Part shown: positions 1-64,000 of the stretch, one piece after another | Position numbering within the stretch: the first letter of the stretch is position 1 | Layout of the letters: each line of letters begins with the position of its first letter | Source of the DNA: Sipunculus nudus | Taxonomy: Eukaryota; Annelida; Sipuncula; Golfingiida; Sipunculidae | Length of the DNA stretch: 64,000 nt | Assembly (NCBI GenBank): GCA_026874595.1 | Contig: CM049314.1 | Location: 33,798,229-33,862,228 of the forward strand | Direction of reading: 5' to 3' | Made by a program: the position numbers and the translations under genes | Notes under the pieces: generated by a model | The model's database searches: none | The model's input: the letters and a program-made list of their open reading frames with translations, nothing else | Told to the model about the DNA's origin: nothing

Positions 1-1310
1 AGGTTTATAGTTTTGGAGATATTGCCAAAGCATGATATGTTGGGAGAGGTTCGAGTTCAGCGCCCCCTAGCGGCCATATCCGGAAAATGAAAAATTGGTT
101 TCGAGATATTAGTGTAAGACTTAAGATGTTATAGTTTCAAAAGGATTCTTTCAAAACTGTGGCCTGTAGAATGCTATATGTGAGACGCAAGAGCAAGCAG
201 GCGAATTTGAGGACAACTGACAAACAGACAGACACACTGACAAAGTGTCACAAAAGTGTGACCAGATGACTACACTAGTATAATTTTGGAGATATGGCCA
301 AAATATGATATGTTCGGGAGGTTCGCATCCAGCGCCCCCTAGCGGCCCTATTCAAAAAATGAAAAAACAATTTCGAGATACTAGTGTAGGACTTATAATA
401 TGTCAGTTTCAAAAAGATTCCTGCAATAATGTGGCCTTTGGCGCAAGATGAATGAAATCTCGAAATATCTCTATTCACGAGATATTTTACGAGATACTGC
501 AAGACTTGTAATAAAATCTTGAAGTACTAGATGAATGATACTTAATGCAAAAAACTAGATCACTCTAGCTTTAAAACTGACAAAGTTAGAAAAATAAGAC
601 CCCTTATTTTCGAATATCATGATTTTCCCCCAAAATATGTAACCATGGTTACGGCAAATTTGAGTCAGCTACACACCAGATGACATGCCTTGGAATGACG
701 ATTAAAATGAGCTATCGTTGAAGTAGATACGACTAATAGTCACAAAGATATGAAGAAAAAACCGTTTTGAGAAGTTTTGATGACCTTGACCTTGACCTTT
801 GTCCTATTTTGACCATAAACAATAGAGCACCTAGAAATTTAATTCTCCATCATCTCTGAAAGTTTCAAGGTGATTGCTGCAAAATTGTTGCCTGTACTGT
901 ACTAAATGTCAGACAGAACATCAAGGCCGTTGTCAAAATTGACAACAACAGAGGAACAGACAGACATACTGACAAGGTGACACAAAGTCAACAAAAGTTG
1001 ATCATACCATGATATGGGGAAAGGAAAGACGAACAAAATGATCTTAGAATGAGGTTGATACGACCATTTTTGACCAAGTTATGAGGAAAATAAAATTTCG
1101 AGGTTTTTCGATGACCTTGACCTTAACTGTTGACCTATATTAACCAAAAACAATAGGGCACCTAGAAATTTTGTTTTCCATTATCCCTGTAAGTTTCAAG
1201 GCGATTATGGCAAAATTGTGGCCAGGAGAGTGATGACGAACAAACAGACAGACAGACAAACAGACATACGCAACTGACCAATATGCTTGCCGAAATCTTT
1301 GATTCCGGCA
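1..1310. repeat. Dispersed repeat units with CGCCCCCTAGCGG and GACAGACAGAC motifs
   Basis: Two diverged copies of a ~272-bp unit (start 1 and about 272) share TTTTGGAGATAT..., GCGCCCCCTAGCGGCC and TTTCGAGATA. They are followed by two copies of a ~290-bp unit (about 770-1010 and 1105-1275) sharing GATGACCTTGACCTT, CAATAG(A/G)GCACCTAGAAATTT, AAGTTTCAAGG and CAGACAGACA. No coding capacity. This looks like a noncoding tandem or dispersed family; the last exon of gene A was looked for here and not found. Confidence 0.6.
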
Positions 1311-2021
1311 AGCAAAAAACATGTCAGTGTAACTATGTAATATTCTTCAAGATAACCACAGTTCTGAAAAAAAAGTCAGTTATCTTTGTCACATCTAAAG
1401 CCTCTTATTCCTATTAAAAAAATTAACAATATTAATGTACATTAATATAAGGGAGGGGACAGCATATTTTATTTGGTCTATCGGTTGCCAGTTTCATTTG
1501 CTATGGAATTCTCTTGATGATCGGGTGGTAGGCAGTATAATGCATCTTGATGAAAATGCAGTCAATCAAATATGCCCTCCGACGTAATATAAAATATGTG
1601 ATAATGTGTCTAATTAGACATCGTGTCAGTTTACCGCTGCAGAGAAAAAAGCGTGTATATTATTGTCAACATGCTGGATCAATTAATCCATCAGCTAATC
1701 ACAGTTTCTGTGGCTTTTTTTTCAACATGTCATCCGGCTGTCTTGTGGCCACACCCAGCAAACAAAAAAAAAGGTTCCCTACAAATACACGTTGTATGTA
1801 TAACGCTGTATAAAGAGTCTAAGGAAATCCTTGAGATTTCCTTTAAAATATAAAAAGGGGAATTTCTACATGAATGATTACAGCTACGGTAATACACAGG
1901 AGTGTTGTGTAAAGCGTGCAATAAAATTCTTTAGATTTCTTTAAAGTATAAAAAGAGAATATGTAGATATTTAAATCTCAAGGGATAAATTTCAGCAATT
2001 AAATACAATTTATATCCTTGC

Positions 2022-2266
2022 CTGATCTTCATTTGGCCGATAAGTTATTAAGTCCACGGTGTACTGGAGAATAAACGCCTCTCCAGGACGGAAGAATTGA
2101 CAGATCCCGTCCCCAAGTAGGACGTTGATTTGTTCGACGACACTGGATACTCGCTGAAGGAAAGCAGCTTGGTGACGCTGCCTGCAGTCAGGGGAGATGA
2201 AGGAAACAGCCGAAAAGAATCCCAAAACGGAAATGAGTTGAACGGGAGGAATGACGTCATCATGGC
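2022..2266 (-). CDS. Gene A exon 7: first half of the C-terminal domain (CTD)
   Basis: A 245-nt exon, phase 1 in and phase 0 out, the same length and phases as in genes B and D. It encodes DDVIPPVQLISV, then SPDCRQRHQAAFLQR, VVEQINVLLGDGICQFF, GEAFILQYTVDL and ends NEDQ. Two conserved cysteines (DC and IC) are present. The donor is CAG/GCAAGG, a GC-AG type. The family is not one I recognise. Confidence 0.82.
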
Positions 2267-5200
2267 CTATGGAGGACAAAAACTATAAATGATAGAACTG
2301 ATTATGTCCTACGCAAAAATGTACTCGGTGGCTATTATAGTTCATGTCAGTAGTTTAGATATTCTTTTTTGTAAGTTTCTATGAAAGCGTCTCCATATGT
2401 GTGAAAACGCACCGCTGTTTTGATATAAACAAAATGGACTGGTCATTTATCAGCGTCACATGATGTAAACGCATTAAAACTATTTAAATAATAAGCCTTT
2501 TAAATATTATTGTTTATTCATAATACGAAACTGTGCTGATAATAATCTTTAATGATCTTTTATACGAAAACTAAGCGTCACCCAAAATAGTCTAGAGCTA
2601 GGTGTTGATGATAATCATTAAGAGTCTCCTTTCGGTAAATACCCATAACTATTATCGTACCCTACTGTTATTACATATCACATTTTTCGTATTAGCCGTA
2701 ACGCCTCATCATATAGAACTGCCAACCTGCGGCAACTCACATCCATTTTACTTTGACAACTTCTCTATTTAATGCCTTTTATTCTGCAACTGTTCTCGTA
2801 CCTGGCTGAGGTGTTGATGCAGGAACAGTTGTGGTCTCAGGTGGTGCGGTTGTTACTGCGGGCGGTTGTGTAGTTTCGACAGGAGGTGGTTGTGTGGTTA
2901 CAACTGGCGTCTGTGTAGTTTCCACGACAGGTGGTTGTGTGGTTATTACGGACGGTTGCGTTGTTTCAACGACAGGTGGCTGTGTGGTTACCACGGGCGG
3001 TAGTGTAGTTTCAACGGCAGGTGGATGGGTGCTTACAAATGGCGGCTGTGTAGTTTCCACGACAGGTGGTTGTGTGGTTATTACGGGCGGTTGTGTTGTT
3101 TCAACGACAGGTGGTTGTGTAGTTACCACGGGCGGTTGTGTAGTTTCAACGAAAGGCGGTAGTGTAGTATCGACGACAGGTGGTTGTGTGGTTACCACGG
3201 GCGCTTGTGTTGTTTCCACGAAAGGTGGTTGTGTAGTATCAACGATAGGCGGTTGTGTAGTTTCAACGACAGGTGGTTGTGTAGTCTCGACGGCAGGTGG
3301 TTGTGTGGTTACCACTGGCAGCAGTGTAGTTTCAACAACAGGTGGCTGTGTGGTATCAACGACAGGAGGTAGAGTGGTTACGACGGGCGGTTGTGTAGTT
3401 TCAACGACAGGTGGTTGTGTAGTCTCGACGGCAGGTGGTTGTGTGGTTACCACTGGCGGTTGGGTGGTTTCAACGACAGGTGGCTCTGTGGTCACTACCG
3501 GCGGCTTTGTTGATTGCATAGTGGTTGGAGGTCGTGTGGTTGTTGTCGTCGTAGTTGTGGTTGTAAACACAGACCTAGGATCTGAAATGAGAATTCACGC
3601 AGTTTTATCCCTACACCGGACCTGCAAGGACGTGCATTGTTCTGGGGAATGCAATACTTATTCTCCATGCGCTTTTGGTTACTTATATATAAATTCTCTA
3701 TTTCTAATATAATATTCCCTTTTTTTTTCATATATATGATTGGAATATTGGTATTGGAAAAAGTATAAGTCTACTTTCAGAACTGAAAACTATAGTAGCA
3801 GTTCTTAACTACTTGCTCTGAGAAACATAAATCAATATCAAATATTCGTCATGAATAGATATATGTAAATGAAATTCTTAAATCCATAATAAAAAAAATC
3901 CCTAATGATCAAGGGCTATGGGACATAATAAGCTTCCTGTTGCATCATTGCCTTTAATTATTAACATATTTTATGGCACTAACAGTCGGATCCGGCAGGG
4001 AATGCGTAGGCCTCCTCTGTTTCAAAGGAGTGTCCATGCGTGAAGACTGCGAGTTGGACGCCGATGTTCACGTGATGAACGGTGTGCTGCCCAACTTCAA
4101 CATCAAGGGAGGTGGCGCTGTAACCTGACCCTTCAGCCACCGACCAGTCACTTACTATTGTATCTCCATCCAGTCTAACCCCATCAGTTTCGTCAGAGGG
4201 AACTATGATGCTTATGTGATGATCGTATTCAAACATGCCTTCCCTTGATGGAGTTATCCACGTGAAACGATTTGCGTAATGCTCAACAGGTGTCACTACC
4301 ATCATAAAAGGGTCAGAACCGGTGCCATCAACATCTGAACCTTTGTTGTATTGTACAACCAGGCACCCAGACGAGCACGTGATTCTGACAGGCACCTCCT
4401 CGTCTGGGACGTTCATTTGAAGGAACTGTCCAGCGTTCAGTGACTGTGTGCCAAAGGATCCCGCATCGACGAAAGTGTTATCCCTAGCGGCAACCACACG
4501 TACAAAATATCCACTGTTAAACCTATCGTTGATCGGTGGAACTATGAAGAAGGTCCCAAGCTGAGCTACCGGTGGAACAGCGCTGACTAAATGGTCACAA
4601 TAATTCCGGTCGTGAGGTACTTGTGCACATTCATGCCCAGAAAACACAACAATCGGTTTGTCCGATGTCACTATGGTACCCGTGTAATCATTGTCGTTAG
4701 ATCGTCGCCCGTACGTCTCAAACAAGTTCAGTGTCACTGTTTCAGTTGACTGATCCGGATACCTTATGGTAACTTGAGTGTCGTCTGCTGACGCCGACAT
4801 GTAAAACTGAGAACCCCTAGTGGAGAGTGGCGTGAACGAGGTCACTATGAATTCAGTGGCGTCCCCTGTCGGCGGAACTGCCAAAAACCCGTCAGCTGAG
4901 GGCGAGTACTGGTTTATACCTTGGACGACAAAGATCTGGTCAGAGGTCAAAAGGATAGCCTTTCTCTCTGTCTCACCAGATAGGCTGGTACGATAATTGG
5001 CACAGGGGAAGCGGATTCTTTCACCACTTGTTCTCATAACGGTTATTTGCTCATCAAAGCCGAGATCGGACCGTATCTGTGAAATATATCAAAGAACATG
5101 TAAAACCTATCCTGAGAAATGAAGATAAAACACAGTTGTACACGTTTAACCTAGTTTTCTAAGAAGAATTTACATAACGATGTTACATAATGTCAAAACC

Positions 5201-8200
5201 TTGCCTTGGGGAAATGAAAAATACAGTGGCATATTTAAAAGGGTGTTTAAAGGTAATAATTACCCCATGAGTAACCCTGGAACTGATTGTCCCCCGCCGT
5301 GGCCGAAGGCGCCGTCGGCGAGGGAAAAAGAAATGGTGAGCGTCCGTCCATCATTCCGTCCGTGTCCTGTCGTCCGACCGACCGTTATACACTTGTCAAA
5401 ACTCGAAAAGAATTTGTCACCAAACTCCCAGCACTGATGTACCTTATCAAGGGCTAGGAAAAGTTTGAACATGGATAACCTCGACGCATTTTTGCAAGGT
5501 ACAGTCATCAAACTTGCAGCATTGACGCAACTTGTCATGGACTAGATGAAGTTAGAACATGGATGACCTTAACACGTTTTTCAAGGTCACAGTGGCGATA
5601 ATGCTATAATGGTGTTAACGCAATAATCCGAAAAGAATTTGAGGTACAGTCATCAAACTTGCAACACTGATGCACCTTATCAAGGGCTAGGTCAAGTTTG
5701 AACATGGATGACCATGATGCGTGTTTCCAAGGTCACAGCAGCGATAATGCTAAAATGATGCTAACGCAATAACTCACAAAGGTAATCTTGGTGTGTGACA
5801 TTGACATCTTATAATTCATACAAGCCCTTCAACTTTTCCCTTGTTATGATATAGCACAGTTGAGGAAGGCTTTGGTATATGTTTATGTGCACCAGGCAGC
5901 GAGGGTTGAGACTGCTAACAAAGACCGCCAGTGGTCATATGTCAGACTATCGGACCAGTTGTGACCTCTGATCGAGATTGCTTACAATGTGCCTTCAGTA
6001 TTTCGTGAAGATGCCAACACTTCAAGAAAACGCCTTCTGTTTACATAACACATATGCATAGTTGCCAAATATTACATATTTCTGTAGTCCCTACGTGTGC
6101 ATGTCATTTGCCTTGAAACAATTCTTATCCAATAAAATTTTTCAAACGGTTTACATTACCGCCTTCACTATATTGTACTTATACCTCTGGCCTATTTAAT
6201 CACCCATCTGTCCTGAGTCACACTCTTGTGAATAAGACTCTGCGCAGCGTGCAAACAATATGCAGTTTCTATTCAATGGATTTATTAGACAATTGCCATA
6301 TGGCTTTGTCATAAACCACTCAACCACTGCGCTTCAATAGACAATTATGACGCAGGTGGTGCTTGCAAATAAAAATACAGGAGTATGAGATTTTTGGGCA
6401 AAGTATACGATAAATAAAATAATAAATACCAAATCTAGCTACTAAATAAGGATATCAGGTCAAAGCTAAACTATACCAGTTAATCTCATTAACTTGACTA
6501 ATAATTAATTATATTTGTGAGTAACAACAATTAATTATATTTGCCTTAACGCACTACACCAGCTGCGGAAATGCAATAACACTTCCTAAGGTAACAGATA
6601 GAATAAACACTCCAAAATTAAGTTTGTTTATACAGTTAATTCTAATTAACTGGTATGGGAAGGCTATAGCTAAGCATTAGGACATAGGAGCTGAATCAAC
6701 TATAGTGGTAAACTAATTACTTTACATATACTTATATATATATATATATATATCCTTTAGGTTTGAAGCACTGCCAACGATTCCACATTCAACTGGGCCG
6801 GATATTATAATATCCAAATTATCAAAGTTAAGCTGAATATCGAGTTACATATTATTCGCATTTGGTATCCGAAGAAGAATGATGACTTTATGGTGTAGTT
6901 CATTGCAGACTTATGTTTTGGTCTACACAAATTATTATCTACACAAGATAATGTTTGCCCGTCATTAGTTACTGAGTTTTAATGAAAATGATTCATTGTT
7001 AACTTCTTTAATATTCAGCAAAATATAATCACGTCTTAGTTAAATTCGTCAACCTCAAGTACTTACAAGACAGTGAAGTTAGATTGGTAGTAACTAATAT
7101 ATAGGTGTTGTATATGTTCCTTTAAGTATCACTGTTAATTTATTCCTACTTTAACTCTTTTATTTGTCAAATGTTTATAACGTTAGTCGGTTGTATATTA
7201 AACATACATTTCATCTGATAAGCATTCTGCAAATGATAACCCTAGAAAATAATGATATTGAAAAAAATAAAGAATAATGCTGAATTAAATTGTGTAAAAT
7301 ACCCGAATGGTGGCGGAGATCGCCGGAGTTGTGAGCAATAACTCGCACACTCCCCTGTCAGAGTCCGGAGAGATGAATGTGAATATAACCACATGGTCCA
7401 AGCCTTGGGCCTCACTCTTCCCTGTCGATAAAAATACATAAGTAAACTATGGTTTCAGTTATATGACTGAAAAAGAGGTGCATAAGCAAGTGGGCCTTGG
7501 TCAATATTAATTGTAATGTACAAGGTAGAAATCTCGTTTTTTTTCCACTTTGCACTTCTCGTTCCTTTTAGGTAACCTTTATGGTAATATTATATGGTTT
7601 CGGTGTGTTCCAATCGATGGACTTTTATACTGCGGCCCAACGTAAGCATTAATCCTACCTTTTTTACTTTTAACCTGCTTGTATTTTATTCAACTGGTAA
7701 TAGATGTGAGCACTAGACTGCCTCAGTAACGTCTCCATGGTTACGCAGTTGTAGCGACCAGGGATTCCAGATAATAAAACTTTATACTTTTAAAAAAACA
7801 CCATAGAACGAAATCCAAGTGAGTTGATATATTTTAAGCTCTCCTGATTGCAATCCAGATTTGGTTTATGTAAGGTTATAATATACAAAAGCGTGATCGC
7901 TTATAAAAAAATATTCTGCACGGAGAAAGTTCTATGGAAGAAAATGTTGAAACAAAATACAATCTGGGTGGTTGGGCCATATGCCTATAACTGTCATGTT
8001 CGTGGTGAACAAGAAATTGTCCAACGTAATGTCAGTGCTGTGACAATAGCACAAAATTTTCATATATATGATAGACTTACGAATTCATATAGACTTAAAG
8101 CCCCCTCCCATCCCTTTAACTTGTAACCATGTTTTCCTGGTAGCCTGTTACATAAGTGAAACGGGGGTATTTAATTACCCTCTTGAAAATTAGGCACTTT

Positions 8201-10976
8201 AATCTTCTACACTACATCACAATTGTTTCTTGAAAAGAAAAGAATAATATTTTCATAGAAAGGAACAAGTGGACATAACAGCTCCAGACGTGTCTTCGAA
8301 ATTATAAGAGATTGTGTCATTTTTTTTTCTTCTGTACATATATTATTTTTTTTTAAAATACAATGCCTGATAATGTTTAACTGTGACCTTGAATGACAGA
8401 GATTTTTTTTCTCGCCAAGGCATTTTGAATATTTTCCTATAGACAATTATATTATATTTTTATATGATTCAGTAAAAAAATATAAAACAAAAGTTTAATA
8501 TAATTTGTTAAAATAAATCCTAGCCACATTACCATGGCAACTGATCACGTCCACACTCATAACTCTATCTATAGCCAACATGCAGGTTTTCAGAGATGAG
8601 GGTCCCGGCTAACAGCGAAAAATGATTACAACAGTGTGTTTAAAAGTGAATTGGGTCCATGCTGGTCTAGTCTGTATGATATACCATTTTATTTGTAAGC
8701 CTAGCATATCTATGATGATTATCTGCCATTACTCCATCATTGAAAAAAAATATAATATTGCATGATTGTGGCCTAACTTGAACCATATTGTGCTTGCAAG
8801 ATTAACCGGACAGATGCAAGCTTATAAACCTAGCCACACAGATTGTAATTTTTTAAGTATTAATGCAATTACCTTTTTCTTATATATAATTAATCCCCAT
8901 TGTGCAGTTTTGATATATCATCAACATTACCCTATACGAACCAAATCATGACTGCATTCAACTGGGTAGCTTTAAAATACGTATTTCTACGCTCACTTCT
9001 AATTTGTTTTATGGTATTTAGTTACAGATGAGTGTTTTATTCCTGGTTTTCACAATGCGTCACACTGAAAACGAATCCTTAGCTCATACCAGCCACTACC
9101 CTCTTAAAGCAGCGGCTATACATTGCTTTCGTCAAAGACATCGTTTCGTGTAACCGCTGCTTTCATTTGCAAAGAAAGGATGCGCACAGAGCACAGAATT
9201 TTAATAAGACCACTGAAAGCGCGGAATAGCATTGTGCACCCAGCTTACATTTTAGATATGCGACACCCGCTCTCGATGGTTTAATTAACGAAAGGGGCGG
9301 ATTTCACATATTTAAAATTTGGGCTTGATGCACAATGCAATGCCACACTTTAAGTTGTCTGATTACAATTTTTTCCTCTGTGCGCACTCTCGTGTTCCCG
9401 GCAAGTGTACCTTGTCAATGAAAGCAGCGGTTACACGAAACGATGCCTGTGATGACTGCAGTTTATAGCCGCTGTGTGAGGAGCGAAACCCACCACCGTT
9501 TCATTTTGATCTTTCTAGTTAACAGAAAAGAACTCCTGGGCAATAATTTCAAAACGAAATTTAATGCTTCCGTTTTTCCTTTAAGCAATCCTGAATAATA
9601 TATGATCAAATTGTATTACAAATGTTTCATAAATCAGTTACAAATGTTTTTCGAAGGATGTGAATGTGTTTGGAGAAACTTCGCATTTCATTAAAAAAAA
9701 AGAATAACTAATCTCCACCCACCTGATAGAACAAGAAGATAGGAGGCTGAAATAGTAAAAGAATCATGTATTACAGAAGTACTCAAATATTTAAAAAAAA
9801 CGAAACTATGAATATTTAGAGACCACAGGGACAAGGCGAAAACGAGGTATGCATTCCGTGTAGCAAAGCAGAATCAAATAAAACTTATGAAGGTTTAAGA
9901 GCGTGTGTCCATGAATCTTGTTTTATAGGAATTGAAAATACCATTGACGTAATTATTCCCTTGTATATATGAATGATATACATTGCCAAGAAATTCTAGA
10001 TATTTCGGTAAAATTTTGTAAATATTTACAGTACATTACTGTTTAGCATACATACAACTCCGATCCGTGATCAACACAAGGAAAAGAATTGTTATTTCGA
10101 AAAAAAATATACAGAGAAAGAAGTACTTCACCTACCGACTGGCAGCCAGAACCATTTACAAGCAGCCTGGAAAAAGATACAGCACAATGAAGTTCTAAGT
10201 TCTTGCTCATCCTGTACTCCTCACGGAGCAGTTATACACGGTTAACCGCTGCTCTGTTTAACAAAATTCTCCGGGTATCACCATCAGGGCTTGCACAGGG
10301 CAAGCAATCATAATCAGATCAATGAGGGCGTGGTATCGCATTATCTCATTGGTATAATCCTTGGCCCTCTGGTGTTGAGACCCCGAAATGCTTGATACAC
10401 AAAACAGCGGTAAGAATAAAGGAGATCCGGAAACGACTACATTGTATAACCGCTGCGTGGGGAGTGTAGGGTAACCACAAAATAACAGTGGTAACTTATG
10501 GTACTGGCAATATACTGTTATATATGTTGTATACCTTTCTATATTATTATTATTATTATTATTCTATTATTTGATCAATTAAAATGGATAATTCGAAATT
10601 AGTCTTAAATTGCGGTATAATTACCACTATCTCCTGTTCATCAGGTTTTAATATAAAGTTCTAATATAAAGATCTTATTGCCGGGATGTTTGTTATAAGC
10701 TTATTACCATACGTTAAATACAACAAACAATTAGCTGGCTAAGAGTTAGGTCTGGCTGAACAATTTCATGCACACCAATGTGCGCTTGTGCACAAAAATA
10801 ATACTGTTCTAGTTTTTAACTTCTTAAATATCTCAGACGAACGACAATTGCATTTTCGAATCCAAAATCTCATCTAGAATATCTACCATTGACACTTCAC
10901 AGTATACTTTTAAAAAAAGTCTAAAGGAACATGAGAGTATATTTCACTTAATAACTGTAAAAATAAGGCTTACCAT
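2022..10976 (-). CDS. Gene A: secreted IgGFc-binding-domain / mucin-like protein, 3' end missing
   Basis: Six coding exons on the minus strand: ATG 10976-10974, 10166-10136 (31 nt), 9746-9723 (24 nt), 7421-7303 (119 nt), 5076-3984, 3581-2802 and 2266-2022, giving 765 codons in one open frame. Residues 1-20 are a signal peptide (MAACKWFWLPVASYLLVL, then a likely cut after SEA). Residues ~20-423 form one IgGFc-binding N-terminal domain, ~424-683 a Thr/Pro mucin-like segment, and ~684-765 the first half of the unrecognised CTD. Every junction has AG acceptors and GT donors except the last donor (CAG then GCAAGG), which would be a GC-AG intron. The exon after it, present in B and C, was not found between 1 and 2021, so it lies beyond the window or is lost; without splicing the frame stops at 2010. 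The function, secreted adhesion or recognition, is inferred from the domains. Exon 1's 5' limit is unknown. Confidence 0.85.
2802..3581 (-). CDS. Gene A exon 6: Thr/Pro-rich mucin-like repeats
   Basis: A 780-nt exon (260 codons, phase 1 to 1) beginning with a run of Thr and then about 25 copies of an 8-residue unit of the type TTQPPVVE, with variants such as TTLPPVV and TTQPPAV. At the DNA level this is a 24-bp tandem repeat with drift. Thr and Pro density predicts dense O-glycosylation and an extended stalk between the IgGFc domain and the CTD. The opposite strand is also open through the repeat; that is a by-product of the 24-bp period. Confidence 0.88.
3984..5076 (-). CDS. Gene A exon 5: IgGFc-binding N-terminal domain
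   Basis: A 1093-nt exon (phase 0 to 1) encoding the body of the IgGFc-binding protein N-terminal domain. Visible family motifs, in order: FPCANYRT, QGINQYSPSADGFLAVP, YTGTIVTSDKPIVVFSGHEC, VPPVAQLGTFFIVPPI, CSSGCLVVQYNKGSD, DPFMMVVTPVEHY, VSIIVP-like (ISIIVPSDE), GYSATS, HHVN and EAYAFPAG. Both cysteines of the HECxxVPxxxxYC loop are kept, unlike in gene C. The donor GTTAGT follows GGATCCGACT; the phase fits the mucin exon. No VWD or TIL domains follow, unlike vertebrate FCGBP. Confidence 0.9.
5283..5790. repeat. Internally repeated element in gene A intron 4
   Basis: After a GC-rich start with CGTCCGTCC-type repeats, a segment containing ACTGATG(T/C)ACCTTATCAAGGGCTAGG and AACATGGATGACC recurs about every 120-250 bp (5430, 5540 and 5670), each ending in AAGGTCACAG-like text. 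Probably a nonautonomous mobile element; no protein. Confidence 0.45.
7303..7421 (-). CDS. Gene A exon 4: N-terminal hairpin of IgGFc-binding domain
   Basis: A 119-nt exon, phase 1 in and phase 0 out, encoding about 39 residues with the motif HVVIFTF...RGVCELLLTTP...ATIR. It aligns with exons in gene B (19931-20052) and with three in gene C, all sharing an aromatic/Val hairpin, one conserved Cys (GVC) and a Thr-x-x-x-Ser-Ala end. In known IgGFc-binding proteins a similar strand pair (F-V-x-A-F ... L-Y-I-T) opens the domain. The donor is GTATTT, weaker than usual. Confidence 0.8.
9097..9484. mobile_element. Foldback (MITE-like) element 1 in gene A intron 3
   Basis: The two ends are inverted copies about 90-110 bp long: AGCAGCGGCTATA near 9110 pairs with TATAGCCGCTGTG near 9463, and CATCGTTTCGTGTAACCGCTGC near 9140 pairs with its complement near 9427. 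The core includes a second imperfect inversion (ATTGTGCACCC and GATGCACAATG). No ORF. Confidence 0.65.
9723..10976 (-). CDS. Gene A signal-peptide exons (ATG exon plus two micro-exons)
   Basis: Exon 1 ends exactly after the ATG (10976-10974) at a GTAAGC donor. Exon 2 (10166-10136, 31 nt) follows a TCTTTTTCCAG acceptor and ends at GTAGGT. Exon 3 (9746-9723, 24 nt) follows a pyrimidine-rich CAG and ends at GTGGGT. Phases are 0, 1 and 1, and the joined peptide is a textbook signal peptide with basic start, Trp/Leu/Val core and small residues at the cut. The same layout and phases occur upstream of genes B and C, which is the best evidence that such short exons are real. Confidence 0.8.
10213..10468. 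mobile_element. Foldback (MITE-like) element 2 in gene A intron 1
   Basis: The terminal inverted repeats read TACTCCTCACGGAGCAGTTATACA on the left and the complement of TGTATAACCGCTGCGTGGGGAGTGTA on the right. The AGCGGTTATA motif is shared with element 1 at 9097, so both belong to one family. It sits only ~50 bp upstream of the 31-nt micro-exon. The ends are flanked by TA. Confidence 0.6.
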
Positions 10977-11387
10977 TTTAAGCAATGCGTTGGCTCTAGA
11001 CAAAAGGGTGTGGGATCTGGCACAGGTGCCTCGACAGTAAAGATAAAGGTGCGACAGACTTATCTAAAAAAATAACACTGATAGTTAAACATACCCAGAC
11101 ATGCAGTTTATGCAGTTTCACCCGTATGCGTAAGAACAAATTAAGTGCATGTGAATTCAGTGATGTTTTCAGATCCAGCCGATTTTAGCCGATCCCAGAT
11201 CCAAGACCGAGACTAAACTATGGATTTCGAGACCAAAACGATATAGGATCTGCGACCTTCATCAAGGGATTCAAGACAGAACCGCTAAGTTCATATCTTT
11301 ACCCGGTTGTCATTTACTCCTTTATGTTAGAGTCAGTGTAAAAATACAATATCAGTGAACTCTCCAAGAGTTAGAATGGTGGTATGT

Positions 11388-11505
<118 letters not shown>

Positions 11506-13289
11506 ACAAACAAACGTCTTTGTTACTCAGGAATACTGTATTTTATAGTGTTAACTGAATTTCTGCTTGATGTCGAAGTCGAAGCCAGAGTAGAGATCTT
11601 AGCCAACAGTGAGACCCGCAACAACTGGTTTAAACTTTAAACATCACTGAATTCTTTATCACCTTTTCTGAGTTTATGTGCTTTCCGGAACCTGCTATGA
11701 GAAGCCAGATATGACCTGAAAGTCCTCGCTTCCTCCAGCTTACCCTGTTGTAACAACTATAAAATCTCATAAGTATTTAACAATTATTTTCTCAAACTTT
11801 AAAATTATCACATTAAAAATTTCATGAAAGCAACCAGCATTCATATGTTACAAACTTCTTATGTGAAAAGAGCTGCGTGCCATGTTCTGCTTGTTGAACT
11901 CTCCGTTGTTATGCTTAAATTTTGGTAACGGGGTAATGCTGTTTATGGAGTAACAATGAACTGGAGATTATTCCTTGGAAGAATTAAAAATTTTTTGGTC
12001 GTTCCCTTTAAACATATCAAACTATGTATGGCATTGATTTAGCTAGCAGACTTTCTTGTTCCTTGTCATGATCGTGCCCATGTACGTGTTGTATATTAAT
12101 GTTTTTTACATACTGAAGGGCGGGTTTGTCGCGTGATGTTATGTCTGGAATTTCATGACTTTGTATTCATGCAATGTATGAATCTATGTGACAGGCCAGG
12201 GGTCGGTAGAAAACTGTAAGATCAGGGCAGTCGATCCAGTTTCGTCCGGAGAAGAGGCTCGTCTGGAGACTCAGGCGTATTAGTGTGCGTGTTCAATTTG
12301 TGGCAGAATTGGTGGTGCTTATATATAAGTACGCTCTTTACACAGCGCTTTACCTATAGGGCTACTTCCTATATTGTAAGGTGCTGTTTGTTATGACCTC
12401 GTATCCTGCTTTGCAACACCAGAGGGGAGCACTGTACTTTTGTCCAATCAGATGAAACTTTGTGCTGGAAGACAAAGCCAAGCGAGGAATACACGGAGCC
12501 AATCATATTCATTTCTTATTGAGTGACAGCTCATCCCCCAGCGTAACCGTCTAAACAGGCTACAGGCTCGGAGAGAATTGCCCCTGACGTGGTTTTCTAA
12601 TTAGGGCCTTGGCCACATAGGATGCTCGGCCGGTGAGCTGTAATTCAAACGAAACGTAACAACAAAGGCTGCGTGCACACCTCGCTGGCTCGTTTCAGTT
12701 CTGCAGACAACAGATACATGGGTACGCTAACACAGTCATAATGTCATAATCGAATCGGTCGATGATGCGAGAATGCAGAGGGAGCAATTTAAATTCGACC
12801 GGAAACTCATCAAACGGCGCTTGAAACGCGGCAATGGGCGGAGCCAGGATGCCTGTCGAGTGTTTGTTTATTGGCATCTGATTGGCTGCTTGTCACATCG
12901 TACGCACATTTATTTCAGTGGACAACAAACCGCCATCTGGTGTCTAAATATATCATAAACGGTCAAAGCTGGCAGCGTGAACATCAGTTGCTTCTTTAGA
13001 AGCGCAAGATTTCCCCTGCTTCGGGAGAGTAATATATAAGGTCCATCCTAACTACCGCTGAGTCGTAGTAACTACCTGCCACTTGTTGAGACTGTGAAAC
13101 AGCTAGTGTTTTGGTAGCGCCATATCGGCCCTCTAACGTTACGACCAGTTACTGGCTGTCAGAGTGCCCTTACATCTAGGTCTAAGGAACGCATTATAAG
13201 GCCACATGAGGATGTACATATTTTTGTCATTTTTGACAACGCTTCATGACCTACCGATACATTGTAAATTGGCATAAATCAGACTTCAC

Positions 13290-13565
13290 CCAAAAAAGGT
13301 ATGGTTCTCAGGCACTTTTTTTCAGAAGTCAGTGTGGGCGGGCGGTATTTTTATTACTTTTTTGTATATTTCGATAAAAATGTCAGGGAAAAGCATGCAT
13401 GATAATAACATATTATTTTTCTAAACAGGTAAAAGCACTACATAACAAAGGCAAACTTATCAAAATTAAATTAATTTATATTCTTGAAATATGTAAAATC
13501 AAAATAAAAATGTTTGATGCAGGGGGGTTAAATTGACGCGGGCGGTGGCTGAAAACCATACCTTA
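13290..13565. mobile_element. MITE copy 1, ends AAGGTATGGTTCTCAGGCA
   Basis: Starts AAAGGTATGGTTCTCAGGCAC and ends GGCGGTGGCTGAAAACCATACCTT, an imperfect terminal inverted repeat. The interior is AT-rich with AAAAATGTCAG and AGTAAAAGCACT-like text. A second copy lies at 19488-19806. Noncoding. Confidence 0.65.
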
Positions 13566-14850
13566 TATTTTTTTTTTGCCCAATCGTTAGCATTTTAGTG
13601 AACTTTCTAAAAACACTAATCACGAGACAGAAAAGGAGCGTTTTAACTCATCATATTGGTAAATCCCTCCGCATGTTGGTTGAATTTCTGACCGCATGAA
13701 TACAGGCATGGCTCGCACGGGTTACCGGACGCAGCCAACTTATACGCGACACAGGACATGCCTCCTTACCATAGAGACGGGGTTTCAGTTTGGGTTGTGA
13801 GTTCTCATGTATTCTTTTGTGTTAATTCATAATTCGTTGCATAATGTAAAGATTATTTACTAAATTGTTTACTAAAATATGAATGCAAAATGAAGGAAGA
13901 CCACTGCGAGGCATCGCTCGATATTGCTTGTATCACGACTCAAGCAGGCTTACCAGCCTACGGCTTGTGTTTTGGCTGAACTCCCATTGGCCGTTGATCT
14001 GTGAATCGGCTTGCTCATGAGGAAATTCCATGGATAGATCTGCGCAGTGTATAGATGCATTGTGTTGAAAGGGCACATTTTCCCGGTCGGGTTTATAATC
14101 GCGTCTTATCTGTGATTTCTCCGACTTGAAAATGACATTGTGTTATAAACAATTGGCGATAGGTTTGTGGAGACCGAGGTTGCGTCACCGTGATCTTACC
14201 AGACTTCCCTGGAGCATTCCCAGTGTTTAACCAGTGCTACCTTTGTTTGGGATTATCTTTGCAATTATCATACGTAAGTTGGACTGTATGCTCCATTAGT
14301 TTTTATCGTATGTATCAACATCTGTATGTTTTTTTTAATTACATGTAGTACTGCAGTACATAGCTTCAGCTGGACGGAAATCCTGGCACCTAGTAAGTTT
14401 ATATCTTTGCACTTCCATGTTAAACGTCAGCTACCTCACTGGTGTAACATACTCTCTGTTGCTTGTTCTGTGTGATTGTAATTGCTGCAAAATAATAACC
14501 GAAACTTATCTCTGCCTAAACACATTCAAACGAATTCAGGTAGGTTACAGGCTTAAAATGTGACATCTTGACATTTCTTAGTTGTGGGGCCATATTATAT
14601 ATAGGCATATCACATATAGACTGCCCAGCACGGCATGAACTCACGTGATATTGAATCTTTTTACCGTTAAACTTAAAAATTTTCCACTGAGAATGGTGTA
14701 GGACTAGTTTTAGGGACCCGTTTGTGGAGTCTGCTTCTGTGCACTCATTGGGGCAGCTAAAGTTAAAGATCGTTTTCCTCGTGAAAATTCTGACTATGTG
14801 ATAAAGTGATATTTCATTAAAAAAAAAAAGAAGCATGCGACTTCATAGTC

Positions 14851-15056
14851 AGGGGCGAATCAAGGATTTAGGGAAAAAAGGGGGGTCCAACCCAGAAGGA
14901 CTAATGAAAAACCAAAAAAGGAGGTCCCCAGGTACAGAAAAGAGGGGGGCCAGGCCGCAAAAGTTTGTCTGAAACCCCTGAAAAAAGGTTGCGACGGATA
15001 AAAAAAAAGGCGGGGGGGTCCGGACCCCGTGGATCCCCCTCTGGATCCACTTATGA
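14851..15056. mobile_element. Short element with CAGGGGCGAATC left end
   Basis: Begins CAGGGGCGAATCAAGGATTT and ends near CCCTCTGGATCCACTTATGA, with G-rich runs inside. CAGGGGCG-type ends are common in short DNA transposons of invertebrates. The right end is degenerate, so the boundary is approximate. Confidence 0.4.
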
Positions 15057-15342
15057 TAATACCATGAATAAGAAATTACCACAAAGTTCAATTGTTTGGG
15101 CGCGGCAGAAATATCGGGAGTTCAGATATGACTGATGTAATCACTCGCAAATCGCATTAGCTTTTTAAAAAAGTTTATATGGGTTATGTTTCTACCTTAA
15201 TAGCATTCATGATACTACAGCAAAGAGATCAAATGTTAAATACATGAAAATTTGTTGATTTTATCGAGTTTATCTGTACAATTATATGCATTCGCTATAA
15301 ACACACTTTCTTCAAGGTAACAAAATTCATCATACTAAACAA

Positions 15343-16632
15343 TTAGTTTTCACATTTTTTATTACTGAAATATTTATTTAGAACCCTTAAGCAGCGCCAC
15401 ACGCGTCCGTAATCGTTGAACCATTCCGTTTGAGTGAGAGTGAGGTCAGGGCATCCTGCGACAGGAGGCAGCACCGGTTGTTCGTAGTTTGCGTGATTTG
15501 CCATAAATACTGAGATCTCCCGGCCACAGTTATGATTGTCGTAAAACATGTAATTAGATGAGGCTGGGGTAGCCGTCGTGAATACTACCTCACCCTGAAA
15601 AGAAAGTAGTTAAAAGTATGTTCCGGTCCTTTCTGTGTGCAGAAAAAAACTGTTGTTTTACTTACGTATGATGACACACCGTAATTATTATTGCAAGTAA
15701 TGTAAAGCTGGAACCGGCAACATAAGGATATATAATAGCACAGACGTATTTGCAAACACAATGTAATAATATATTTTCACTTACATGTTGTTAAGGTCTT
15801 AATATCATGTTTAATATAAGTGTAATCTTGTTTAATGGTTTTGAATAACATAATTTTTTATGAAGACACTTTTTATTTAAACTACTCAAATTATTCCTCT
15901 TACAACGTTCCCGATGGTGTTTCTAGAAACTCTATTTATTAATGAAGAAGACTGACAGTACCGGGGTGTCGGATGTAATGGTACAGCTGGAACTTCTCTT
16001 AACAGTATATAAATGGTGCACGGATAAAATATTAAGATTTTTTAATTCGACTAACACAACAGGGAGCAGAAAACCATGATCACAGTAACCTACAAGGCAA
16101 TTTTTTAATCAGTAGGCCTCTCAGTTTATTTGGACATTCAGGATATTATTTGTGGGAAATAAACTATTCAAATGGTGTTCCCTTAAGGAATGTTAACATG
16201 CTAAGGTATTTGGTAAGTGAAGTGTTAAAAAAAACTTTTAATAACCGTCCCCGGTGTCTGACGTAAGACACAGACATAAACTGAGGGAGGGAAACATGTG
16301 TTTGATACCATTCAGCTTTTCATGGTGATCATCTGCCTAATGTGCAAAATTTATAAGTGGTCTAGGCATATATAACGAGAACCATACCCTTGTCGAGTCA
16401 TTGGCCATAGTCTGTAAGGTGACCCCATATTCCAAGATCCAAGCTTCCCCTGCCGGAAAGAAGTCGCAGAGGCTGTCACCTAACAGGAAGTTGATCTCCT
16501 CAACGACCTGAGCGGCCCTCTGCAGGAAAGAGTTGTAATGTCGCTGACGACAATCATCATCAATTTCCGCTGCTGATGTGAATGCGCCTCCAACTGATAT
16601 ATACTGCACAGGCGGGATGACGTCATCAGGAA
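15343..16632 (-). CDS. Gene B exons 7-8: C-terminal domain (CTD)
   Basis: Exon 7 (16632-16388, 245 nt) encodes VPDDVIPPVQYISV, DDDCRQRHYNSFLQRAAQ, VVEEINFLLGDSLCDFF and GEAWILEYGVTL. Exon 8 (15594-15343, 252 nt) encodes NHNCGREISVFMANH, NYEQPVLPPVAGCPDL and VWRC, then 14 extra residues to the stop. Five cysteines match the other paralogues; a sixth lies in the tail. The tail contains two AATAAA hexamers in the DNA, so it may be former 3' UTR that became coding. Confidence 0.87.
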
Positions 16633-19600
16633 CTGCATATATTAATGAATAAAAATTTAAACGTACGCGTGCGTGTGTGTTTGTGCGGATTACCTTGCAC
16701 CCTTTGCCAATTCAGAATAGTATTTATGAAACAGAATGATGGATTTATGTGCCACTGGTGACAAATTTGAATGACTGGCTATTTTTAAATTGTTGCCCGC
16801 TCTGGAAGCTGGTTATTAAAGCCATATCATCTCTTATGTAACATGATAGTAGTCTAGGTGTTAAACTATATATTTTTTTACTTTTCTTGCCTCTTTGGTC
16901 TACATCTGATCTTTGTGTTAAAGGATTTTATAAATTAGATGCATCCTTTCCGTCCCATAATGATGCAGATTATCTATATTACAAATTGTTGTAGCTCGAG
17001 TAAGGTAATTGTTATAATTAATATGATGTAAGGCTTTCCACAACCCATACCGTGTATGTGTTTAATGGTTTACCTGGGGCTGGAGTGGAAACCACAGTAT
17101 CTGTTGTAATTGGAAAAGTGGTTTCCTCTCCACTTGTCGATTCAATTGAAGCAGCAGTGCTTTGAATAACAGAGAAAGGTTCATCGGTCGTGGGTACTTC
17201 CGAAGCCGGAGGTTCAACAGTCGTCGCCCCTGTCAAACCAGGTGATTCATCAGTGGTCGCACCTGTGGCAGCAGGCAGTTCTGTTGTTCGAGTTTCAGTG
17301 GTAGTTATCTCTACCACTGTTGTGGTGACAGCGCCATAAGTTGTTGCTGGAAATGATGTCTCGGGCATTGTAGGAGTTTCAGTTTGTGTGACACTTACTG
17401 CCTCAGTAGCTTCCTGAGTAGCTGCTGGGGTTGATTTATCCGGAGTTGCAGTTGTTGGGTTTGACGTCGAAACTGCCAAATAAAAAAAAATGTTCCAGTT
17501 GTGATCTTTTGCACTGTTCAAGCAAGGGCAATAACTCATACAAAACCAGATATCCTTCAATTGAAAGTTTTTCCAAGATCACTTTTGGAAATGTGTGGCC
17601 CTTACTTTTGCTTTAATAATATCACTTATCCTATAAAATCCATGATTATATTATTTTCCAGTTTTCTTAATCTGAGTTCCAGAGTAGACGTGGGTGATTT
17701 GGTAGAACATCGAGCATTTAACCATTTCACCCTTTTGTTTCCACTCCCTCACGAAGCAACCCCTGCATAATTAAACCGTTAATTTAGTTTTACCAGCAAG
17801 GGATTATAATATAACACAAGAGTATACATGACACAGGTCGTGTTCGAATGTAAACATTTCACCATGATCTTTATTGCTTATTCTGGTTAATTCAATTCTA
17901 TGATTTTTTGGCAGCTTCAAAACCTAAGGAGTGACATTTGCTAAAAAAAACATAAGCAAAAGTGAAATCGGATCAGAATTAAGCTCAAAGTGATATCAGG
18001 GTAAAGTTTTACATTTTCAATCAAACTTTGTACTACAGGATAAATCGATTAAATATAAAATATAAAACATTACCCACCAACAAGATAATTTAAAAACACG
18101 AAATTCAAAAATGAATTTTTTTACATTTATATATAAATCTTACCTGCGACACCCGCGGGGAAGCCATAAGAATGGCTTGTGGAGCCCCCGTGACCGTACA
18201 CAAACACTGCCATGTTGACTCTGGGATCCACGTGATGCACGGAATGCTGGGAATGAATCACCTGTATATATGTGGCGCTGTATGGACTTCCTGTTACAGT
18301 AGCCCACTGCGTCCCGAGACTTGCTCCGTTCAGTCGCACTCCTTCCACGTGATCTGTCGGTGCAATAATACTGACGTAATTGTTAAACTCGCCAGATACG
18401 CCTCGCCTCGGTGTCATCCAGGAAAATCTGCTCGCGTACCGTTCAACAGGTGTCACCACTAAACTAAATGGATTTGTTTTAAGCCCGTCTAGATCTCCCG
18501 CAACATTATACAGCACGACCAGGCAACCGATGGAACACGTGACAAAGACCGGCTCATCTGTTTTGTCATTGTGAATTTCCCAGAATTCCCTGGTATTCAG
18601 GTTTCTGAATCCATGACCAGTAATATATACTTCAGTTTTTCCTATTGCCACCACTCGGAGCTGGTACCCAACAAATGGTGATCGGCCCCCTATCGGCGGA
18701 ACTACGAATTCTGTACCGAAATCTGCTACAGGCGGTACGTTGGTGATCATGTGACCACAGGTGCCGACACCTACCGGAACGTGACCGCATTCATGGCCGG
18801 AAAACACCGACACTGGTTTATCAGACTCTACGGTTGTCCCCGTAAGGTCCATATCGTGAGAGAATAGACTGAACGTGTACAGCGGTTGCAGGGTGTGTAC
18901 GACAGTTTCTGAGGTTGGTAACGTCACTAAAACTGTCGTCGATGGTTCATTTGCCGCTATGAAAAATTGTGACAAACCAGCTGTTTGCGCAGGCGCATAA
19001 GATGCCAGAACAAAATTAGTACTCTGTGGCCGGAGTGGCGCCACAAGAAATCCGTCGGCGGCTTGACTGGCGAGGTTTAAGCCATAAACAGTTATATCGA
19101 CGTCGGCTTCTATCTGGACTCCTTTATTTTCTTCGACTTCGCGGGTCGCACGGACAGCGTGACAGGGGAGGTCTATTGTTATACCAGAGTCCCTGGTTAC
19201 CACGTAAGTATCATAGCTCTGATATGTAGTTACCTTTATAAAAAAAAAAACAAATATGATTAACATTTAGATATTATGGTCCATATAAAGTAATCAAAAA
19301 CATTTTTCAAACGAACGTGGATTATAACAAAAAAACCAAATCAAAGAACTTAACATTAATACAATACTCGAATTATATCCACATACATGTATTAAAATAA
19401 TATTTAATGATTGGGTCTAGACAAACAAACAATTGTTTTCGCTACAGAATGAATATATAACGAAAATACAGTTTTGTTAGGCAAAAAAATAAGGTTTGCT
19501 TCTCAGGCACTTTTTTCAAAAATCAATGCGGGTGGGCGGTTTTTTTATTATATTTTTTTTTTGGTATGTTTCGATGAAAATGTCAACTGAAAAGTGAAAA

Positions 19601-22194
19601 GCATGATGATAACAATTTTTTTGCTAAACAAGTAAAAGCACTTTATAACAAAGGAAACTTTATTAAAACTGCATAATTACATCTTCTTGAAAGAAACATC
19701 CGAGCGACTGGAGAAAACATGGGTAAATTTCTATTGAAAATCAAAATAAATTTTTTTGATGCGGGGGTTTAAAATTGAAGCGGGCGGTGCCTAAGAACCA
19801 GGCCTTTTCTTTTTTTGTTGGGCCTTAAAGTCATGAGAGTACGCTTGTGTGTATGAGTAGGTGTGTTTGTGTGTGCTTAATATTCGATGCTTTTAACAGG
19901 GGATCGATTCGGTGGTTTTCAGTGACTTACAATAATATTAGCCGAGGGCTCGGCCGTTATAACGTACAGGTCACAGACTCCAGATATATCCCCGCCGGAC
20001 ACATACGGAAACGTCACGACAAACTGACGACCTTGCGTCCAGGCAGTATCGACTGAAATTTTACTGTTTATTTTAATTTTTTGTAAATCATGTATTCACT
20101 ACAAAACACTGTTAACAACAAGTATAAGCATTATAAAAATAATTAAATAAATCAAATTTTGTAAGGGTATAATCATTTTTGATGCTGAATAATGTGCAGG
20201 TAATACATATACAAATAAAACTGTATTATGAGACCATCTATGGGACTGGCCAAAAGTGGTCTTAATTCACAGGTGGTCTTATTAGCCAGGTCAATTATAA
20301 CCAATGTTGGTACGTTCGGTTCATCAAAGGGTGGTCTTAGCAGACAGGTTCTACTGTATTTATATAATATGCATAATGCATGATGAAAAAAAAGAAAGGA
20401 AATGATTGAATGAAAAGAGTTAACTTACCAAAGTTAGTCGTGATCAGGCATGCTGAAATATTACATGTCAACAGTTAATTATATAAAAATTGGCAGCTAA
20501 AATAACTTAAGGTCTACAATGGTTCAAGCATGGACTTTTGAGGTATTATAACACATTCGTTGTTAAATAACGTTTATATAACACTTCAAATACGCCTATT
20601 AGTCCATTTTACACACTAACTCTGGCATATCGGTAATCTTTACTTTTATTTATTTCTGCAGTTCACTGAAACACATTTCAAGAAGACAAAACATGAAGCC
20701 TATTATTTTCTATTATTACGGTCAGGCGAAAAACCTAAAAGTAATTATATACATCTTTTAATTCCATAGGTGTGACACAAGAAGCTTAGTCCTGTATACT
20801 ATTTTGCTGTGTACTCAAAAGAAACACCTGTTTTACTAATGCATCTTATGAACAGAATTTATTTCATTATCACTAAAATATCTGTTTGCATTTTAAAGTT
20901 AAATATTGGACGAATTGTTTTCCGTCACGAGAATTCACCATCCCATGGCAGTTAGCGCAAAAATACTCGATTTCAGTGGTATGCTCTACAAGAAAATACT
21001 CCCCAAGCAAGCAGTGGGTGGATGAAATGGATATGTTGAAGGGATGTTAAACGACCACACCTAAAGGAGTGTCGAACTTGCTCTGCACGCAGGAAATGTA
21101 CATGCATGACTTTTTTTGTACTGCACATTACTTTGTCATTTTTTTAATTTAAAAAGAAGACATGCATGCAAAGAAGGCACACAATAAAGACATCACACTT
21201 ACCGATGTAGATGAAATTATTGCTTACCTGCAAGACCAGTAAATTAGAAAATTAAAAATGAATATACTAGCTACACAGGGTAACTTTACATGAAGCTTCC
21301 AGACAAGGGGTGTGCTGTTAAACTGATCAAGTTATGTATGTTAAGGAATTTATCGATGCTTGTTGCACTTAAGACAACGTATTATATTCCTGCTCTCAGC
21401 TCAATGTGTGGGTCATATTTCATGATAAATTTGATTATGACAAACAGTTCATTTGATGAAGAATCTAGGTTACACATGCTAAAATAAAGGTCACAAATGT
21501 AACAACATTATCAGCAGTATAAATCTTACTTGTTAAATCAAATAGGCAAAATCACACAATGTGATTTCACAACCACAAGTCTGGTATCAATATTAGGTCT
21601 CATGGTGCATAGAATAAGGAAATAACACCAGTAAGGCATTTAACTTCATGTAAGCGTTACGGGCAGTTGCCCTAACATTATACTGAGCTTAAGCGCAGTA
21701 GCAGGCCTAATTTTCATTGTATGATTGTGACGTCATAATCGTTACCACAACGACATGTATACAGATGTCACCCCTCTGATGTTTGGACGTGGGTTGAAGG
21801 GTCCGGGACTCCCAACGTTTGTAATTGTAATGTTTTAAGAACCTAACTCAAATTGCACATTAAAGAAAAAAATTATTTAAAACAAAAAAAACATTGCTCA
21901 TTCGTAGCATAATGAACAGGGGATTTATGCTGATTCCCAATGTTTACATTATAACTGCGGCTAAAAGGTACATACTAGTCAATGTTAAAGCTTAAACTAA
22001 GCTAGAAAGATTAACGATTCTGAGACGTTAAAGCTAAGGGTATCATACTATTCATGTCTTCATATGTAACATATATCTTTCATTGCATACCGACGTATGA
22101 AATGATTCATACATGTATATTCAATTAAACCCTTATTACACCAAAAGATCACTTGGCAAATGGTTCTAATTTATTATATGGGCAAACTTACCAT
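15343..22194 (-). CDS. Gene B: secreted IgGFc-binding-domain / mucin-like protein, complete, 719 aa
   Basis: Eight coding exons on the minus strand: ATG 22194-22192, 21227-21203 (25 nt), 20452-20429 (24 nt), 20052-19931 (122 nt), 19233-18144, 17472-17074, 16632-16388 and 15594-15343. Joined length is 2160 nt, 719 codons plus stop. Residues 1-18 (MVSNNFIYIACLITTNFV) form the signal peptide; ~18-421 one IgGFc-binding N-terminal domain; ~422-554 a short Thr-rich segment; ~555-705 the CTD; and a 14-residue tail beyond the usual C-terminal WxC. All junctions are GT-AG. The start lies about 640 bp beyond the 3' end of gene C on the same strand. A noncoding upstream exon is possible (donor near 22310, acceptor near 22258). 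Confidence 0.88.
15358..15378 (-). terminator. Poly(A) signals inside the end of gene B CDS
   Basis: Two AATAAA hexamers on the minus strand (15378-15373 and 15363-15358) lie just before the TAA at 15345-15343. Cleavage 10-30 nt downstream would leave almost no 3' UTR. No other AATAAA was noticed shortly after the stop. Confidence 0.5.
17074..17472 (-). CDS. Gene B exon 6: Thr-rich mucin-like linker
   Basis: A 399-nt exon (133 codons, phase 1 to 1), rich in Thr, Pro, Ser, Glu and Ala. It lacks the tight tandem repeats of A and C; only loose motifs such as GATTxExP recur. Likely an O-glycosylated spacer. Acceptor TTTATTTGGCAG; donor CCAG/GTAAACC. Confidence 0.85.
18144..19233 (-). CDS. Gene B exon 5: IgGFc-binding N-terminal domain
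   Basis: A 1090-nt exon (phase 0 to 1). Motifs: DLPCHAVRAT, LASQAADGFLVAPL, DLTGTTVESDKPVSVFSGHEC, VPPVADFGTEFVVPPIGGRS, VTCSIGCLVVLYNVAGD, NPFSLVVTPVERYASRFSW, VSIIAPTDHVEGVRLNGA, YSATY, HHVDPRVNMAVFVYGHG and YGFPAG. The Cys pair of the HECGHVPxxxxTC loop is intact. Of the five IgGFc domains in the window it looks the most divergent around residues 60-110, where the FPCGEYRT motif is altered. Confidence 0.9.
19488..19806. mobile_element. MITE copy 2, same family as 13290-13565
   Basis: Same orientation and layout as copy 1: TCTCAGGCACTTTTTTCA at the left, GTAAAAGCACTTTATAACAAAGG inside, and GCGGGCGGTGCCTAAGAACCAGGCC at the right. It lies in intron 4 of gene B. Divergence from copy 1 suggests an old family. 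Confidence 0.65.
19931..20052 (-). CDS. Gene B exon 4: N-terminal hairpin of IgGFc-binding domain
   Basis: A 122-nt exon (phase 1 to 0), one codon longer than its 119-nt counterparts. It encodes GRQFVVTFPYVSGGD, SGVCDLYVITAEPSANII. This copy is closest to the known family opening (G-R-x-F-V-x-x-F-P), so it helps tie the exon to the IgGFc-binding domain. Acceptor AAATTTCAG, donor GTAAGTCA. Confidence 0.85.
20235..20355. repeat. GTGGTCTTA repeat, copy 1 (copy 2 at 22595-22700)
   Basis: The interval has several spaced GGTGGTCTTA motifs together with TTAATTCACA and GTCAATTATAACCAATG. The region 22595-22700 shows the same order (TCTTAGTTCACATGTGGTCTTATA, GTCAGTTATAAGCAATG, GGTTCACTCAGCGGTGATCTTA). 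A small dispersed element, perhaps a mariner/pogo-derived MITE. Confidence 0.45.
20429..22194 (-). CDS. Gene B signal-peptide exons (ATG exon plus two micro-exons)
   Basis: Exon 1 ends at the ATG (22194-22192) before GTAAGTTT. Exon 2 (21227-21203, 25 nt) has the acceptor GGTCTTGCAG and donor GTAAGTGT. Exon 3 (20452-20429, 24 nt) has acceptor TATTTCAG and donor GTAAGTTA. Phases 0, 1, 1 match genes A and C. An earlier ATG in the leader opens only a six-codon reading frame (M-L-R-V-F-Y-stop), so the ATG at the splice junction is preferred. Confidence 0.8.
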
Positions 22195-22801
22195 TGTGGT
22201 CTTGTTAATAGAAAACTCTTAACATAACGGGAAGTCCCACAATCAAGAGTGCTGCAGATAAGAAGTTCGTATGGGCCGTGCAACACTGAACATGGCGCGT
22301 GTCACACTCACCTGTACAAACTCACACGTGCTGTAAGTGTACAACAATTAGCGAGAGCATGCTAGGTAAAGAACACGCAGAGAAAAAAAATAACCTAGTT
22401 ATCTCTCAGTAGGGCCAAGACACATGCCGACATGTTTGTATGTGCCTTTAGTTACAAAAACACGGATTTCTGATTTCTGATTGTCATGTAATGAAGTATG
22501 GTAAAGGAATGATAAAATGGTATACCTGATCTGTAAAATGGGCGGTTATTGACGAATATAGGGTTATCTAATTTATCTAGGTAAAATAAAGTGAAGTGTT
22601 CTTAGTTCACATGTGGTCTTATAAAACCGGTCAGTTATAAGCAATGAGAAAACTGTTGGTTCACTCAGCGGTGATCTTAACAGAGAGATGGTCTTATTAA
22701 ATGTTCCATTAAGTGTTTTTAAACAGGTCCAAGTGTATATATAAAAAAATATAAAAAATATTCAGATATAAAACGTAACTAATAAATTAATGATGACAGC
22801 A

Positions 22802-22807
22802 TTTATT
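22802..22807 (-). terminator. Poly(A) signal of gene C
   Basis: AATAAA on the minus strand, about 24 nt after the TAA stop of gene C. It marks a short 3' UTR ending roughly 600 bp before gene B exon 1. Confidence 0.6.
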
Positions 22808-22830
22808 ATTGTTCTCCACATAACTACAAA

Positions 22831-23173
22831 TTAAAAATAATAACAATTCCATTGTCGGAGAAACGGATTAAACGATCCGGGCCGGGTCAGAACCAGATCT
22901 GGACATCCGTCGACAGGGGGCAGCACTGGCTGCTCGTAATTCTGGTGATCCTCCATGAACAAGGAAACATCCTCGCCGCAGATATGGTTCTCCAGGAAGG
23001 TCGCTGACGTCACTGCCGGTAGATAAACCGTGAACGAGACGTGTCCCTGGAAACAAGTTCATTTTTACATGAGCATCAGACTTGGTTGTGTCTAAAGTGA
23101 CATGAAGAGATTACTATAAAACTGATAATATGGGATTAGCACAGGATCGTTATTGAATTGATTAAATATACTC

Positions 23174-23262
<89 letters not shown>

Positions 23263-23358
23263 CGGCGTTAGCTTCATTCTAACCACATTCACATGATGAT
23301 CGGGTTGCATCCCGTGAAACAGACTGTTGTGAATTTACAGTGTTGTTTTTCTTCAGAG

Positions 23359-23432
<74 letters not shown>

Positions 23433-24960
23433 CTTCTTTCTATTTTATCACTGTCTAGCATTATAGTAACTGACACCGGGTAATTATTGCAGATTCAGTG
23501 ATCATCTAGAGTTGAGTCCCTGAAGCAATACAACTAAATGATTAATAGAGATTGATATATTCCACTTAAATTTTCACGGCAGAGCAATTTAAAACTAAAG
23601 CCTAAAACTAAATGGTTTATATTAATCCGGTCACTGTATTGCGATGTTTTCCGAGGCACAATGATCCATAACCACATAACGGTAGTCAGTAAGAATATCT
23701 CAAACTTTAATTTTATTTCGTGAAAATTAACCCGATTTACGTTATTCCTCGCTTTTCGATCTTCAAACCTAGCATGACCTCCCTTAAAAAAAAAACACGC
23801 CCCTAAGAGGACCAGTATATCCTTATAATTTCTTTTCCGTGTTCATGATACGCCATGGCCGATTTTGTTATACGATTTTGTCGAAAATGGGTTGCCTTGC
23901 AGAAGGATTGCCCATTCGACTATTCTCTCATATGACAGGCTAAAAATTGAGTCCATTTGAACCCGACTTCCCGGGACAAACTAATATCTAAAGAAGAAAA
24001 CTACTCTGGGATAAATTTCGTTCGTATTCGTTCCCCTTTAAACATCAACGTTAGTATCATTTCATTTACTGCGTTTGAGGTAAGATGAGGACGGAACTGA
24101 CTATAAGCTCCGCCTCTTTGACCTAATAATGCTAATGAGCCAGTCAAACACTCCTACACGTAAGGCTTTCCATGTCTTTGGTTGCGAGAACTGTTTATAC
24201 GACTAAGACAATGGTGACGTCACAAAGACATCGCATAGGTCGGTTGCGTATATAAGTCGCATTGACTGACGTCATCAGCTGAATTTGCAGTATCTCTTCT
24301 CCAATTAAGAATGTGCACCGCAATTCATTGTGAAGTATTTTGCTAAACTTTGAATTGTCTCATACAAATTCAGTGCAAGGTAAGACAAAAATGTTCACAG
24401 GGCAGTGGCCAGAATAACTCCGGCAACTTTTGGGCTAGAATTTTTCATACTGTCTCCTTTGTATCAAGTCATCCCGTTAAAACATGCGGACATAGGGTAC
24501 AGGTACACACTACATTGGTTTTGTTTGGAAGAGCCGCCCAAGTTATGCAAATCGTGTGTGTGCTTAACAGTTAATTGACTGTTTACATTGCCAACGGTAA
24601 CTTGATTGGTTACTCGCAACTTCTCTGCTCATGATTATTAATTGAATGAATATGCGACTGATGCCACATTGAATTCATATTTAAGTTAATAAACCAAAAC
24701 TTATGATAAATCCTCTCATACCTCGAATGCGTTAAACATAACGATTGTGACGTCATATTCGAGGACCCAGGCCTCCCCTGGTGACATGGTGCCGCACATA
24801 TCTTCCTGTAGCAGAAACTGGATCTGTTCGACAACCCCTGCCGCACGTTGTAGGAAAGCGTTACGATGCCGGTCTTCACAGTCCCCTGACACCGGCCCGG
24901 TGGCAGTGAAGTAATCATCCACGGAGATTTCTTGTATAGGAGGATCCACATCGTCTGTAC
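22831..24960 (-). CDS. Gene C exons 11-12: C-terminal domain (CTD)
   Basis: Exon 11 (24960-24722, 239 nt, phase 1 to 0) encodes DDVDPPIQEISVDDYF, GDCEDRHRNAFLQRAAG, VVEQIQFLLQEDMCG and GEAWVLEYDVTIV. Exon 12 (23046-22831) encodes GHVSFTVYLPAV, NHICGEDVSLFMEDH, NYEQPVLPPVDGCPDL and RQWNCYYF-stop. Five cysteines in total. No known domain comes to mind. Confidence 0.88.
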
Positions 24961-27900
24961 CTATTAACAGTTTTGGGTCAAAGGTCAAATCATCAGTCAT
25001 CATTTCAGTAAACAGAAATTAAAGTAAAGACATTTTTATTATAGAATATATATAGAATTGCATAAGAAACTTCGTGGTCAAACACAAGTTCTGGTGAACA
25101 CAAAAGAATTTTAATGATATAAATATGACAGGAGAATAATAATACGTAAACTTAAAAAAAAAAATTACCATCAAATAGCAATAGGATAAAAATACAAATA
25201 GCAATAAGAGAAATAAGACATACATGTAATATTGTCAAATAAGGAGTTGTCACGAAAACATCATGGTTCCCTTCAAAAGACGTTCGCATGGTAACTTAAC
25301 ATTTAAAGCAAGAGTGTAACTTAACATTTCAAGCAAGAGTCGGACTCCCCTTTCTATATAAACAAATTTACTTCTCCTCACAATTAGTTGATATATAAAG
25401 CTTAGAAGCAGGTATATACTGGGTAATAATACATCTGGGTAGAATTAACTGGACCTTAACTTGAGTATTACAAGAAAAAAATAATCAGGTTGTGCACAGT
25501 GATTTAATAAGGGGCAATGGCATCTCACATAATCGTTCGGTCGGGCCGTTGAGACATGCATGATCGTTCAACTGACTTTTCTCTGAAAGTTTTGTTTCTA
25601 CACGATTAACTCCTGGCGTTTACAGAGCGTCTCTGTATTATCATGGAAACACTAAATTCTAATCCTTATCCAATATTTGAACATATGACAGAAATCTGAT
25701 AATAGGACCATCTGCTTTCTTACCTGGAGGCAGTGTTGGTGACGGTCTGTCCGTTGTTACGGGCTCCGCAGTTGACAATGGTGGAGTGACCAACTCAACA
25801 GTCGTCCCACTTACTGTCGTCGCACCTGCTATCGTGGCTGGCTCCGTTTCTGGTTCTACAGTTCCTGCCACGGTCGTGGCCGGTTGAGTCTCTGGTTCTA
25901 CAGTTCCTGCTACGGTCGTGGCCGGTTGAGTCTCTGGTTCTAGAGTCCCTGCTACGGTCGTGCCCGGTTGAGTTTCTGGTTCTACAGTTCCTGCTACGGT
26001 CGTAGCCGGTTGAGTCTCTGGTTCTACAGTTACTGCTACGGTCGTGGCCGGTCGAGTCTCTGGTTCTACAGTTCCTGCTACGGTCGTGGCCGGTCGAGTC
26101 TCTGGTTCTACAGTTCCTGCCATGGTCGTCGCCGGTTGAGTCCCTGGTTCTACAGTTACTGCTACGGTCAAGGCAGGTTGAGTCTCTGGTTCTACAGTTC
26201 CTGTTACGGTCGTGGCCGGTTGAGTCTCTGGTTCTACAGTTCCTGCTAAGGTCGTGGCCGGTTGAGTCTCTGGTTCTATAGAACCTGCTGCTGTCGTGGC
26301 CGGTTCCGTCACTGGTTCTACCGTTGTCGCTGCAGCGGTCGCGGCAGGTTGAGTCTCTGGTTCTATGGTCGCAGCTGATGTCGTTGCCGGTTGAGTCTCT
26401 GGTTCTATAGTCCCTGCTATTGTCGTGGCCGGTTGAGTCTCTGGTTCTACAGTTCCTGCTACGGTCATGGCCGGTTGAGTCTCTGTTTCTGCAGTTCCTG
26501 CTACGGTCGTGGCAGGTTGAGTCTCTGGTTCTACAGTCCCTGCTATTGTCGTGGCCGGTTGAGTCTCTGGTTCTACAGTTCCTGCTACGGCCGTGGCCGG
26601 TTGAGTCTCTGGTTCTATAGAACCTGCTGCTGTCGTGGCCGGTTCCGTCACTTGTTCTACCGTTGTCGCTGCAGCGGTCGCGGCAGGTTGAGTCTCTGGT
26701 TCTATAGTCGCAGCTGATGTCGTTGCCGGTTGAGTCTCTGGATCTATAGTCGCAGCTGATGTCGTTGCTGGTTGAGTCTCTGGTTCTATAGTCGCAGCTG
26801 ATGTCGTGGCCGGTTGAGTCTCTGGTTCTACAGTTCCTGCTACGGTCGTGGCCGGTTGAGTCTCTGGTTCTGTAGTTGCTGCTATGGTAGTGGCCGGTTC
26901 CGGCCCTGGTTCCCGGGCTGCTCCTGTTTTCATAAATTGGAATGAAATATAAATATTGATAGATAGATTTACCAGCACAGCTGAACAGAGAAGAAGAATT
27001 CAAAATGATATATCATGATCATGAACGCCCTATTAATCATAATGTTGTTGTTTACGTATGAAGCGTGATTATATTAACAGAATATCTTTAAAATGACTAT
27101 ACTGAATTTTATATCAGTAAATGGAACCTACAAGCATACAAATTCGTTATGAAGATTTTTCTGGTCTTTTCATTCACACTTCCCGATGAAGAAGCAAGCA
27201 AAGTCGTATTGATCAGACTTTCAGTGCCTATATCTGCATTAAACAGTTGTCAAAAAAGAATGGCAAAATAACATGTAAGATGTACATGAGTCAAAATCTG
27301 GCGATATATTGGTAAAGTAGCTGTGGCGGCGAATCGTTGAGCATGATAGCATTTTGGAAATAAAAAGAGGTCCGAACAAGAGATTTACCTAGCGGGCCGG
27401 CCGGATAAGCGTAGGCTTCCATCGTAGACGAGTCAGAGTGACCATAAGCAAAGACTCCTATTTTAACGCTCGGGTCACTGTGGTGGATGTGGTTTTGAGG
27501 GAGCCATATTTCCGTATAAGCGGTGCTGTAACTTGTTCCGGGCACCTCTGACCACGTGGCGTTGAGCGGGGCACTGTTAAGACGAATTCCTTCTGCGCTG
27601 TTTGTAGGTGCCACAATGCTCACAAAGTGAACATACGGCACAAAGTCGGCACGGTCGAACGTGTACCATGACATGCGGTTACGATAACGCCCAATAGGTG
27701 TCACCACTAAAGAGAAAGGGTCAGTGGTGTTAGTATCTCCATCGCCTCCTTTGTTCAGCTGAACCACTAAACATCCGACGGAACAGGATACCTTTAAAGC
27801 CTGCTGCGTGTTTGGCACCTCAAGCTCCCAGAAACCCCCAGCATCAACAATTACCCCACCAACACCCTCGGCGTTTACCTCAGTGGCGTTCCATGCGGCA

Positions 27901-30900
27901 ATGACGCGAACTATGTAACCTGCCGAAGCTGACCTGCCCCCTATCGGTGGCACAATGAACTGCGTGCCGTGTTGAGAGACTGGAGGAACCCCGCTGACAA
28001 TGTGTTCCTGGTATCTTAAATGAACAGGAACCTGTGCAGCTTCGTTTCCTGAATACACGGCGATAGGTTTGCTTGAAGTGACGATGGTTCCCGTTAGATC
28101 CATATCAAGCGACATAACACCGTATGTTTCGTATTTCCGTAATACAACCTGTGTTGAGTTGCCGTCCGGCAGAAGTATATCCACCTGGATATCGTCATCA
28201 GCGCCGGCTAGGAAGAACTGGGAGTGCCGCCCGGGGTTTGTTAGCGGGTAGTAAGATGCTAACACGAAACGAGTGGCGTCCGGGCTGAGACGAACCGCAA
28301 GAAAGCCGTCCGCGGACCCAGTCATCTGGTTGATCCCTTGGACAACCAGTTCTTTCTCGGATGTTACGATGATGGCTTTGCTCTCCGGCGCCATGTTCCT
28401 ACCCGTCCGGTATTCTCCGCACGGAAACTGTTTTGTAATTCCGTGGTCTGCCCGGAGAGAATACACACCATGGGCGGATAGTGCCGAGTCAACCTGAAAT
28501 GCGGAAATAAAAAAAACAAGGGTCACTCGCAACCTCTTGCACACTTTCAACACTAAATGCAGATTAGTATGTATGTAGAATTTACACCCCCAGGTGAATC
28601 GGTGAATTGTTTTACCGTTGATCTCACAGAGACCATTAAACGCCATAAAATTTTTAACTAAAGATTAGAAAATGAAAGATGATGTCCTATTTATATAATG
28701 TACATTTACATATCTCATTTCTTATATTCCAACGCGGATAAATGTACTATTTTTATCACACATCTATGAATCTTCTAGCTTTGCTTATGTTCGTTCTTTA
28801 CATTCCAACTGTCAAAGCTGGTTGCATATTTGGTAATACTTTCTGGTAAAATAAGTTCATGTATAAATCATTTGTAACAGGAGTTATAAATGCAAATGTT
28901 GCGTTACATAAATATTAAAAAAAGAAATAATGGCAAATGAAAATCATAATCAACCTTAATCACAGCAGATGGTGCCTCCGTCATAAAGAACAGATCACAA
29001 ATACCATCCGGTGAACCTCCGACGTTATAGTTAAATATAGCTACATAAGTGTACTTATCGTCACCTGTATCTTCTGAAAAAGAAATAGTCAAGCCATTAC
29101 TTAAATGAGCCTGAAGTCTGTTAACTGAAGATAATTCTTGATTTTTTTTTATAAAAAAAAATAGGCCATAAAACGCGGTTCCAACAGCTAAAAAGATGGT
29201 GGTTTTGTTAATGTCCACCTGTTAATAACATGTGGGGGCCGCCAAAGTAATCCAAACACATTGAGCAAGGAAATCTGGCGGAAATTTTCGCAACTAGTAT
29301 GCTCTTTAAACTTCCGCACAAACGCAACCACCTTATATTACATGGCTTTTATGTTTATCAATTTCGGCACATGTGCCATTTTTACCAACAGCTTGTTAAA
29401 AGACAAGTTCAAACATAAGAAACCCAGGTGCTATAAGAACAATTCTTAATTGGAAATACCTACAGGCCATTAATAAACACGCAGCGTAAGCCAGAAATCA
29501 CATACAGAAAAGGTGGGTAAATAACTGGTTTTAAAATAAAGATGATGATAAGCGTATATCAATTACAGCGCGAACATGCGTGGTCTGAGTATTGTACATT
29601 TTAATATCGGTTAAAATATATAGAACATGATTTTTTTTTTAATTTTCATAATCATACTGTGTAAGGTGTTCTCAGGGCCTTGTAGATATTAAATCACAAA
29701 TATCACTATGAAAAAAAATATAAACTGAACAACAGTCACATCTTTTAAGTTCATTATTAAACATATTACAATATAATGCTTGTTCGATATTTACACTTGA
29801 TGTATGATCGGGACATCGACTAAATTAATACAAATACAGTTTTTAAAAAGATTCATTCAACATGACCACAAAGTCGAAAGTCCGTGATAAGGTCTACCTC
29901 CTCAGAAATTGGACCATACATAATTACCGATTTTGACGCCTGATGTGCTCATATAATCATACTGTGTAAGGTGTTCTCAGGGCCTTGTAGATATTAAATC
30001 ACAAATATCACTATGAAAAAAAATATAAACTGAACAACAGTCACATCTTTTAAGTTCATTATTAAACATATTACAATATAATGCTTGTTCGATATTTACA
30101 CTTGATGTATGATCGGGACATCGACTAAATTAATACAAATACAGTTTTTAAAAAGATTCATTCAACATGACCACAAAGTCGAAAGTCCGTGATAAGGTCT
30201 ACCTCCTCAGAAATTGGACCATACATAATTACCGATTTTGACGCCTGATGTGCTCATCTCAGAAAAATAGCACCAGGATTTACGCGTTGGATAAAAATGC
30301 TTTTTAAAATACCCCAGATTGCACCAGATACAGTCTGAATTTTCATAAAATTTCTATACCATGTTCCCAAATGACCACCCTTTCGTTTGAGGTCGTTTCT
30401 ACTCAAAACGGACCCCTTCCTTTTACGCACTGTGGGACGGCTGGAAGTATCGTTTTCAACTGTTAAACTTTAAATCAAAATTTGTAACTTTTCAAGGAAA
30501 CGACTTCTATGTATTAAGAAGCAGCGATGCATTGTGGGGGCAAACCTCGACGGACACAAACCATAGACCACAAACCCCTCTTGTGAGTCCGCTTCTGCGC
30601 AGTGTGCTCAAATGCCCTCCTATTCGACATTTCCGGCCTCGGCCCTGCCCCATTCGAGGTCTGGCTATATGCCCCCCCCCCCCCCCCAAAATATATTTCA
30701 CCTGCCCCTGATGACATTAATGCAGTAGTAGAACATCAGGGGTAAGTTAGTTAATGAAGCTATATGGCAGCACATCCATTACAATGCATTGCTTACCTGT
30801 CATGTGACATGGCAAGTGTGTTCTATATTTAAAAACCGGCACAGATATCTCCTATATGTGATATATTGATGTCCATTATTTTTTTCTTTGACACTATATA

Positions 30901-33900
30901 CCATATTGAGGAATCTTATAGTTATTTTCGCATCTGTTATGAATGACAGTCATATTGCTATCATTATTGTTATCACAGGAGGGTTTGTGTTCATTCCCAT
31001 TCGTGTGCGTGTGTGTGTTTGTGTGTTGTACGATTGTTCACAATATAACTCACGCAGTCATGAACGGAATCTCATAACATTTTCAGGGCATTTCGGGAAT
31101 GGGTCAGTGAAGCATCGGGAAGATTATCGGTGTGGATGATCTGGGTCCAGGAAGGACAAGGAATATTTACAAATGTTCAATCAATTATGCACGAATGACC
31201 CTGGAAGTATGGTCCGAAAAGGGGATTCGTCCCACATTAAGGACCGCCAACATGGCGGAGGCTTGCATTCTTTAGAATGAAGATTTCTGGTTATCCTTCT
31301 TCTTAGAAGAATTATTAATATCATTATTATTATTATTATTATTATTATAAAAAAATTATTATTATTATTATTATTGTTAATATTATTATAACACTAATTT
31401 TTATAAGTGCATCACCATGGATGAGCACTACATCATTGTGTTGGTTCTATTGGTTGTATTGGTTTTACCTGAATAAAAACTTCATTTATTCACATCAAAC
31501 GAAGTCTACTAATGAGGCGGTTTCTTACCAGTTGTCCCAGCGGGGTAAGCATACGCCTCCATTGTTGACTGATCGGCATGCCCGTACGCGAAAACACCGA
31601 GACCTACCCCTGTCTCAATGTGTGCTACGTAATTCTCAGCTTCGAGGACCGGCAGATAGGTGGCGCTGTAAGATGTCCCTGATACAGGCGTCCAAGTCGA
31701 TGCCACTTCTGCACCGTTCATTCTCACTCCTCCCGTCTTGTTTGTCGGAGCAATAATACTGACCACGTGGTAATAAGCGTGAGTATCATTACGATTTGGC
31801 GTGTGCCATATTAAACGGTTCGTATACCGTTCGACAGGGGTCACCACTAAGCTGAATGGGTCGGAGGTGTCTGCTTGGTTCTCCCCTCCCGTATTGTATT
31901 GCACCACTAAACATCCTACCGAGCAGCTCACTCGGAGGGACGCTTGGCTCAAATTGACCGCCAGTTCCTGAAATTTACCAGCGTCCAGAACAGCAGGCTC
32001 AAACCCATCAACCCAAGTTACCGTATCGTCTGTTGCGGCAATAACGCGAACCACATACCCAGCGTTAACATCTCTGCCACCTACCGGCGGGACCACGAAC
32101 TCCGTGCCTAGGTGAGAAACAGGCGGGACCGCGCTGACCATATGGTCCAAGTATTTCCGGTTCACGGGAACCTGTCCACACTCGTGGCCTGAATACACAG
32201 CAATAGGTTTGTCTGATGTAATGATGGTTCCCGTCAAGTCAGCGTCGGTAGATTGGATTCCATAGGTTTCATAGCGCTTCAGGGTTACCAGTGTGCTGGT
32301 CTGGTCGGGAAGGCTGATTTTCACCGTGACGTCATCTTCTCCTCCGGCAAGGTAGAACTCTGAGGCGGCAGGTTGTGACGTCATCGGAGTATATGACGCC
32401 AGTACAAAATGAGTGAACTCTTCTGTGAGGCGGAGGAGAAGAAAGCCGTCTGCTGATCCCATCATCTGATTGATGCCCTGGATTACGAGCTGCTCATCTG
32501 AGTAAATGATGATGGCTTTCTGTTCAGCTTTATTACTGAGTAGCGTTCTGTACTCGGCGCAGGGGAACGACACCGTCACACCGGAGCCCCTGCTCAGAGT
32601 AAACGTCTGCTTGACGGACAGGGCTGTGTCTATCTGTCAAGATATAAAAAAATAAGTACAGTGACACTTCAGTTATCTGAATGTCAGTGGCGATGGGAAT
32701 TTTTATAAAACCGAAAATATGATAGGATATCTTATCTATTTAAGCATAATATATTGATTTTTTATCCAAAGTTTCTATGATAAAAAAACGTAGGTCACAA
32801 GGATATCTGTGAGAACGGACAAACTTCATCCTCTGATAAAATGATGTCGCAGTGGTGACTCTAAGTGTGTCCTTACTAAGCTACACGAGGATTGGCCCAA
32901 TGGTCTATGATTAACTTTTTTTGCATGAAAACATTGCTCATAATTTTATTTTTCTGGGACTTTTTCATACACCTCATGAGTGAAAAAAAACCCGACAAGT
33001 ACACCCGGTAGGTACGGACGGCCGTTTTACCTTGACGTTCGCAAGACGTTCCTCTGTGAGGAAGTACAGTTCACACAGGCCTTCAACATCCCCCCGCCTG
33101 TTGTAATTGAACACTGCCACGTACGTGTACCTGTAAACGGTGACCTCCTCTGGAAACAGAAATGAGCATTTACTCTTGTGTAACTTTATACCCCGGTGAA
33201 ATTGTTCCTAAAATAAATTTGGTGAATGGCGATATGCGTGTTTTGCTTGGTACGCTAGGAAAATGTATTGAATATTTAATTTAATTTTTAGTTAAAATAT
33301 TTTTTTTTCTTTTTTATGCAGCTGCGTATTTCATAGTATTTATGAGATAATGCTTTTCTTTGGCCATCAAAATCAAAACAGAGGGATGGGGATTCACTTG
33401 GATTGTTTTGATAATTTCTGAGCGCGGCAGTTCAGGTTATCTGGCAAAAACTTTAATCAAATGTATTATTAGATGGTTTTATTAATGTTAAGTGATGCAA
33501 ACTCCTGATCAATAAAGTAAAAACATGTTTCTCTGCTTGAATATAGATTTCAGTACAATCCTTGCGTGTGGAGTGAGAATTCTATGAAATGTATCTACTG
33601 CTAGAAAATTTAGTGTGTATTATTACTGCACTGTGTGTATATCGTCCATCTGTTACCACACTATTGGACACGTAGCGACACCTACCGGCAGCACCAGCAG
33701 GGAACCCGTACGATTCCATGGTGTATGATTCAGAATGGCCGTACGCGAACACCCCTAACCGGACATCCGGTTCTGTGTGGTCGACGTAGTTCATATCTGA
33801 CGTTACCGGCATGTACGTTGTACTGTAAGGGGTACCAGCGACCTCTGTCCAGTTAGACGTGACGTCCATCCCGTTCATACGGACACCGCCTGTTTTATTT

Positions 33901-34889
33901 GTTGGTGATACAATGCTGACGTAGTCTCTGTAGGGGATGAAATCCTCACGATCTGGCGTGAACCATGACAGCCGGTGTATGTACCGCTCGATGGGTGTCA
34001 CCACTAGGCTGAAAGGATCCGTGGTTTGATCGTTGCTTTCAGCAGCGCCACCTTTATTGTACTGTACCACGAGGCAGCTGATAGAACACTGAATGTGCAC
34101 TGACGAATGCGTCGGAGATACCTGGTATTCCCAAAACTGGCCTGCGTTCAGCGTTTGGTTAAACTGTCCGCCGATGGTAGCGCCAGTGTCGTCTTTCCAG
34201 GCGATCACTCGGATCAAATAGCCAGCATTCTCAGATCGGCCACCTATCGGCGGAACGATGAACTCCTTGCCAAGCTGGGAGACGGGGGGTATTCCGCTGA
34301 CCATATGATCAAGATACTGTAGATAAGTCGGTACATGCCCGTCCTCGTGTCCCGAGTACACTGCGATTGGCTTGCTGGAAGTAATGATGGTTCCTGTGAC
34401 GTCATAATCATGAGATTGTATACCGAATGAATCATAACGACTTAACGTGACATGGGATGTGCTCTTATCTGGCAGGGTGATGTTCACCTCGATGCCGTCT
34501 TCGGCTCCGGCAAAGAAGAACTGGGAATACCCAGGTGGCGCTGTCATCGGCGTGTAGCTGGAGAGGACAAAGTGGGTGGAGTCTTCTGTGAGTGGCAGCG
34601 CGTGGAATCCGTCCGCACTACCAAGCAGCTGGTTGATACCGTGTATGACCAAGTCGGCGTCAGATTTGATGATGATCGCTTTCTTCTCTGTCTTGTTGCT
34701 GTACCGCGTCCGGTACTCCCCGCACGGAAACGACAAGGACAAACCGGAAGCCCGGGTCAAACTGTAACTTCCGTTGACAGATAGAGCTGTATCCACCTAG
34801 ACACCAATCAATATGTTATTTTTATAAATATAGGTCGCATCATTCATATTGAAGGCGTGCACTGATAAGGTAGCATTAAAATAAATTTG

Positions 34890-34936
<47 letters not shown>

Positions 34937-37723
34937 TATTAGAGTATTTGTAATATGACAGTAACATTTGCGTAATATTTCACGAAATAACCAGATAAAA
35001 ATTTGTATTCTCCATAATAGTAGCACATATGGCTTAATGGACCTTGCTTGCTAAAAAAATGTGAGTGGTACACAAAGGTATTGACAGATGTAGTCTAGAA
35101 TTCGACCATGACAGGAGAAGCCCCCGGAGCGGCAGAACCGTTAAAACGTCCCATATGAAAAAGAGAAAATATCGACTTCTCCCAGAGTATCATGATTTTC
35201 TTTATTACCACCAAATATGAAGAAACAAATACTCTTCGGTTATATGAAAATAATTTTTGCTCAAGTTTCAACATTATTTGTCATATCTGCATTTGATTTA
35301 AAAACTGAACATATATTTTAAGCTAACATGTGTTAGGATTTTATAAAATCATTTGTAGCATGACATATCTTAATTTTTTTCAGTATAAGGAACTACAAAC
35401 TGAAGACTGATGTGAACAATTTTCGCATTTGTTACCCTGAAAAATTTCCCCTACAACTAAAATCTGATTAGGCATTTCCCTTTGTCCCCCCTTTGGCTTC
35501 AAGTGTAGATAGCATGATGTCATGCCTAAATATTATTTTCGTTGAATAATAGACAGTTTTTTTGGCAATATGTAATCAACAGTTTGAAATAATAGAAATG
35601 GAAACGGGATGGTTATACATGTATATCCATATAATTACACATACCTGGACCGTGGCGACGGAGTGACCCGTGGTGACGTACAGAACACACACACCCTCAT
35701 CAGATCCTCCTTTATGGTAGTTAAATATGGCAACGTAAGTCCGTGTGGATGACCCACATACACCTGAAAAAAAGTTTATTATTATTATTATTTTTCTTAA
35801 TCATTATTCATTATTGCTAATAATTATAAATTATTATCAATTTATTATTGTTTTTATCTTTTTAAATCTAATTTTTTTCATAATTATATATTTGTTATTA
35901 TTAATGTTATTATTATTATTATTACTTTTACTACTATTATTATTATTGGCATTTTGGCTGTACTTTTGTGCTTCATGTAGATAAAATCATACTCATCGTA
36001 GATAACTCATACATGGCGATGCAATATGCACAATATGCAATTTGCGATAAAAATTTAATTTTTTTTTTCAGAAATTAAACTGAAACGTACCTATTCCTAA
36101 GGCAGCGACGATGACTACAAATAAAAAATAAGATTAAAGATGACAAAGATACATATTTCGGGGACAAACAGTCTTAAATATGGAGTAGTGTTCATTTGAT
36201 CACTTCCATCATGAGCTCGTATCTCAGCCGAAGCGGTGAGATTTTTCACGGTGGGCCACCACCTAAGGTGAGCGTTCTGCAAGCTTAATGGGAAGGCCGT
36301 GATTAACGGCCGTGCCTCCTTCATACAAAGGCGCGCCTTTCGGGGGTTCCCCGGTAGTATGACCCAGCAATGGGTAGTCACCGGCAATAGTAACCGGGCC
36401 TGGTTAACATCAGGAAATGACATGCGAGAAAACGTGTGATACGGCCCTATAACGTAGTCCGAAACCGGAATGGAATTCTACAGATGTACCTATACTTAGT
36501 GAAGCTAGAATTTAACAATGGAGGCGGTTATCTCCGGCCAAAATGTGTAAAAAATGTATATTTTGGATAATTACAGGTCAAACTATGAAGTAATATATGC
36601 ATCCTAAGGATTATGTATAATTCTACATGGATTGCCGGACTTTATGTAATTGTTGTGGGTATTTGAGGTGTACACATGCATTAAAGATTACTTATATAAC
36701 ATCTAGTAACTGATGCTTTTATACATATATATATATATTTAAAAAATATGATAATTATTTATTATGATAGATGCATCAACAATGTATGTCTTTTTAAATA
36801 GATACATTTAAAAAGGGAATCAGTCAAACATTACTTAAACCATTTTTGTGCATACAGGTATGACATTCATCAATCACCTCACGGGTATTGTCCAATAGAC
36901 ACAAGGGATGGTGCTTAAATCTAAAATAAATGCCTTTCTGCCGGGAAATATGACACATCCCTCCTCCTGTATTATTTGTGCTTTTTAGTAATCCTAGTGT
37001 GAAAAACCTAAAAAAATGAGCGAAAGTAAAATATTACTGACGATGTTCTTGTCAAAATACCTAAAACTGAAGTCATGGTGTTTCATCTATCCTGGTTGAT
37101 TCCATGCTGCTTCTCTCAACTCAATACGCATTTTCAATTAATTATTCTTTTAAAATGCTCGCTTTTCATGTAATAATTGTTTAACTATATTTTCATTTGT
37201 TTTGTAATCAGTCATATTTTCTATAAATGTACATTTGATATGTTACTTATCCTTTTAAATTACCGGACATAAATATTACAATCTAACTTTTTTTTACTAA
37301 ATCCTCATTTGTCAGATAATTAATTTTATCACGAAACGGTCATTTGAAAGATGACTCAATGGGCAGCTGTCATTTAAAATTCCCTTTGTAATGTTACTCA
37401 CCCAGGGCCAGCCAGACTCTACCATCTTTGACCTGCAAAAAAATAATAATTATACAAAAACATGGTAAATGGTGGACCATCCTGCTAAGTTTACTCACAC
37501 GTATTCAGTAACTTTATCCAATAACAAGGGCAATTAAATATGCTATTTCGTGAAATTTCACCTGAAAAAAAATATGTGTATATGTCTTTATATACTCAGT
37601 GTAACCTCTCCGATGGGCACCTCTGTACTAAGGGCTCGTCTATTTACGGCTACTTTCGGACAGTCCCTTGAAAAATAAGTCCCAAAATCTATAACCTCTC
37701 TGCTAAGGGCACCTTTTAATATA

Positions 37724-37797
<74 letters not shown>

Positions 37798-38008
37798 ATA
37801 TTTATATATATATAACACTGAAGAAAAACAACACTGTAAATTCACTACAGATCGTTTCATGGGGTGCGACCCGATCATCAGGTGATTGTTGTTAGAATGA
37901 AGCTAACGGCATAGTCTGAAAAGCCGAGAGTTATATCGCTCTGGCCTTGTCTGAAGGCCTTAGAGCACTTTACACCGGAGCATAACTCTACCTTCTATAC
38001 AAACATAC

Positions 38009-38067
<59 letters not shown>

Positions 38068-38556
38068 CCTGAATTATATAGGCAGCGACTTTGAGTTTTA
38101 ATATATAATTGTGTGTTACGACACCTTATTTACCTAAATTTAAATGATAAATTTTAAATTAATTAGAATATTAAGGAAAAGCGATAATAATAAAACATTC
38201 ATAACTAATACTGTGCAACATTGAAAAACAGTCAAAATAGAATTGAAGCATAATATTTTATATAATTATACGCTGTAAATTGCTTTACAGATTTTGTTAC
38301 ACAGAAATTTAAAACAGGAATATGTTTTCAGTTAGTGCACAGACTATCCTCGCGTCACGGAAGCTCATGCATATTCAAGATTACGTCATACATATTCATT
38401 ACTTCCTCAATCCCTATACTGTAAAGAATGAAAAAACCTTTCAACGGTATATAAACTTAAATAAGGCATTGGTCTCTGAATTAGATTAAGAAAAGCTAAA
38501 TTTTTTCTTCATCAGTAAATTAGATGAGGAAGTTTGAGAAGATTTTTACGTACCAT
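22831..38556 (-). CDS. Gene C: secreted protein with three IgGFc-binding domains, long mucin segment and CTD, 1796 aa
   Basis: Twelve coding exons on the minus strand: ATG 38556-38554; 37432-37402; 36114-36091; 35763-35645; 34796-33686; 33149-33031; 32633-31529; 29073-28955; 28493-27389; 26923-25724; 24960-24722; 23046-22831. Joined length is 5391 nt, exactly 1797 codons. Signal peptide 1-~20; IgGFc modules at ~20-429, 430-837 and 838-1245; 14-residue Thr repeats 1246-1645; CTD 1646-1796. All introns are GT-AG with consistent phases; one donor (AAG/GTTGAT after exon 8) is weak. Each module is a 119-nt exon plus a ~1.1 kb exon, flanked by phase-1 introns, so the three arose by tandem duplication. 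Role, inferred: secreted multivalent adhesion or recognition mucin. Splitting into several genes is unlikely because only one ATG/signal set and one CTD exist. Confidence 0.88.
23261..23362 (-). mobile_element. ~100-bp element between (TA)n tracts, copy 1
   Basis: Contains GTTAGCTTCATTCTAAC, ATGATCGGGTTGCATCCCGTG and TTTACAGTGTTGTTTTTCTTCAG, and is bounded on both sides by ~70-bp (TA)n tracts. An inverted copy lies at 37814-37912. No coding potential. Confidence 0.6.
24130..24300 (+). promoter_or_regulatory. Promoter-like cluster (two CREs and a TATA box) in gene C last intron
   Basis: Two perfect TGACGTCA sites (24215-24222 and 24267-24274) flank TATATAAG (24249-24256) in plus orientation, i.e. 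antisense to gene C. No gene downstream on the plus strand was identified, so its meaning is open; it may drive an antisense or noncoding transcript, or be chance. Confidence 0.3.
25724..26923 (-). CDS. Gene C exon 10: 14-residue Thr/Glu/Pro mucin-like repeats
   Basis: 1200 nt (400 codons, phase 1 to 1). About 26 copies of a 14-residue unit of the type GTVEPETQPATTVA, with variants (SAATIEPETQPATT and AATTVEPVTEPATT blocks). A block of several units around 26281-26400 recurs at about 26600-26720, so whole higher-order blocks were duplicated. At the DNA level this is a 42-bp minisatellite. Thr and Pro content predicts O-glycosylation; regular Glu makes it acidic, unlike gene A's repeats. Confidence 0.9.
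27389..28493 (-). CDS. Gene C exon 9: IgGFc-binding domain 3
   Basis: 1105 nt (phase 0 to 1). Motifs: VDSALSAHGVYSL, QFPCGEYRTGRNMAPE, VQGINQMTGSADGFLAVRL, DLTGTIVTSSKPIAVYSGNE, VPPVSQHGTQFIVPPIGGRS, VSCSVGCLVVQLNKGGDGD, DPFSLVVTPIGRYRNRMSW, VSIVAPTNSAEGIRLNSA, YSTAYTE, HHSDPSVKIGVFAYGH and EAYAYPAG. Both loop cysteines are absent (NEAAQVP...Q). Confidence 0.92.
28955..29073 (-). CDS. Gene C exon 8: hairpin exon of IgGFc module 3
   Basis: 119 nt, phase 1 to 0. Encodes DDKYTYVAIFNYNVGGSPD, GICDLFFMTEAPSAVIK. Acceptor TTCTTTTTCAG is good; the donor AAG/GTTGAT is a poor match but keeps the length and phase seen in the other four hairpin exons. Confidence 0.82.
29648..30257. repeat. 305-bp tandem duplication, two identical copies
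   Basis: 29648-29952 and 29953-30257 appear identical by eye over 305 bp. They lie in intron 7 of gene C. Either a very recent duplication or an assembly artefact. No coding content. Confidence 0.9.
30490..30717. mobile_element. Element fragment ending in CATCAGGGGCAGG with poly-C
   Basis: Read on the minus strand it begins CATCAGGGGCAGGTGAAATA followed by a run of ~17 G and a GC-rich body. The CAGGGGC-type end resembles those at 14851 and 56982. The opposite end was not determined. Confidence 0.35.
31321..31398. repeat. (ATT)n microsatellite
   Basis: Two blocks of ATT repeats separated by a short A run, about 130 bp downstream of gene C exon 7 in intron 7. Confidence 0.85.
31529..32633 (-). 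CDS. Gene C exon 7: IgGFc-binding domain 2
   Basis: 1105 nt (phase 0 to 1), the same length as exon 9. Motifs: IDTALSVKQTFTLSRGSG, SFPCAEYRTLLSNKAEQKA, QGINQMMGSADGFLLLRL, DLTGTIITSDKPIAVYSGHEC, VPPVSHLGTEFVVPPVGGRD, VSCSVGCLVVQYNTGG, DPFSLVVTPVERYTNRLIW, VSIIAPTNKTGGVRMNGA, YSATYL and EAYAYPAGTTG. It keeps the first loop Cys (HEC) but has Leu at the second, leaving an odd cysteine. Confidence 0.92.
33031..33149 (-). CDS. Gene C exon 6: hairpin exon of IgGFc module 2
   Basis: 119 nt, phase 1 to 0. Encodes VTVYRYTYVAVFNYNRRGD, EGLCELYFLTEERLANVK. Same length and phases as exons 4 and 8. Acceptor CTGTTTCCAG; donor GTAAAACG. Confidence 0.87.
33686..34796 (-). CDS. Gene C exon 5: IgGFc-binding domain 1
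   Basis: 1111 nt (phase 0 to 1). Motifs: VDTALSVNGSY, SFPCGEYRTRYSNKTEKKA, HGINQLLGSADGFHALPL, DVTGTIITSSKPIAVYSGHE, VPTYLQYLDHMVSGIPPV, GKEFIVPPIGGRSENAGYL, IQCSISCLVVQYNKGG, DPFSLVVTPIERY, VSIVSPTNKTGGVRMNG, YSTTYM and SYGFPAGAAG. The two loop cysteines present in A and B (HEC...C) are Asp and Leu here. Confidence 0.92.
35645..35763 (-). CDS. Gene C exon 4: hairpin exon of IgGFc module 1
   Basis: 119 nt, phase 1 to 0. Encodes GSSTRTYVAIFNYHKGGSD, EGVCVLYVTTGHSVATVQ. The conserved Cys (GVC) and the YVAIFNY strand match exons 6 and 8. Acceptor CTTTTTTTCAG; donor GTATGTGT. An (ATT)-rich tract lies directly upstream, in the intron. Confidence 0.85.
36091..38556 (-). CDS. Gene C signal-peptide exons (ATG exon plus two micro-exons)
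   Basis: Exon 1 ends at the ATG (38556-38554) with donor GTACGTAA. Exon 2 (37432-37402, 31 nt) has acceptor TTTTTTTGCAG and donor GTGAGTAA. Exon 3 (36114-36091, 24 nt) has acceptor ATTTGTAG and donor GTACGTTT. Joined they read MVKDGRVWLALVIVAALG and onward, a strong signal peptide. The 31- and 24-nt lengths are the same as in gene A. Confidence 0.82.
36150..36440. other. GC-rich insert of unknown type in gene C intron 3
   Basis: About 290 bp clearly richer in G and C than the flanking intron, with palindromic patches (GGCCGTGATTAACGGCC, GGGGGTTCCCC, AGGCGCGCCTTT). A 102-codon minus-strand ORF (36115-36423) resembles nothing I know. It could be a SINE-like or other transposon body; no clear tRNA boxes or terminal repeats were found. 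Confidence 0.3.
37814..37912 (+). mobile_element. ~100-bp element next to (TA)n, copy 2
   Basis: Reverse-orientation copy of the element at 23261-23362: CTGAAGAAAAACAACACTGTAAA, GGGTGCGACCCGATCATCA and GTTAGAATGAAGCTAACGGC. Again the boundary is a (TA)n tract. It lies in intron 1 of gene C. Confidence 0.6.
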
Positions 38557-38691
38557 CTTAATTGTGTCTTTTGTGCGGCTTTAATGCTTCTGATTGCTAA
38601 TAAGTACTTGTGTTGTGAAACGTGGGAACGCAAGTGGTTACGTTTAGCTATCAGATAGCTCATCTTTACTAATAAAAACAAGTGACCTACT

Positions 38692-38699
38692 TATAGAAT

Positions 38700-38702
<3 letters not shown>
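38692..38702 (-). promoter_or_regulatory. Possible TATA box of gene C
   Basis: On the minus strand TATAAGTAGG lies about 140 nt upstream of the gene C ATG. Position and orientation suit a core promoter, but the area is AT-rich and no initiator could be fixed, so this is weak. Confidence 0.25.
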
Positions 38703-38751
<49 letters not shown>

Positions 38752-39539
38752 ACATATCACAGAAATATTTAGTTAAAGTCATTAAAAAATGACAATGGTT
38801 CTTTCATAGTAACCATCTGGCCTGATATATCCCATTTGAAAGTCCACAAGCAGAAAAGAGAATCATTGTTATTGTAAGAGCATACGTAATTATTCAAAAT
38901 ATATAATATCTAATGTTTAAGTATCAGGGATTTTTTAAAGGGTAATTTCTTTATCTCTTCTTATCAGCATCACTTTCTAGTCACGTGACTCTCCTTAACA
39001 ACACTCGTGACACAGATATGATCGGCCTCTACCATGTCAAACTTCTTTTCAAAGTCAATAGTATCCTCTACACTCTAAGAAAAAAGGGTTCTTTGAGAGT
39101 TCTTTGAAGAACCACGGGGTTGAGTAAAGAACCCTTGGGTGTTATGAGGCAAAACAGGGTTCTTTAAATGAAGGTGGGTTCTTTGGGATGATTTAGGGTT
39201 CTTTGAGAGGCATGAGGGTTCTTTGGAAGTGATTCTTGTAAAACAGGGTATATTAAGAGGTGATTCTATAACCTGACAAATTAAACGCTTCCGAGAGAGA
39301 AGGCGTTCCTTAGAGATATAAAGGAGTCTAAATTTAAAGGTTGAACTCAAAGATTAAAATAGTTGTATTGATAATCATTAGTGTGGTCCGAATACAGATC
39401 TACATGATATTATGATTAAGGAAATTTAAGTTATTTTTTTTTTCAATTAAATAATCATGAAGTCACTCTTACTAGAAATTTTGGTCTAGTAAAGTAATTC
39501 ATAGCTGAATTAGTTTTGGCAATTAAAGATTGTATGGTG

Positions 39540-39616
<77 letters not shown>

Positions 39617-39925
39617 TGTATTCTTTTTCAGCAGTGATATACAATCTGAATAAAAATTGGTACTCTTGTTATTTTTTTATTATTAATAATCATTATCAAC
39701 ACATTTAAAATGGAAATATGACAGACTCTAGCCAGGGTTACACAACACGGCAATCCCAATTTTCAGCATTTCAGTGCGATTGGCGTGTAGTGTAAACAGC
39801 ATTTTTCAGCTGCATTCATGTAAAAACGAGGCGACGACTCTCACTGGCGTTGCTTAATCGTAAATTGATACGCTTTCGCGCCAATCTTACAAGTGCCGGG
39901 TATTTAGAACGGTGTAAATTTAGCT

Positions 39926-39929
39926 ATCA

Positions 39930-39977
<48 letters not shown>
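39926..39977. repeat. (TATC)n microsatellite
   Basis: About 13 TATC units inside the composite element. A similar shorter tract with interruptions lies at 44604-44643. Confidence 0.9.
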
Positions 39978-39979
<2 letters not shown>

Positions 39980-41193
39980 TGTTTGTGGGGATATTTTCCT
40001 CTATTTTGGCACACCTAACTTTCTGCGATGCTGATCTAGAAAAACAGGTTTTGTCCGTCTTTATAATGCAAAAAATAAATACTCAGGGCCGCTAACACTG
40101 GGACTGTTTTAACATATACGTTTAATATACAAATAAAAAATTAATGTAAATAGACTTAATTTTTCTGTAACCTATAGACAACTTTAGGGTTACTTCAAAA
40201 TAAATCAGTACATAATTGCTGGTTTTATTTATATTGGAATGTGTATTTTCAGTTACAGGAAGAAACGTCGCAATACCAATACTAAAGTTCACTGGTGGTC
40301 AGGATGTACGCCATGATGACGAATTGCACGTGGTGGCAGTAGCTGTAATCTCACCTGTGATGACGGCTCCGTATACGTTACGATGGGGATTGCACTTGTG
40401 ATGGCGGCCTATTGGGCATATGGGTTTCAGTACCCGAAGTCACTGAGAAAGACTTTTTCTTTTTTTTAGAGGAGTTTGTGTTTGGACTTAAAAGCTCTAG
40501 GGCTGTGCCTATATCTGTTGTGAGGCTGCACACACAGCTAACGCATTAATGGACCTATTACCTATAGTGGTGTGCCGATTAATCGATTAAATCGATGATT
40601 GGTCGTTTTCTTTCAAAATCGATTGCATTTTTGCACAAACGATTAAAAATGATTATGTAAGCACATGCAAAGAATATAATCCTGTCAGACATACACAAGC
40701 ACAGGGTAATGAACAGCATTAAAATTGAACCTTACATTTATTGCCAACCATCATCCAGCTTCAAGTTGACCTTGGGTGCGGATGGATTGATGGTTTCTAA
40801 TGAAGGATGCTTTTTTTTATCCTGACATTTATGGGTTGGATATATACATGCAGTATGACTGTAAGTCAGAAAAATAATTGCTACTGGCCAATATAATATG
40901 CTGAAACCGAAAAGAAATCCTTTTTCAAATATACTATATATATAGTATTACACCCAGAGATGCAGCATATATTGCTTTAATATGATGATGATACCACCGA
41001 ACGTGATGACAGTAAAATATAATTCTTCCAGTAAAAGTTTCACCACATATAGAATATACATATTTGTGTTTTTCAACAATATGTAGCAGATTTTAAAATA
41101 ATTTTAATCTAATGACATTCAAAGACAAGCATGACATTTTAGAAACAATCAGGTTTGAAATTCTGATCTTTATTCCTTAAAGGATCTTAGAGG

Positions 41194-41260
<67 letters not shown>

Positions 41261-41288
41261 TGGTATTGCCGTGTTAGTCTGTAGATGA

Positions 41289-41412
41289 AGCGAAAGTTAA
41301 GATAAACAGTGACGCCTTTTAGATAGACTAACTAGTTTATTAACACACAAAATGTGTGTTAATAAACTAGTTAGTCTATCTAAAAGGCGTCACTGTTTAT
41401 CTTAACTTTCGC

Positions 41413-41413
<1 letters not shown>
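41289..41413. repeat. Perfect 61-bp inverted repeat with 3-nt loop
   Basis: Arms 41289-41349 and 41353-41413 are exact reverse complements, separated by AAA. They run from AGCGAAAGTTAAG to TATTAACACACA. (TA)n lies on both sides. The transcript would form a 61-bp perfect hairpin. It could be a palindromic transposon end, a small-RNA source, or a cloning/assembly palindrome. Confidence 0.95.

Positions 41414-41475
<62 letters not shown>
41414..41475. repeat. (TA)n(TG)n compound microsatellite
   Basis: About 22 bp of TA passing into about 40 bp of TG directly after the hairpin. Confidence 0.9.
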
Positions 41476-41477
<2 letters not shown>

Positions 41478-42639
41478 TTATATGTGGTTATATGAAGGGA
41501 TAATTGTAGGACATTGATTGATTTATTCATAAATATATGTTTCTTTTCATCTTTAATATATATATAAAAAGAAAAAGAGATAATAAATGGTATGATTACC
41601 TCTTAATCTTATATTATGTACATGTATATTAAGGATAATGTAACCTGTTTTGTATAGAGGCATCCTTGTGCTTCAATATATATTATTTTCAATATTTAAA
41701 TAAATGCAAATAAATATATTATTTATGTATATTATGGTATTTGTATTTATTTTTTTTTTAATCCAGTAGTCTGGACCCCATATCAGGATAAGATATTGTT
41801 TATCAGTATGAACTCAGTATCAATATGAAATCAGTATGAACAATTTTTGTAATCAGCAATAAAAGGGGGGGGGGGTATCTAATGAACCCTAAAGGTGCCC
41901 CAAAGCTCTATAAGGTTCTTTAATGAACCCTACGATCAAGAGATATAAAGTTGTTTAAACAACCCTAAGGGTGTTTTAAAGAACGCTATCATAGGGTTCT
42001 ATTAAAGAACCCTGAAAGTGTTTTAAAGAACCCTATCATAGGGTTCTTTTAAAGAACCCTTGAGGTGTTTTAAAGAACCCTATCAAAGGGTTAAATTAAA
42101 GAACCCTAGGGGTGTTTTAAAGAACCCTATCATAGGGTTCTTTAAAAGAACCCTATCATAGGGTTCTTTAAAGAACCAAATAGGGTTCCATATTTGTGAC
42201 AACGTAAAGAACCCTATTGAGTTCTTTGAAGCACCTTTCGTTCTTAGAGTTTACTATGTCAAAAGCCTTTCCAAAGTCAATGATAAAAACGCTGTATCTA
42301 CATATGCTTTATATTCAGGTACCACAGACATCTATATGTATTTAAGATGAAGCCTTTTAATATCATATTTCTCCTGTTTTATTAACTTGGTGTTATATCA
42401 TATTTAATTAATTTAATAAAATTATTCATGTTCAAAAATCTTTCTCTTCGTTGCCAAAACCTATATTTATGTCGGTTTCATGTCACACACCTACTTGAAC
42501 TCGTTATCTCTTCACAAAATTATTATTTATTTTATCTAAAGCTCGAATACACTGACACAATGACAAGAGGGAGCACTGTCCCTTATCAATGACCGGGGTA
42601 AGTACGAGTGAACTATCGTGGGAAGAGACAGGTGACGAG

Positions 42640-42735
42640 AGAGGGCGCCGCCAGCACGCAGTGCACCTTGTGACCTGACGGTTGTCACGTGAAGCCGCCA
42701 TCTTGTCACAGCCACCTGCTGTAAGCACGCCGTGT
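42640..42735 (+). promoter_or_regulatory. Possible promoter / noncoding first exon of gene D
   Basis: A GC-richer patch in AT-rich DNA with an E-box (CACGTG at about 42687) followed by GCCGCCATCTTG, a YY1-type motif often found near transcription starts, then a possible donor AAG/GTAACA near 42738. Gene D's first coding exon begins with a good acceptor at 43469, so an upstream noncoding exon is required, and this is the best candidate seen. Confidence 0.35.
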
Positions 42736-43146
42736 TAAGGTAACATGTTTATTTTTGTACCTGTTTTTCTCCTTCGCTGTCTTTGTGTGTTAACAAAAAA
42801 CAGGTTAATATTTGACTAGCAGTTAATGATTTATAAGGTCGTGTACCAGGTTATATTTTATGTAGAACCCCGACAAAGAAAGGCCTGCATTGTTACCTCA
42901 AATGTAATATTCCTGGGAGTTCCAGATTTCGCAGTAAATTAATATATGAATTTTAATCGAATCAGTTTCAGTCCCAATTCATTAGTTATGTGACAGTTGT
43001 AGAGTGTGAGTTCGGGTTATATAGCTTAATATGGAATGAGGTCCATTTTTATCATTTTATTTACAGATGATGTCTCGATGCATTTGTTTATTAAGTAAGT
43101 ATTACTGCTGTATTAGTATTGCGAATACATAGAACCAACATGTCTG

Positions 43147-43147
<1 letters not shown>

Positions 43148-43216
<69 letters not shown>
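43148..43216. repeat. (TC)n(TA)n compound microsatellite
   Basis: A TC tract of about 45 bp passes into TA, about 250 bp upstream of the first coding exon of gene D. Confidence 0.9.
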
Positions 43217-43469
43217 GACGTCTTTCATGGATATTTTTTCTTAACGCTTTCTTTCAATATAATGCCCTACTAATATAATAAAAGTATTTACTTACATAAT
43301 TTGTAAACTTTTGAATGGTTCCACTATTATATTACATAAAATTTAAAAAAAAATCAAAAGTTATAATTTTATCAGCGCAATAATTTATATAATTATATAA
43401 TACTAGCGCAAAAAAGTCACTAATTTCTAATTATAAGTAGTTAAATTTCCTTGTTTGTTTTCCCCTAGA

Positions 43470-44639
43470 ATGCCTAAAATGAAATTAACTGAATGTACTT
43501 ACAATATTTTGTCAGGCTTTTTGGTGTATTGTCACCTAAATGGTAGGTTACTTTATATACTTTTTATTCATTTATACATACAACTGGATTTGATGGGTGA
43601 CAGGCAACAACAACAAAAATGTTCTACGGATTCGCCACGGTTTTTTTTTTTTTGGCAAATGAGGTTTAGGTTTCATGATAATGGCATGAAATTTATTGCT
43701 ATCTTTTTGGAGTATATGCACTGCTTCGAGGACTGAAGCCAATTTTTGTGCAAAATTCCGAGTATAGTGTAATGAGGCGTGAATTAAAAGTTTGCGATCG
43801 CACAACTTTTTATTCCCAGTGGCCGTAGAACACTTACTTCTTGGTGTGGCCTTGATTTGCATGAATAGTTCACAATAGTGACACGAAGGATCTCTGGTTC
43901 ACGAGGAGTACAAATCTACAATTGCCTTAGAAAAACATACTGTTTTAAAGTTTCTTGTTGTATTCTGATACGTGTATGTGCTCGCGGGTATATTTGTGAA
44001 ATTATTTGCAAATGCCTTGAATATTACCCTTGATAAGGATATTGTGCGGACAGGTGAAGGTGTGCTGTGGTGACGAGGGGTAGACGTATAGGGTTATATG
44101 TCTCAAAGCAGGGAAAGCGTAATGTGACAGTGTTGGTCCTCGCAGTGGTTACGGTTAATAGACGCAGGTATACACGCCTAGATCAAGTAGTGACTGGCTG
44201 TTCGTGACGGCAGTGATGTCCGGAGGTGGACATAGGGTACACATAACGAGACAGAAGTGACGCTGGGTGACGGTGTGCGTCACGGCATTGGTGTCGGGAG
44301 GCAGGCTAATTGTTACACGTGACGAGACAGTAGTGACGTTGGTAGACGGTGTGCCTGACGGCTGTGGTGTCGGGAGGTAGACGTGGGGGTACACCTGACG
44401 AGACAGAAGTGACGCTAGGTAACGGTGTGCGTGACGGTAGTGATGTCAGGAGGGGTACACATGACGAGACAGATGACATAATTGGTGATGGTGTGCGTGA
44501 CGGCAGTGATGCCGTGATGCAGACGTAGGAGTACACGTGATGAGACAGAAGTGATGCTGGATCATGGTGTGTGAAAAAGCAGTAAAAGGGAGAAGTATTA
44601 TATATCTATCTATCTATCTCTCTATCTATCAATCTATCT

Positions 44640-44698
<59 letters not shown>

Positions 44699-47600
44699 GT
44701 TGTTTCAGTAGATCCGTTGTAGGTTTTGAGTCTGATCTTTTATTTGTGTAATTCATCACTGTATCCAACACTGGTGGGTACGCAGGTTTTGTAGCCGTAT
44801 AGGTGGAGCCACAGGTAATTGCTTTTTATTTCAGGGTTTTTCTGTTAAATACCTTTAATATCTGTATAAATTTACTTTTTACGCTATAAGTGCCTGCTGT
44901 TATTTTTTCAGTATAGTTATGCACACCTCGTATTTGCAAAAAAGGTATATTGGTATTTGTTTGTTTTGCATCACACACAATTGCCATTTCAACCCATAAT
45001 GTGACATTTATTGTAACAGTTATGTTATTACAATAAAATTTTTTAGAGGCAGGGCATCGCAACCCTTATGTAATAATTATACCAGTAGTATACATTTTAA
45101 CATTTGATGTTTAAGTAACATCGGATTTGGGCAGTGTGCTCAATAATCATCATAGTATTGCATATTATTACAAGAAAGTTATGAGAAACAAAAAAAAAAT
45201 CCAACTCCTAATGTAATTGTTATTTCAGAAGTGTAATGCCCATTATTTGCAGTGTTCAGGGATTGTCAGAAAAAAATGCATTCACAACCTCACTTATTAT
45301 ACTTGTATCTATATTATAATTGCCGGTAGTGCCACCCAACCGTCGTCGCGCTACTCCTGTGTGATCAGGCAAAAAAAAAACCCCGTGTTTAGTCTTGAAT
45401 TGTCTGGGACGATGCCAAGTGTGTCCCAAGGTGGTAATTTTCCTAAATTATCCCATTTGGGGTCTCTCGCAACGACATCTTACAGAAACCTGGCTATTTA
45501 ATGGTACCCAGAAAGGTGAAAACGACGAAGTGGGGCGGACCTATTCCAAAGCAAGAAAGGGTAATTTGCTAGCAATAATTAATATAATAAACATGTAATC
45601 TTTCAATTTGAAAACTGCATATATAAACATGTTTCCGTCATGCCCTAGCTGTCCATGGGGCGGAAGACCCGTCTCCCCCGACCCTCCAGATCGAGCTGAC
45701 GGGCGACTTCAAGACGACTGACGGGAGCTCGATCACTCAGACCTGTACAAACAAGTACGTCAGCGGCCTCCAGACAAGCGCCGTCAATCAGATCGTCCGT
45801 GTCAATTCGCTGATAGGGAGCTCTCTGTGTACCACGACCTCTGACCTCGCTCTCACCAGCGTTTCAATCTCGATCAACACTGTTGGATCAACCGTGGGTT
45901 ATATTTTTCATATGAACTAACCTACTTTTAGAAGGCACTGTAAAGTGGTTATACTGTTTTGGAATCTATGGCGTTGTTATATATTGTCCTTTCATTAATC
46001 TTAAATCAACTCAAATTCTGTTTTTTTTTGTTCGATATTTCCATTGTCATCGGTTGACCCTCCTTTCTTCCGACAGGAGATATTGTGTTTATAGCCGTTG
46101 ACTGTTTTTTTTATTTACTTAGTCTGCTAGTAATTTAAATCAAATTGGGATGAACATTTTTTTTTATTAAACAAGGGTAGGGTAACTCTGTGGAAACATC
46201 CTATTGAATTTTGGAGGATTCTTCCTAAATAAAAGACAGGGTACTTTGTTTTTGTTTCCCTACCAAGAAGGGGGGTCTTTCAATTGTATAACGGACAGAG
46301 TTAATCTGTGATATAACCAACGTGTGTGTGTGAACCGTTGCAAACGCCTACATGGAAATTTAATCAAGATCATGATAATAATTCGGATCAGGCGGTCCAG
46401 AACTTTCTGTTTTACAATATGCGCACCTTTCCCTAATTTGCTTTGCATTTATTTTATCCCTATATTCGAAGCATATCTTAACTTTTGCAGTAAGTTTTTT
46501 ATATATTTCTAATTACCTTCAGTAAAGCTTTATAGTCTCAGTGTTTCTTTTTTTATAATGTTTCGTTTTTGTTGTTTTTGTTAAATTTTCCATCGCCCCC
46601 AGCCCATCTTCATCATCTCACTATCTCGAAATTTATTTCAAAAGAAAACCCTGGCATCTTTACATCTCATGATACACAAACGCACACAAAGTTAGTAATT
46701 AGTTGTAAGCTATCGCATATTTGTTTTATTGTTAGCTTTAGCAAGCTTTCTTTTCTGTTTTACGCTTATCAGTATTATAACTAGAATACGGGTAGTCGAC
46801 AAGCGACTACGTGTATCCGCCTAAATCAGAGTGGAACGGGTGAAGTGAGGCATTGATTGAGTGGCAAGGGAAAATTGAGTGTTGCATATTAGCATGGATG
46901 TCTGCAGCCAAATTGTGTATGTAGGTTGCCCCACATACCACAAAATCCAGAAAGCCATCCAAGTTGTATACATATAAAAAATTTAAGGCAGATAAGACAA
47001 ACCACTACATGTATATGAGTGATTTTAGCCCGTGGCAGACAAACAGATGGACGCTGAGCAAAAATGGTTGCAGGTGACGCCACCAGTTTTGCGTATGATA
47101 AAGAGCTATGTGGGAACTATACACATGCAAAACTTTGGCCCAATCGGTCAAACGATTCCCAAGATATGAGCTTGGATGTCTGCTGCATAAACTAGAATGC
47201 AGGTGGCGCCACCTGTCATAAAATCAAGAGCGCTGTCGGGGATGTATAAACCTGCAAAATTTTAGGCAGATATGTCAAACCACTGCCGAGATATGAGTGA
47301 TTTTATCCCATGGCAAACAAACAGACAGGAGCTGTGCAAAAATGGCTGCAGGTGGCACCACAAGTTTTGCGTATGATGAAGAGCTATGTGAGATCTATAC
47401 ACATGCAAATTTTTAGCCCAATCGGTCAAACGGTTCCCGAGATATGAGCTTGGATGTCTGCAGTGTAAACGTGAATGTAGGTGGCGCCACCTGTCATAAA
47501 ATCAGAAAAGCTATCCAGGATGTTTACGCATGCCGAATTTCAGGTGAATTAGTCTAGTCACTGCAGAGATATGAGTGATTTTAACCCAAGGCAGACGAAC

Positions 47601-49805
47601 AGATGGACACTGTGCAAACATGGTTGCAGGTTAGGCCACCACTTTTTGTGTATGTTATAAAGCTCTCCAAGGGCTTCATTTGTGCAAAAAAAATTTTCCT
47701 GATCGGTCAAACGGTTCCCGAGATATGAGCTTGGATGTCTGCAGCGTAAACGTGAATGTAGGTGGCGCCACCTGTCATAATTTTAGAAAAGCTATCCAGG
47801 ATGTTTACGCATGCCGAATTTCAGGTGAATTAGTCTAGTCACTGCAGAGATATGAGTGATTTTAACCCAAGGCAGACGAACAGATGGACACTGTGCAAAC
47901 ATGGTTGCAGGTGGTGCCACCATTTTTTGTGTATGTTATAAAGCTCTCCAAGGGCTACATTTGTGCAAAAAAAATTTCCTGATCGGTCAAACGGTTCCCG
48001 AGATATGAGCTTGGATGTCTGCAGCGTAAACGTGAATGTAGGTGGCGCCACCTGTCATAAAATCAGAAAAGCTATCCAGGATGTTTACGCATGCCGAATT
48101 TCAGGTGAATTAGTCTAGTCACTGCAGAGATATGAGTGATTTTAACCCAAGGCAGACGAACAGATGGACACTGTGCAAACATGGTTGCAGGTTGCGCCAC
48201 CATTTTTTGTGTATGTTATCAAGCTCTCCAAGGGCTACATTTGTGCAAAAAAATTTTCCTGATCGGTCAAACTGTTCGTGAGATATGAGCTTGGATGTCT
48301 GCAGCGTAAACGTGAATGTAGGTGGCGCCACCTGTCATAAAATCAGAAAAGCTATCCAGGATGTTTAGGCATGCCGAATTTCAGGTGAATTAGTCTAGTC
48401 ACTGCAGAGATATGAGTGATTTTAACCCAAGGCAGACGAACAGATGGACACTGTGCAAACATGGTTGCAGGTGGTGCCACCATTTTTTGTGTATGTTATA
48501 AAGCTCTCCAAGGGCTACATTTGTGCAAAAAAAATTTCCTGATCGGTCAAACGGTTCCCGAGATATGAGCTTGGATGTCTGCAGCGTAAACGTGAATGTA
48601 GGTGGCGCCACCTGTCATAAAATCAGAAAAGCTATCCAGGATGTTTACGCATGCCGAATTTCAGGTGAATTAGTCTAGTCACTGCAGAGATATGAGTGAT
48701 TTTAACCCAAGGCAGACGAACAGATGGACACTGTGCAAACATGGTTGCAGGTTGCGCCACCATTTTTTGTGTTTGTTATAAAGCTCTCCAAGGGCTACAT
48801 TTGTGCAAAAAAAATTTCCTGATCGGTCAAACGGTTCCCGAGATATGAGCTTGGATGTCTGCAGCGTAAACGTGAATGTAGGTGGCGCCACCTGTCATAA
48901 AATCACAAAAGCTATCCAGGATGTGTACGCATGCCGAATTTTCAGGTGAATTAGTCAAGTCACTGCAGAGATATGAGTGATTTTAACCCAAGGCAGACGA
49001 ACAGATGGACACTGTGCAAACATGGTTGCAGGTGGCGCCACCATTTTTTGTGTATGTTATCAAGCTCTCCAAGGGCTACATTTGTGCAAAAAAATTTTCC
49101 TGATCGGTCAAACGGTTCCCGAGATATGAGCTTGGATGTCTGCAGCGTAAACGTGAATGTAGGTGGCGCCACCTGTCATAATTTTAGAAAAGCTATCCAG
49201 GATGTTTACGCATGCCGAATTTCAGGTGAATTAGTCTAGTCACTGCAGAGATATGAGTGATTTTAACCCAAGGCAGACGAACAGATGGACACTGTGCAAA
49301 CATGGTTGCAGGTGGCGCCACCATTTTTTGTTTATGTTATAAAGCTCTCCAAGGGCTACATTTGTGTAAAAAAATTTTCCTGATCGGTCAAACGGTTCCC
49401 GAGATATGTGGGTTTATGTGTGGAAACAGACGCACAAACGGACGCAGAGCGCAGAGGAAAGGTCAGAGGTCAAAACAAAATCGGGGCGCAGCAGTTCACA
49501 TGTGACCCGAACATAATCCCGGGTTTCGTAAAATTCCGCCCAGCGGTTACGGAGGAGTTCTCCGGACACCTACGCGGCGGCGGCGGCGGCGGCGTGCAGC
49601 TGAAAACATAGTATCCGCAAAACTCTGTTTTGGCGGATACAATTTTTATCAGTTATGGTAGTGGCAATAATAATGTTTATTTTCTTCTCCTTCTCATTCT
49701 TTTTTTTTCTTCTACTTTTTGTTATTATTGGTTTTAGTTGTGGTAGTTTTTGTTGTTATTCTTCCTCCTCTTATTTATTGTTGTCGATCTTCTTATTAAT
49801 GACTG

Positions 49806-49854
<49 letters not shown>

Positions 49855-50208
49855 TTAATTATTATTATTATTAATTTACTTTTATCATTAAAAGTGGAAG
49901 TAGTTGTTGCCTCTTGTTATTGTTGTTTAAGTTCTTCTTCTTATAATAATATCATTATTATTATTTTTTATTATTATTAATAATAATATTATTAATATTA
50001 TTTATTGTTATTGATATTTTAGTATTACTATTATTCTTAGTAGTAGTCTGTTGATTTTCTTACAGTTGCTGCTTCATTTTATTATCATTATCATCATTAT
50101 TATAATGATTTATCTGTTGATATCACTATTATTTACTATCATTAGTATAATTATTATTAGTAGTAATAGTTAATTTTTTGTTACTGTTTTTATTTCTTCT
50201 TCTTCTCC

Positions 50209-50244
<36 letters not shown>

Positions 50245-50452
50245 GGCTAAATCAGTGTTGTCCTTCGGGATGCCTGGTCTCGAGGCCCTGTCACCTCAAC
50301 AAGTTAACGGATGTGCTCGTGAGGTATCGGCGTACCTACAAAACCACTCTAACTGGGGTTCCCTAATACCGCCCACTGACGGCTGCCCGGATGTCACGTA
50401 TGATCCCGCCATGTTCACGGAGCAAGCGAGACTGTGGAAATGTGATAACTGA
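43470..50452 (+). CDS. Gene D: small secreted protein made of the CTD alone, 174 aa
   Basis: Three coding exons on the plus strand: 43470-43542, 45649-45893 and 50246-50452, joined 525 nt (174 codons plus stop). Exon 1 starts after a strong acceptor (TTTTCCCCTAG at 43458-43468) and its ATG gives MPKMKLTECTYNILSGFLVY and onward, a plausible signal peptide cut near VHG. Exon 2 is 245 nt, phase 1 to 0, the same length as in A and B: TGDFKTTDG, SITQTCTNKYVSGLQTSA, VNSLIGSSLC. Exon 3: GMPGLEALSPQQVNGC, NHSNWGSLIPPTDGCPD and ARLWKCDN-stop. The five CTD cysteines are conserved although the rest is divergent. The signal exon is the least certain part. Role unknown. Confidence 0.78.
44190..44575. repeat. 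~75-85-bp tandem repeat in gene D intron
   Basis: Five diverged units sharing GTGACGGCAGTGATGTC, GAGACAGAAGTGACGCT and GGTGTGCGTGACGG. GC-richer than the surroundings. Overlapping minus-strand ORFs through it are by-products. It lies between gene D exons 1 and 2. Confidence 0.75.
46890..49425. repeat. 280-bp satellite array, about nine units
   Basis: Period 280 bp (281 once). Unit marks: GAGATATGAGCTTGGATGTC, GTAGGTGGCGCCACCTGTCAT, GAGATATGAGTGATTTTAACC and AACAGATGGACACTGTGC. The first two units (46890-47450) are diverged; those from about 47450 to 49240 are nearly identical, so the array expanded recently. Each unit carries the palindrome GGTGGCGCCACC. The 70-codon minus-strand ORFs repeated every 280 bp are reading-frame shadows. 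It fills intron 2 of gene D. A single-copy tail (49420-49610) ends in a (GGC)n run. Confidence 0.92.
49640..50245. repeat. (TTA)n-rich tract up to the gene D exon 3 acceptor
   Basis: About 600 bp dominated by ATT/TTA repeats with TTC interruptions. The last block (50210-50245) runs straight into the splice acceptor AG of gene D exon 3, so the repeat itself supplies the T-rich tract. Confidence 0.9.
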
Positions 50453-50457
50453 AATAT

Positions 50458-50463
50458 ATTAAA
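50458..50463 (+). terminator. Poly(A) signal of gene D
   Basis: ATTAAA, the common variant hexamer, six bases after the TGA stop of gene D. Confidence 0.4.
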
Positions 50464-51174
50464 TGACCATTCTGTCTGATGGTTTAAAAGATTTGTTAAA
50501 TGTATTTTATAGAACCGGTGCTCACACTCTCGTGTCGCCATTTTCTACCTTTTGCATATCACATTTCAGATATTGCCTAAACGTAATGTAATTCGTATTT
50601 AATGTATTTATTCTGGTACAAAATTTGCTTCTTCAGAGCTTCTTCTGCAATATTTTATTTTATTTATTTTTGTGAGGGATATATTAAAATCTTTATATTT
50701 ATATTACTGCAAGTATCTGATTGGTGGCAATCCGGTCGGACAGGCTAACTAACACGTTTAATTACGACCAAGACAATAATCTTGGATTCCCTGGTTCTTC
50801 ATTATAAACACGGTAATACTTTATCTCAGCGCCACCTTGCGTTCATTCAGTGAAACAGCTTGTGAAAAGATGTACATATTCGATAATTTCTATGGATATT
50901 TTAATGAAATACGATTGATTACAAACAAGGTTAGGCTGATTTACGCCGAAACAAATTAAATATTGACTCAAAATACGATTTCCTGTAATTGAGAATTATT
51001 CAAAAATAAAGTCAAATGTGTCAAGCTCTGGTGTTTCACGGCTCTGAGAAATAAATGCATTTTTACCGAACATAACAAAAATAATGTGTCGATTTACCCC
51101 ATTATATAATCGGATATGACGTAGGATATACGGATTTAGATAAGAAAACACTAAAATGCATGAGAGCATAAATG

Positions 51175-51180
51175 TTTAAT
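51175..51180 (-). terminator. Poly(A) signal of gene E
   Basis: ATTAAA on the minus strand about 35 nt after the gene E stop codon. Confidence 0.4.
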
Positions 51181-51214
51181 TATGGCAAAAATGCAAATTC
51201 ATGTGGATCCGGTC

Positions 51215-52939
51215 TCAACAAGACCACTCACGTCGGGAGTCGCCAAAATTTGGAGGGTTCCAGTCGATCGGGGAACAGCCGTCGATAGGAGGGATGATGT
51301 CGCCGTCCCAGTTGTTATGGTCCCTTGTGTAACCGGAAACCTCTAGTCCGCATGCGTGAATATCTGTCAGTGGTCTGATCAGAGCGCCTGGCATTTCGAA
51401 TATAACCTCAGAATTGGCCTATAAAAAAGACATACGAAAATAAAAAATAAAGCAAAAGTATATTCACACATGTAAAATGTCTTTTATAAACATTTTGCCT
51501 AAAACACCGCAGAAAAAGCTGAACAGTCTGGTCATTTAAACACCGCCTTAAAGAGGAAACACTTTTTATGTGTTCTCTCCTGTGTCTGTTTGATGGTTTG
51601 TCTTTTATCTGATTTCGACGATACTTGGATGAGTAGTGGGATAATTTACAGGGAAAGCCCCATAATATTTTATGGGATTTTATAATAACGCGGTAGTTCC
51701 AGTTGTCTATTGGTCTGTTTCCTCCTTTGCGAATAAAAGAATTGTAGTGAGTGTCATTCTAGATATATTGATTAAATCTCAACAGGAAGACTCTTGTCAT
51801 AACAAATATATGTATAAATATCTCCTGAAATAAAGGAACCTATTCAGGCAGTGTACCGTTCCAATATGCAAATCAAGATTTTTCCGTCACTTATGACCTA
51901 AGTGCATTCAGGTGGGCTGATACAGACACACCATGCCAGTACACTTCTGATTGAACCGGTCGAGATATTGGCTTAACATGCGAGGTGCCTGTATCCCATT
52001 GAAAACAAGCACTGTGGGTAATAAAATTGGCAACTCACCGATGTATTTTCTTCTATCTGCACGTCAGCCTGAGCACTGTTGAGGCGGACGTCGTTGAAAC
52101 CGTTACAAAGCTGCTGACCGATCATGTTGTTTAACTTAGTCATCATGTAGATGGCGCTGTTCCTCAAGGCGTCCTCGTACTGAGCTCGGCACTCATCGGT
52201 AATCACAATCCCTCCTCGGGTCCACAAGGTCCCGTTAACTCCGATTTGGAAGACAGGGATAATTGGATCCTGAGCTTAATGTTAAAAAGGTGTTAAATAG
52301 CTGATAAATAAACCATTTAAACAGAATAATTGGTTCAATGTTAAATAAAATATAAAGATTAATCTTTAAAGCTAATGTTTAATGAAGCGTTCAAATAACA
52401 GTTAAATAAACCACTATAAGCGGATAAAGAGTTTAATGTTAGATAAGCTATTTGAAGGAGCCCATAAGTTTTTGCGCCGTGTTTTAGATAATTTAAATAT
52501 CTTGAAACTTTCATTAAGTAAGCTAAAAAAAGTGCCCTATTCCACGGTACATTTTATTCGTTTTGTGTATGTCCACGTGTTAATAATACAGGGGACCCGC
52601 TGAAATAACTTAGCCATTAAATTACTAAAAACCCATAAAGTGTGTTGAAGAAACTATTATTCCTTGATCATAGGTATGGATTATGGAGCATGGATAACAC
52701 CTCCATTTTCAAATATATGCCGACTAATTCATCCTACCTGAATTTTAAGCGAAACTAAAATGATACATATTTTTTATGAGAATTTGATTTGCGTTAAATA
52801 ATGATAAACAGCCTAGAAATTCTAAAAAATCATGTGACTGCTATATATCACTTACAAAATGTTTACTATAGTTAATGCTTGTCTCACCTGTGACACCAGT
52901 GGTCAGCACGGCCACTACGATGAGGCCGTAAACATTCAT
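51215..52939 (-). CDS. Gene E: small secreted protein made of the CTD alone, 163 aa
   Basis: Three coding exons on the minus strand: 52939-52888, 52274-52039 and 51418-51215, joined 492 nt (163 codons plus stop). Exon 1 encodes MNVYGLIVVAVLTTGVTA, a clear signal peptide with cleavage expected before QDP. Exon 2 (236 nt, phase 1 to 0): DPIIPVFQIGVNGTL, VITDECRAQYEDALRNSA, LNNMIGQQLCNGF. Exon 3 (phase 0): VIFEMPGALI, IHACGLEV, DHNNWDGDIIPPIDGCSP and RREWSC-stop. All five CTD cysteines align with A-D. Exon 2 could also begin five bases later (CTCAG/GATCC), but the earlier AG keeps the phase. The gene lies tail to tail with D (about 760 bp between stops). Confidence 0.88.
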
Positions 52940-53504
52940 ACTTTAGCGGACTCACGAAAGATAGTTCTCTCGTGCCGTTGAGGCGCGTGTGAAGATTCAC
53001 GTCTATAACATTTGGTCTACACATTATCACCAAATCTGACGTGCACTTGCTCTCGTTCTGTGTCTGCACACAGAAAAAATATATTAGTCATATATCCCAT
53101 AATATTACCGCGCATGCGTGCGAGGTGACCAAGCCCAGCACCAAGCCACAATGAAGTGCCATGCACACGCGGCACCTGGTGTTCAGATACAGAACCAATT
53201 CAGGGTAGTTTCTTCGTCCAAGAAGGTTATGTTGTCGCGTCCGTTTGTCCATCTTTTTGAAGAATTATGCCCAAATTGGTGGATTGGTGGGACATGAGCA
53301 AGGGAAGATTTTGCATCAAATGTTTGCATTGTTTTGAATCAGCAAAGACATGCGCTAAACTTAGTACCATTCTAGTTTATAAACGGGAGGATGAAATTAT
53401 TTGTGTAAACAAGTGTAGACTGGGCTGTGGTGTGATCTCTGTAGTACTAAGTGACATTTTAAAGGTTATAAATACAAAAATCTGTAGAGTGGATTTTTTT
53501 TTTA

Positions 53505-55645
53505 AAATCCAAATAGATAATCAGACGTTACCAGATGAAGGTCAATGTAATCAAGCAAAATTATTTCACTTAGTTTTGAGCAGGCAGTAACTACCGTTAT
53601 CGGCCTGTAGTAACTGTTCTCGCTACAGTCACTTGACTTATTTTTAGTCAAAGGCACAAGAGCAGATATCATTAACTTAACAAGCAAATAACCATGAAGC
53701 AAAAAAACACAGTGAATAGAAGGGAAACGTATACACAAATATGTTTTCTTGCATGATAAAGTGCTCAGCAGTAAGACCATCCACTCCACAAGCTGTATTC
53801 ACCACGCTTTAGCGACTTAATGCCAACCAAGACCTGCTCAGGTGACACCAGCGTTGAGTTAATACCAACATGAAATTGTATGTTAGCAGTTACCCTGGAC
53901 TTTATATGAGCCGGACTTTTCACACGGTTGAAAATAGAAGAATAAAGATCACGCCACATGGCAGCAATCTTATCCTCTCCAACCCTACCATCGACTCTGA
54001 AGCTTAGGGTACATTCTTCTTGTGACATATTCTAACATTTTCCAAAATGAAATTACATATCCTTTATCTAAAGACTTGGCCAAAGCATCATCTCTAGCGG
54101 TATATTCAGCTCTTTGACACTGTCTTAAGCCATATTTAAAGTGTAACCTTGATCATCTCATAAGCTCATTAATTGGACCATGCCTCGGCTTGCCCAGATA
54201 TCCCTAGGTGATATATTTGCATGTCTAGTTTCCATGTTAAGATCTTGTACAATATCATTAAATCGTGGTACTATATTGTCATCGGTATTTTTGGTCTTAC
54301 AGAAAAATATGTGCTTTTCAATATTCCTGCACAGAGCAGAAGATGCATTAGAGTAAAAACATATTTAATTGTTTTTTTTTTATGGTCATGGAAATCACAA
54401 TTTGGATTACTACATCTTAGTGCAGCAGGCTACTACTGAATGAGACCCAGTAGCTTATCTAGAACATATATATCACAAATAACAGTGCATGTCATAACTC
54501 AGAATGAGATAACCAAATATTGGTGGAATGGGGATCACGTACATACGTATAGCACCCGGAGTTTCTACTTAAGTGAATAAAATCGGATATTATTAAGTCA
54601 GCAAGTTCACAAGTTTAAGAAAGTTCTTTCTCTAATCCGGAATTAACATCAGCATTATAATCTCCAACCACAGCTACATAGCTGGTAGATGTATTTTCTA
54701 ATGTTGAGATTATATTACTAAGGTAATCCAATTAAGACTCATAATTTTGCGTCATTCGTATAGGGTATATATATACACAATTAGCAAGAAATACTGCCTT
54801 TGACTTGAATTGAGAATTACAGGTAGTATTCTTTTGTCGTCTTATGTTTAAAACGGAGTATAAGGTAGTAAGGTTTTACGATCTAAAATACCAATAACAC
54901 CATAGGGACGACCATATAAAATACCGGAGGTGTCATCAATGCCACTAACACCCATGACATCAAAATGTGGGTTTAAAGTGCGTAATATACACAATTCATC
55001 ATTATTAAGCCACAACTCCTGAAGAAAGATTATATCAGCATTTTCACAAATTTTAAAACGTCAGCTTTGCTTGTTTACAGTCCATAGCAGTTATGAGATT
55101 AAGTTGAGATTATCGAAGAGTCTCTGGTTACGAGTAACGTACGTTGCACATATAACAAGTTAAATGTACTGCTGTGGGCCGTATAGAGGAATCTGGGCGG
55201 CATAGGCAGTTCTCATCACGCTGGGACAGGCGCAAGAGAAATGAACCATACTTGGTTCTCAACGCTTCGCAACGCACAGACCTTTACCAGTTTCCTGCAG
55301 TACATGCTGGTGTTCCTGGTTAGAGGAGAGACGAATATACCAACAGACTGTCGCTACTTATGAAGCTGGTTGTGCCGGTATTCCGATCGTGGAAGAGAAT
55401 TATGTTTTGCACGCAACCGGTGATATTTTCCTCGACCAGAGATATCTTCTGTGTGGGTTCTGTTGCTGTCAGTGCCCTGTCGTGATGTTTGTCTCCGGCT
55501 GGTAGAGGAATGGCTTCTGGATGTCCCAGACTGTCTTGTCTCCGGTGCCTGTGGTTTTCTACGCCGAACTGCCTGTACATATGTTTGCTGATTCCTGGCG
55601 TAGGGTTGGTCACCACCAAGACAAGCAATTATGCCTTGCATGGCC
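53505..55645 (-). mobile_element. Decayed non-LTR retrotransposon (LINE) with endonuclease and reverse transcriptase remnants
   Basis: On the minus strand, 55645-55320 holds a basic, Arg/Ser/Thr-rich ORF1-like stretch. 55030-54890 reads QELWLNNDELCIL, LNPHFDVMGVSG and GILYGRPYGV, typical of an apurinic-type endonuclease. 54028-53770 reads MWRDLYSSIFN, VSPEQVLVGIKSLKRG, then by frameshift GVDGLTAEHF, the lead-in to reverse transcriptase. 53660-53510 reads LVPLTKNKSSD, YYRPITVVTACSKLSEII and SDYLFGF, reverse transcriptase fingers. The copy has several frameshifts and stops and ends at an A-rich tract before the catalytic motif, so it is dead. Clade not assigned. Confidence 0.75.
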
Positions 55646-56054
55646 GCAATTGGACGAGCTCGTCATCCTTATCCACGTCATCCTGCACTTTGGAGTCCCG
55701 GCACGTATCTGGTATCGAACCTGACACGTCTGTGTTGTTGTCTGACACTACATTGACACGTCTGTAATGCTCTGCCATGGGGGTTCGACTGGGGCTGCGA
55801 GTGCAGTTTGCTGAGCATCAGATATAATCTGAGTCTGCATTTTGAAAGTGTCGATATCCTTTATAAGCCTGGATGTGTCAAAGTTGTTTTTGCTTAGTGG
55901 TTCTAAGTTGGTCAGATCTCTGGCAACATTTATGGGGATGTTTTGTGTACGAATCTACAGGAAGGCACTATAGTTATGTCCTGTATTTCTTGTTGGCGTT
56001 TGTCAGTTCCTCTTCGTTTAGTCCATGGGCCAGGTGGCTTATTTTGGAATTTTG

Positions 56055-56915
56055 GTATCAGAAAGATGGCAAATTCTATCATACCAGTTTGGAAAGCTTA
56101 TTACCTCTGCTTTACATTTCGGTATGATAGCAGTGCCAATTAAATGAGTACCTTACAGTCTATTACAGGCCTCTAAACTCGGCAACCTAAAATGTCATTT
56201 TGACAAAAATGTCGGCAAAGGAAATGGGGTGAAAGAAACAAAAATAACAAATGATTACCTTTAACTGGTCCGATCTTCGCACTCAATGCGGCAAATGAAA
56301 GCACAGAAGACAAAAATTGCATTTTAGGTCATTGCGGTGTTACAAAGAATATATTAAGGCTATATAACGCCCATATACCATATGGCCAATTCGATTAAAA
56401 AGTTTTACTTGTGTGGCAGACCCCAATAGTTCATAAGTTGCGGAGGTTCCCGTATGCATGAAATGTCTTGATATTACAGCCAATATTCGTGAACTAGACC
56501 AATAGACGAAACAAAACAGATGTAGAAGACTCATCTAAAACCGGCTATATAGCAGAGAATGACGTCATAAGCCAAGCCCTTGGCTGCTTAAAAGAAGGCA
56601 TTTAGGGGTAGGGAAAACATAAACTTCTATATCTTTAGATCTATATACTAATGGCAAAATAATAAATTACCACTTAAACTGTTTGTATTTAAGTCTTCTA
56701 TGCATTGAAATGATCAATATGAAAATTTATTGAATAATCAGGTCATTAGAGGTCAAAAGGTCACGAAACTGAGGCTTAAGTAAAACATTTTATATATTTA
56801 GGCATAACAGTTACGATAGTTATGCAAATGTTTATATCCACATTACAAAAACATACAATCATCTGAGAAGATATTAATTAAGACATTTATTTGCAAGTTA
56901 GTGTGTTTTACAGCC
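56055..56915 (+). repeat. Left arm of a large inverted repeat
   Basis: Pairs in reverse complement with 60735-61507. Matching blocks include CTATTACAGGCCTCTAAACT (56159), TGCGGCAAATGAAAGCACAG, CCAATTCGATTAAAAAGTTT, AGACCAATAGACGAAACAAA and AATGATCAATATGAAAATTT. Identity drops in places, so the arms are old. The arm starts close to the 5' side of the LINE remnant. No ORF of note. Confidence 0.7.
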
Positions 56916-56981
56916 ATTATGCAAAATATTAATGGCAAAAGAAGGCACAATAACCAAATTTATTGTTTCCTGTTAAGTAAT

Positions 56982-57680
56982 CAGGGGCGTAGCCAAGGGG
57001 GGGGGGGCCGCAGGGGGTCATGCCCCCCCCCCCCCCCCCGGGTCGCATCCAGAACTCGCTGTCCTCTTGGAATTTCATAATCTAATACTTATATTATATG
57101 AACAGCTGCAGAACAACTGCAGATCGATCGAGCACAGGCCCTGGTTGTGGTCGACCGTGAACAATCTAACGGCTCCTCTGGTGATACCGGTACTCGAACT
57201 CGCGATCTGTGCTCTTAATAGCCCTGTGTGCTGTCAAGACCACGGAACTCGGTAAAATGCAAAGTTTAACATAAAAATTCAACTTAATAGTTATTTCACT
57301 ACGAGCATTACATTTAAAAGATAATATTTTGCAAGTTACAAACGTAATTGTGCCTTTGGGCCATTGACTTGTTTGAAAACGACTGAAATTTTATATCCTA
57401 ATTTTGAAGAAATATAAATATAAAATATTGAACCTCTCTACAGTTTGACTACATAACGCAAAGACATAAAGGGAACAGAAAATCCTCATATTTTTGTGAA
57501 AATTGCCTTAAAATGTCCTCTTTACATTGTATATTCAAAAAAATTCCCCAATATCGGCGGGGGATATACCCCCTCCCATACCCCCATGTACCTGTAACTA
57601 ACCGCAATAAAACCATGGTTCATAATTGAAAATTAAAAAAAATATATTTTTTTTTCATAAACTAAAATATATAACGGAAA

Positions 57681-57728
<48 letters not shown>

Positions 57729-57855
57729 TACAGTTTTCATAGTACCATTACATGCATATTAGCGCCTCTACCCCCCCCCCCCCCCTGTTTTCGAATTTCT
57801 GGATCCGTCACTGATCATGGCCCCCTCCCCTCCCTCAATCCTGGCTACGCCCCTG
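56982..57855. mobile_element. DNA element with CAGGGGCGTAGCCA terminal inverted repeats
   Basis: The left end CAGGGGCGTAGCCA (56982-56995) is the exact complement of the right end TGGCTACGCCCCTG (57842-57855). GTAAT flanks both sides, a likely 5-bp target duplication. Inside are poly-G/poly-C runs and an (ATA)n tract (57681-57725), but no transposase; it is nonautonomous. Confidence 0.75.
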
Positions 57856-59249
57856 GTAATTTTAAAAAGAGTGTTGTCTATGTGATAACAGTACCTTTAC
57901 ATTTAAATAATATGTTACCTAGGTAATAAATTTTTTTCTGTTTGCTCATGTAATTGACACCTGTAGCTTTCAAAGTGTACCAATAAAGGTAAAAATACAT
58001 CTTTATGCATTACTTACTCGAATAAAACAACCGCATATGTTAAGATTGTAATATTAGTATGATCATATATGAAACTCTTCACTGAATACTTATGTTTCAG
58101 CATGAGCAACAAACAAACGCATCTTAATGTTTATATACATTTTGCACCATGTCGCATCGCAATAGTAATTCAAACATTGCTTGGGCTCGACCATCCCTTC
58201 TGCTTGAGCAATTTCACATAATCTACCAGGCCCATTTGATTCTTCGAAATTTGAGGATTTTTTTTAATCTATAGTTTAGTATCAGTTATTTTTTCTACTT
58301 TAAAATGTGATTTTGACAGTCTCTGTTGCATACTTTAACTTCTGCTAAGTACCTGTCAGACTTTTATAATTTATAATAGACCTGACTGTACATTTTTTGG
58401 CTTATTTTAAATGAACATCTACCTGAATACACCCACCTCTCACCCCACCTGCATTGAAATATATTCGAGTTATGAAACATAAAACATTGTAATATGTGTA
58501 TTTACATAGAACCCAAAATAAACATAAATGAACACTATTAAGACCAACAGACCCAAAGAAACACAATACCTCATAAATGTACCTGGAGAAAGAGATAAAA
58601 GCAAGATAATTATTTGCAATATAATTTCTGAAAATCAAATATTGTAATTATATTTTCCCAATTGTCAGATATGTTGAAAGGCAGTTTTAACTCATTTAGA
58701 AAGAAATCTTGGCAATGTCGATCCCCGATTGAAAGTACAGTCAAATTACCGGTTACATTGAATCAGTTTAATAAGATTGACCACGAATTCTAATTTAAGA
58801 GAAAGGGTAGAGCAAACAATCTTTTTGTGCTGTTAGAAAAAAATCTATGAATAATTCCAGGATTTCATGTTTACAAGTATTTTATACCAGGAGGTTCTAT
58901 AAATGAAAGCCAATTTACTTAAAGCAGCTCCTAGAAAAACTCCCAAAACTATTTGATACAAATAGGAATCACTGGATTTGCAAAAAACGTGAATCAAAAT
59001 AGTGGTTCTTTAATATATACGTTATAATACATTTTTTTCTGCAGAAAAATTAATGATACCACACTCAAACTTCCGCATGTGAAAACAATCTTTATTTTTC
59101 ATTCTATCGCAGAATAATTTTCTGCAATTAAAGAGATTGATAAAAATAATAAAAAAAGCTGGGTTTTATTCATCTATTAACCTAAGAAATAAATTATGAA
59201 TGCCTTTACAAAACTGTTAATAAAATGTAGCATTATATCAATAACACAC

Positions 59250-59255
59250 ACACAA

Positions 59256-59289
<34 letters not shown>

Positions 59290-59418
59290 GTAAAATCATT
59301 ATTTATATAACAGGACCAGATATTTATAATGGTATGCCAATTGTGTGCAAGATCAATCTTGGGAAGGGGCTTGGCGGGGGGGGGTGGGATGATGATGAAG
59401 CAAACCCGCTGGCCAGGA

Positions 59419-59466
<48 letters not shown>

Positions 59467-59485
59467 GTGTGTGTGTATATATATA
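59250..59485. repeat. (TA)n and (TG)n microsatellites
   Basis: TA-rich tracts at 59257-59290 and 59418-59434, then about 45 bp of TG/CG and TA to 59487. A G-rich run lies at 59373-59384. No gene. Confidence 0.85.
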
Positions 59486-59672
59486 TATAGTCGGTTCTGC
59501 TTAATTGTATATCGTAAAACCTTTTCCTATATCTTCTTTATAAATTTTTTTTTTATGAATATCTGATAAATGTATATATCGGGTAATTGTATATTAAAAT
59601 CATCATACATGACAATCCCGGATATTCATGTGCGACAACGGTCTCACGGACTGCTCTTAATTGAATGGGACC

Positions 59673-59684
<12 letters not shown>
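59484..59684. mobile_element. ~200-bp MITE with TATAGTCGGT ends
   Basis: The left end TATAGTCGGTTCTGCTTAATTG is inverted at the right (CTTAATTGAATGGGACCGACTATA). TA at both edges fits a Tc1/mariner-type target site. The interior is AT-rich and noncoding. Confidence 0.65.
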
Positions 59685-59731
<47 letters not shown>

Positions 59732-60734
59732 CAGAGTATCCTTTAACATTTTAAAACAAGTTAATTTATCAGTCACTTGAGTGATAAGGTCCCCGGGACA
59801 GATCGAAGATAAAAGTATATAGAGTAATGAAATTTGATGTACATGACTGATATTTTTTTTTTATTATTTTCATACAAGAATTTTCTTAGCAGCTATTTGA
59901 AATCTGGAGAGTTATTCCGCAACATAACACAGAGAAAGTGGGAGTTGTGGGGATAGGCTTGTTCCCTTTAGGTACCACCCTGTCTACGCCCCTGCTGGTA
60001 GGTTTTAAACTGAACCACGTGCACGCCACATGGTCAGATGATTTGAGGGGTGTAAACAGCCCTGATCGGTGGTGTGACACTGCCTGCCCCCCCCCCCCCC
60101 CCCCCCCATTGACTGGATCAGACAATTAGCTGCCTTAATTGCCACTTAAATTAAAAAAATTACTAGTGTTTCAAAACCTCTACTAAACAGTGGACTTTTG
60201 ACCTCTGCATCCAAACAAATAAGCTGCACACGCTTGACTGTGTTACTTTTTACTCTGCAGACTTTGGCAATTGCATATGTAAAGCTTACAACACTACAAT
60301 TGTTTCGAAAAGCATGTTTATTTATCTGTTAAATGACATATACAGTGAGAAGATATCCCAAGGGAGAGCCAGGTTTTTGCATTTCTAATGTAACCCCCTC
60401 TAGTTCCATTTTCATTTATTTTTAGTTAAGCATTCCATTTGCTTAAAGAGTTAAAGGTCATAATTGACAAGGACATACTCAGTTGACACTTCTAACATGC
60501 AAAGCAGTGAATACAAGAAATAAAGAAATAAGTTGTAAGCCACTAAGAAAATACAAAAGTTTGCAATTGTAATTTTAATTTATCTTCAGTTGAAAGCTGT
60601 CATTTACTTAATGTCTGAAATCAGAGTTTAATCTGGATGTTTACCTTTATTTGTTCACTTTTAAAGCTACATGTGTTCAGTACTTGAGCAAAAACACACT
60701 ATACTGCAAATTAATGTCTTTAATAATATCTTCT

Positions 60735-61507
60735 GAGGTGATTTAATTTTGTTTTCTGTAGATACAGGTATCTGCATAACTATAATAACTATAATGCCTG
60801 TATATATAAAACTTTAACTTAAGCCTCCTTATTGTGACCTTTTGGCTTCTGGTCACTGATTATTTGCTTAATTTGCATATTGATCATTTCAATGAATAAC
60901 GAACTTAAGTACAAACATTTTAAGTGGTAATTTATTATTTTGCCATCAATCGATCTTAAGATTTAGCATATGTTTACCCTACCCATAAATGCCTTCTTTT
61001 CAAGCAGCCATGACGTCATTCTCTGCTTTATTAACGGTTTATCAGAAGTCTACTACATCTCATTTGTTTCGTCTATTGGTCTAGTTCACGAATATGGGTA
61101 GTAATATCAAGACAATTCATGCACACGGGAACCTCCGCAACATATGAACTATTGGTTTCTGCCACGCAAGTAAAACTTTTTAATCGAATTGGCCATTTGA
61201 TATATTGACGTCATATAGCCTTAATATATTCTATGTAAACCTGCAATGACCTAAAATGCAATTTTTATCTTCTGTGCTTTCATTTGCCGCATCGAGTGCG
61301 AAGATCGGACATGTGGAAGCTAATCTGATGTCTCACCCTATTTCGTTTGCCGACATTTTTGGCAAAATGACATTTTAGGTTGCCGAGTTTAGAGGCCTGT
61401 AATAGACAGTAAGACACTCATTTGGCACAGCTAGCATATTAAAATGCTAAGTTGAGGTAATAAGCTTTCCAAAATGGTATGAAAGAATTTGTCACCTTTC
61501 TGATCCC
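60735..61507 (-). repeat. Right arm of a large inverted repeat
   Basis: Reverse-complement partner of 56055-56915, ending near CACCTTTCTGATCCC. With the left arm it bounds about 3.8 kb containing another TIR element, a MITE and microsatellites. Could be a foldback transposon or two oppositely inserted copies of one family. Confidence 0.7.
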
Positions 61508-62740
61508 GAAAACGTCTAGCCTATAGACTAGTTTGATCGTGCGCGGTTTGTTTCTGTGACTCTGTGTATTGGCTGACTTGATGGTAGTTTCAAATAACAT
61601 GAGATGACATAACGTGGCCCTTACACGACATGAAACTTTCTTGAAGGGAGACTTGTGTCAACTGGTGCACGCCAGTGATGATAAACTGGCAAACATGGTC
61701 AACTCGCCACGAAATCGTGTCACGTCATCACGGTGGATAAATAGAGGCCCGTTAACCTGAGAAAAATCCTTTAGCATTGTGAATCAAAACATATAGATTG
61801 TTAACACTTCCAGAGCTGCGAGATTGTGAACCTCACACACAGAGCGATTACACAGTATTTTTTTTGTATTTTTTACATATTAAACGTCGGATTAAAAACG
61901 GTACGACAAGTAATTTGATCAAATTCCATATTTTTTATATATGATATTGACACACCGGTTTACAGTTGTTTGTATATTGTTTCTTTAATATAACGTACAT
62001 TCACGTCACCTATATATAAAATTTTCATTTTTTAATTACTGTTTCCCTTTTTTTTATTTGATTTCATTTTGCACATTACCCTTTTATGACCTGGAGCTTT
62101 AACTTCTTTAACATTTGTACAATTAACAACAGCATTCGCATTTGTTTTTGACGTACAAATATAGTCTTTTCTGTTATTTTTTACTGATGGAGAAATGATA
62201 AGTTTAATCGACTGAATCATAATTCAATTGTCTCGCGACTTCAGTCAGATCATATTTTTGGTACAGTGAAGATAATTTTTTTCAATGAATATGTTATCTG
62301 ATCTTTGTCTTCTAACGAGCAGTTAAAAGTCCCTCACAGAATAGTAGCCATATGATTCGTAATTTGTCTAGTTATCCATGTATCTCAATTATTAAAGAAA
62401 GTAACGAATCATACACTCACGGATGAGATGACTGATGAATCTGTTCTGCAATTAATTATTAAACATTTTCCATTATCATCATCCTATTTGTCAGTCACTC
62501 AAAAGTATGTTGACAACTTTTACTTAAGTGAATTAATATTCCTCTACTATAATTTGAAGAAGAAAAAAAGTATCACCTGACCATTCTTTAAGTTTATCAT
62601 CTACATGTTTTTGTATATTAACATATGTTTCGTGACGGCATATAATGTCTATACCCTATACACGTCCATTGTTAGGCGGCATTACATATGTAGCATCTCA
62701 GTTATGTTGACAACATGTACCTTGTCGTCAAGTCATCTGC
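61508..62740. other. Gene-free stretch before the 32-bp minisatellite
   Basis: No supported exon. A CRE-like ACGTCATC (about 61724) followed by GGATAAATAGAGG (61734-61746) gives a promoter-like look in plus orientation, but no downstream gene could be established. Confidence 0.4.
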
Positions 62741-63478
62741 TCATTGGATTGGTCTACAGATCCAGAAGTAACTCATTGGATTGGTCTACAGATCCAGAAG
62801 CAACTCATTGGATTGGTCTACAGATCCAGAAGCAACTCATTGGATTGGTCTACAGATCCAGAAGCAACTCATTGGATATGTCTACAGATCCAGAAGCAAC
62901 TCATTGGATTGGTCTACAGATCCAGAAGCAACTCATTGGATTGATCTACAGATCCAGAAGCAACTCATTGGATTGATCTACAGATCCAGAAGCAACTCAT
63001 TGGATTGGTCTACAGATCCAGAAGCAACTCATTGGATTGGTCTACAGATCCAGAAGCAACTCATTGGATTGGTCTACAGATCCAGAAGCAACTCATTGGA
63101 TTGGTCTACAGATCCAGAAGCAACTCATTGGATTGGTCTACAGATCCAGAAGCAACTCATTGGATTGGTCTACAGATCCAGAAGCAACTCATTGGATTGG
63201 TCTACAGATCCAGAAGCAACTCATTGGATTGGTCTACAGATCCAGAAGCAACTCATTAGATTGGTCTACAGATCCAGAAGCAACTCATTGGATTGGTCTA
63301 CAGATCCAGAAGCAACTCATTGGATTGATCTACAGATCCAGAAGCAACTCATTGGATTGGTCTACAGATCCAGAAGCAACTCATTGGATTGATCTACAGA
63401 TCCAGAAGCAACTCATTGGATTGGTCTACAGATCCAGAAGCAACTCATTGGATTGGTCTACAGATCCAGAAGCAACTG
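62741..63478 (+). repeat. 32-bp minisatellite, about 23 units
   Basis: The unit runs from TCATTGGATTGGTCTACAGA through TCCAGAAGCAAC. About 23 copies are nearly identical; variants are GATC for GGTC (five or so units), ATATGTC once, GTAACTC in the first, and TTAGATT once. The unit has no stop on the plus strand, and 32 is not a multiple of 3, so all three frames stay open across the array and read as a 32-residue period (DWSTDPEATHWIGL, QIQKQLIGLVYRSRSNSL). There is no evidence of translation. Confidence 0.95.
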
Positions 63479-64000
63479 CATAAGCAACAACTCGCAGAAA
63501 AAGAACAACGACAAGTTTAAGTATATCATCTTCTCCCCAGGGAACCGGCAGTTCCATCCCCGTGATTTTGCTCTGTCACTGGGAAATGCCATTCACTTTC
63601 CAGCTCCTAACGTTAGATTAGCTCTGTCCCTGGTGTCTATTAACGCATGTGTGGTACTCAGCAGAGAGCTACCCAATTTAAACATATACGCTCAGGCGAG
63701 ATCACCACCATTTTTTATAGGTCTCCAACTCAAACAGAGACTGTGCGCGAAGTCGGCCCCTTGTTGGCGTATAAAAAAAAACTTGGGGAAAAAATAAGGC
63801 TACACACTGTAATAGGTATTACGAAATGGTCATAAATATCAATCACCCCGTAAATTACAACTGGCACCTTATGGACCGGGACTCAAGATCAAATGTCCGG
63901 TCTTTAATGCTATTGTTCTTAACACCAATAATCCACTATAATCATATTCCCCTAGAATAACATGACTTTACTCTTACTTAAGAGCGGACTGTTATAAAGC
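63479..64000. other. Sequence after the minisatellite, no recognised gene
   Basis: A plus-strand ORF continues from the repeat to about 63797 (HFPAPNVRLALSLVS and so on) but resembles nothing known to me. A pyrimidine-rich CTTCTCCCCAG at about 63530-63540 could be a splice acceptor, so a gene entering from the right or left cannot be excluded. Confidence 0.3.

What the first reader, a model, noticed from the sequence alone, without database searches (positions are those of the whole stretch)
2022..52939. A five-gene cluster sharing an unrecognised five-cysteine C-terminal domain
Genes A, B, C, D and E all end in (or consist of) the same ~150-residue domain over two exons with the same phases (1 to 0, then 0 to stop). 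First half: a DPxxPPVQxI start, a Cys before a helix-like RxxxxxFLQRAA stretch, INxLLGxxLC, and GEAWILEY in A-C. Second half: a Cys, an N-H-x-N-Y/W segment, PPVDGCPD and a final WxC. Five cysteines are fixed even where the rest has diverged (B adds a sixth in its tail). I cannot match it to a named domain. An odd cysteine count suggests one free for a disulfide between chains, as in mucin-type polymers; that part is inference.
Basis: partly seen in the sequence, partly recalled or inferred. Interest (0 to 1): 0.88.

Follow-up and report, generated by a model that had tools for sequence, protein, structure and literature searches.

The report
Orphan cysteine-rich domain of mucus-like proteins
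A small secreted-protein domain with five fixed cysteines, which matches no domain in the libraries searched, caps a cluster of mucus- or glue-like animal proteins and also occurs in small proteins of its own; its job is not yet known.

Summary
Genes A-E share one homologous ~150-residue domain in two exons (phase 1 to 0, then 0 to stop); its five cysteines are invariant in the 10 complete copies found in this genome. Gene A's second exon lies 1.1 kb outside the window, and the cluster has at least seven members, with one more far along the same contig and four on contig C17: 12 copies by exon 2. A, B, C and three copies outside the window lie behind an IgGFc_binding (PF17517) exon and a Thr/Pro-rich frame; E is signal peptide plus domain. 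The domain has no credible match in Pfam, NCBIfam, PHROGs or PDB sequences. AlphaFold2 on half-domains gave low confidence, so the fold is open. The odd-cysteine argument for interchain disulfides is weak: A, C and P have even totals. Best reading: a terminal module of secreted mucus or adhesive glycoproteins, joined to IgGFc proteins through phase-1 introns; nearest known design, frog-glue PRIT. Binding or assembly function is inference. Presence in other animals was not testable here.

The parts
3984..5076 (-). Gene A: IgGFc_binding (PF17517) exon, phase 0 to 1
   Evidence: Pfam E=8e-54; splice sites
2802..3581 (-). Gene A: Thr/Pro-rich (TTQPPVVE-type) linker exon, phase 1 to 1, 780 nt, no Cys
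   Evidence: tandem repeats
2022..2266 (-). Gene A: CTD exon 1 (GC donor); exon 2 lies outside the window at C9:33796949-33797152
18144..19233 (-). Gene B: IgGFc_binding exon, phase 0 to 1 (acceptor at 19233 or 19218 not settled)
   Evidence: Pfam E=3e-43
17074..17472 (-). Gene B: Ser/Thr-rich linker exon, phase 1 to 1, 399 nt, no Cys
16388..16632 (-). Gene B: CTD exon 1, phase 1 to 0
15343..15594 (-). Gene B: CTD exon 2, with a sixth Cys in its tail, ends in stop
27389..28493 (-). Gene C: IgGFc_binding exon, phase 0 to 1
   Evidence: Pfam E=7e-40
25724..26923 (-). Gene C: Thr/Pro linker exon of about 25 copies of a 42-nt repeat, phase 1 to 1, 1200 nt, no Cys
24722..24960 (-). Gene C: CTD exon 1
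22831..23046 (-). Gene C: CTD exon 2
31529..32633 (-). X2: extra IgGFc_binding exon upstream of gene C, phase 0 to 1; no linker or CTD of its own seen
   Evidence: Pfam E=3e-51
33686..34796 (-). X3: extra IgGFc_binding exon upstream of gene C, phase 0 to 1; no linker or CTD of its own seen
   Evidence: Pfam E=4e-46
45649..45893 (+). Gene D: CTD exon 1 (upstream exon not found)
50246..50452 (+). Gene D: CTD exon 2
52888..52939 (-). Gene E: start codon and signal-peptide exon, phase 1 donor
52039..52274 (-). Gene E: CTD exon 1 (acceptor chosen by phase)
51215..51418 (-). Gene E: CTD exon 2

Best explanation
The CTD is a real domain family of secreted animal proteins that the searched libraries do not recognise. 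It is carried as a two-exon cassette whose 5' phase (1) fits behind a signal-peptide exon, a mucin-like linker exon or an IgGFc exon. Shown: homology of the copies, fixed cysteines, splice phases, purifying selection in the one pair that could be measured, and the order IgGFc domain, Thr/Pro tract, CTD along the DNA. Inferred: the long proteins are secreted mucus or adhesive glycoproteins in which the IgGFc domain and the CTD are folded, disulfide-containing ends on an extended O-glycosylated spacer. The CTD serves as the terminal binding or assembly module, and the small stand-alone CTD proteins (E; probably D and the C17 copies) are partners or modulators through the same module. The linked copies most simply go back to one joining of the cassette to an IgGFc-linker gene, followed by local duplication.
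For: PF17517 in A, B, C, X2 and X3 at E 7e-40 to 8e-54. Linker exons of A, B and C of exactly 3n nt, phase 1-1, without Cys, built of 42- and 45-nt repeats in C and A. P, Q and N, outside the window, have an IgGFc exon with a phase-1 donor, a Thr/Pro-rich frame and the CTD in the same order. 13 invariant columns including 5 of 5 Cys in 10 of 10 complete copies. dN/dS for A versus P is 0.185 in the CTD and 0.33 in the IgGFc exon. The linked CTDs form one side of the CTD tree (96/93). The IgGFc domains of the CTD-bearing genes plus X2/X3 form one side against eight from the C10 cluster (100/100; 16 of the 59 matches were used). E has a clear signal peptide. No PF17517 match lies beside D or E. 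Context from papers: IgGFc domains plus disordered, predicted O-glycosylated repeats make frog glue (PMC11237159, abstract and passages); IgGFc-type proteins are reported in oyster mucus and expressed in settlement-stage oyster larvae (PMC6337334, passages).
Against: No transcript, protein, localisation or glycosylation data; the joining of exons into one transcript is inferred from order, strand and phase. Fold unknown: AlphaFold2 mean pLDDT 59 and 48.5 on half-domains. First exons of A-D not found. Cysteine parity does not fit one shared free thiol. Exon 1 of the C17 copies Ra and Rb is weak on its own in the profile scan (E 6e-5 and 0.007) and rests also on place, phase and Cys spacing. The direction (gain of the cassette versus loss of the head in D and E) is not shown: the tree is unrooted and D, E, Ra and Rb are long branches. 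The eight C10 IgGFc exons have no CTD in the 70 kb read, so the CTD is not needed for IgGFc proteins in general.
Confidence: 0.6

Rival explanations
1. The CTD drives covalent polymerisation: an unpaired cysteine forms interchain disulfides as in gel-forming mucins.
For: Five invariant Cys, odd, in the stand-alone protein E; mucin-like linker. [quoted passage not shown] they concern FCGBP's own domains, not this one.
Against: Cys total of IgGFc plus CTD is even in A, P and C. No Pfam match of the CTD to a cystine-knot or VWD domain (0 of 10 copies). PMC10285406's title reports a non-covalent FCGBP-MUC2 interaction (listing).
Confidence: 0.2
2. A diverged member of a known fold, for example a SEA-like or other ferredoxin-like beta-alpha-beta-beta-alpha-beta domain of the kind that often flanks mucin tracts.
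For: The two weak half-models read strand-helix-strand plus strand-helix-strand in order; position beside mucin-like tracts; several exon-2 starts resemble G-x-V-V-x (seen by eye).
Against: No Pfam hit to SEA in 10 of 10 copies at E up to 10 (HMMER's filters drop most matches above 0.1). hhalign against a small SEA set gave probabilities of 0.1-0.2%, inside the range of 40 column-shuffled controls (0.6% at most). That test is weak: the set was five sequences, four of them fragments. SEA has no fixed five-Cys pattern (recalled).
Confidence: 0.15
3. An immune-recognition family: cluster members diversify to bind microbes at mucosal surfaces, with the stand-alone CTD proteins as soluble lectin- or opsonin-like factors.
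For: Tandem gene cluster, high divergence between paralogues (A versus D 23%, A versus Rb 18% identity), 59 IgGFc matches in the genome.
Against: The one pair with measurable synonymous divergence shows purifying selection in both domains; no lectin-type Pfam match; no expression data.
Confidence: 0.15

Closest known systems
PRIT proteins of frog skin glue (tomato frog Dyscophus guineti; PMC11237159, abstract and passages read)
   Same: Secreted; IgGFc-binding domains (IPR035234) with Ser/Thr- and Pro-containing disordered repeats predicted to carry O-glycans; VWD lost; gene cluster; IgGFc exon duplication.
   Different: The passages read mention no five-Cys C-terminal domain; the repeats are 18-residue units with Pro-Gly motifs, here about 14-residue Thr/Pro units in C; up to several IgGFc domains per chain there, one per chain by exon phase here (inferred).
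FCGBP (human IgGFc-binding protein)
   Same: N-terminal IgGFc_binding domain; mucus context.
   Different: Followed by VWD modules (PMC11237159 passage; detail recalled); no VWD hit in the IgGFc exons and CTDs scanned here; no FCGBP match to the CTD among PDB sequences.
Molluscan IgGFc-binding-like proteins of mucus, adhesive and shell matrix (PMC6337334 and PMC7333891, passages; PMC6003135, listing only)
   Same: IgGFc-type annotation in secreted mucus or adhesive material.
   Different: Architectures named in the passages are VWD, EGF or lectin based; no CTD of this kind is mentioned in the passages read.

Membership tests
IgGFc_binding (PF17517) proteins | Match to PF17517 above its gathering score of 25.6 bits (genes A, B, C and exons X2, X3) | tested here: met
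   A 183, B 149, C 138, X2 175 and X3 158 bits
IgGFc_binding (PF17517) proteins | Same domain present in D and E | tested here: not met
   No PF17517 match in D and E exons; of the 59 genome matches, those of this region fall on Q, P, A, B, C, X2 and X3, none beside D or E
PRIT-type glue proteins | IgGFc domains plus disordered, O-glycosylated Ser/Thr/Pro repeats, without VWD | tested here: inconclusive
   IgGFc exon and Thr/Pro repeats present; glycosylation and secretion not testable; full exon set of A-C not known
SEA domain (PF01390) | Match to the SEA profile | tested here: not met
   0 of 10 CTD copies list PF01390 at E up to 10; hhalign within shuffled range
Gel-forming mucin C-termini (cystine knot, VWD, C8, TIL) | Pfam match to any of these domains in the CTD | tested here: not met
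   0 of 10 CTD copies match any of them
Gel-forming mucin C-termini (cystine knot, VWD, C8, TIL) | Interchain disulfides in the secreted protein | not testable with these tools
   needs non-reducing gels of the protein

The most novel reading that the evidence does not exclude
The CTD is a new fold, or a new way to assemble mucus or bioadhesive: a portable two-exon disulfide module that joins IgGFc-mucin chains to each other or to a ligand, with stand-alone CTD proteins (D, E, C17 copies) acting as linkers or chain stoppers. At gene C, three IgGFc exons in the same phase lie before one linker and one CTD and may be used one at a time, giving alternative heads on one mucin stalk.
Probability: 0.17. 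Interest if true: 0.68.

Novelty: new variant of a known kind. Interest (0 to 1): 0.45.

Why it matters
IgGFc-domain proteins recur in mucus and bioadhesives of several animal groups, and how such chains are held together when VWD modules are absent is a fair open question. A conserved terminal domain found both on the long chains and in small free proteins gives a concrete, testable candidate for the assembly or binding step, and would be a new entry for domain databases.

Tried and rejected
SEA relationship: suggested by the secondary-structure order of two weak half-models, tested by Pfam scan and by hhalign with 40 shuffled controls, not supported; the SEA profile itself found one match in this genome. 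Odd-cysteine argument: counted across proteins, not uniform. Tandem IgGFc domains in one chain at gene C: exons X3, X2 and C all run from phase 0 to 1, so they cannot be spliced to each other in frame. Bacterial or viral relatives: none confirmed by tblastn (41 pattern matches in genome contigs, 20 in viral contigs). Organism: the molluscan haemocyanin profile found no match, but no control genome rang either, so that is no evidence; destabilase-type lysozyme exons are present; species not identified. Fold search with the half-models was not run because their confidence is too low. Weak genome hits not followed: C16:23734220 (E 0.0024) and C17:43973138 (E 0.0098), both with stops inside, and C3:44696226 (E 0.38, one stop). 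Left out before counts: Rc and Rd (exon 2 only) from the 10-copy alignment; 43 of 59 IgGFc matches from the tree.
Full report
WHAT WAS CHECKED. The window is part of a 1.43-Gb genome in 153 contigs (C9:33798229-33862228). The genome's size and the introns and repeats of the window are those of an animal genome; the species was not identified.

BLAST of the exon translations against all window frames of at least 25 residues recovers the CTD halves of A to E (exon 2 of A excepted) and nothing else convincing. CTD exon 1 enters in phase 1 and leaves in phase 0; exon 2 runs from phase 0 to the stop. Acceptors are AG in 10 of 10 first exons and 12 of 12 second exons. Donors of exon 1 are GT in 8 of 10 and GC (CAG|gcaagg) in A and its paralogue P, which makes the GC donor a shared feature and not a misreading. 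The second exon of A is not in the window; it lies at C9:33796949-33797152.

MORE COPIES. Four exon-2 queries to the whole genome converge on the same 12 copies: A, B, C, D, E; P and Q just before A on C9; N at C9:1.305 Mb, with an IgGFc exon about 6 kb before its CTD exon 1; and four on C17 at 49.516, 49.541, 49.571 and 49.805 Mb (Rb, Ra, Rc, Rd). A query with exon 1 of B finds only the six IgGFc-linked copies. Exon 1 is known for 10 of the 12; those of Ra and Rb came from a profile scan with E 6e-5 and 0.007 and rest also on place, phase and Cys spacing. Rc and Rd were left out of the full-length alignment. Three weaker hits, all with stops inside, were not followed. The genome tool scores only its best candidates, so 12 is a lower bound.

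HOMOLOGY AND CONSERVATION. In the alignment of the 10 complete copies, 13 columns are invariant, five of them the cysteines; across the 12 exon-2 rows, 8 columns are invariant, three of them cysteines. A profile of the six IgGFc-linked copies finds E, D, Ra and Rb with E = 3e-19, 4e-16, 2e-13 and 7e-8 (database size set to 20,000), and hhalign of linked versus stand-alone copies gives 99.5%. A versus P: dS 0.53, dN 0.10, ratio 0.185 in the CTD, against 0.33 in the IgGFc exon; the other 5 of 6 CTD pairs tested are saturated at silent sites. The CTD is thus a maintained protein domain, at least in that pair.

ARCHITECTURE. A, B and C have an IgGFc_binding exon (phase 0 to 1), a Thr/Pro-rich linker exon of exactly 3n bases (780, 399, 1200 nt; phase 1 to 1; no Cys), then the CTD. 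The linker of C is about 25 copies of a 42-nt unit. P, Q and N also have an IgGFc exon ending in a phase-1 donor and a Thr/Pro-rich frame before the CTD. E is a signal-peptide exon (MNVYGLIVVAVLTTGVT) with a phase-1 donor, then the CTD. The first exons of A-D were not found by a simple signal-peptide-exon scan. Two further IgGFc exons, X2 and X3, lie upstream of C; no Thr/Pro-rich frame or CTD of their own was seen in the frame list or the profile scan, and with the IgGFc exon of C they form a clade (100/98). Because all three run from phase 0 to 1, they cannot be strung together in frame: they are either separate genes with unseen ends, relics, or exons used one at a time.

ORIGIN. IgGFc domains of the CTD-bearing genes plus X2/X3 separate from the eight read in the C10 cluster with full support (16 of 59 genome matches used). 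No CTD was found in the 70 kb of that C10 cluster. The linked CTDs form one side of the CTD tree (96/93), with long branches on the other side. The simplest account is one joining of the two-exon cassette to an IgGFc-linker gene through a phase-1 intron, next to stand-alone copies such as D and E; the reverse (loss of the head in D and E) is not excluded.

WHAT IT IS NOT. No credible match in Pfam-A (10 copies; the only listing is one copy at E 0.17, also 23), NCBIfam (best E 0.013, to an unrelated enzyme), PHROGs (best E 0.011, one copy) or PDB sequences (best E 0.36, 0.32 and 0.55 in three searches, unrelated chains). No relative was confirmed in bacterial and archaeal genomes or viral contigs. 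No animal proteome was available, so presence in other animals is untested. Papers: searches for IgGFc with mollusc, bivalve, pallial mucus, or oyster and mucus, and for PF17517 and IPR035234 (one search listed 15 of 408), list no paper whose title or abstract start speaks of such a C-terminal domain; three papers were opened, in abstract or passages only.

STRUCTURE. By my reading of its rule the predictor takes only uninterrupted window translations, so the halves were folded apart: exon 1 mean pLDDT 59, exon 2 mean pLDDT 48.5. Both read strand-helix-strand. Together this would be the ferredoxin-like order, seen also in SEA domains (recalled), but a profile comparison with a small SEA set stays within shuffled controls. 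The fold is open.

THE CYSTEINE ARGUMENT. From the splice acceptor onward, A and P have 5+5, B 5+6, C 3+5, Q 4+5 and E 5 cysteines in IgGFc plus CTD, and the linkers of A-C none. An odd total is therefore not general, and the inference of one free interchain cysteine fails as a family rule. It remains possible for E-type proteins.

FUNCTION. The nearest described design is frog-glue PRIT: IgGFc domains separated by disordered, predicted O-glycosylated repeats, without VWD (PMC11237159, abstract and passages). IgGFc-type proteins are also reported from oyster mucus and from settlement-stage oyster larvae (PMC6337334, passages). By this analogy the long proteins are most likely mucus or adhesive glycoproteins, and the CTD a folded end module for binding or assembly; these last steps are inference.

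Noticed in passing
31529-34796 (-): Two extra IgGFc exons (X2, X3) upstream of gene C, same phases as C's own IgGFc exon and one clade with it; possible alternative first domains on one linker and CTD.
   Followed up: partly
2022 and C9:33787 kb: A GC-AG intron (CAG|gcaagg) shared by paralogues A and P between the two CTD exons.
   Followed up: yes
47013-49408: Array of about 8.6 copies of a 280-bp repeat (93% match) inside the intron between the two CTD exons of gene D.
   Followed up: no
62740-63477: Minisatellite of about 23 copies of a 32-bp unit, 98% match, open in several frames.
   Followed up: no
29648-30257: A tandem duplication of 305 bp with 100% match: very recent or an assembly artefact.
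   Followed up: no
C10:27340001-27410000 (L039-L045): A second cluster of eight IgGFc exons with Thr-rich frames but no CTD; frames in L043-L044 look like a retroelement (by eye, not searched).
   Followed up: partly
whole genome: 59 PF17517 matches on nine contigs, some with stops inside: a large, partly decayed IgGFc expansion.
   Followed up: no
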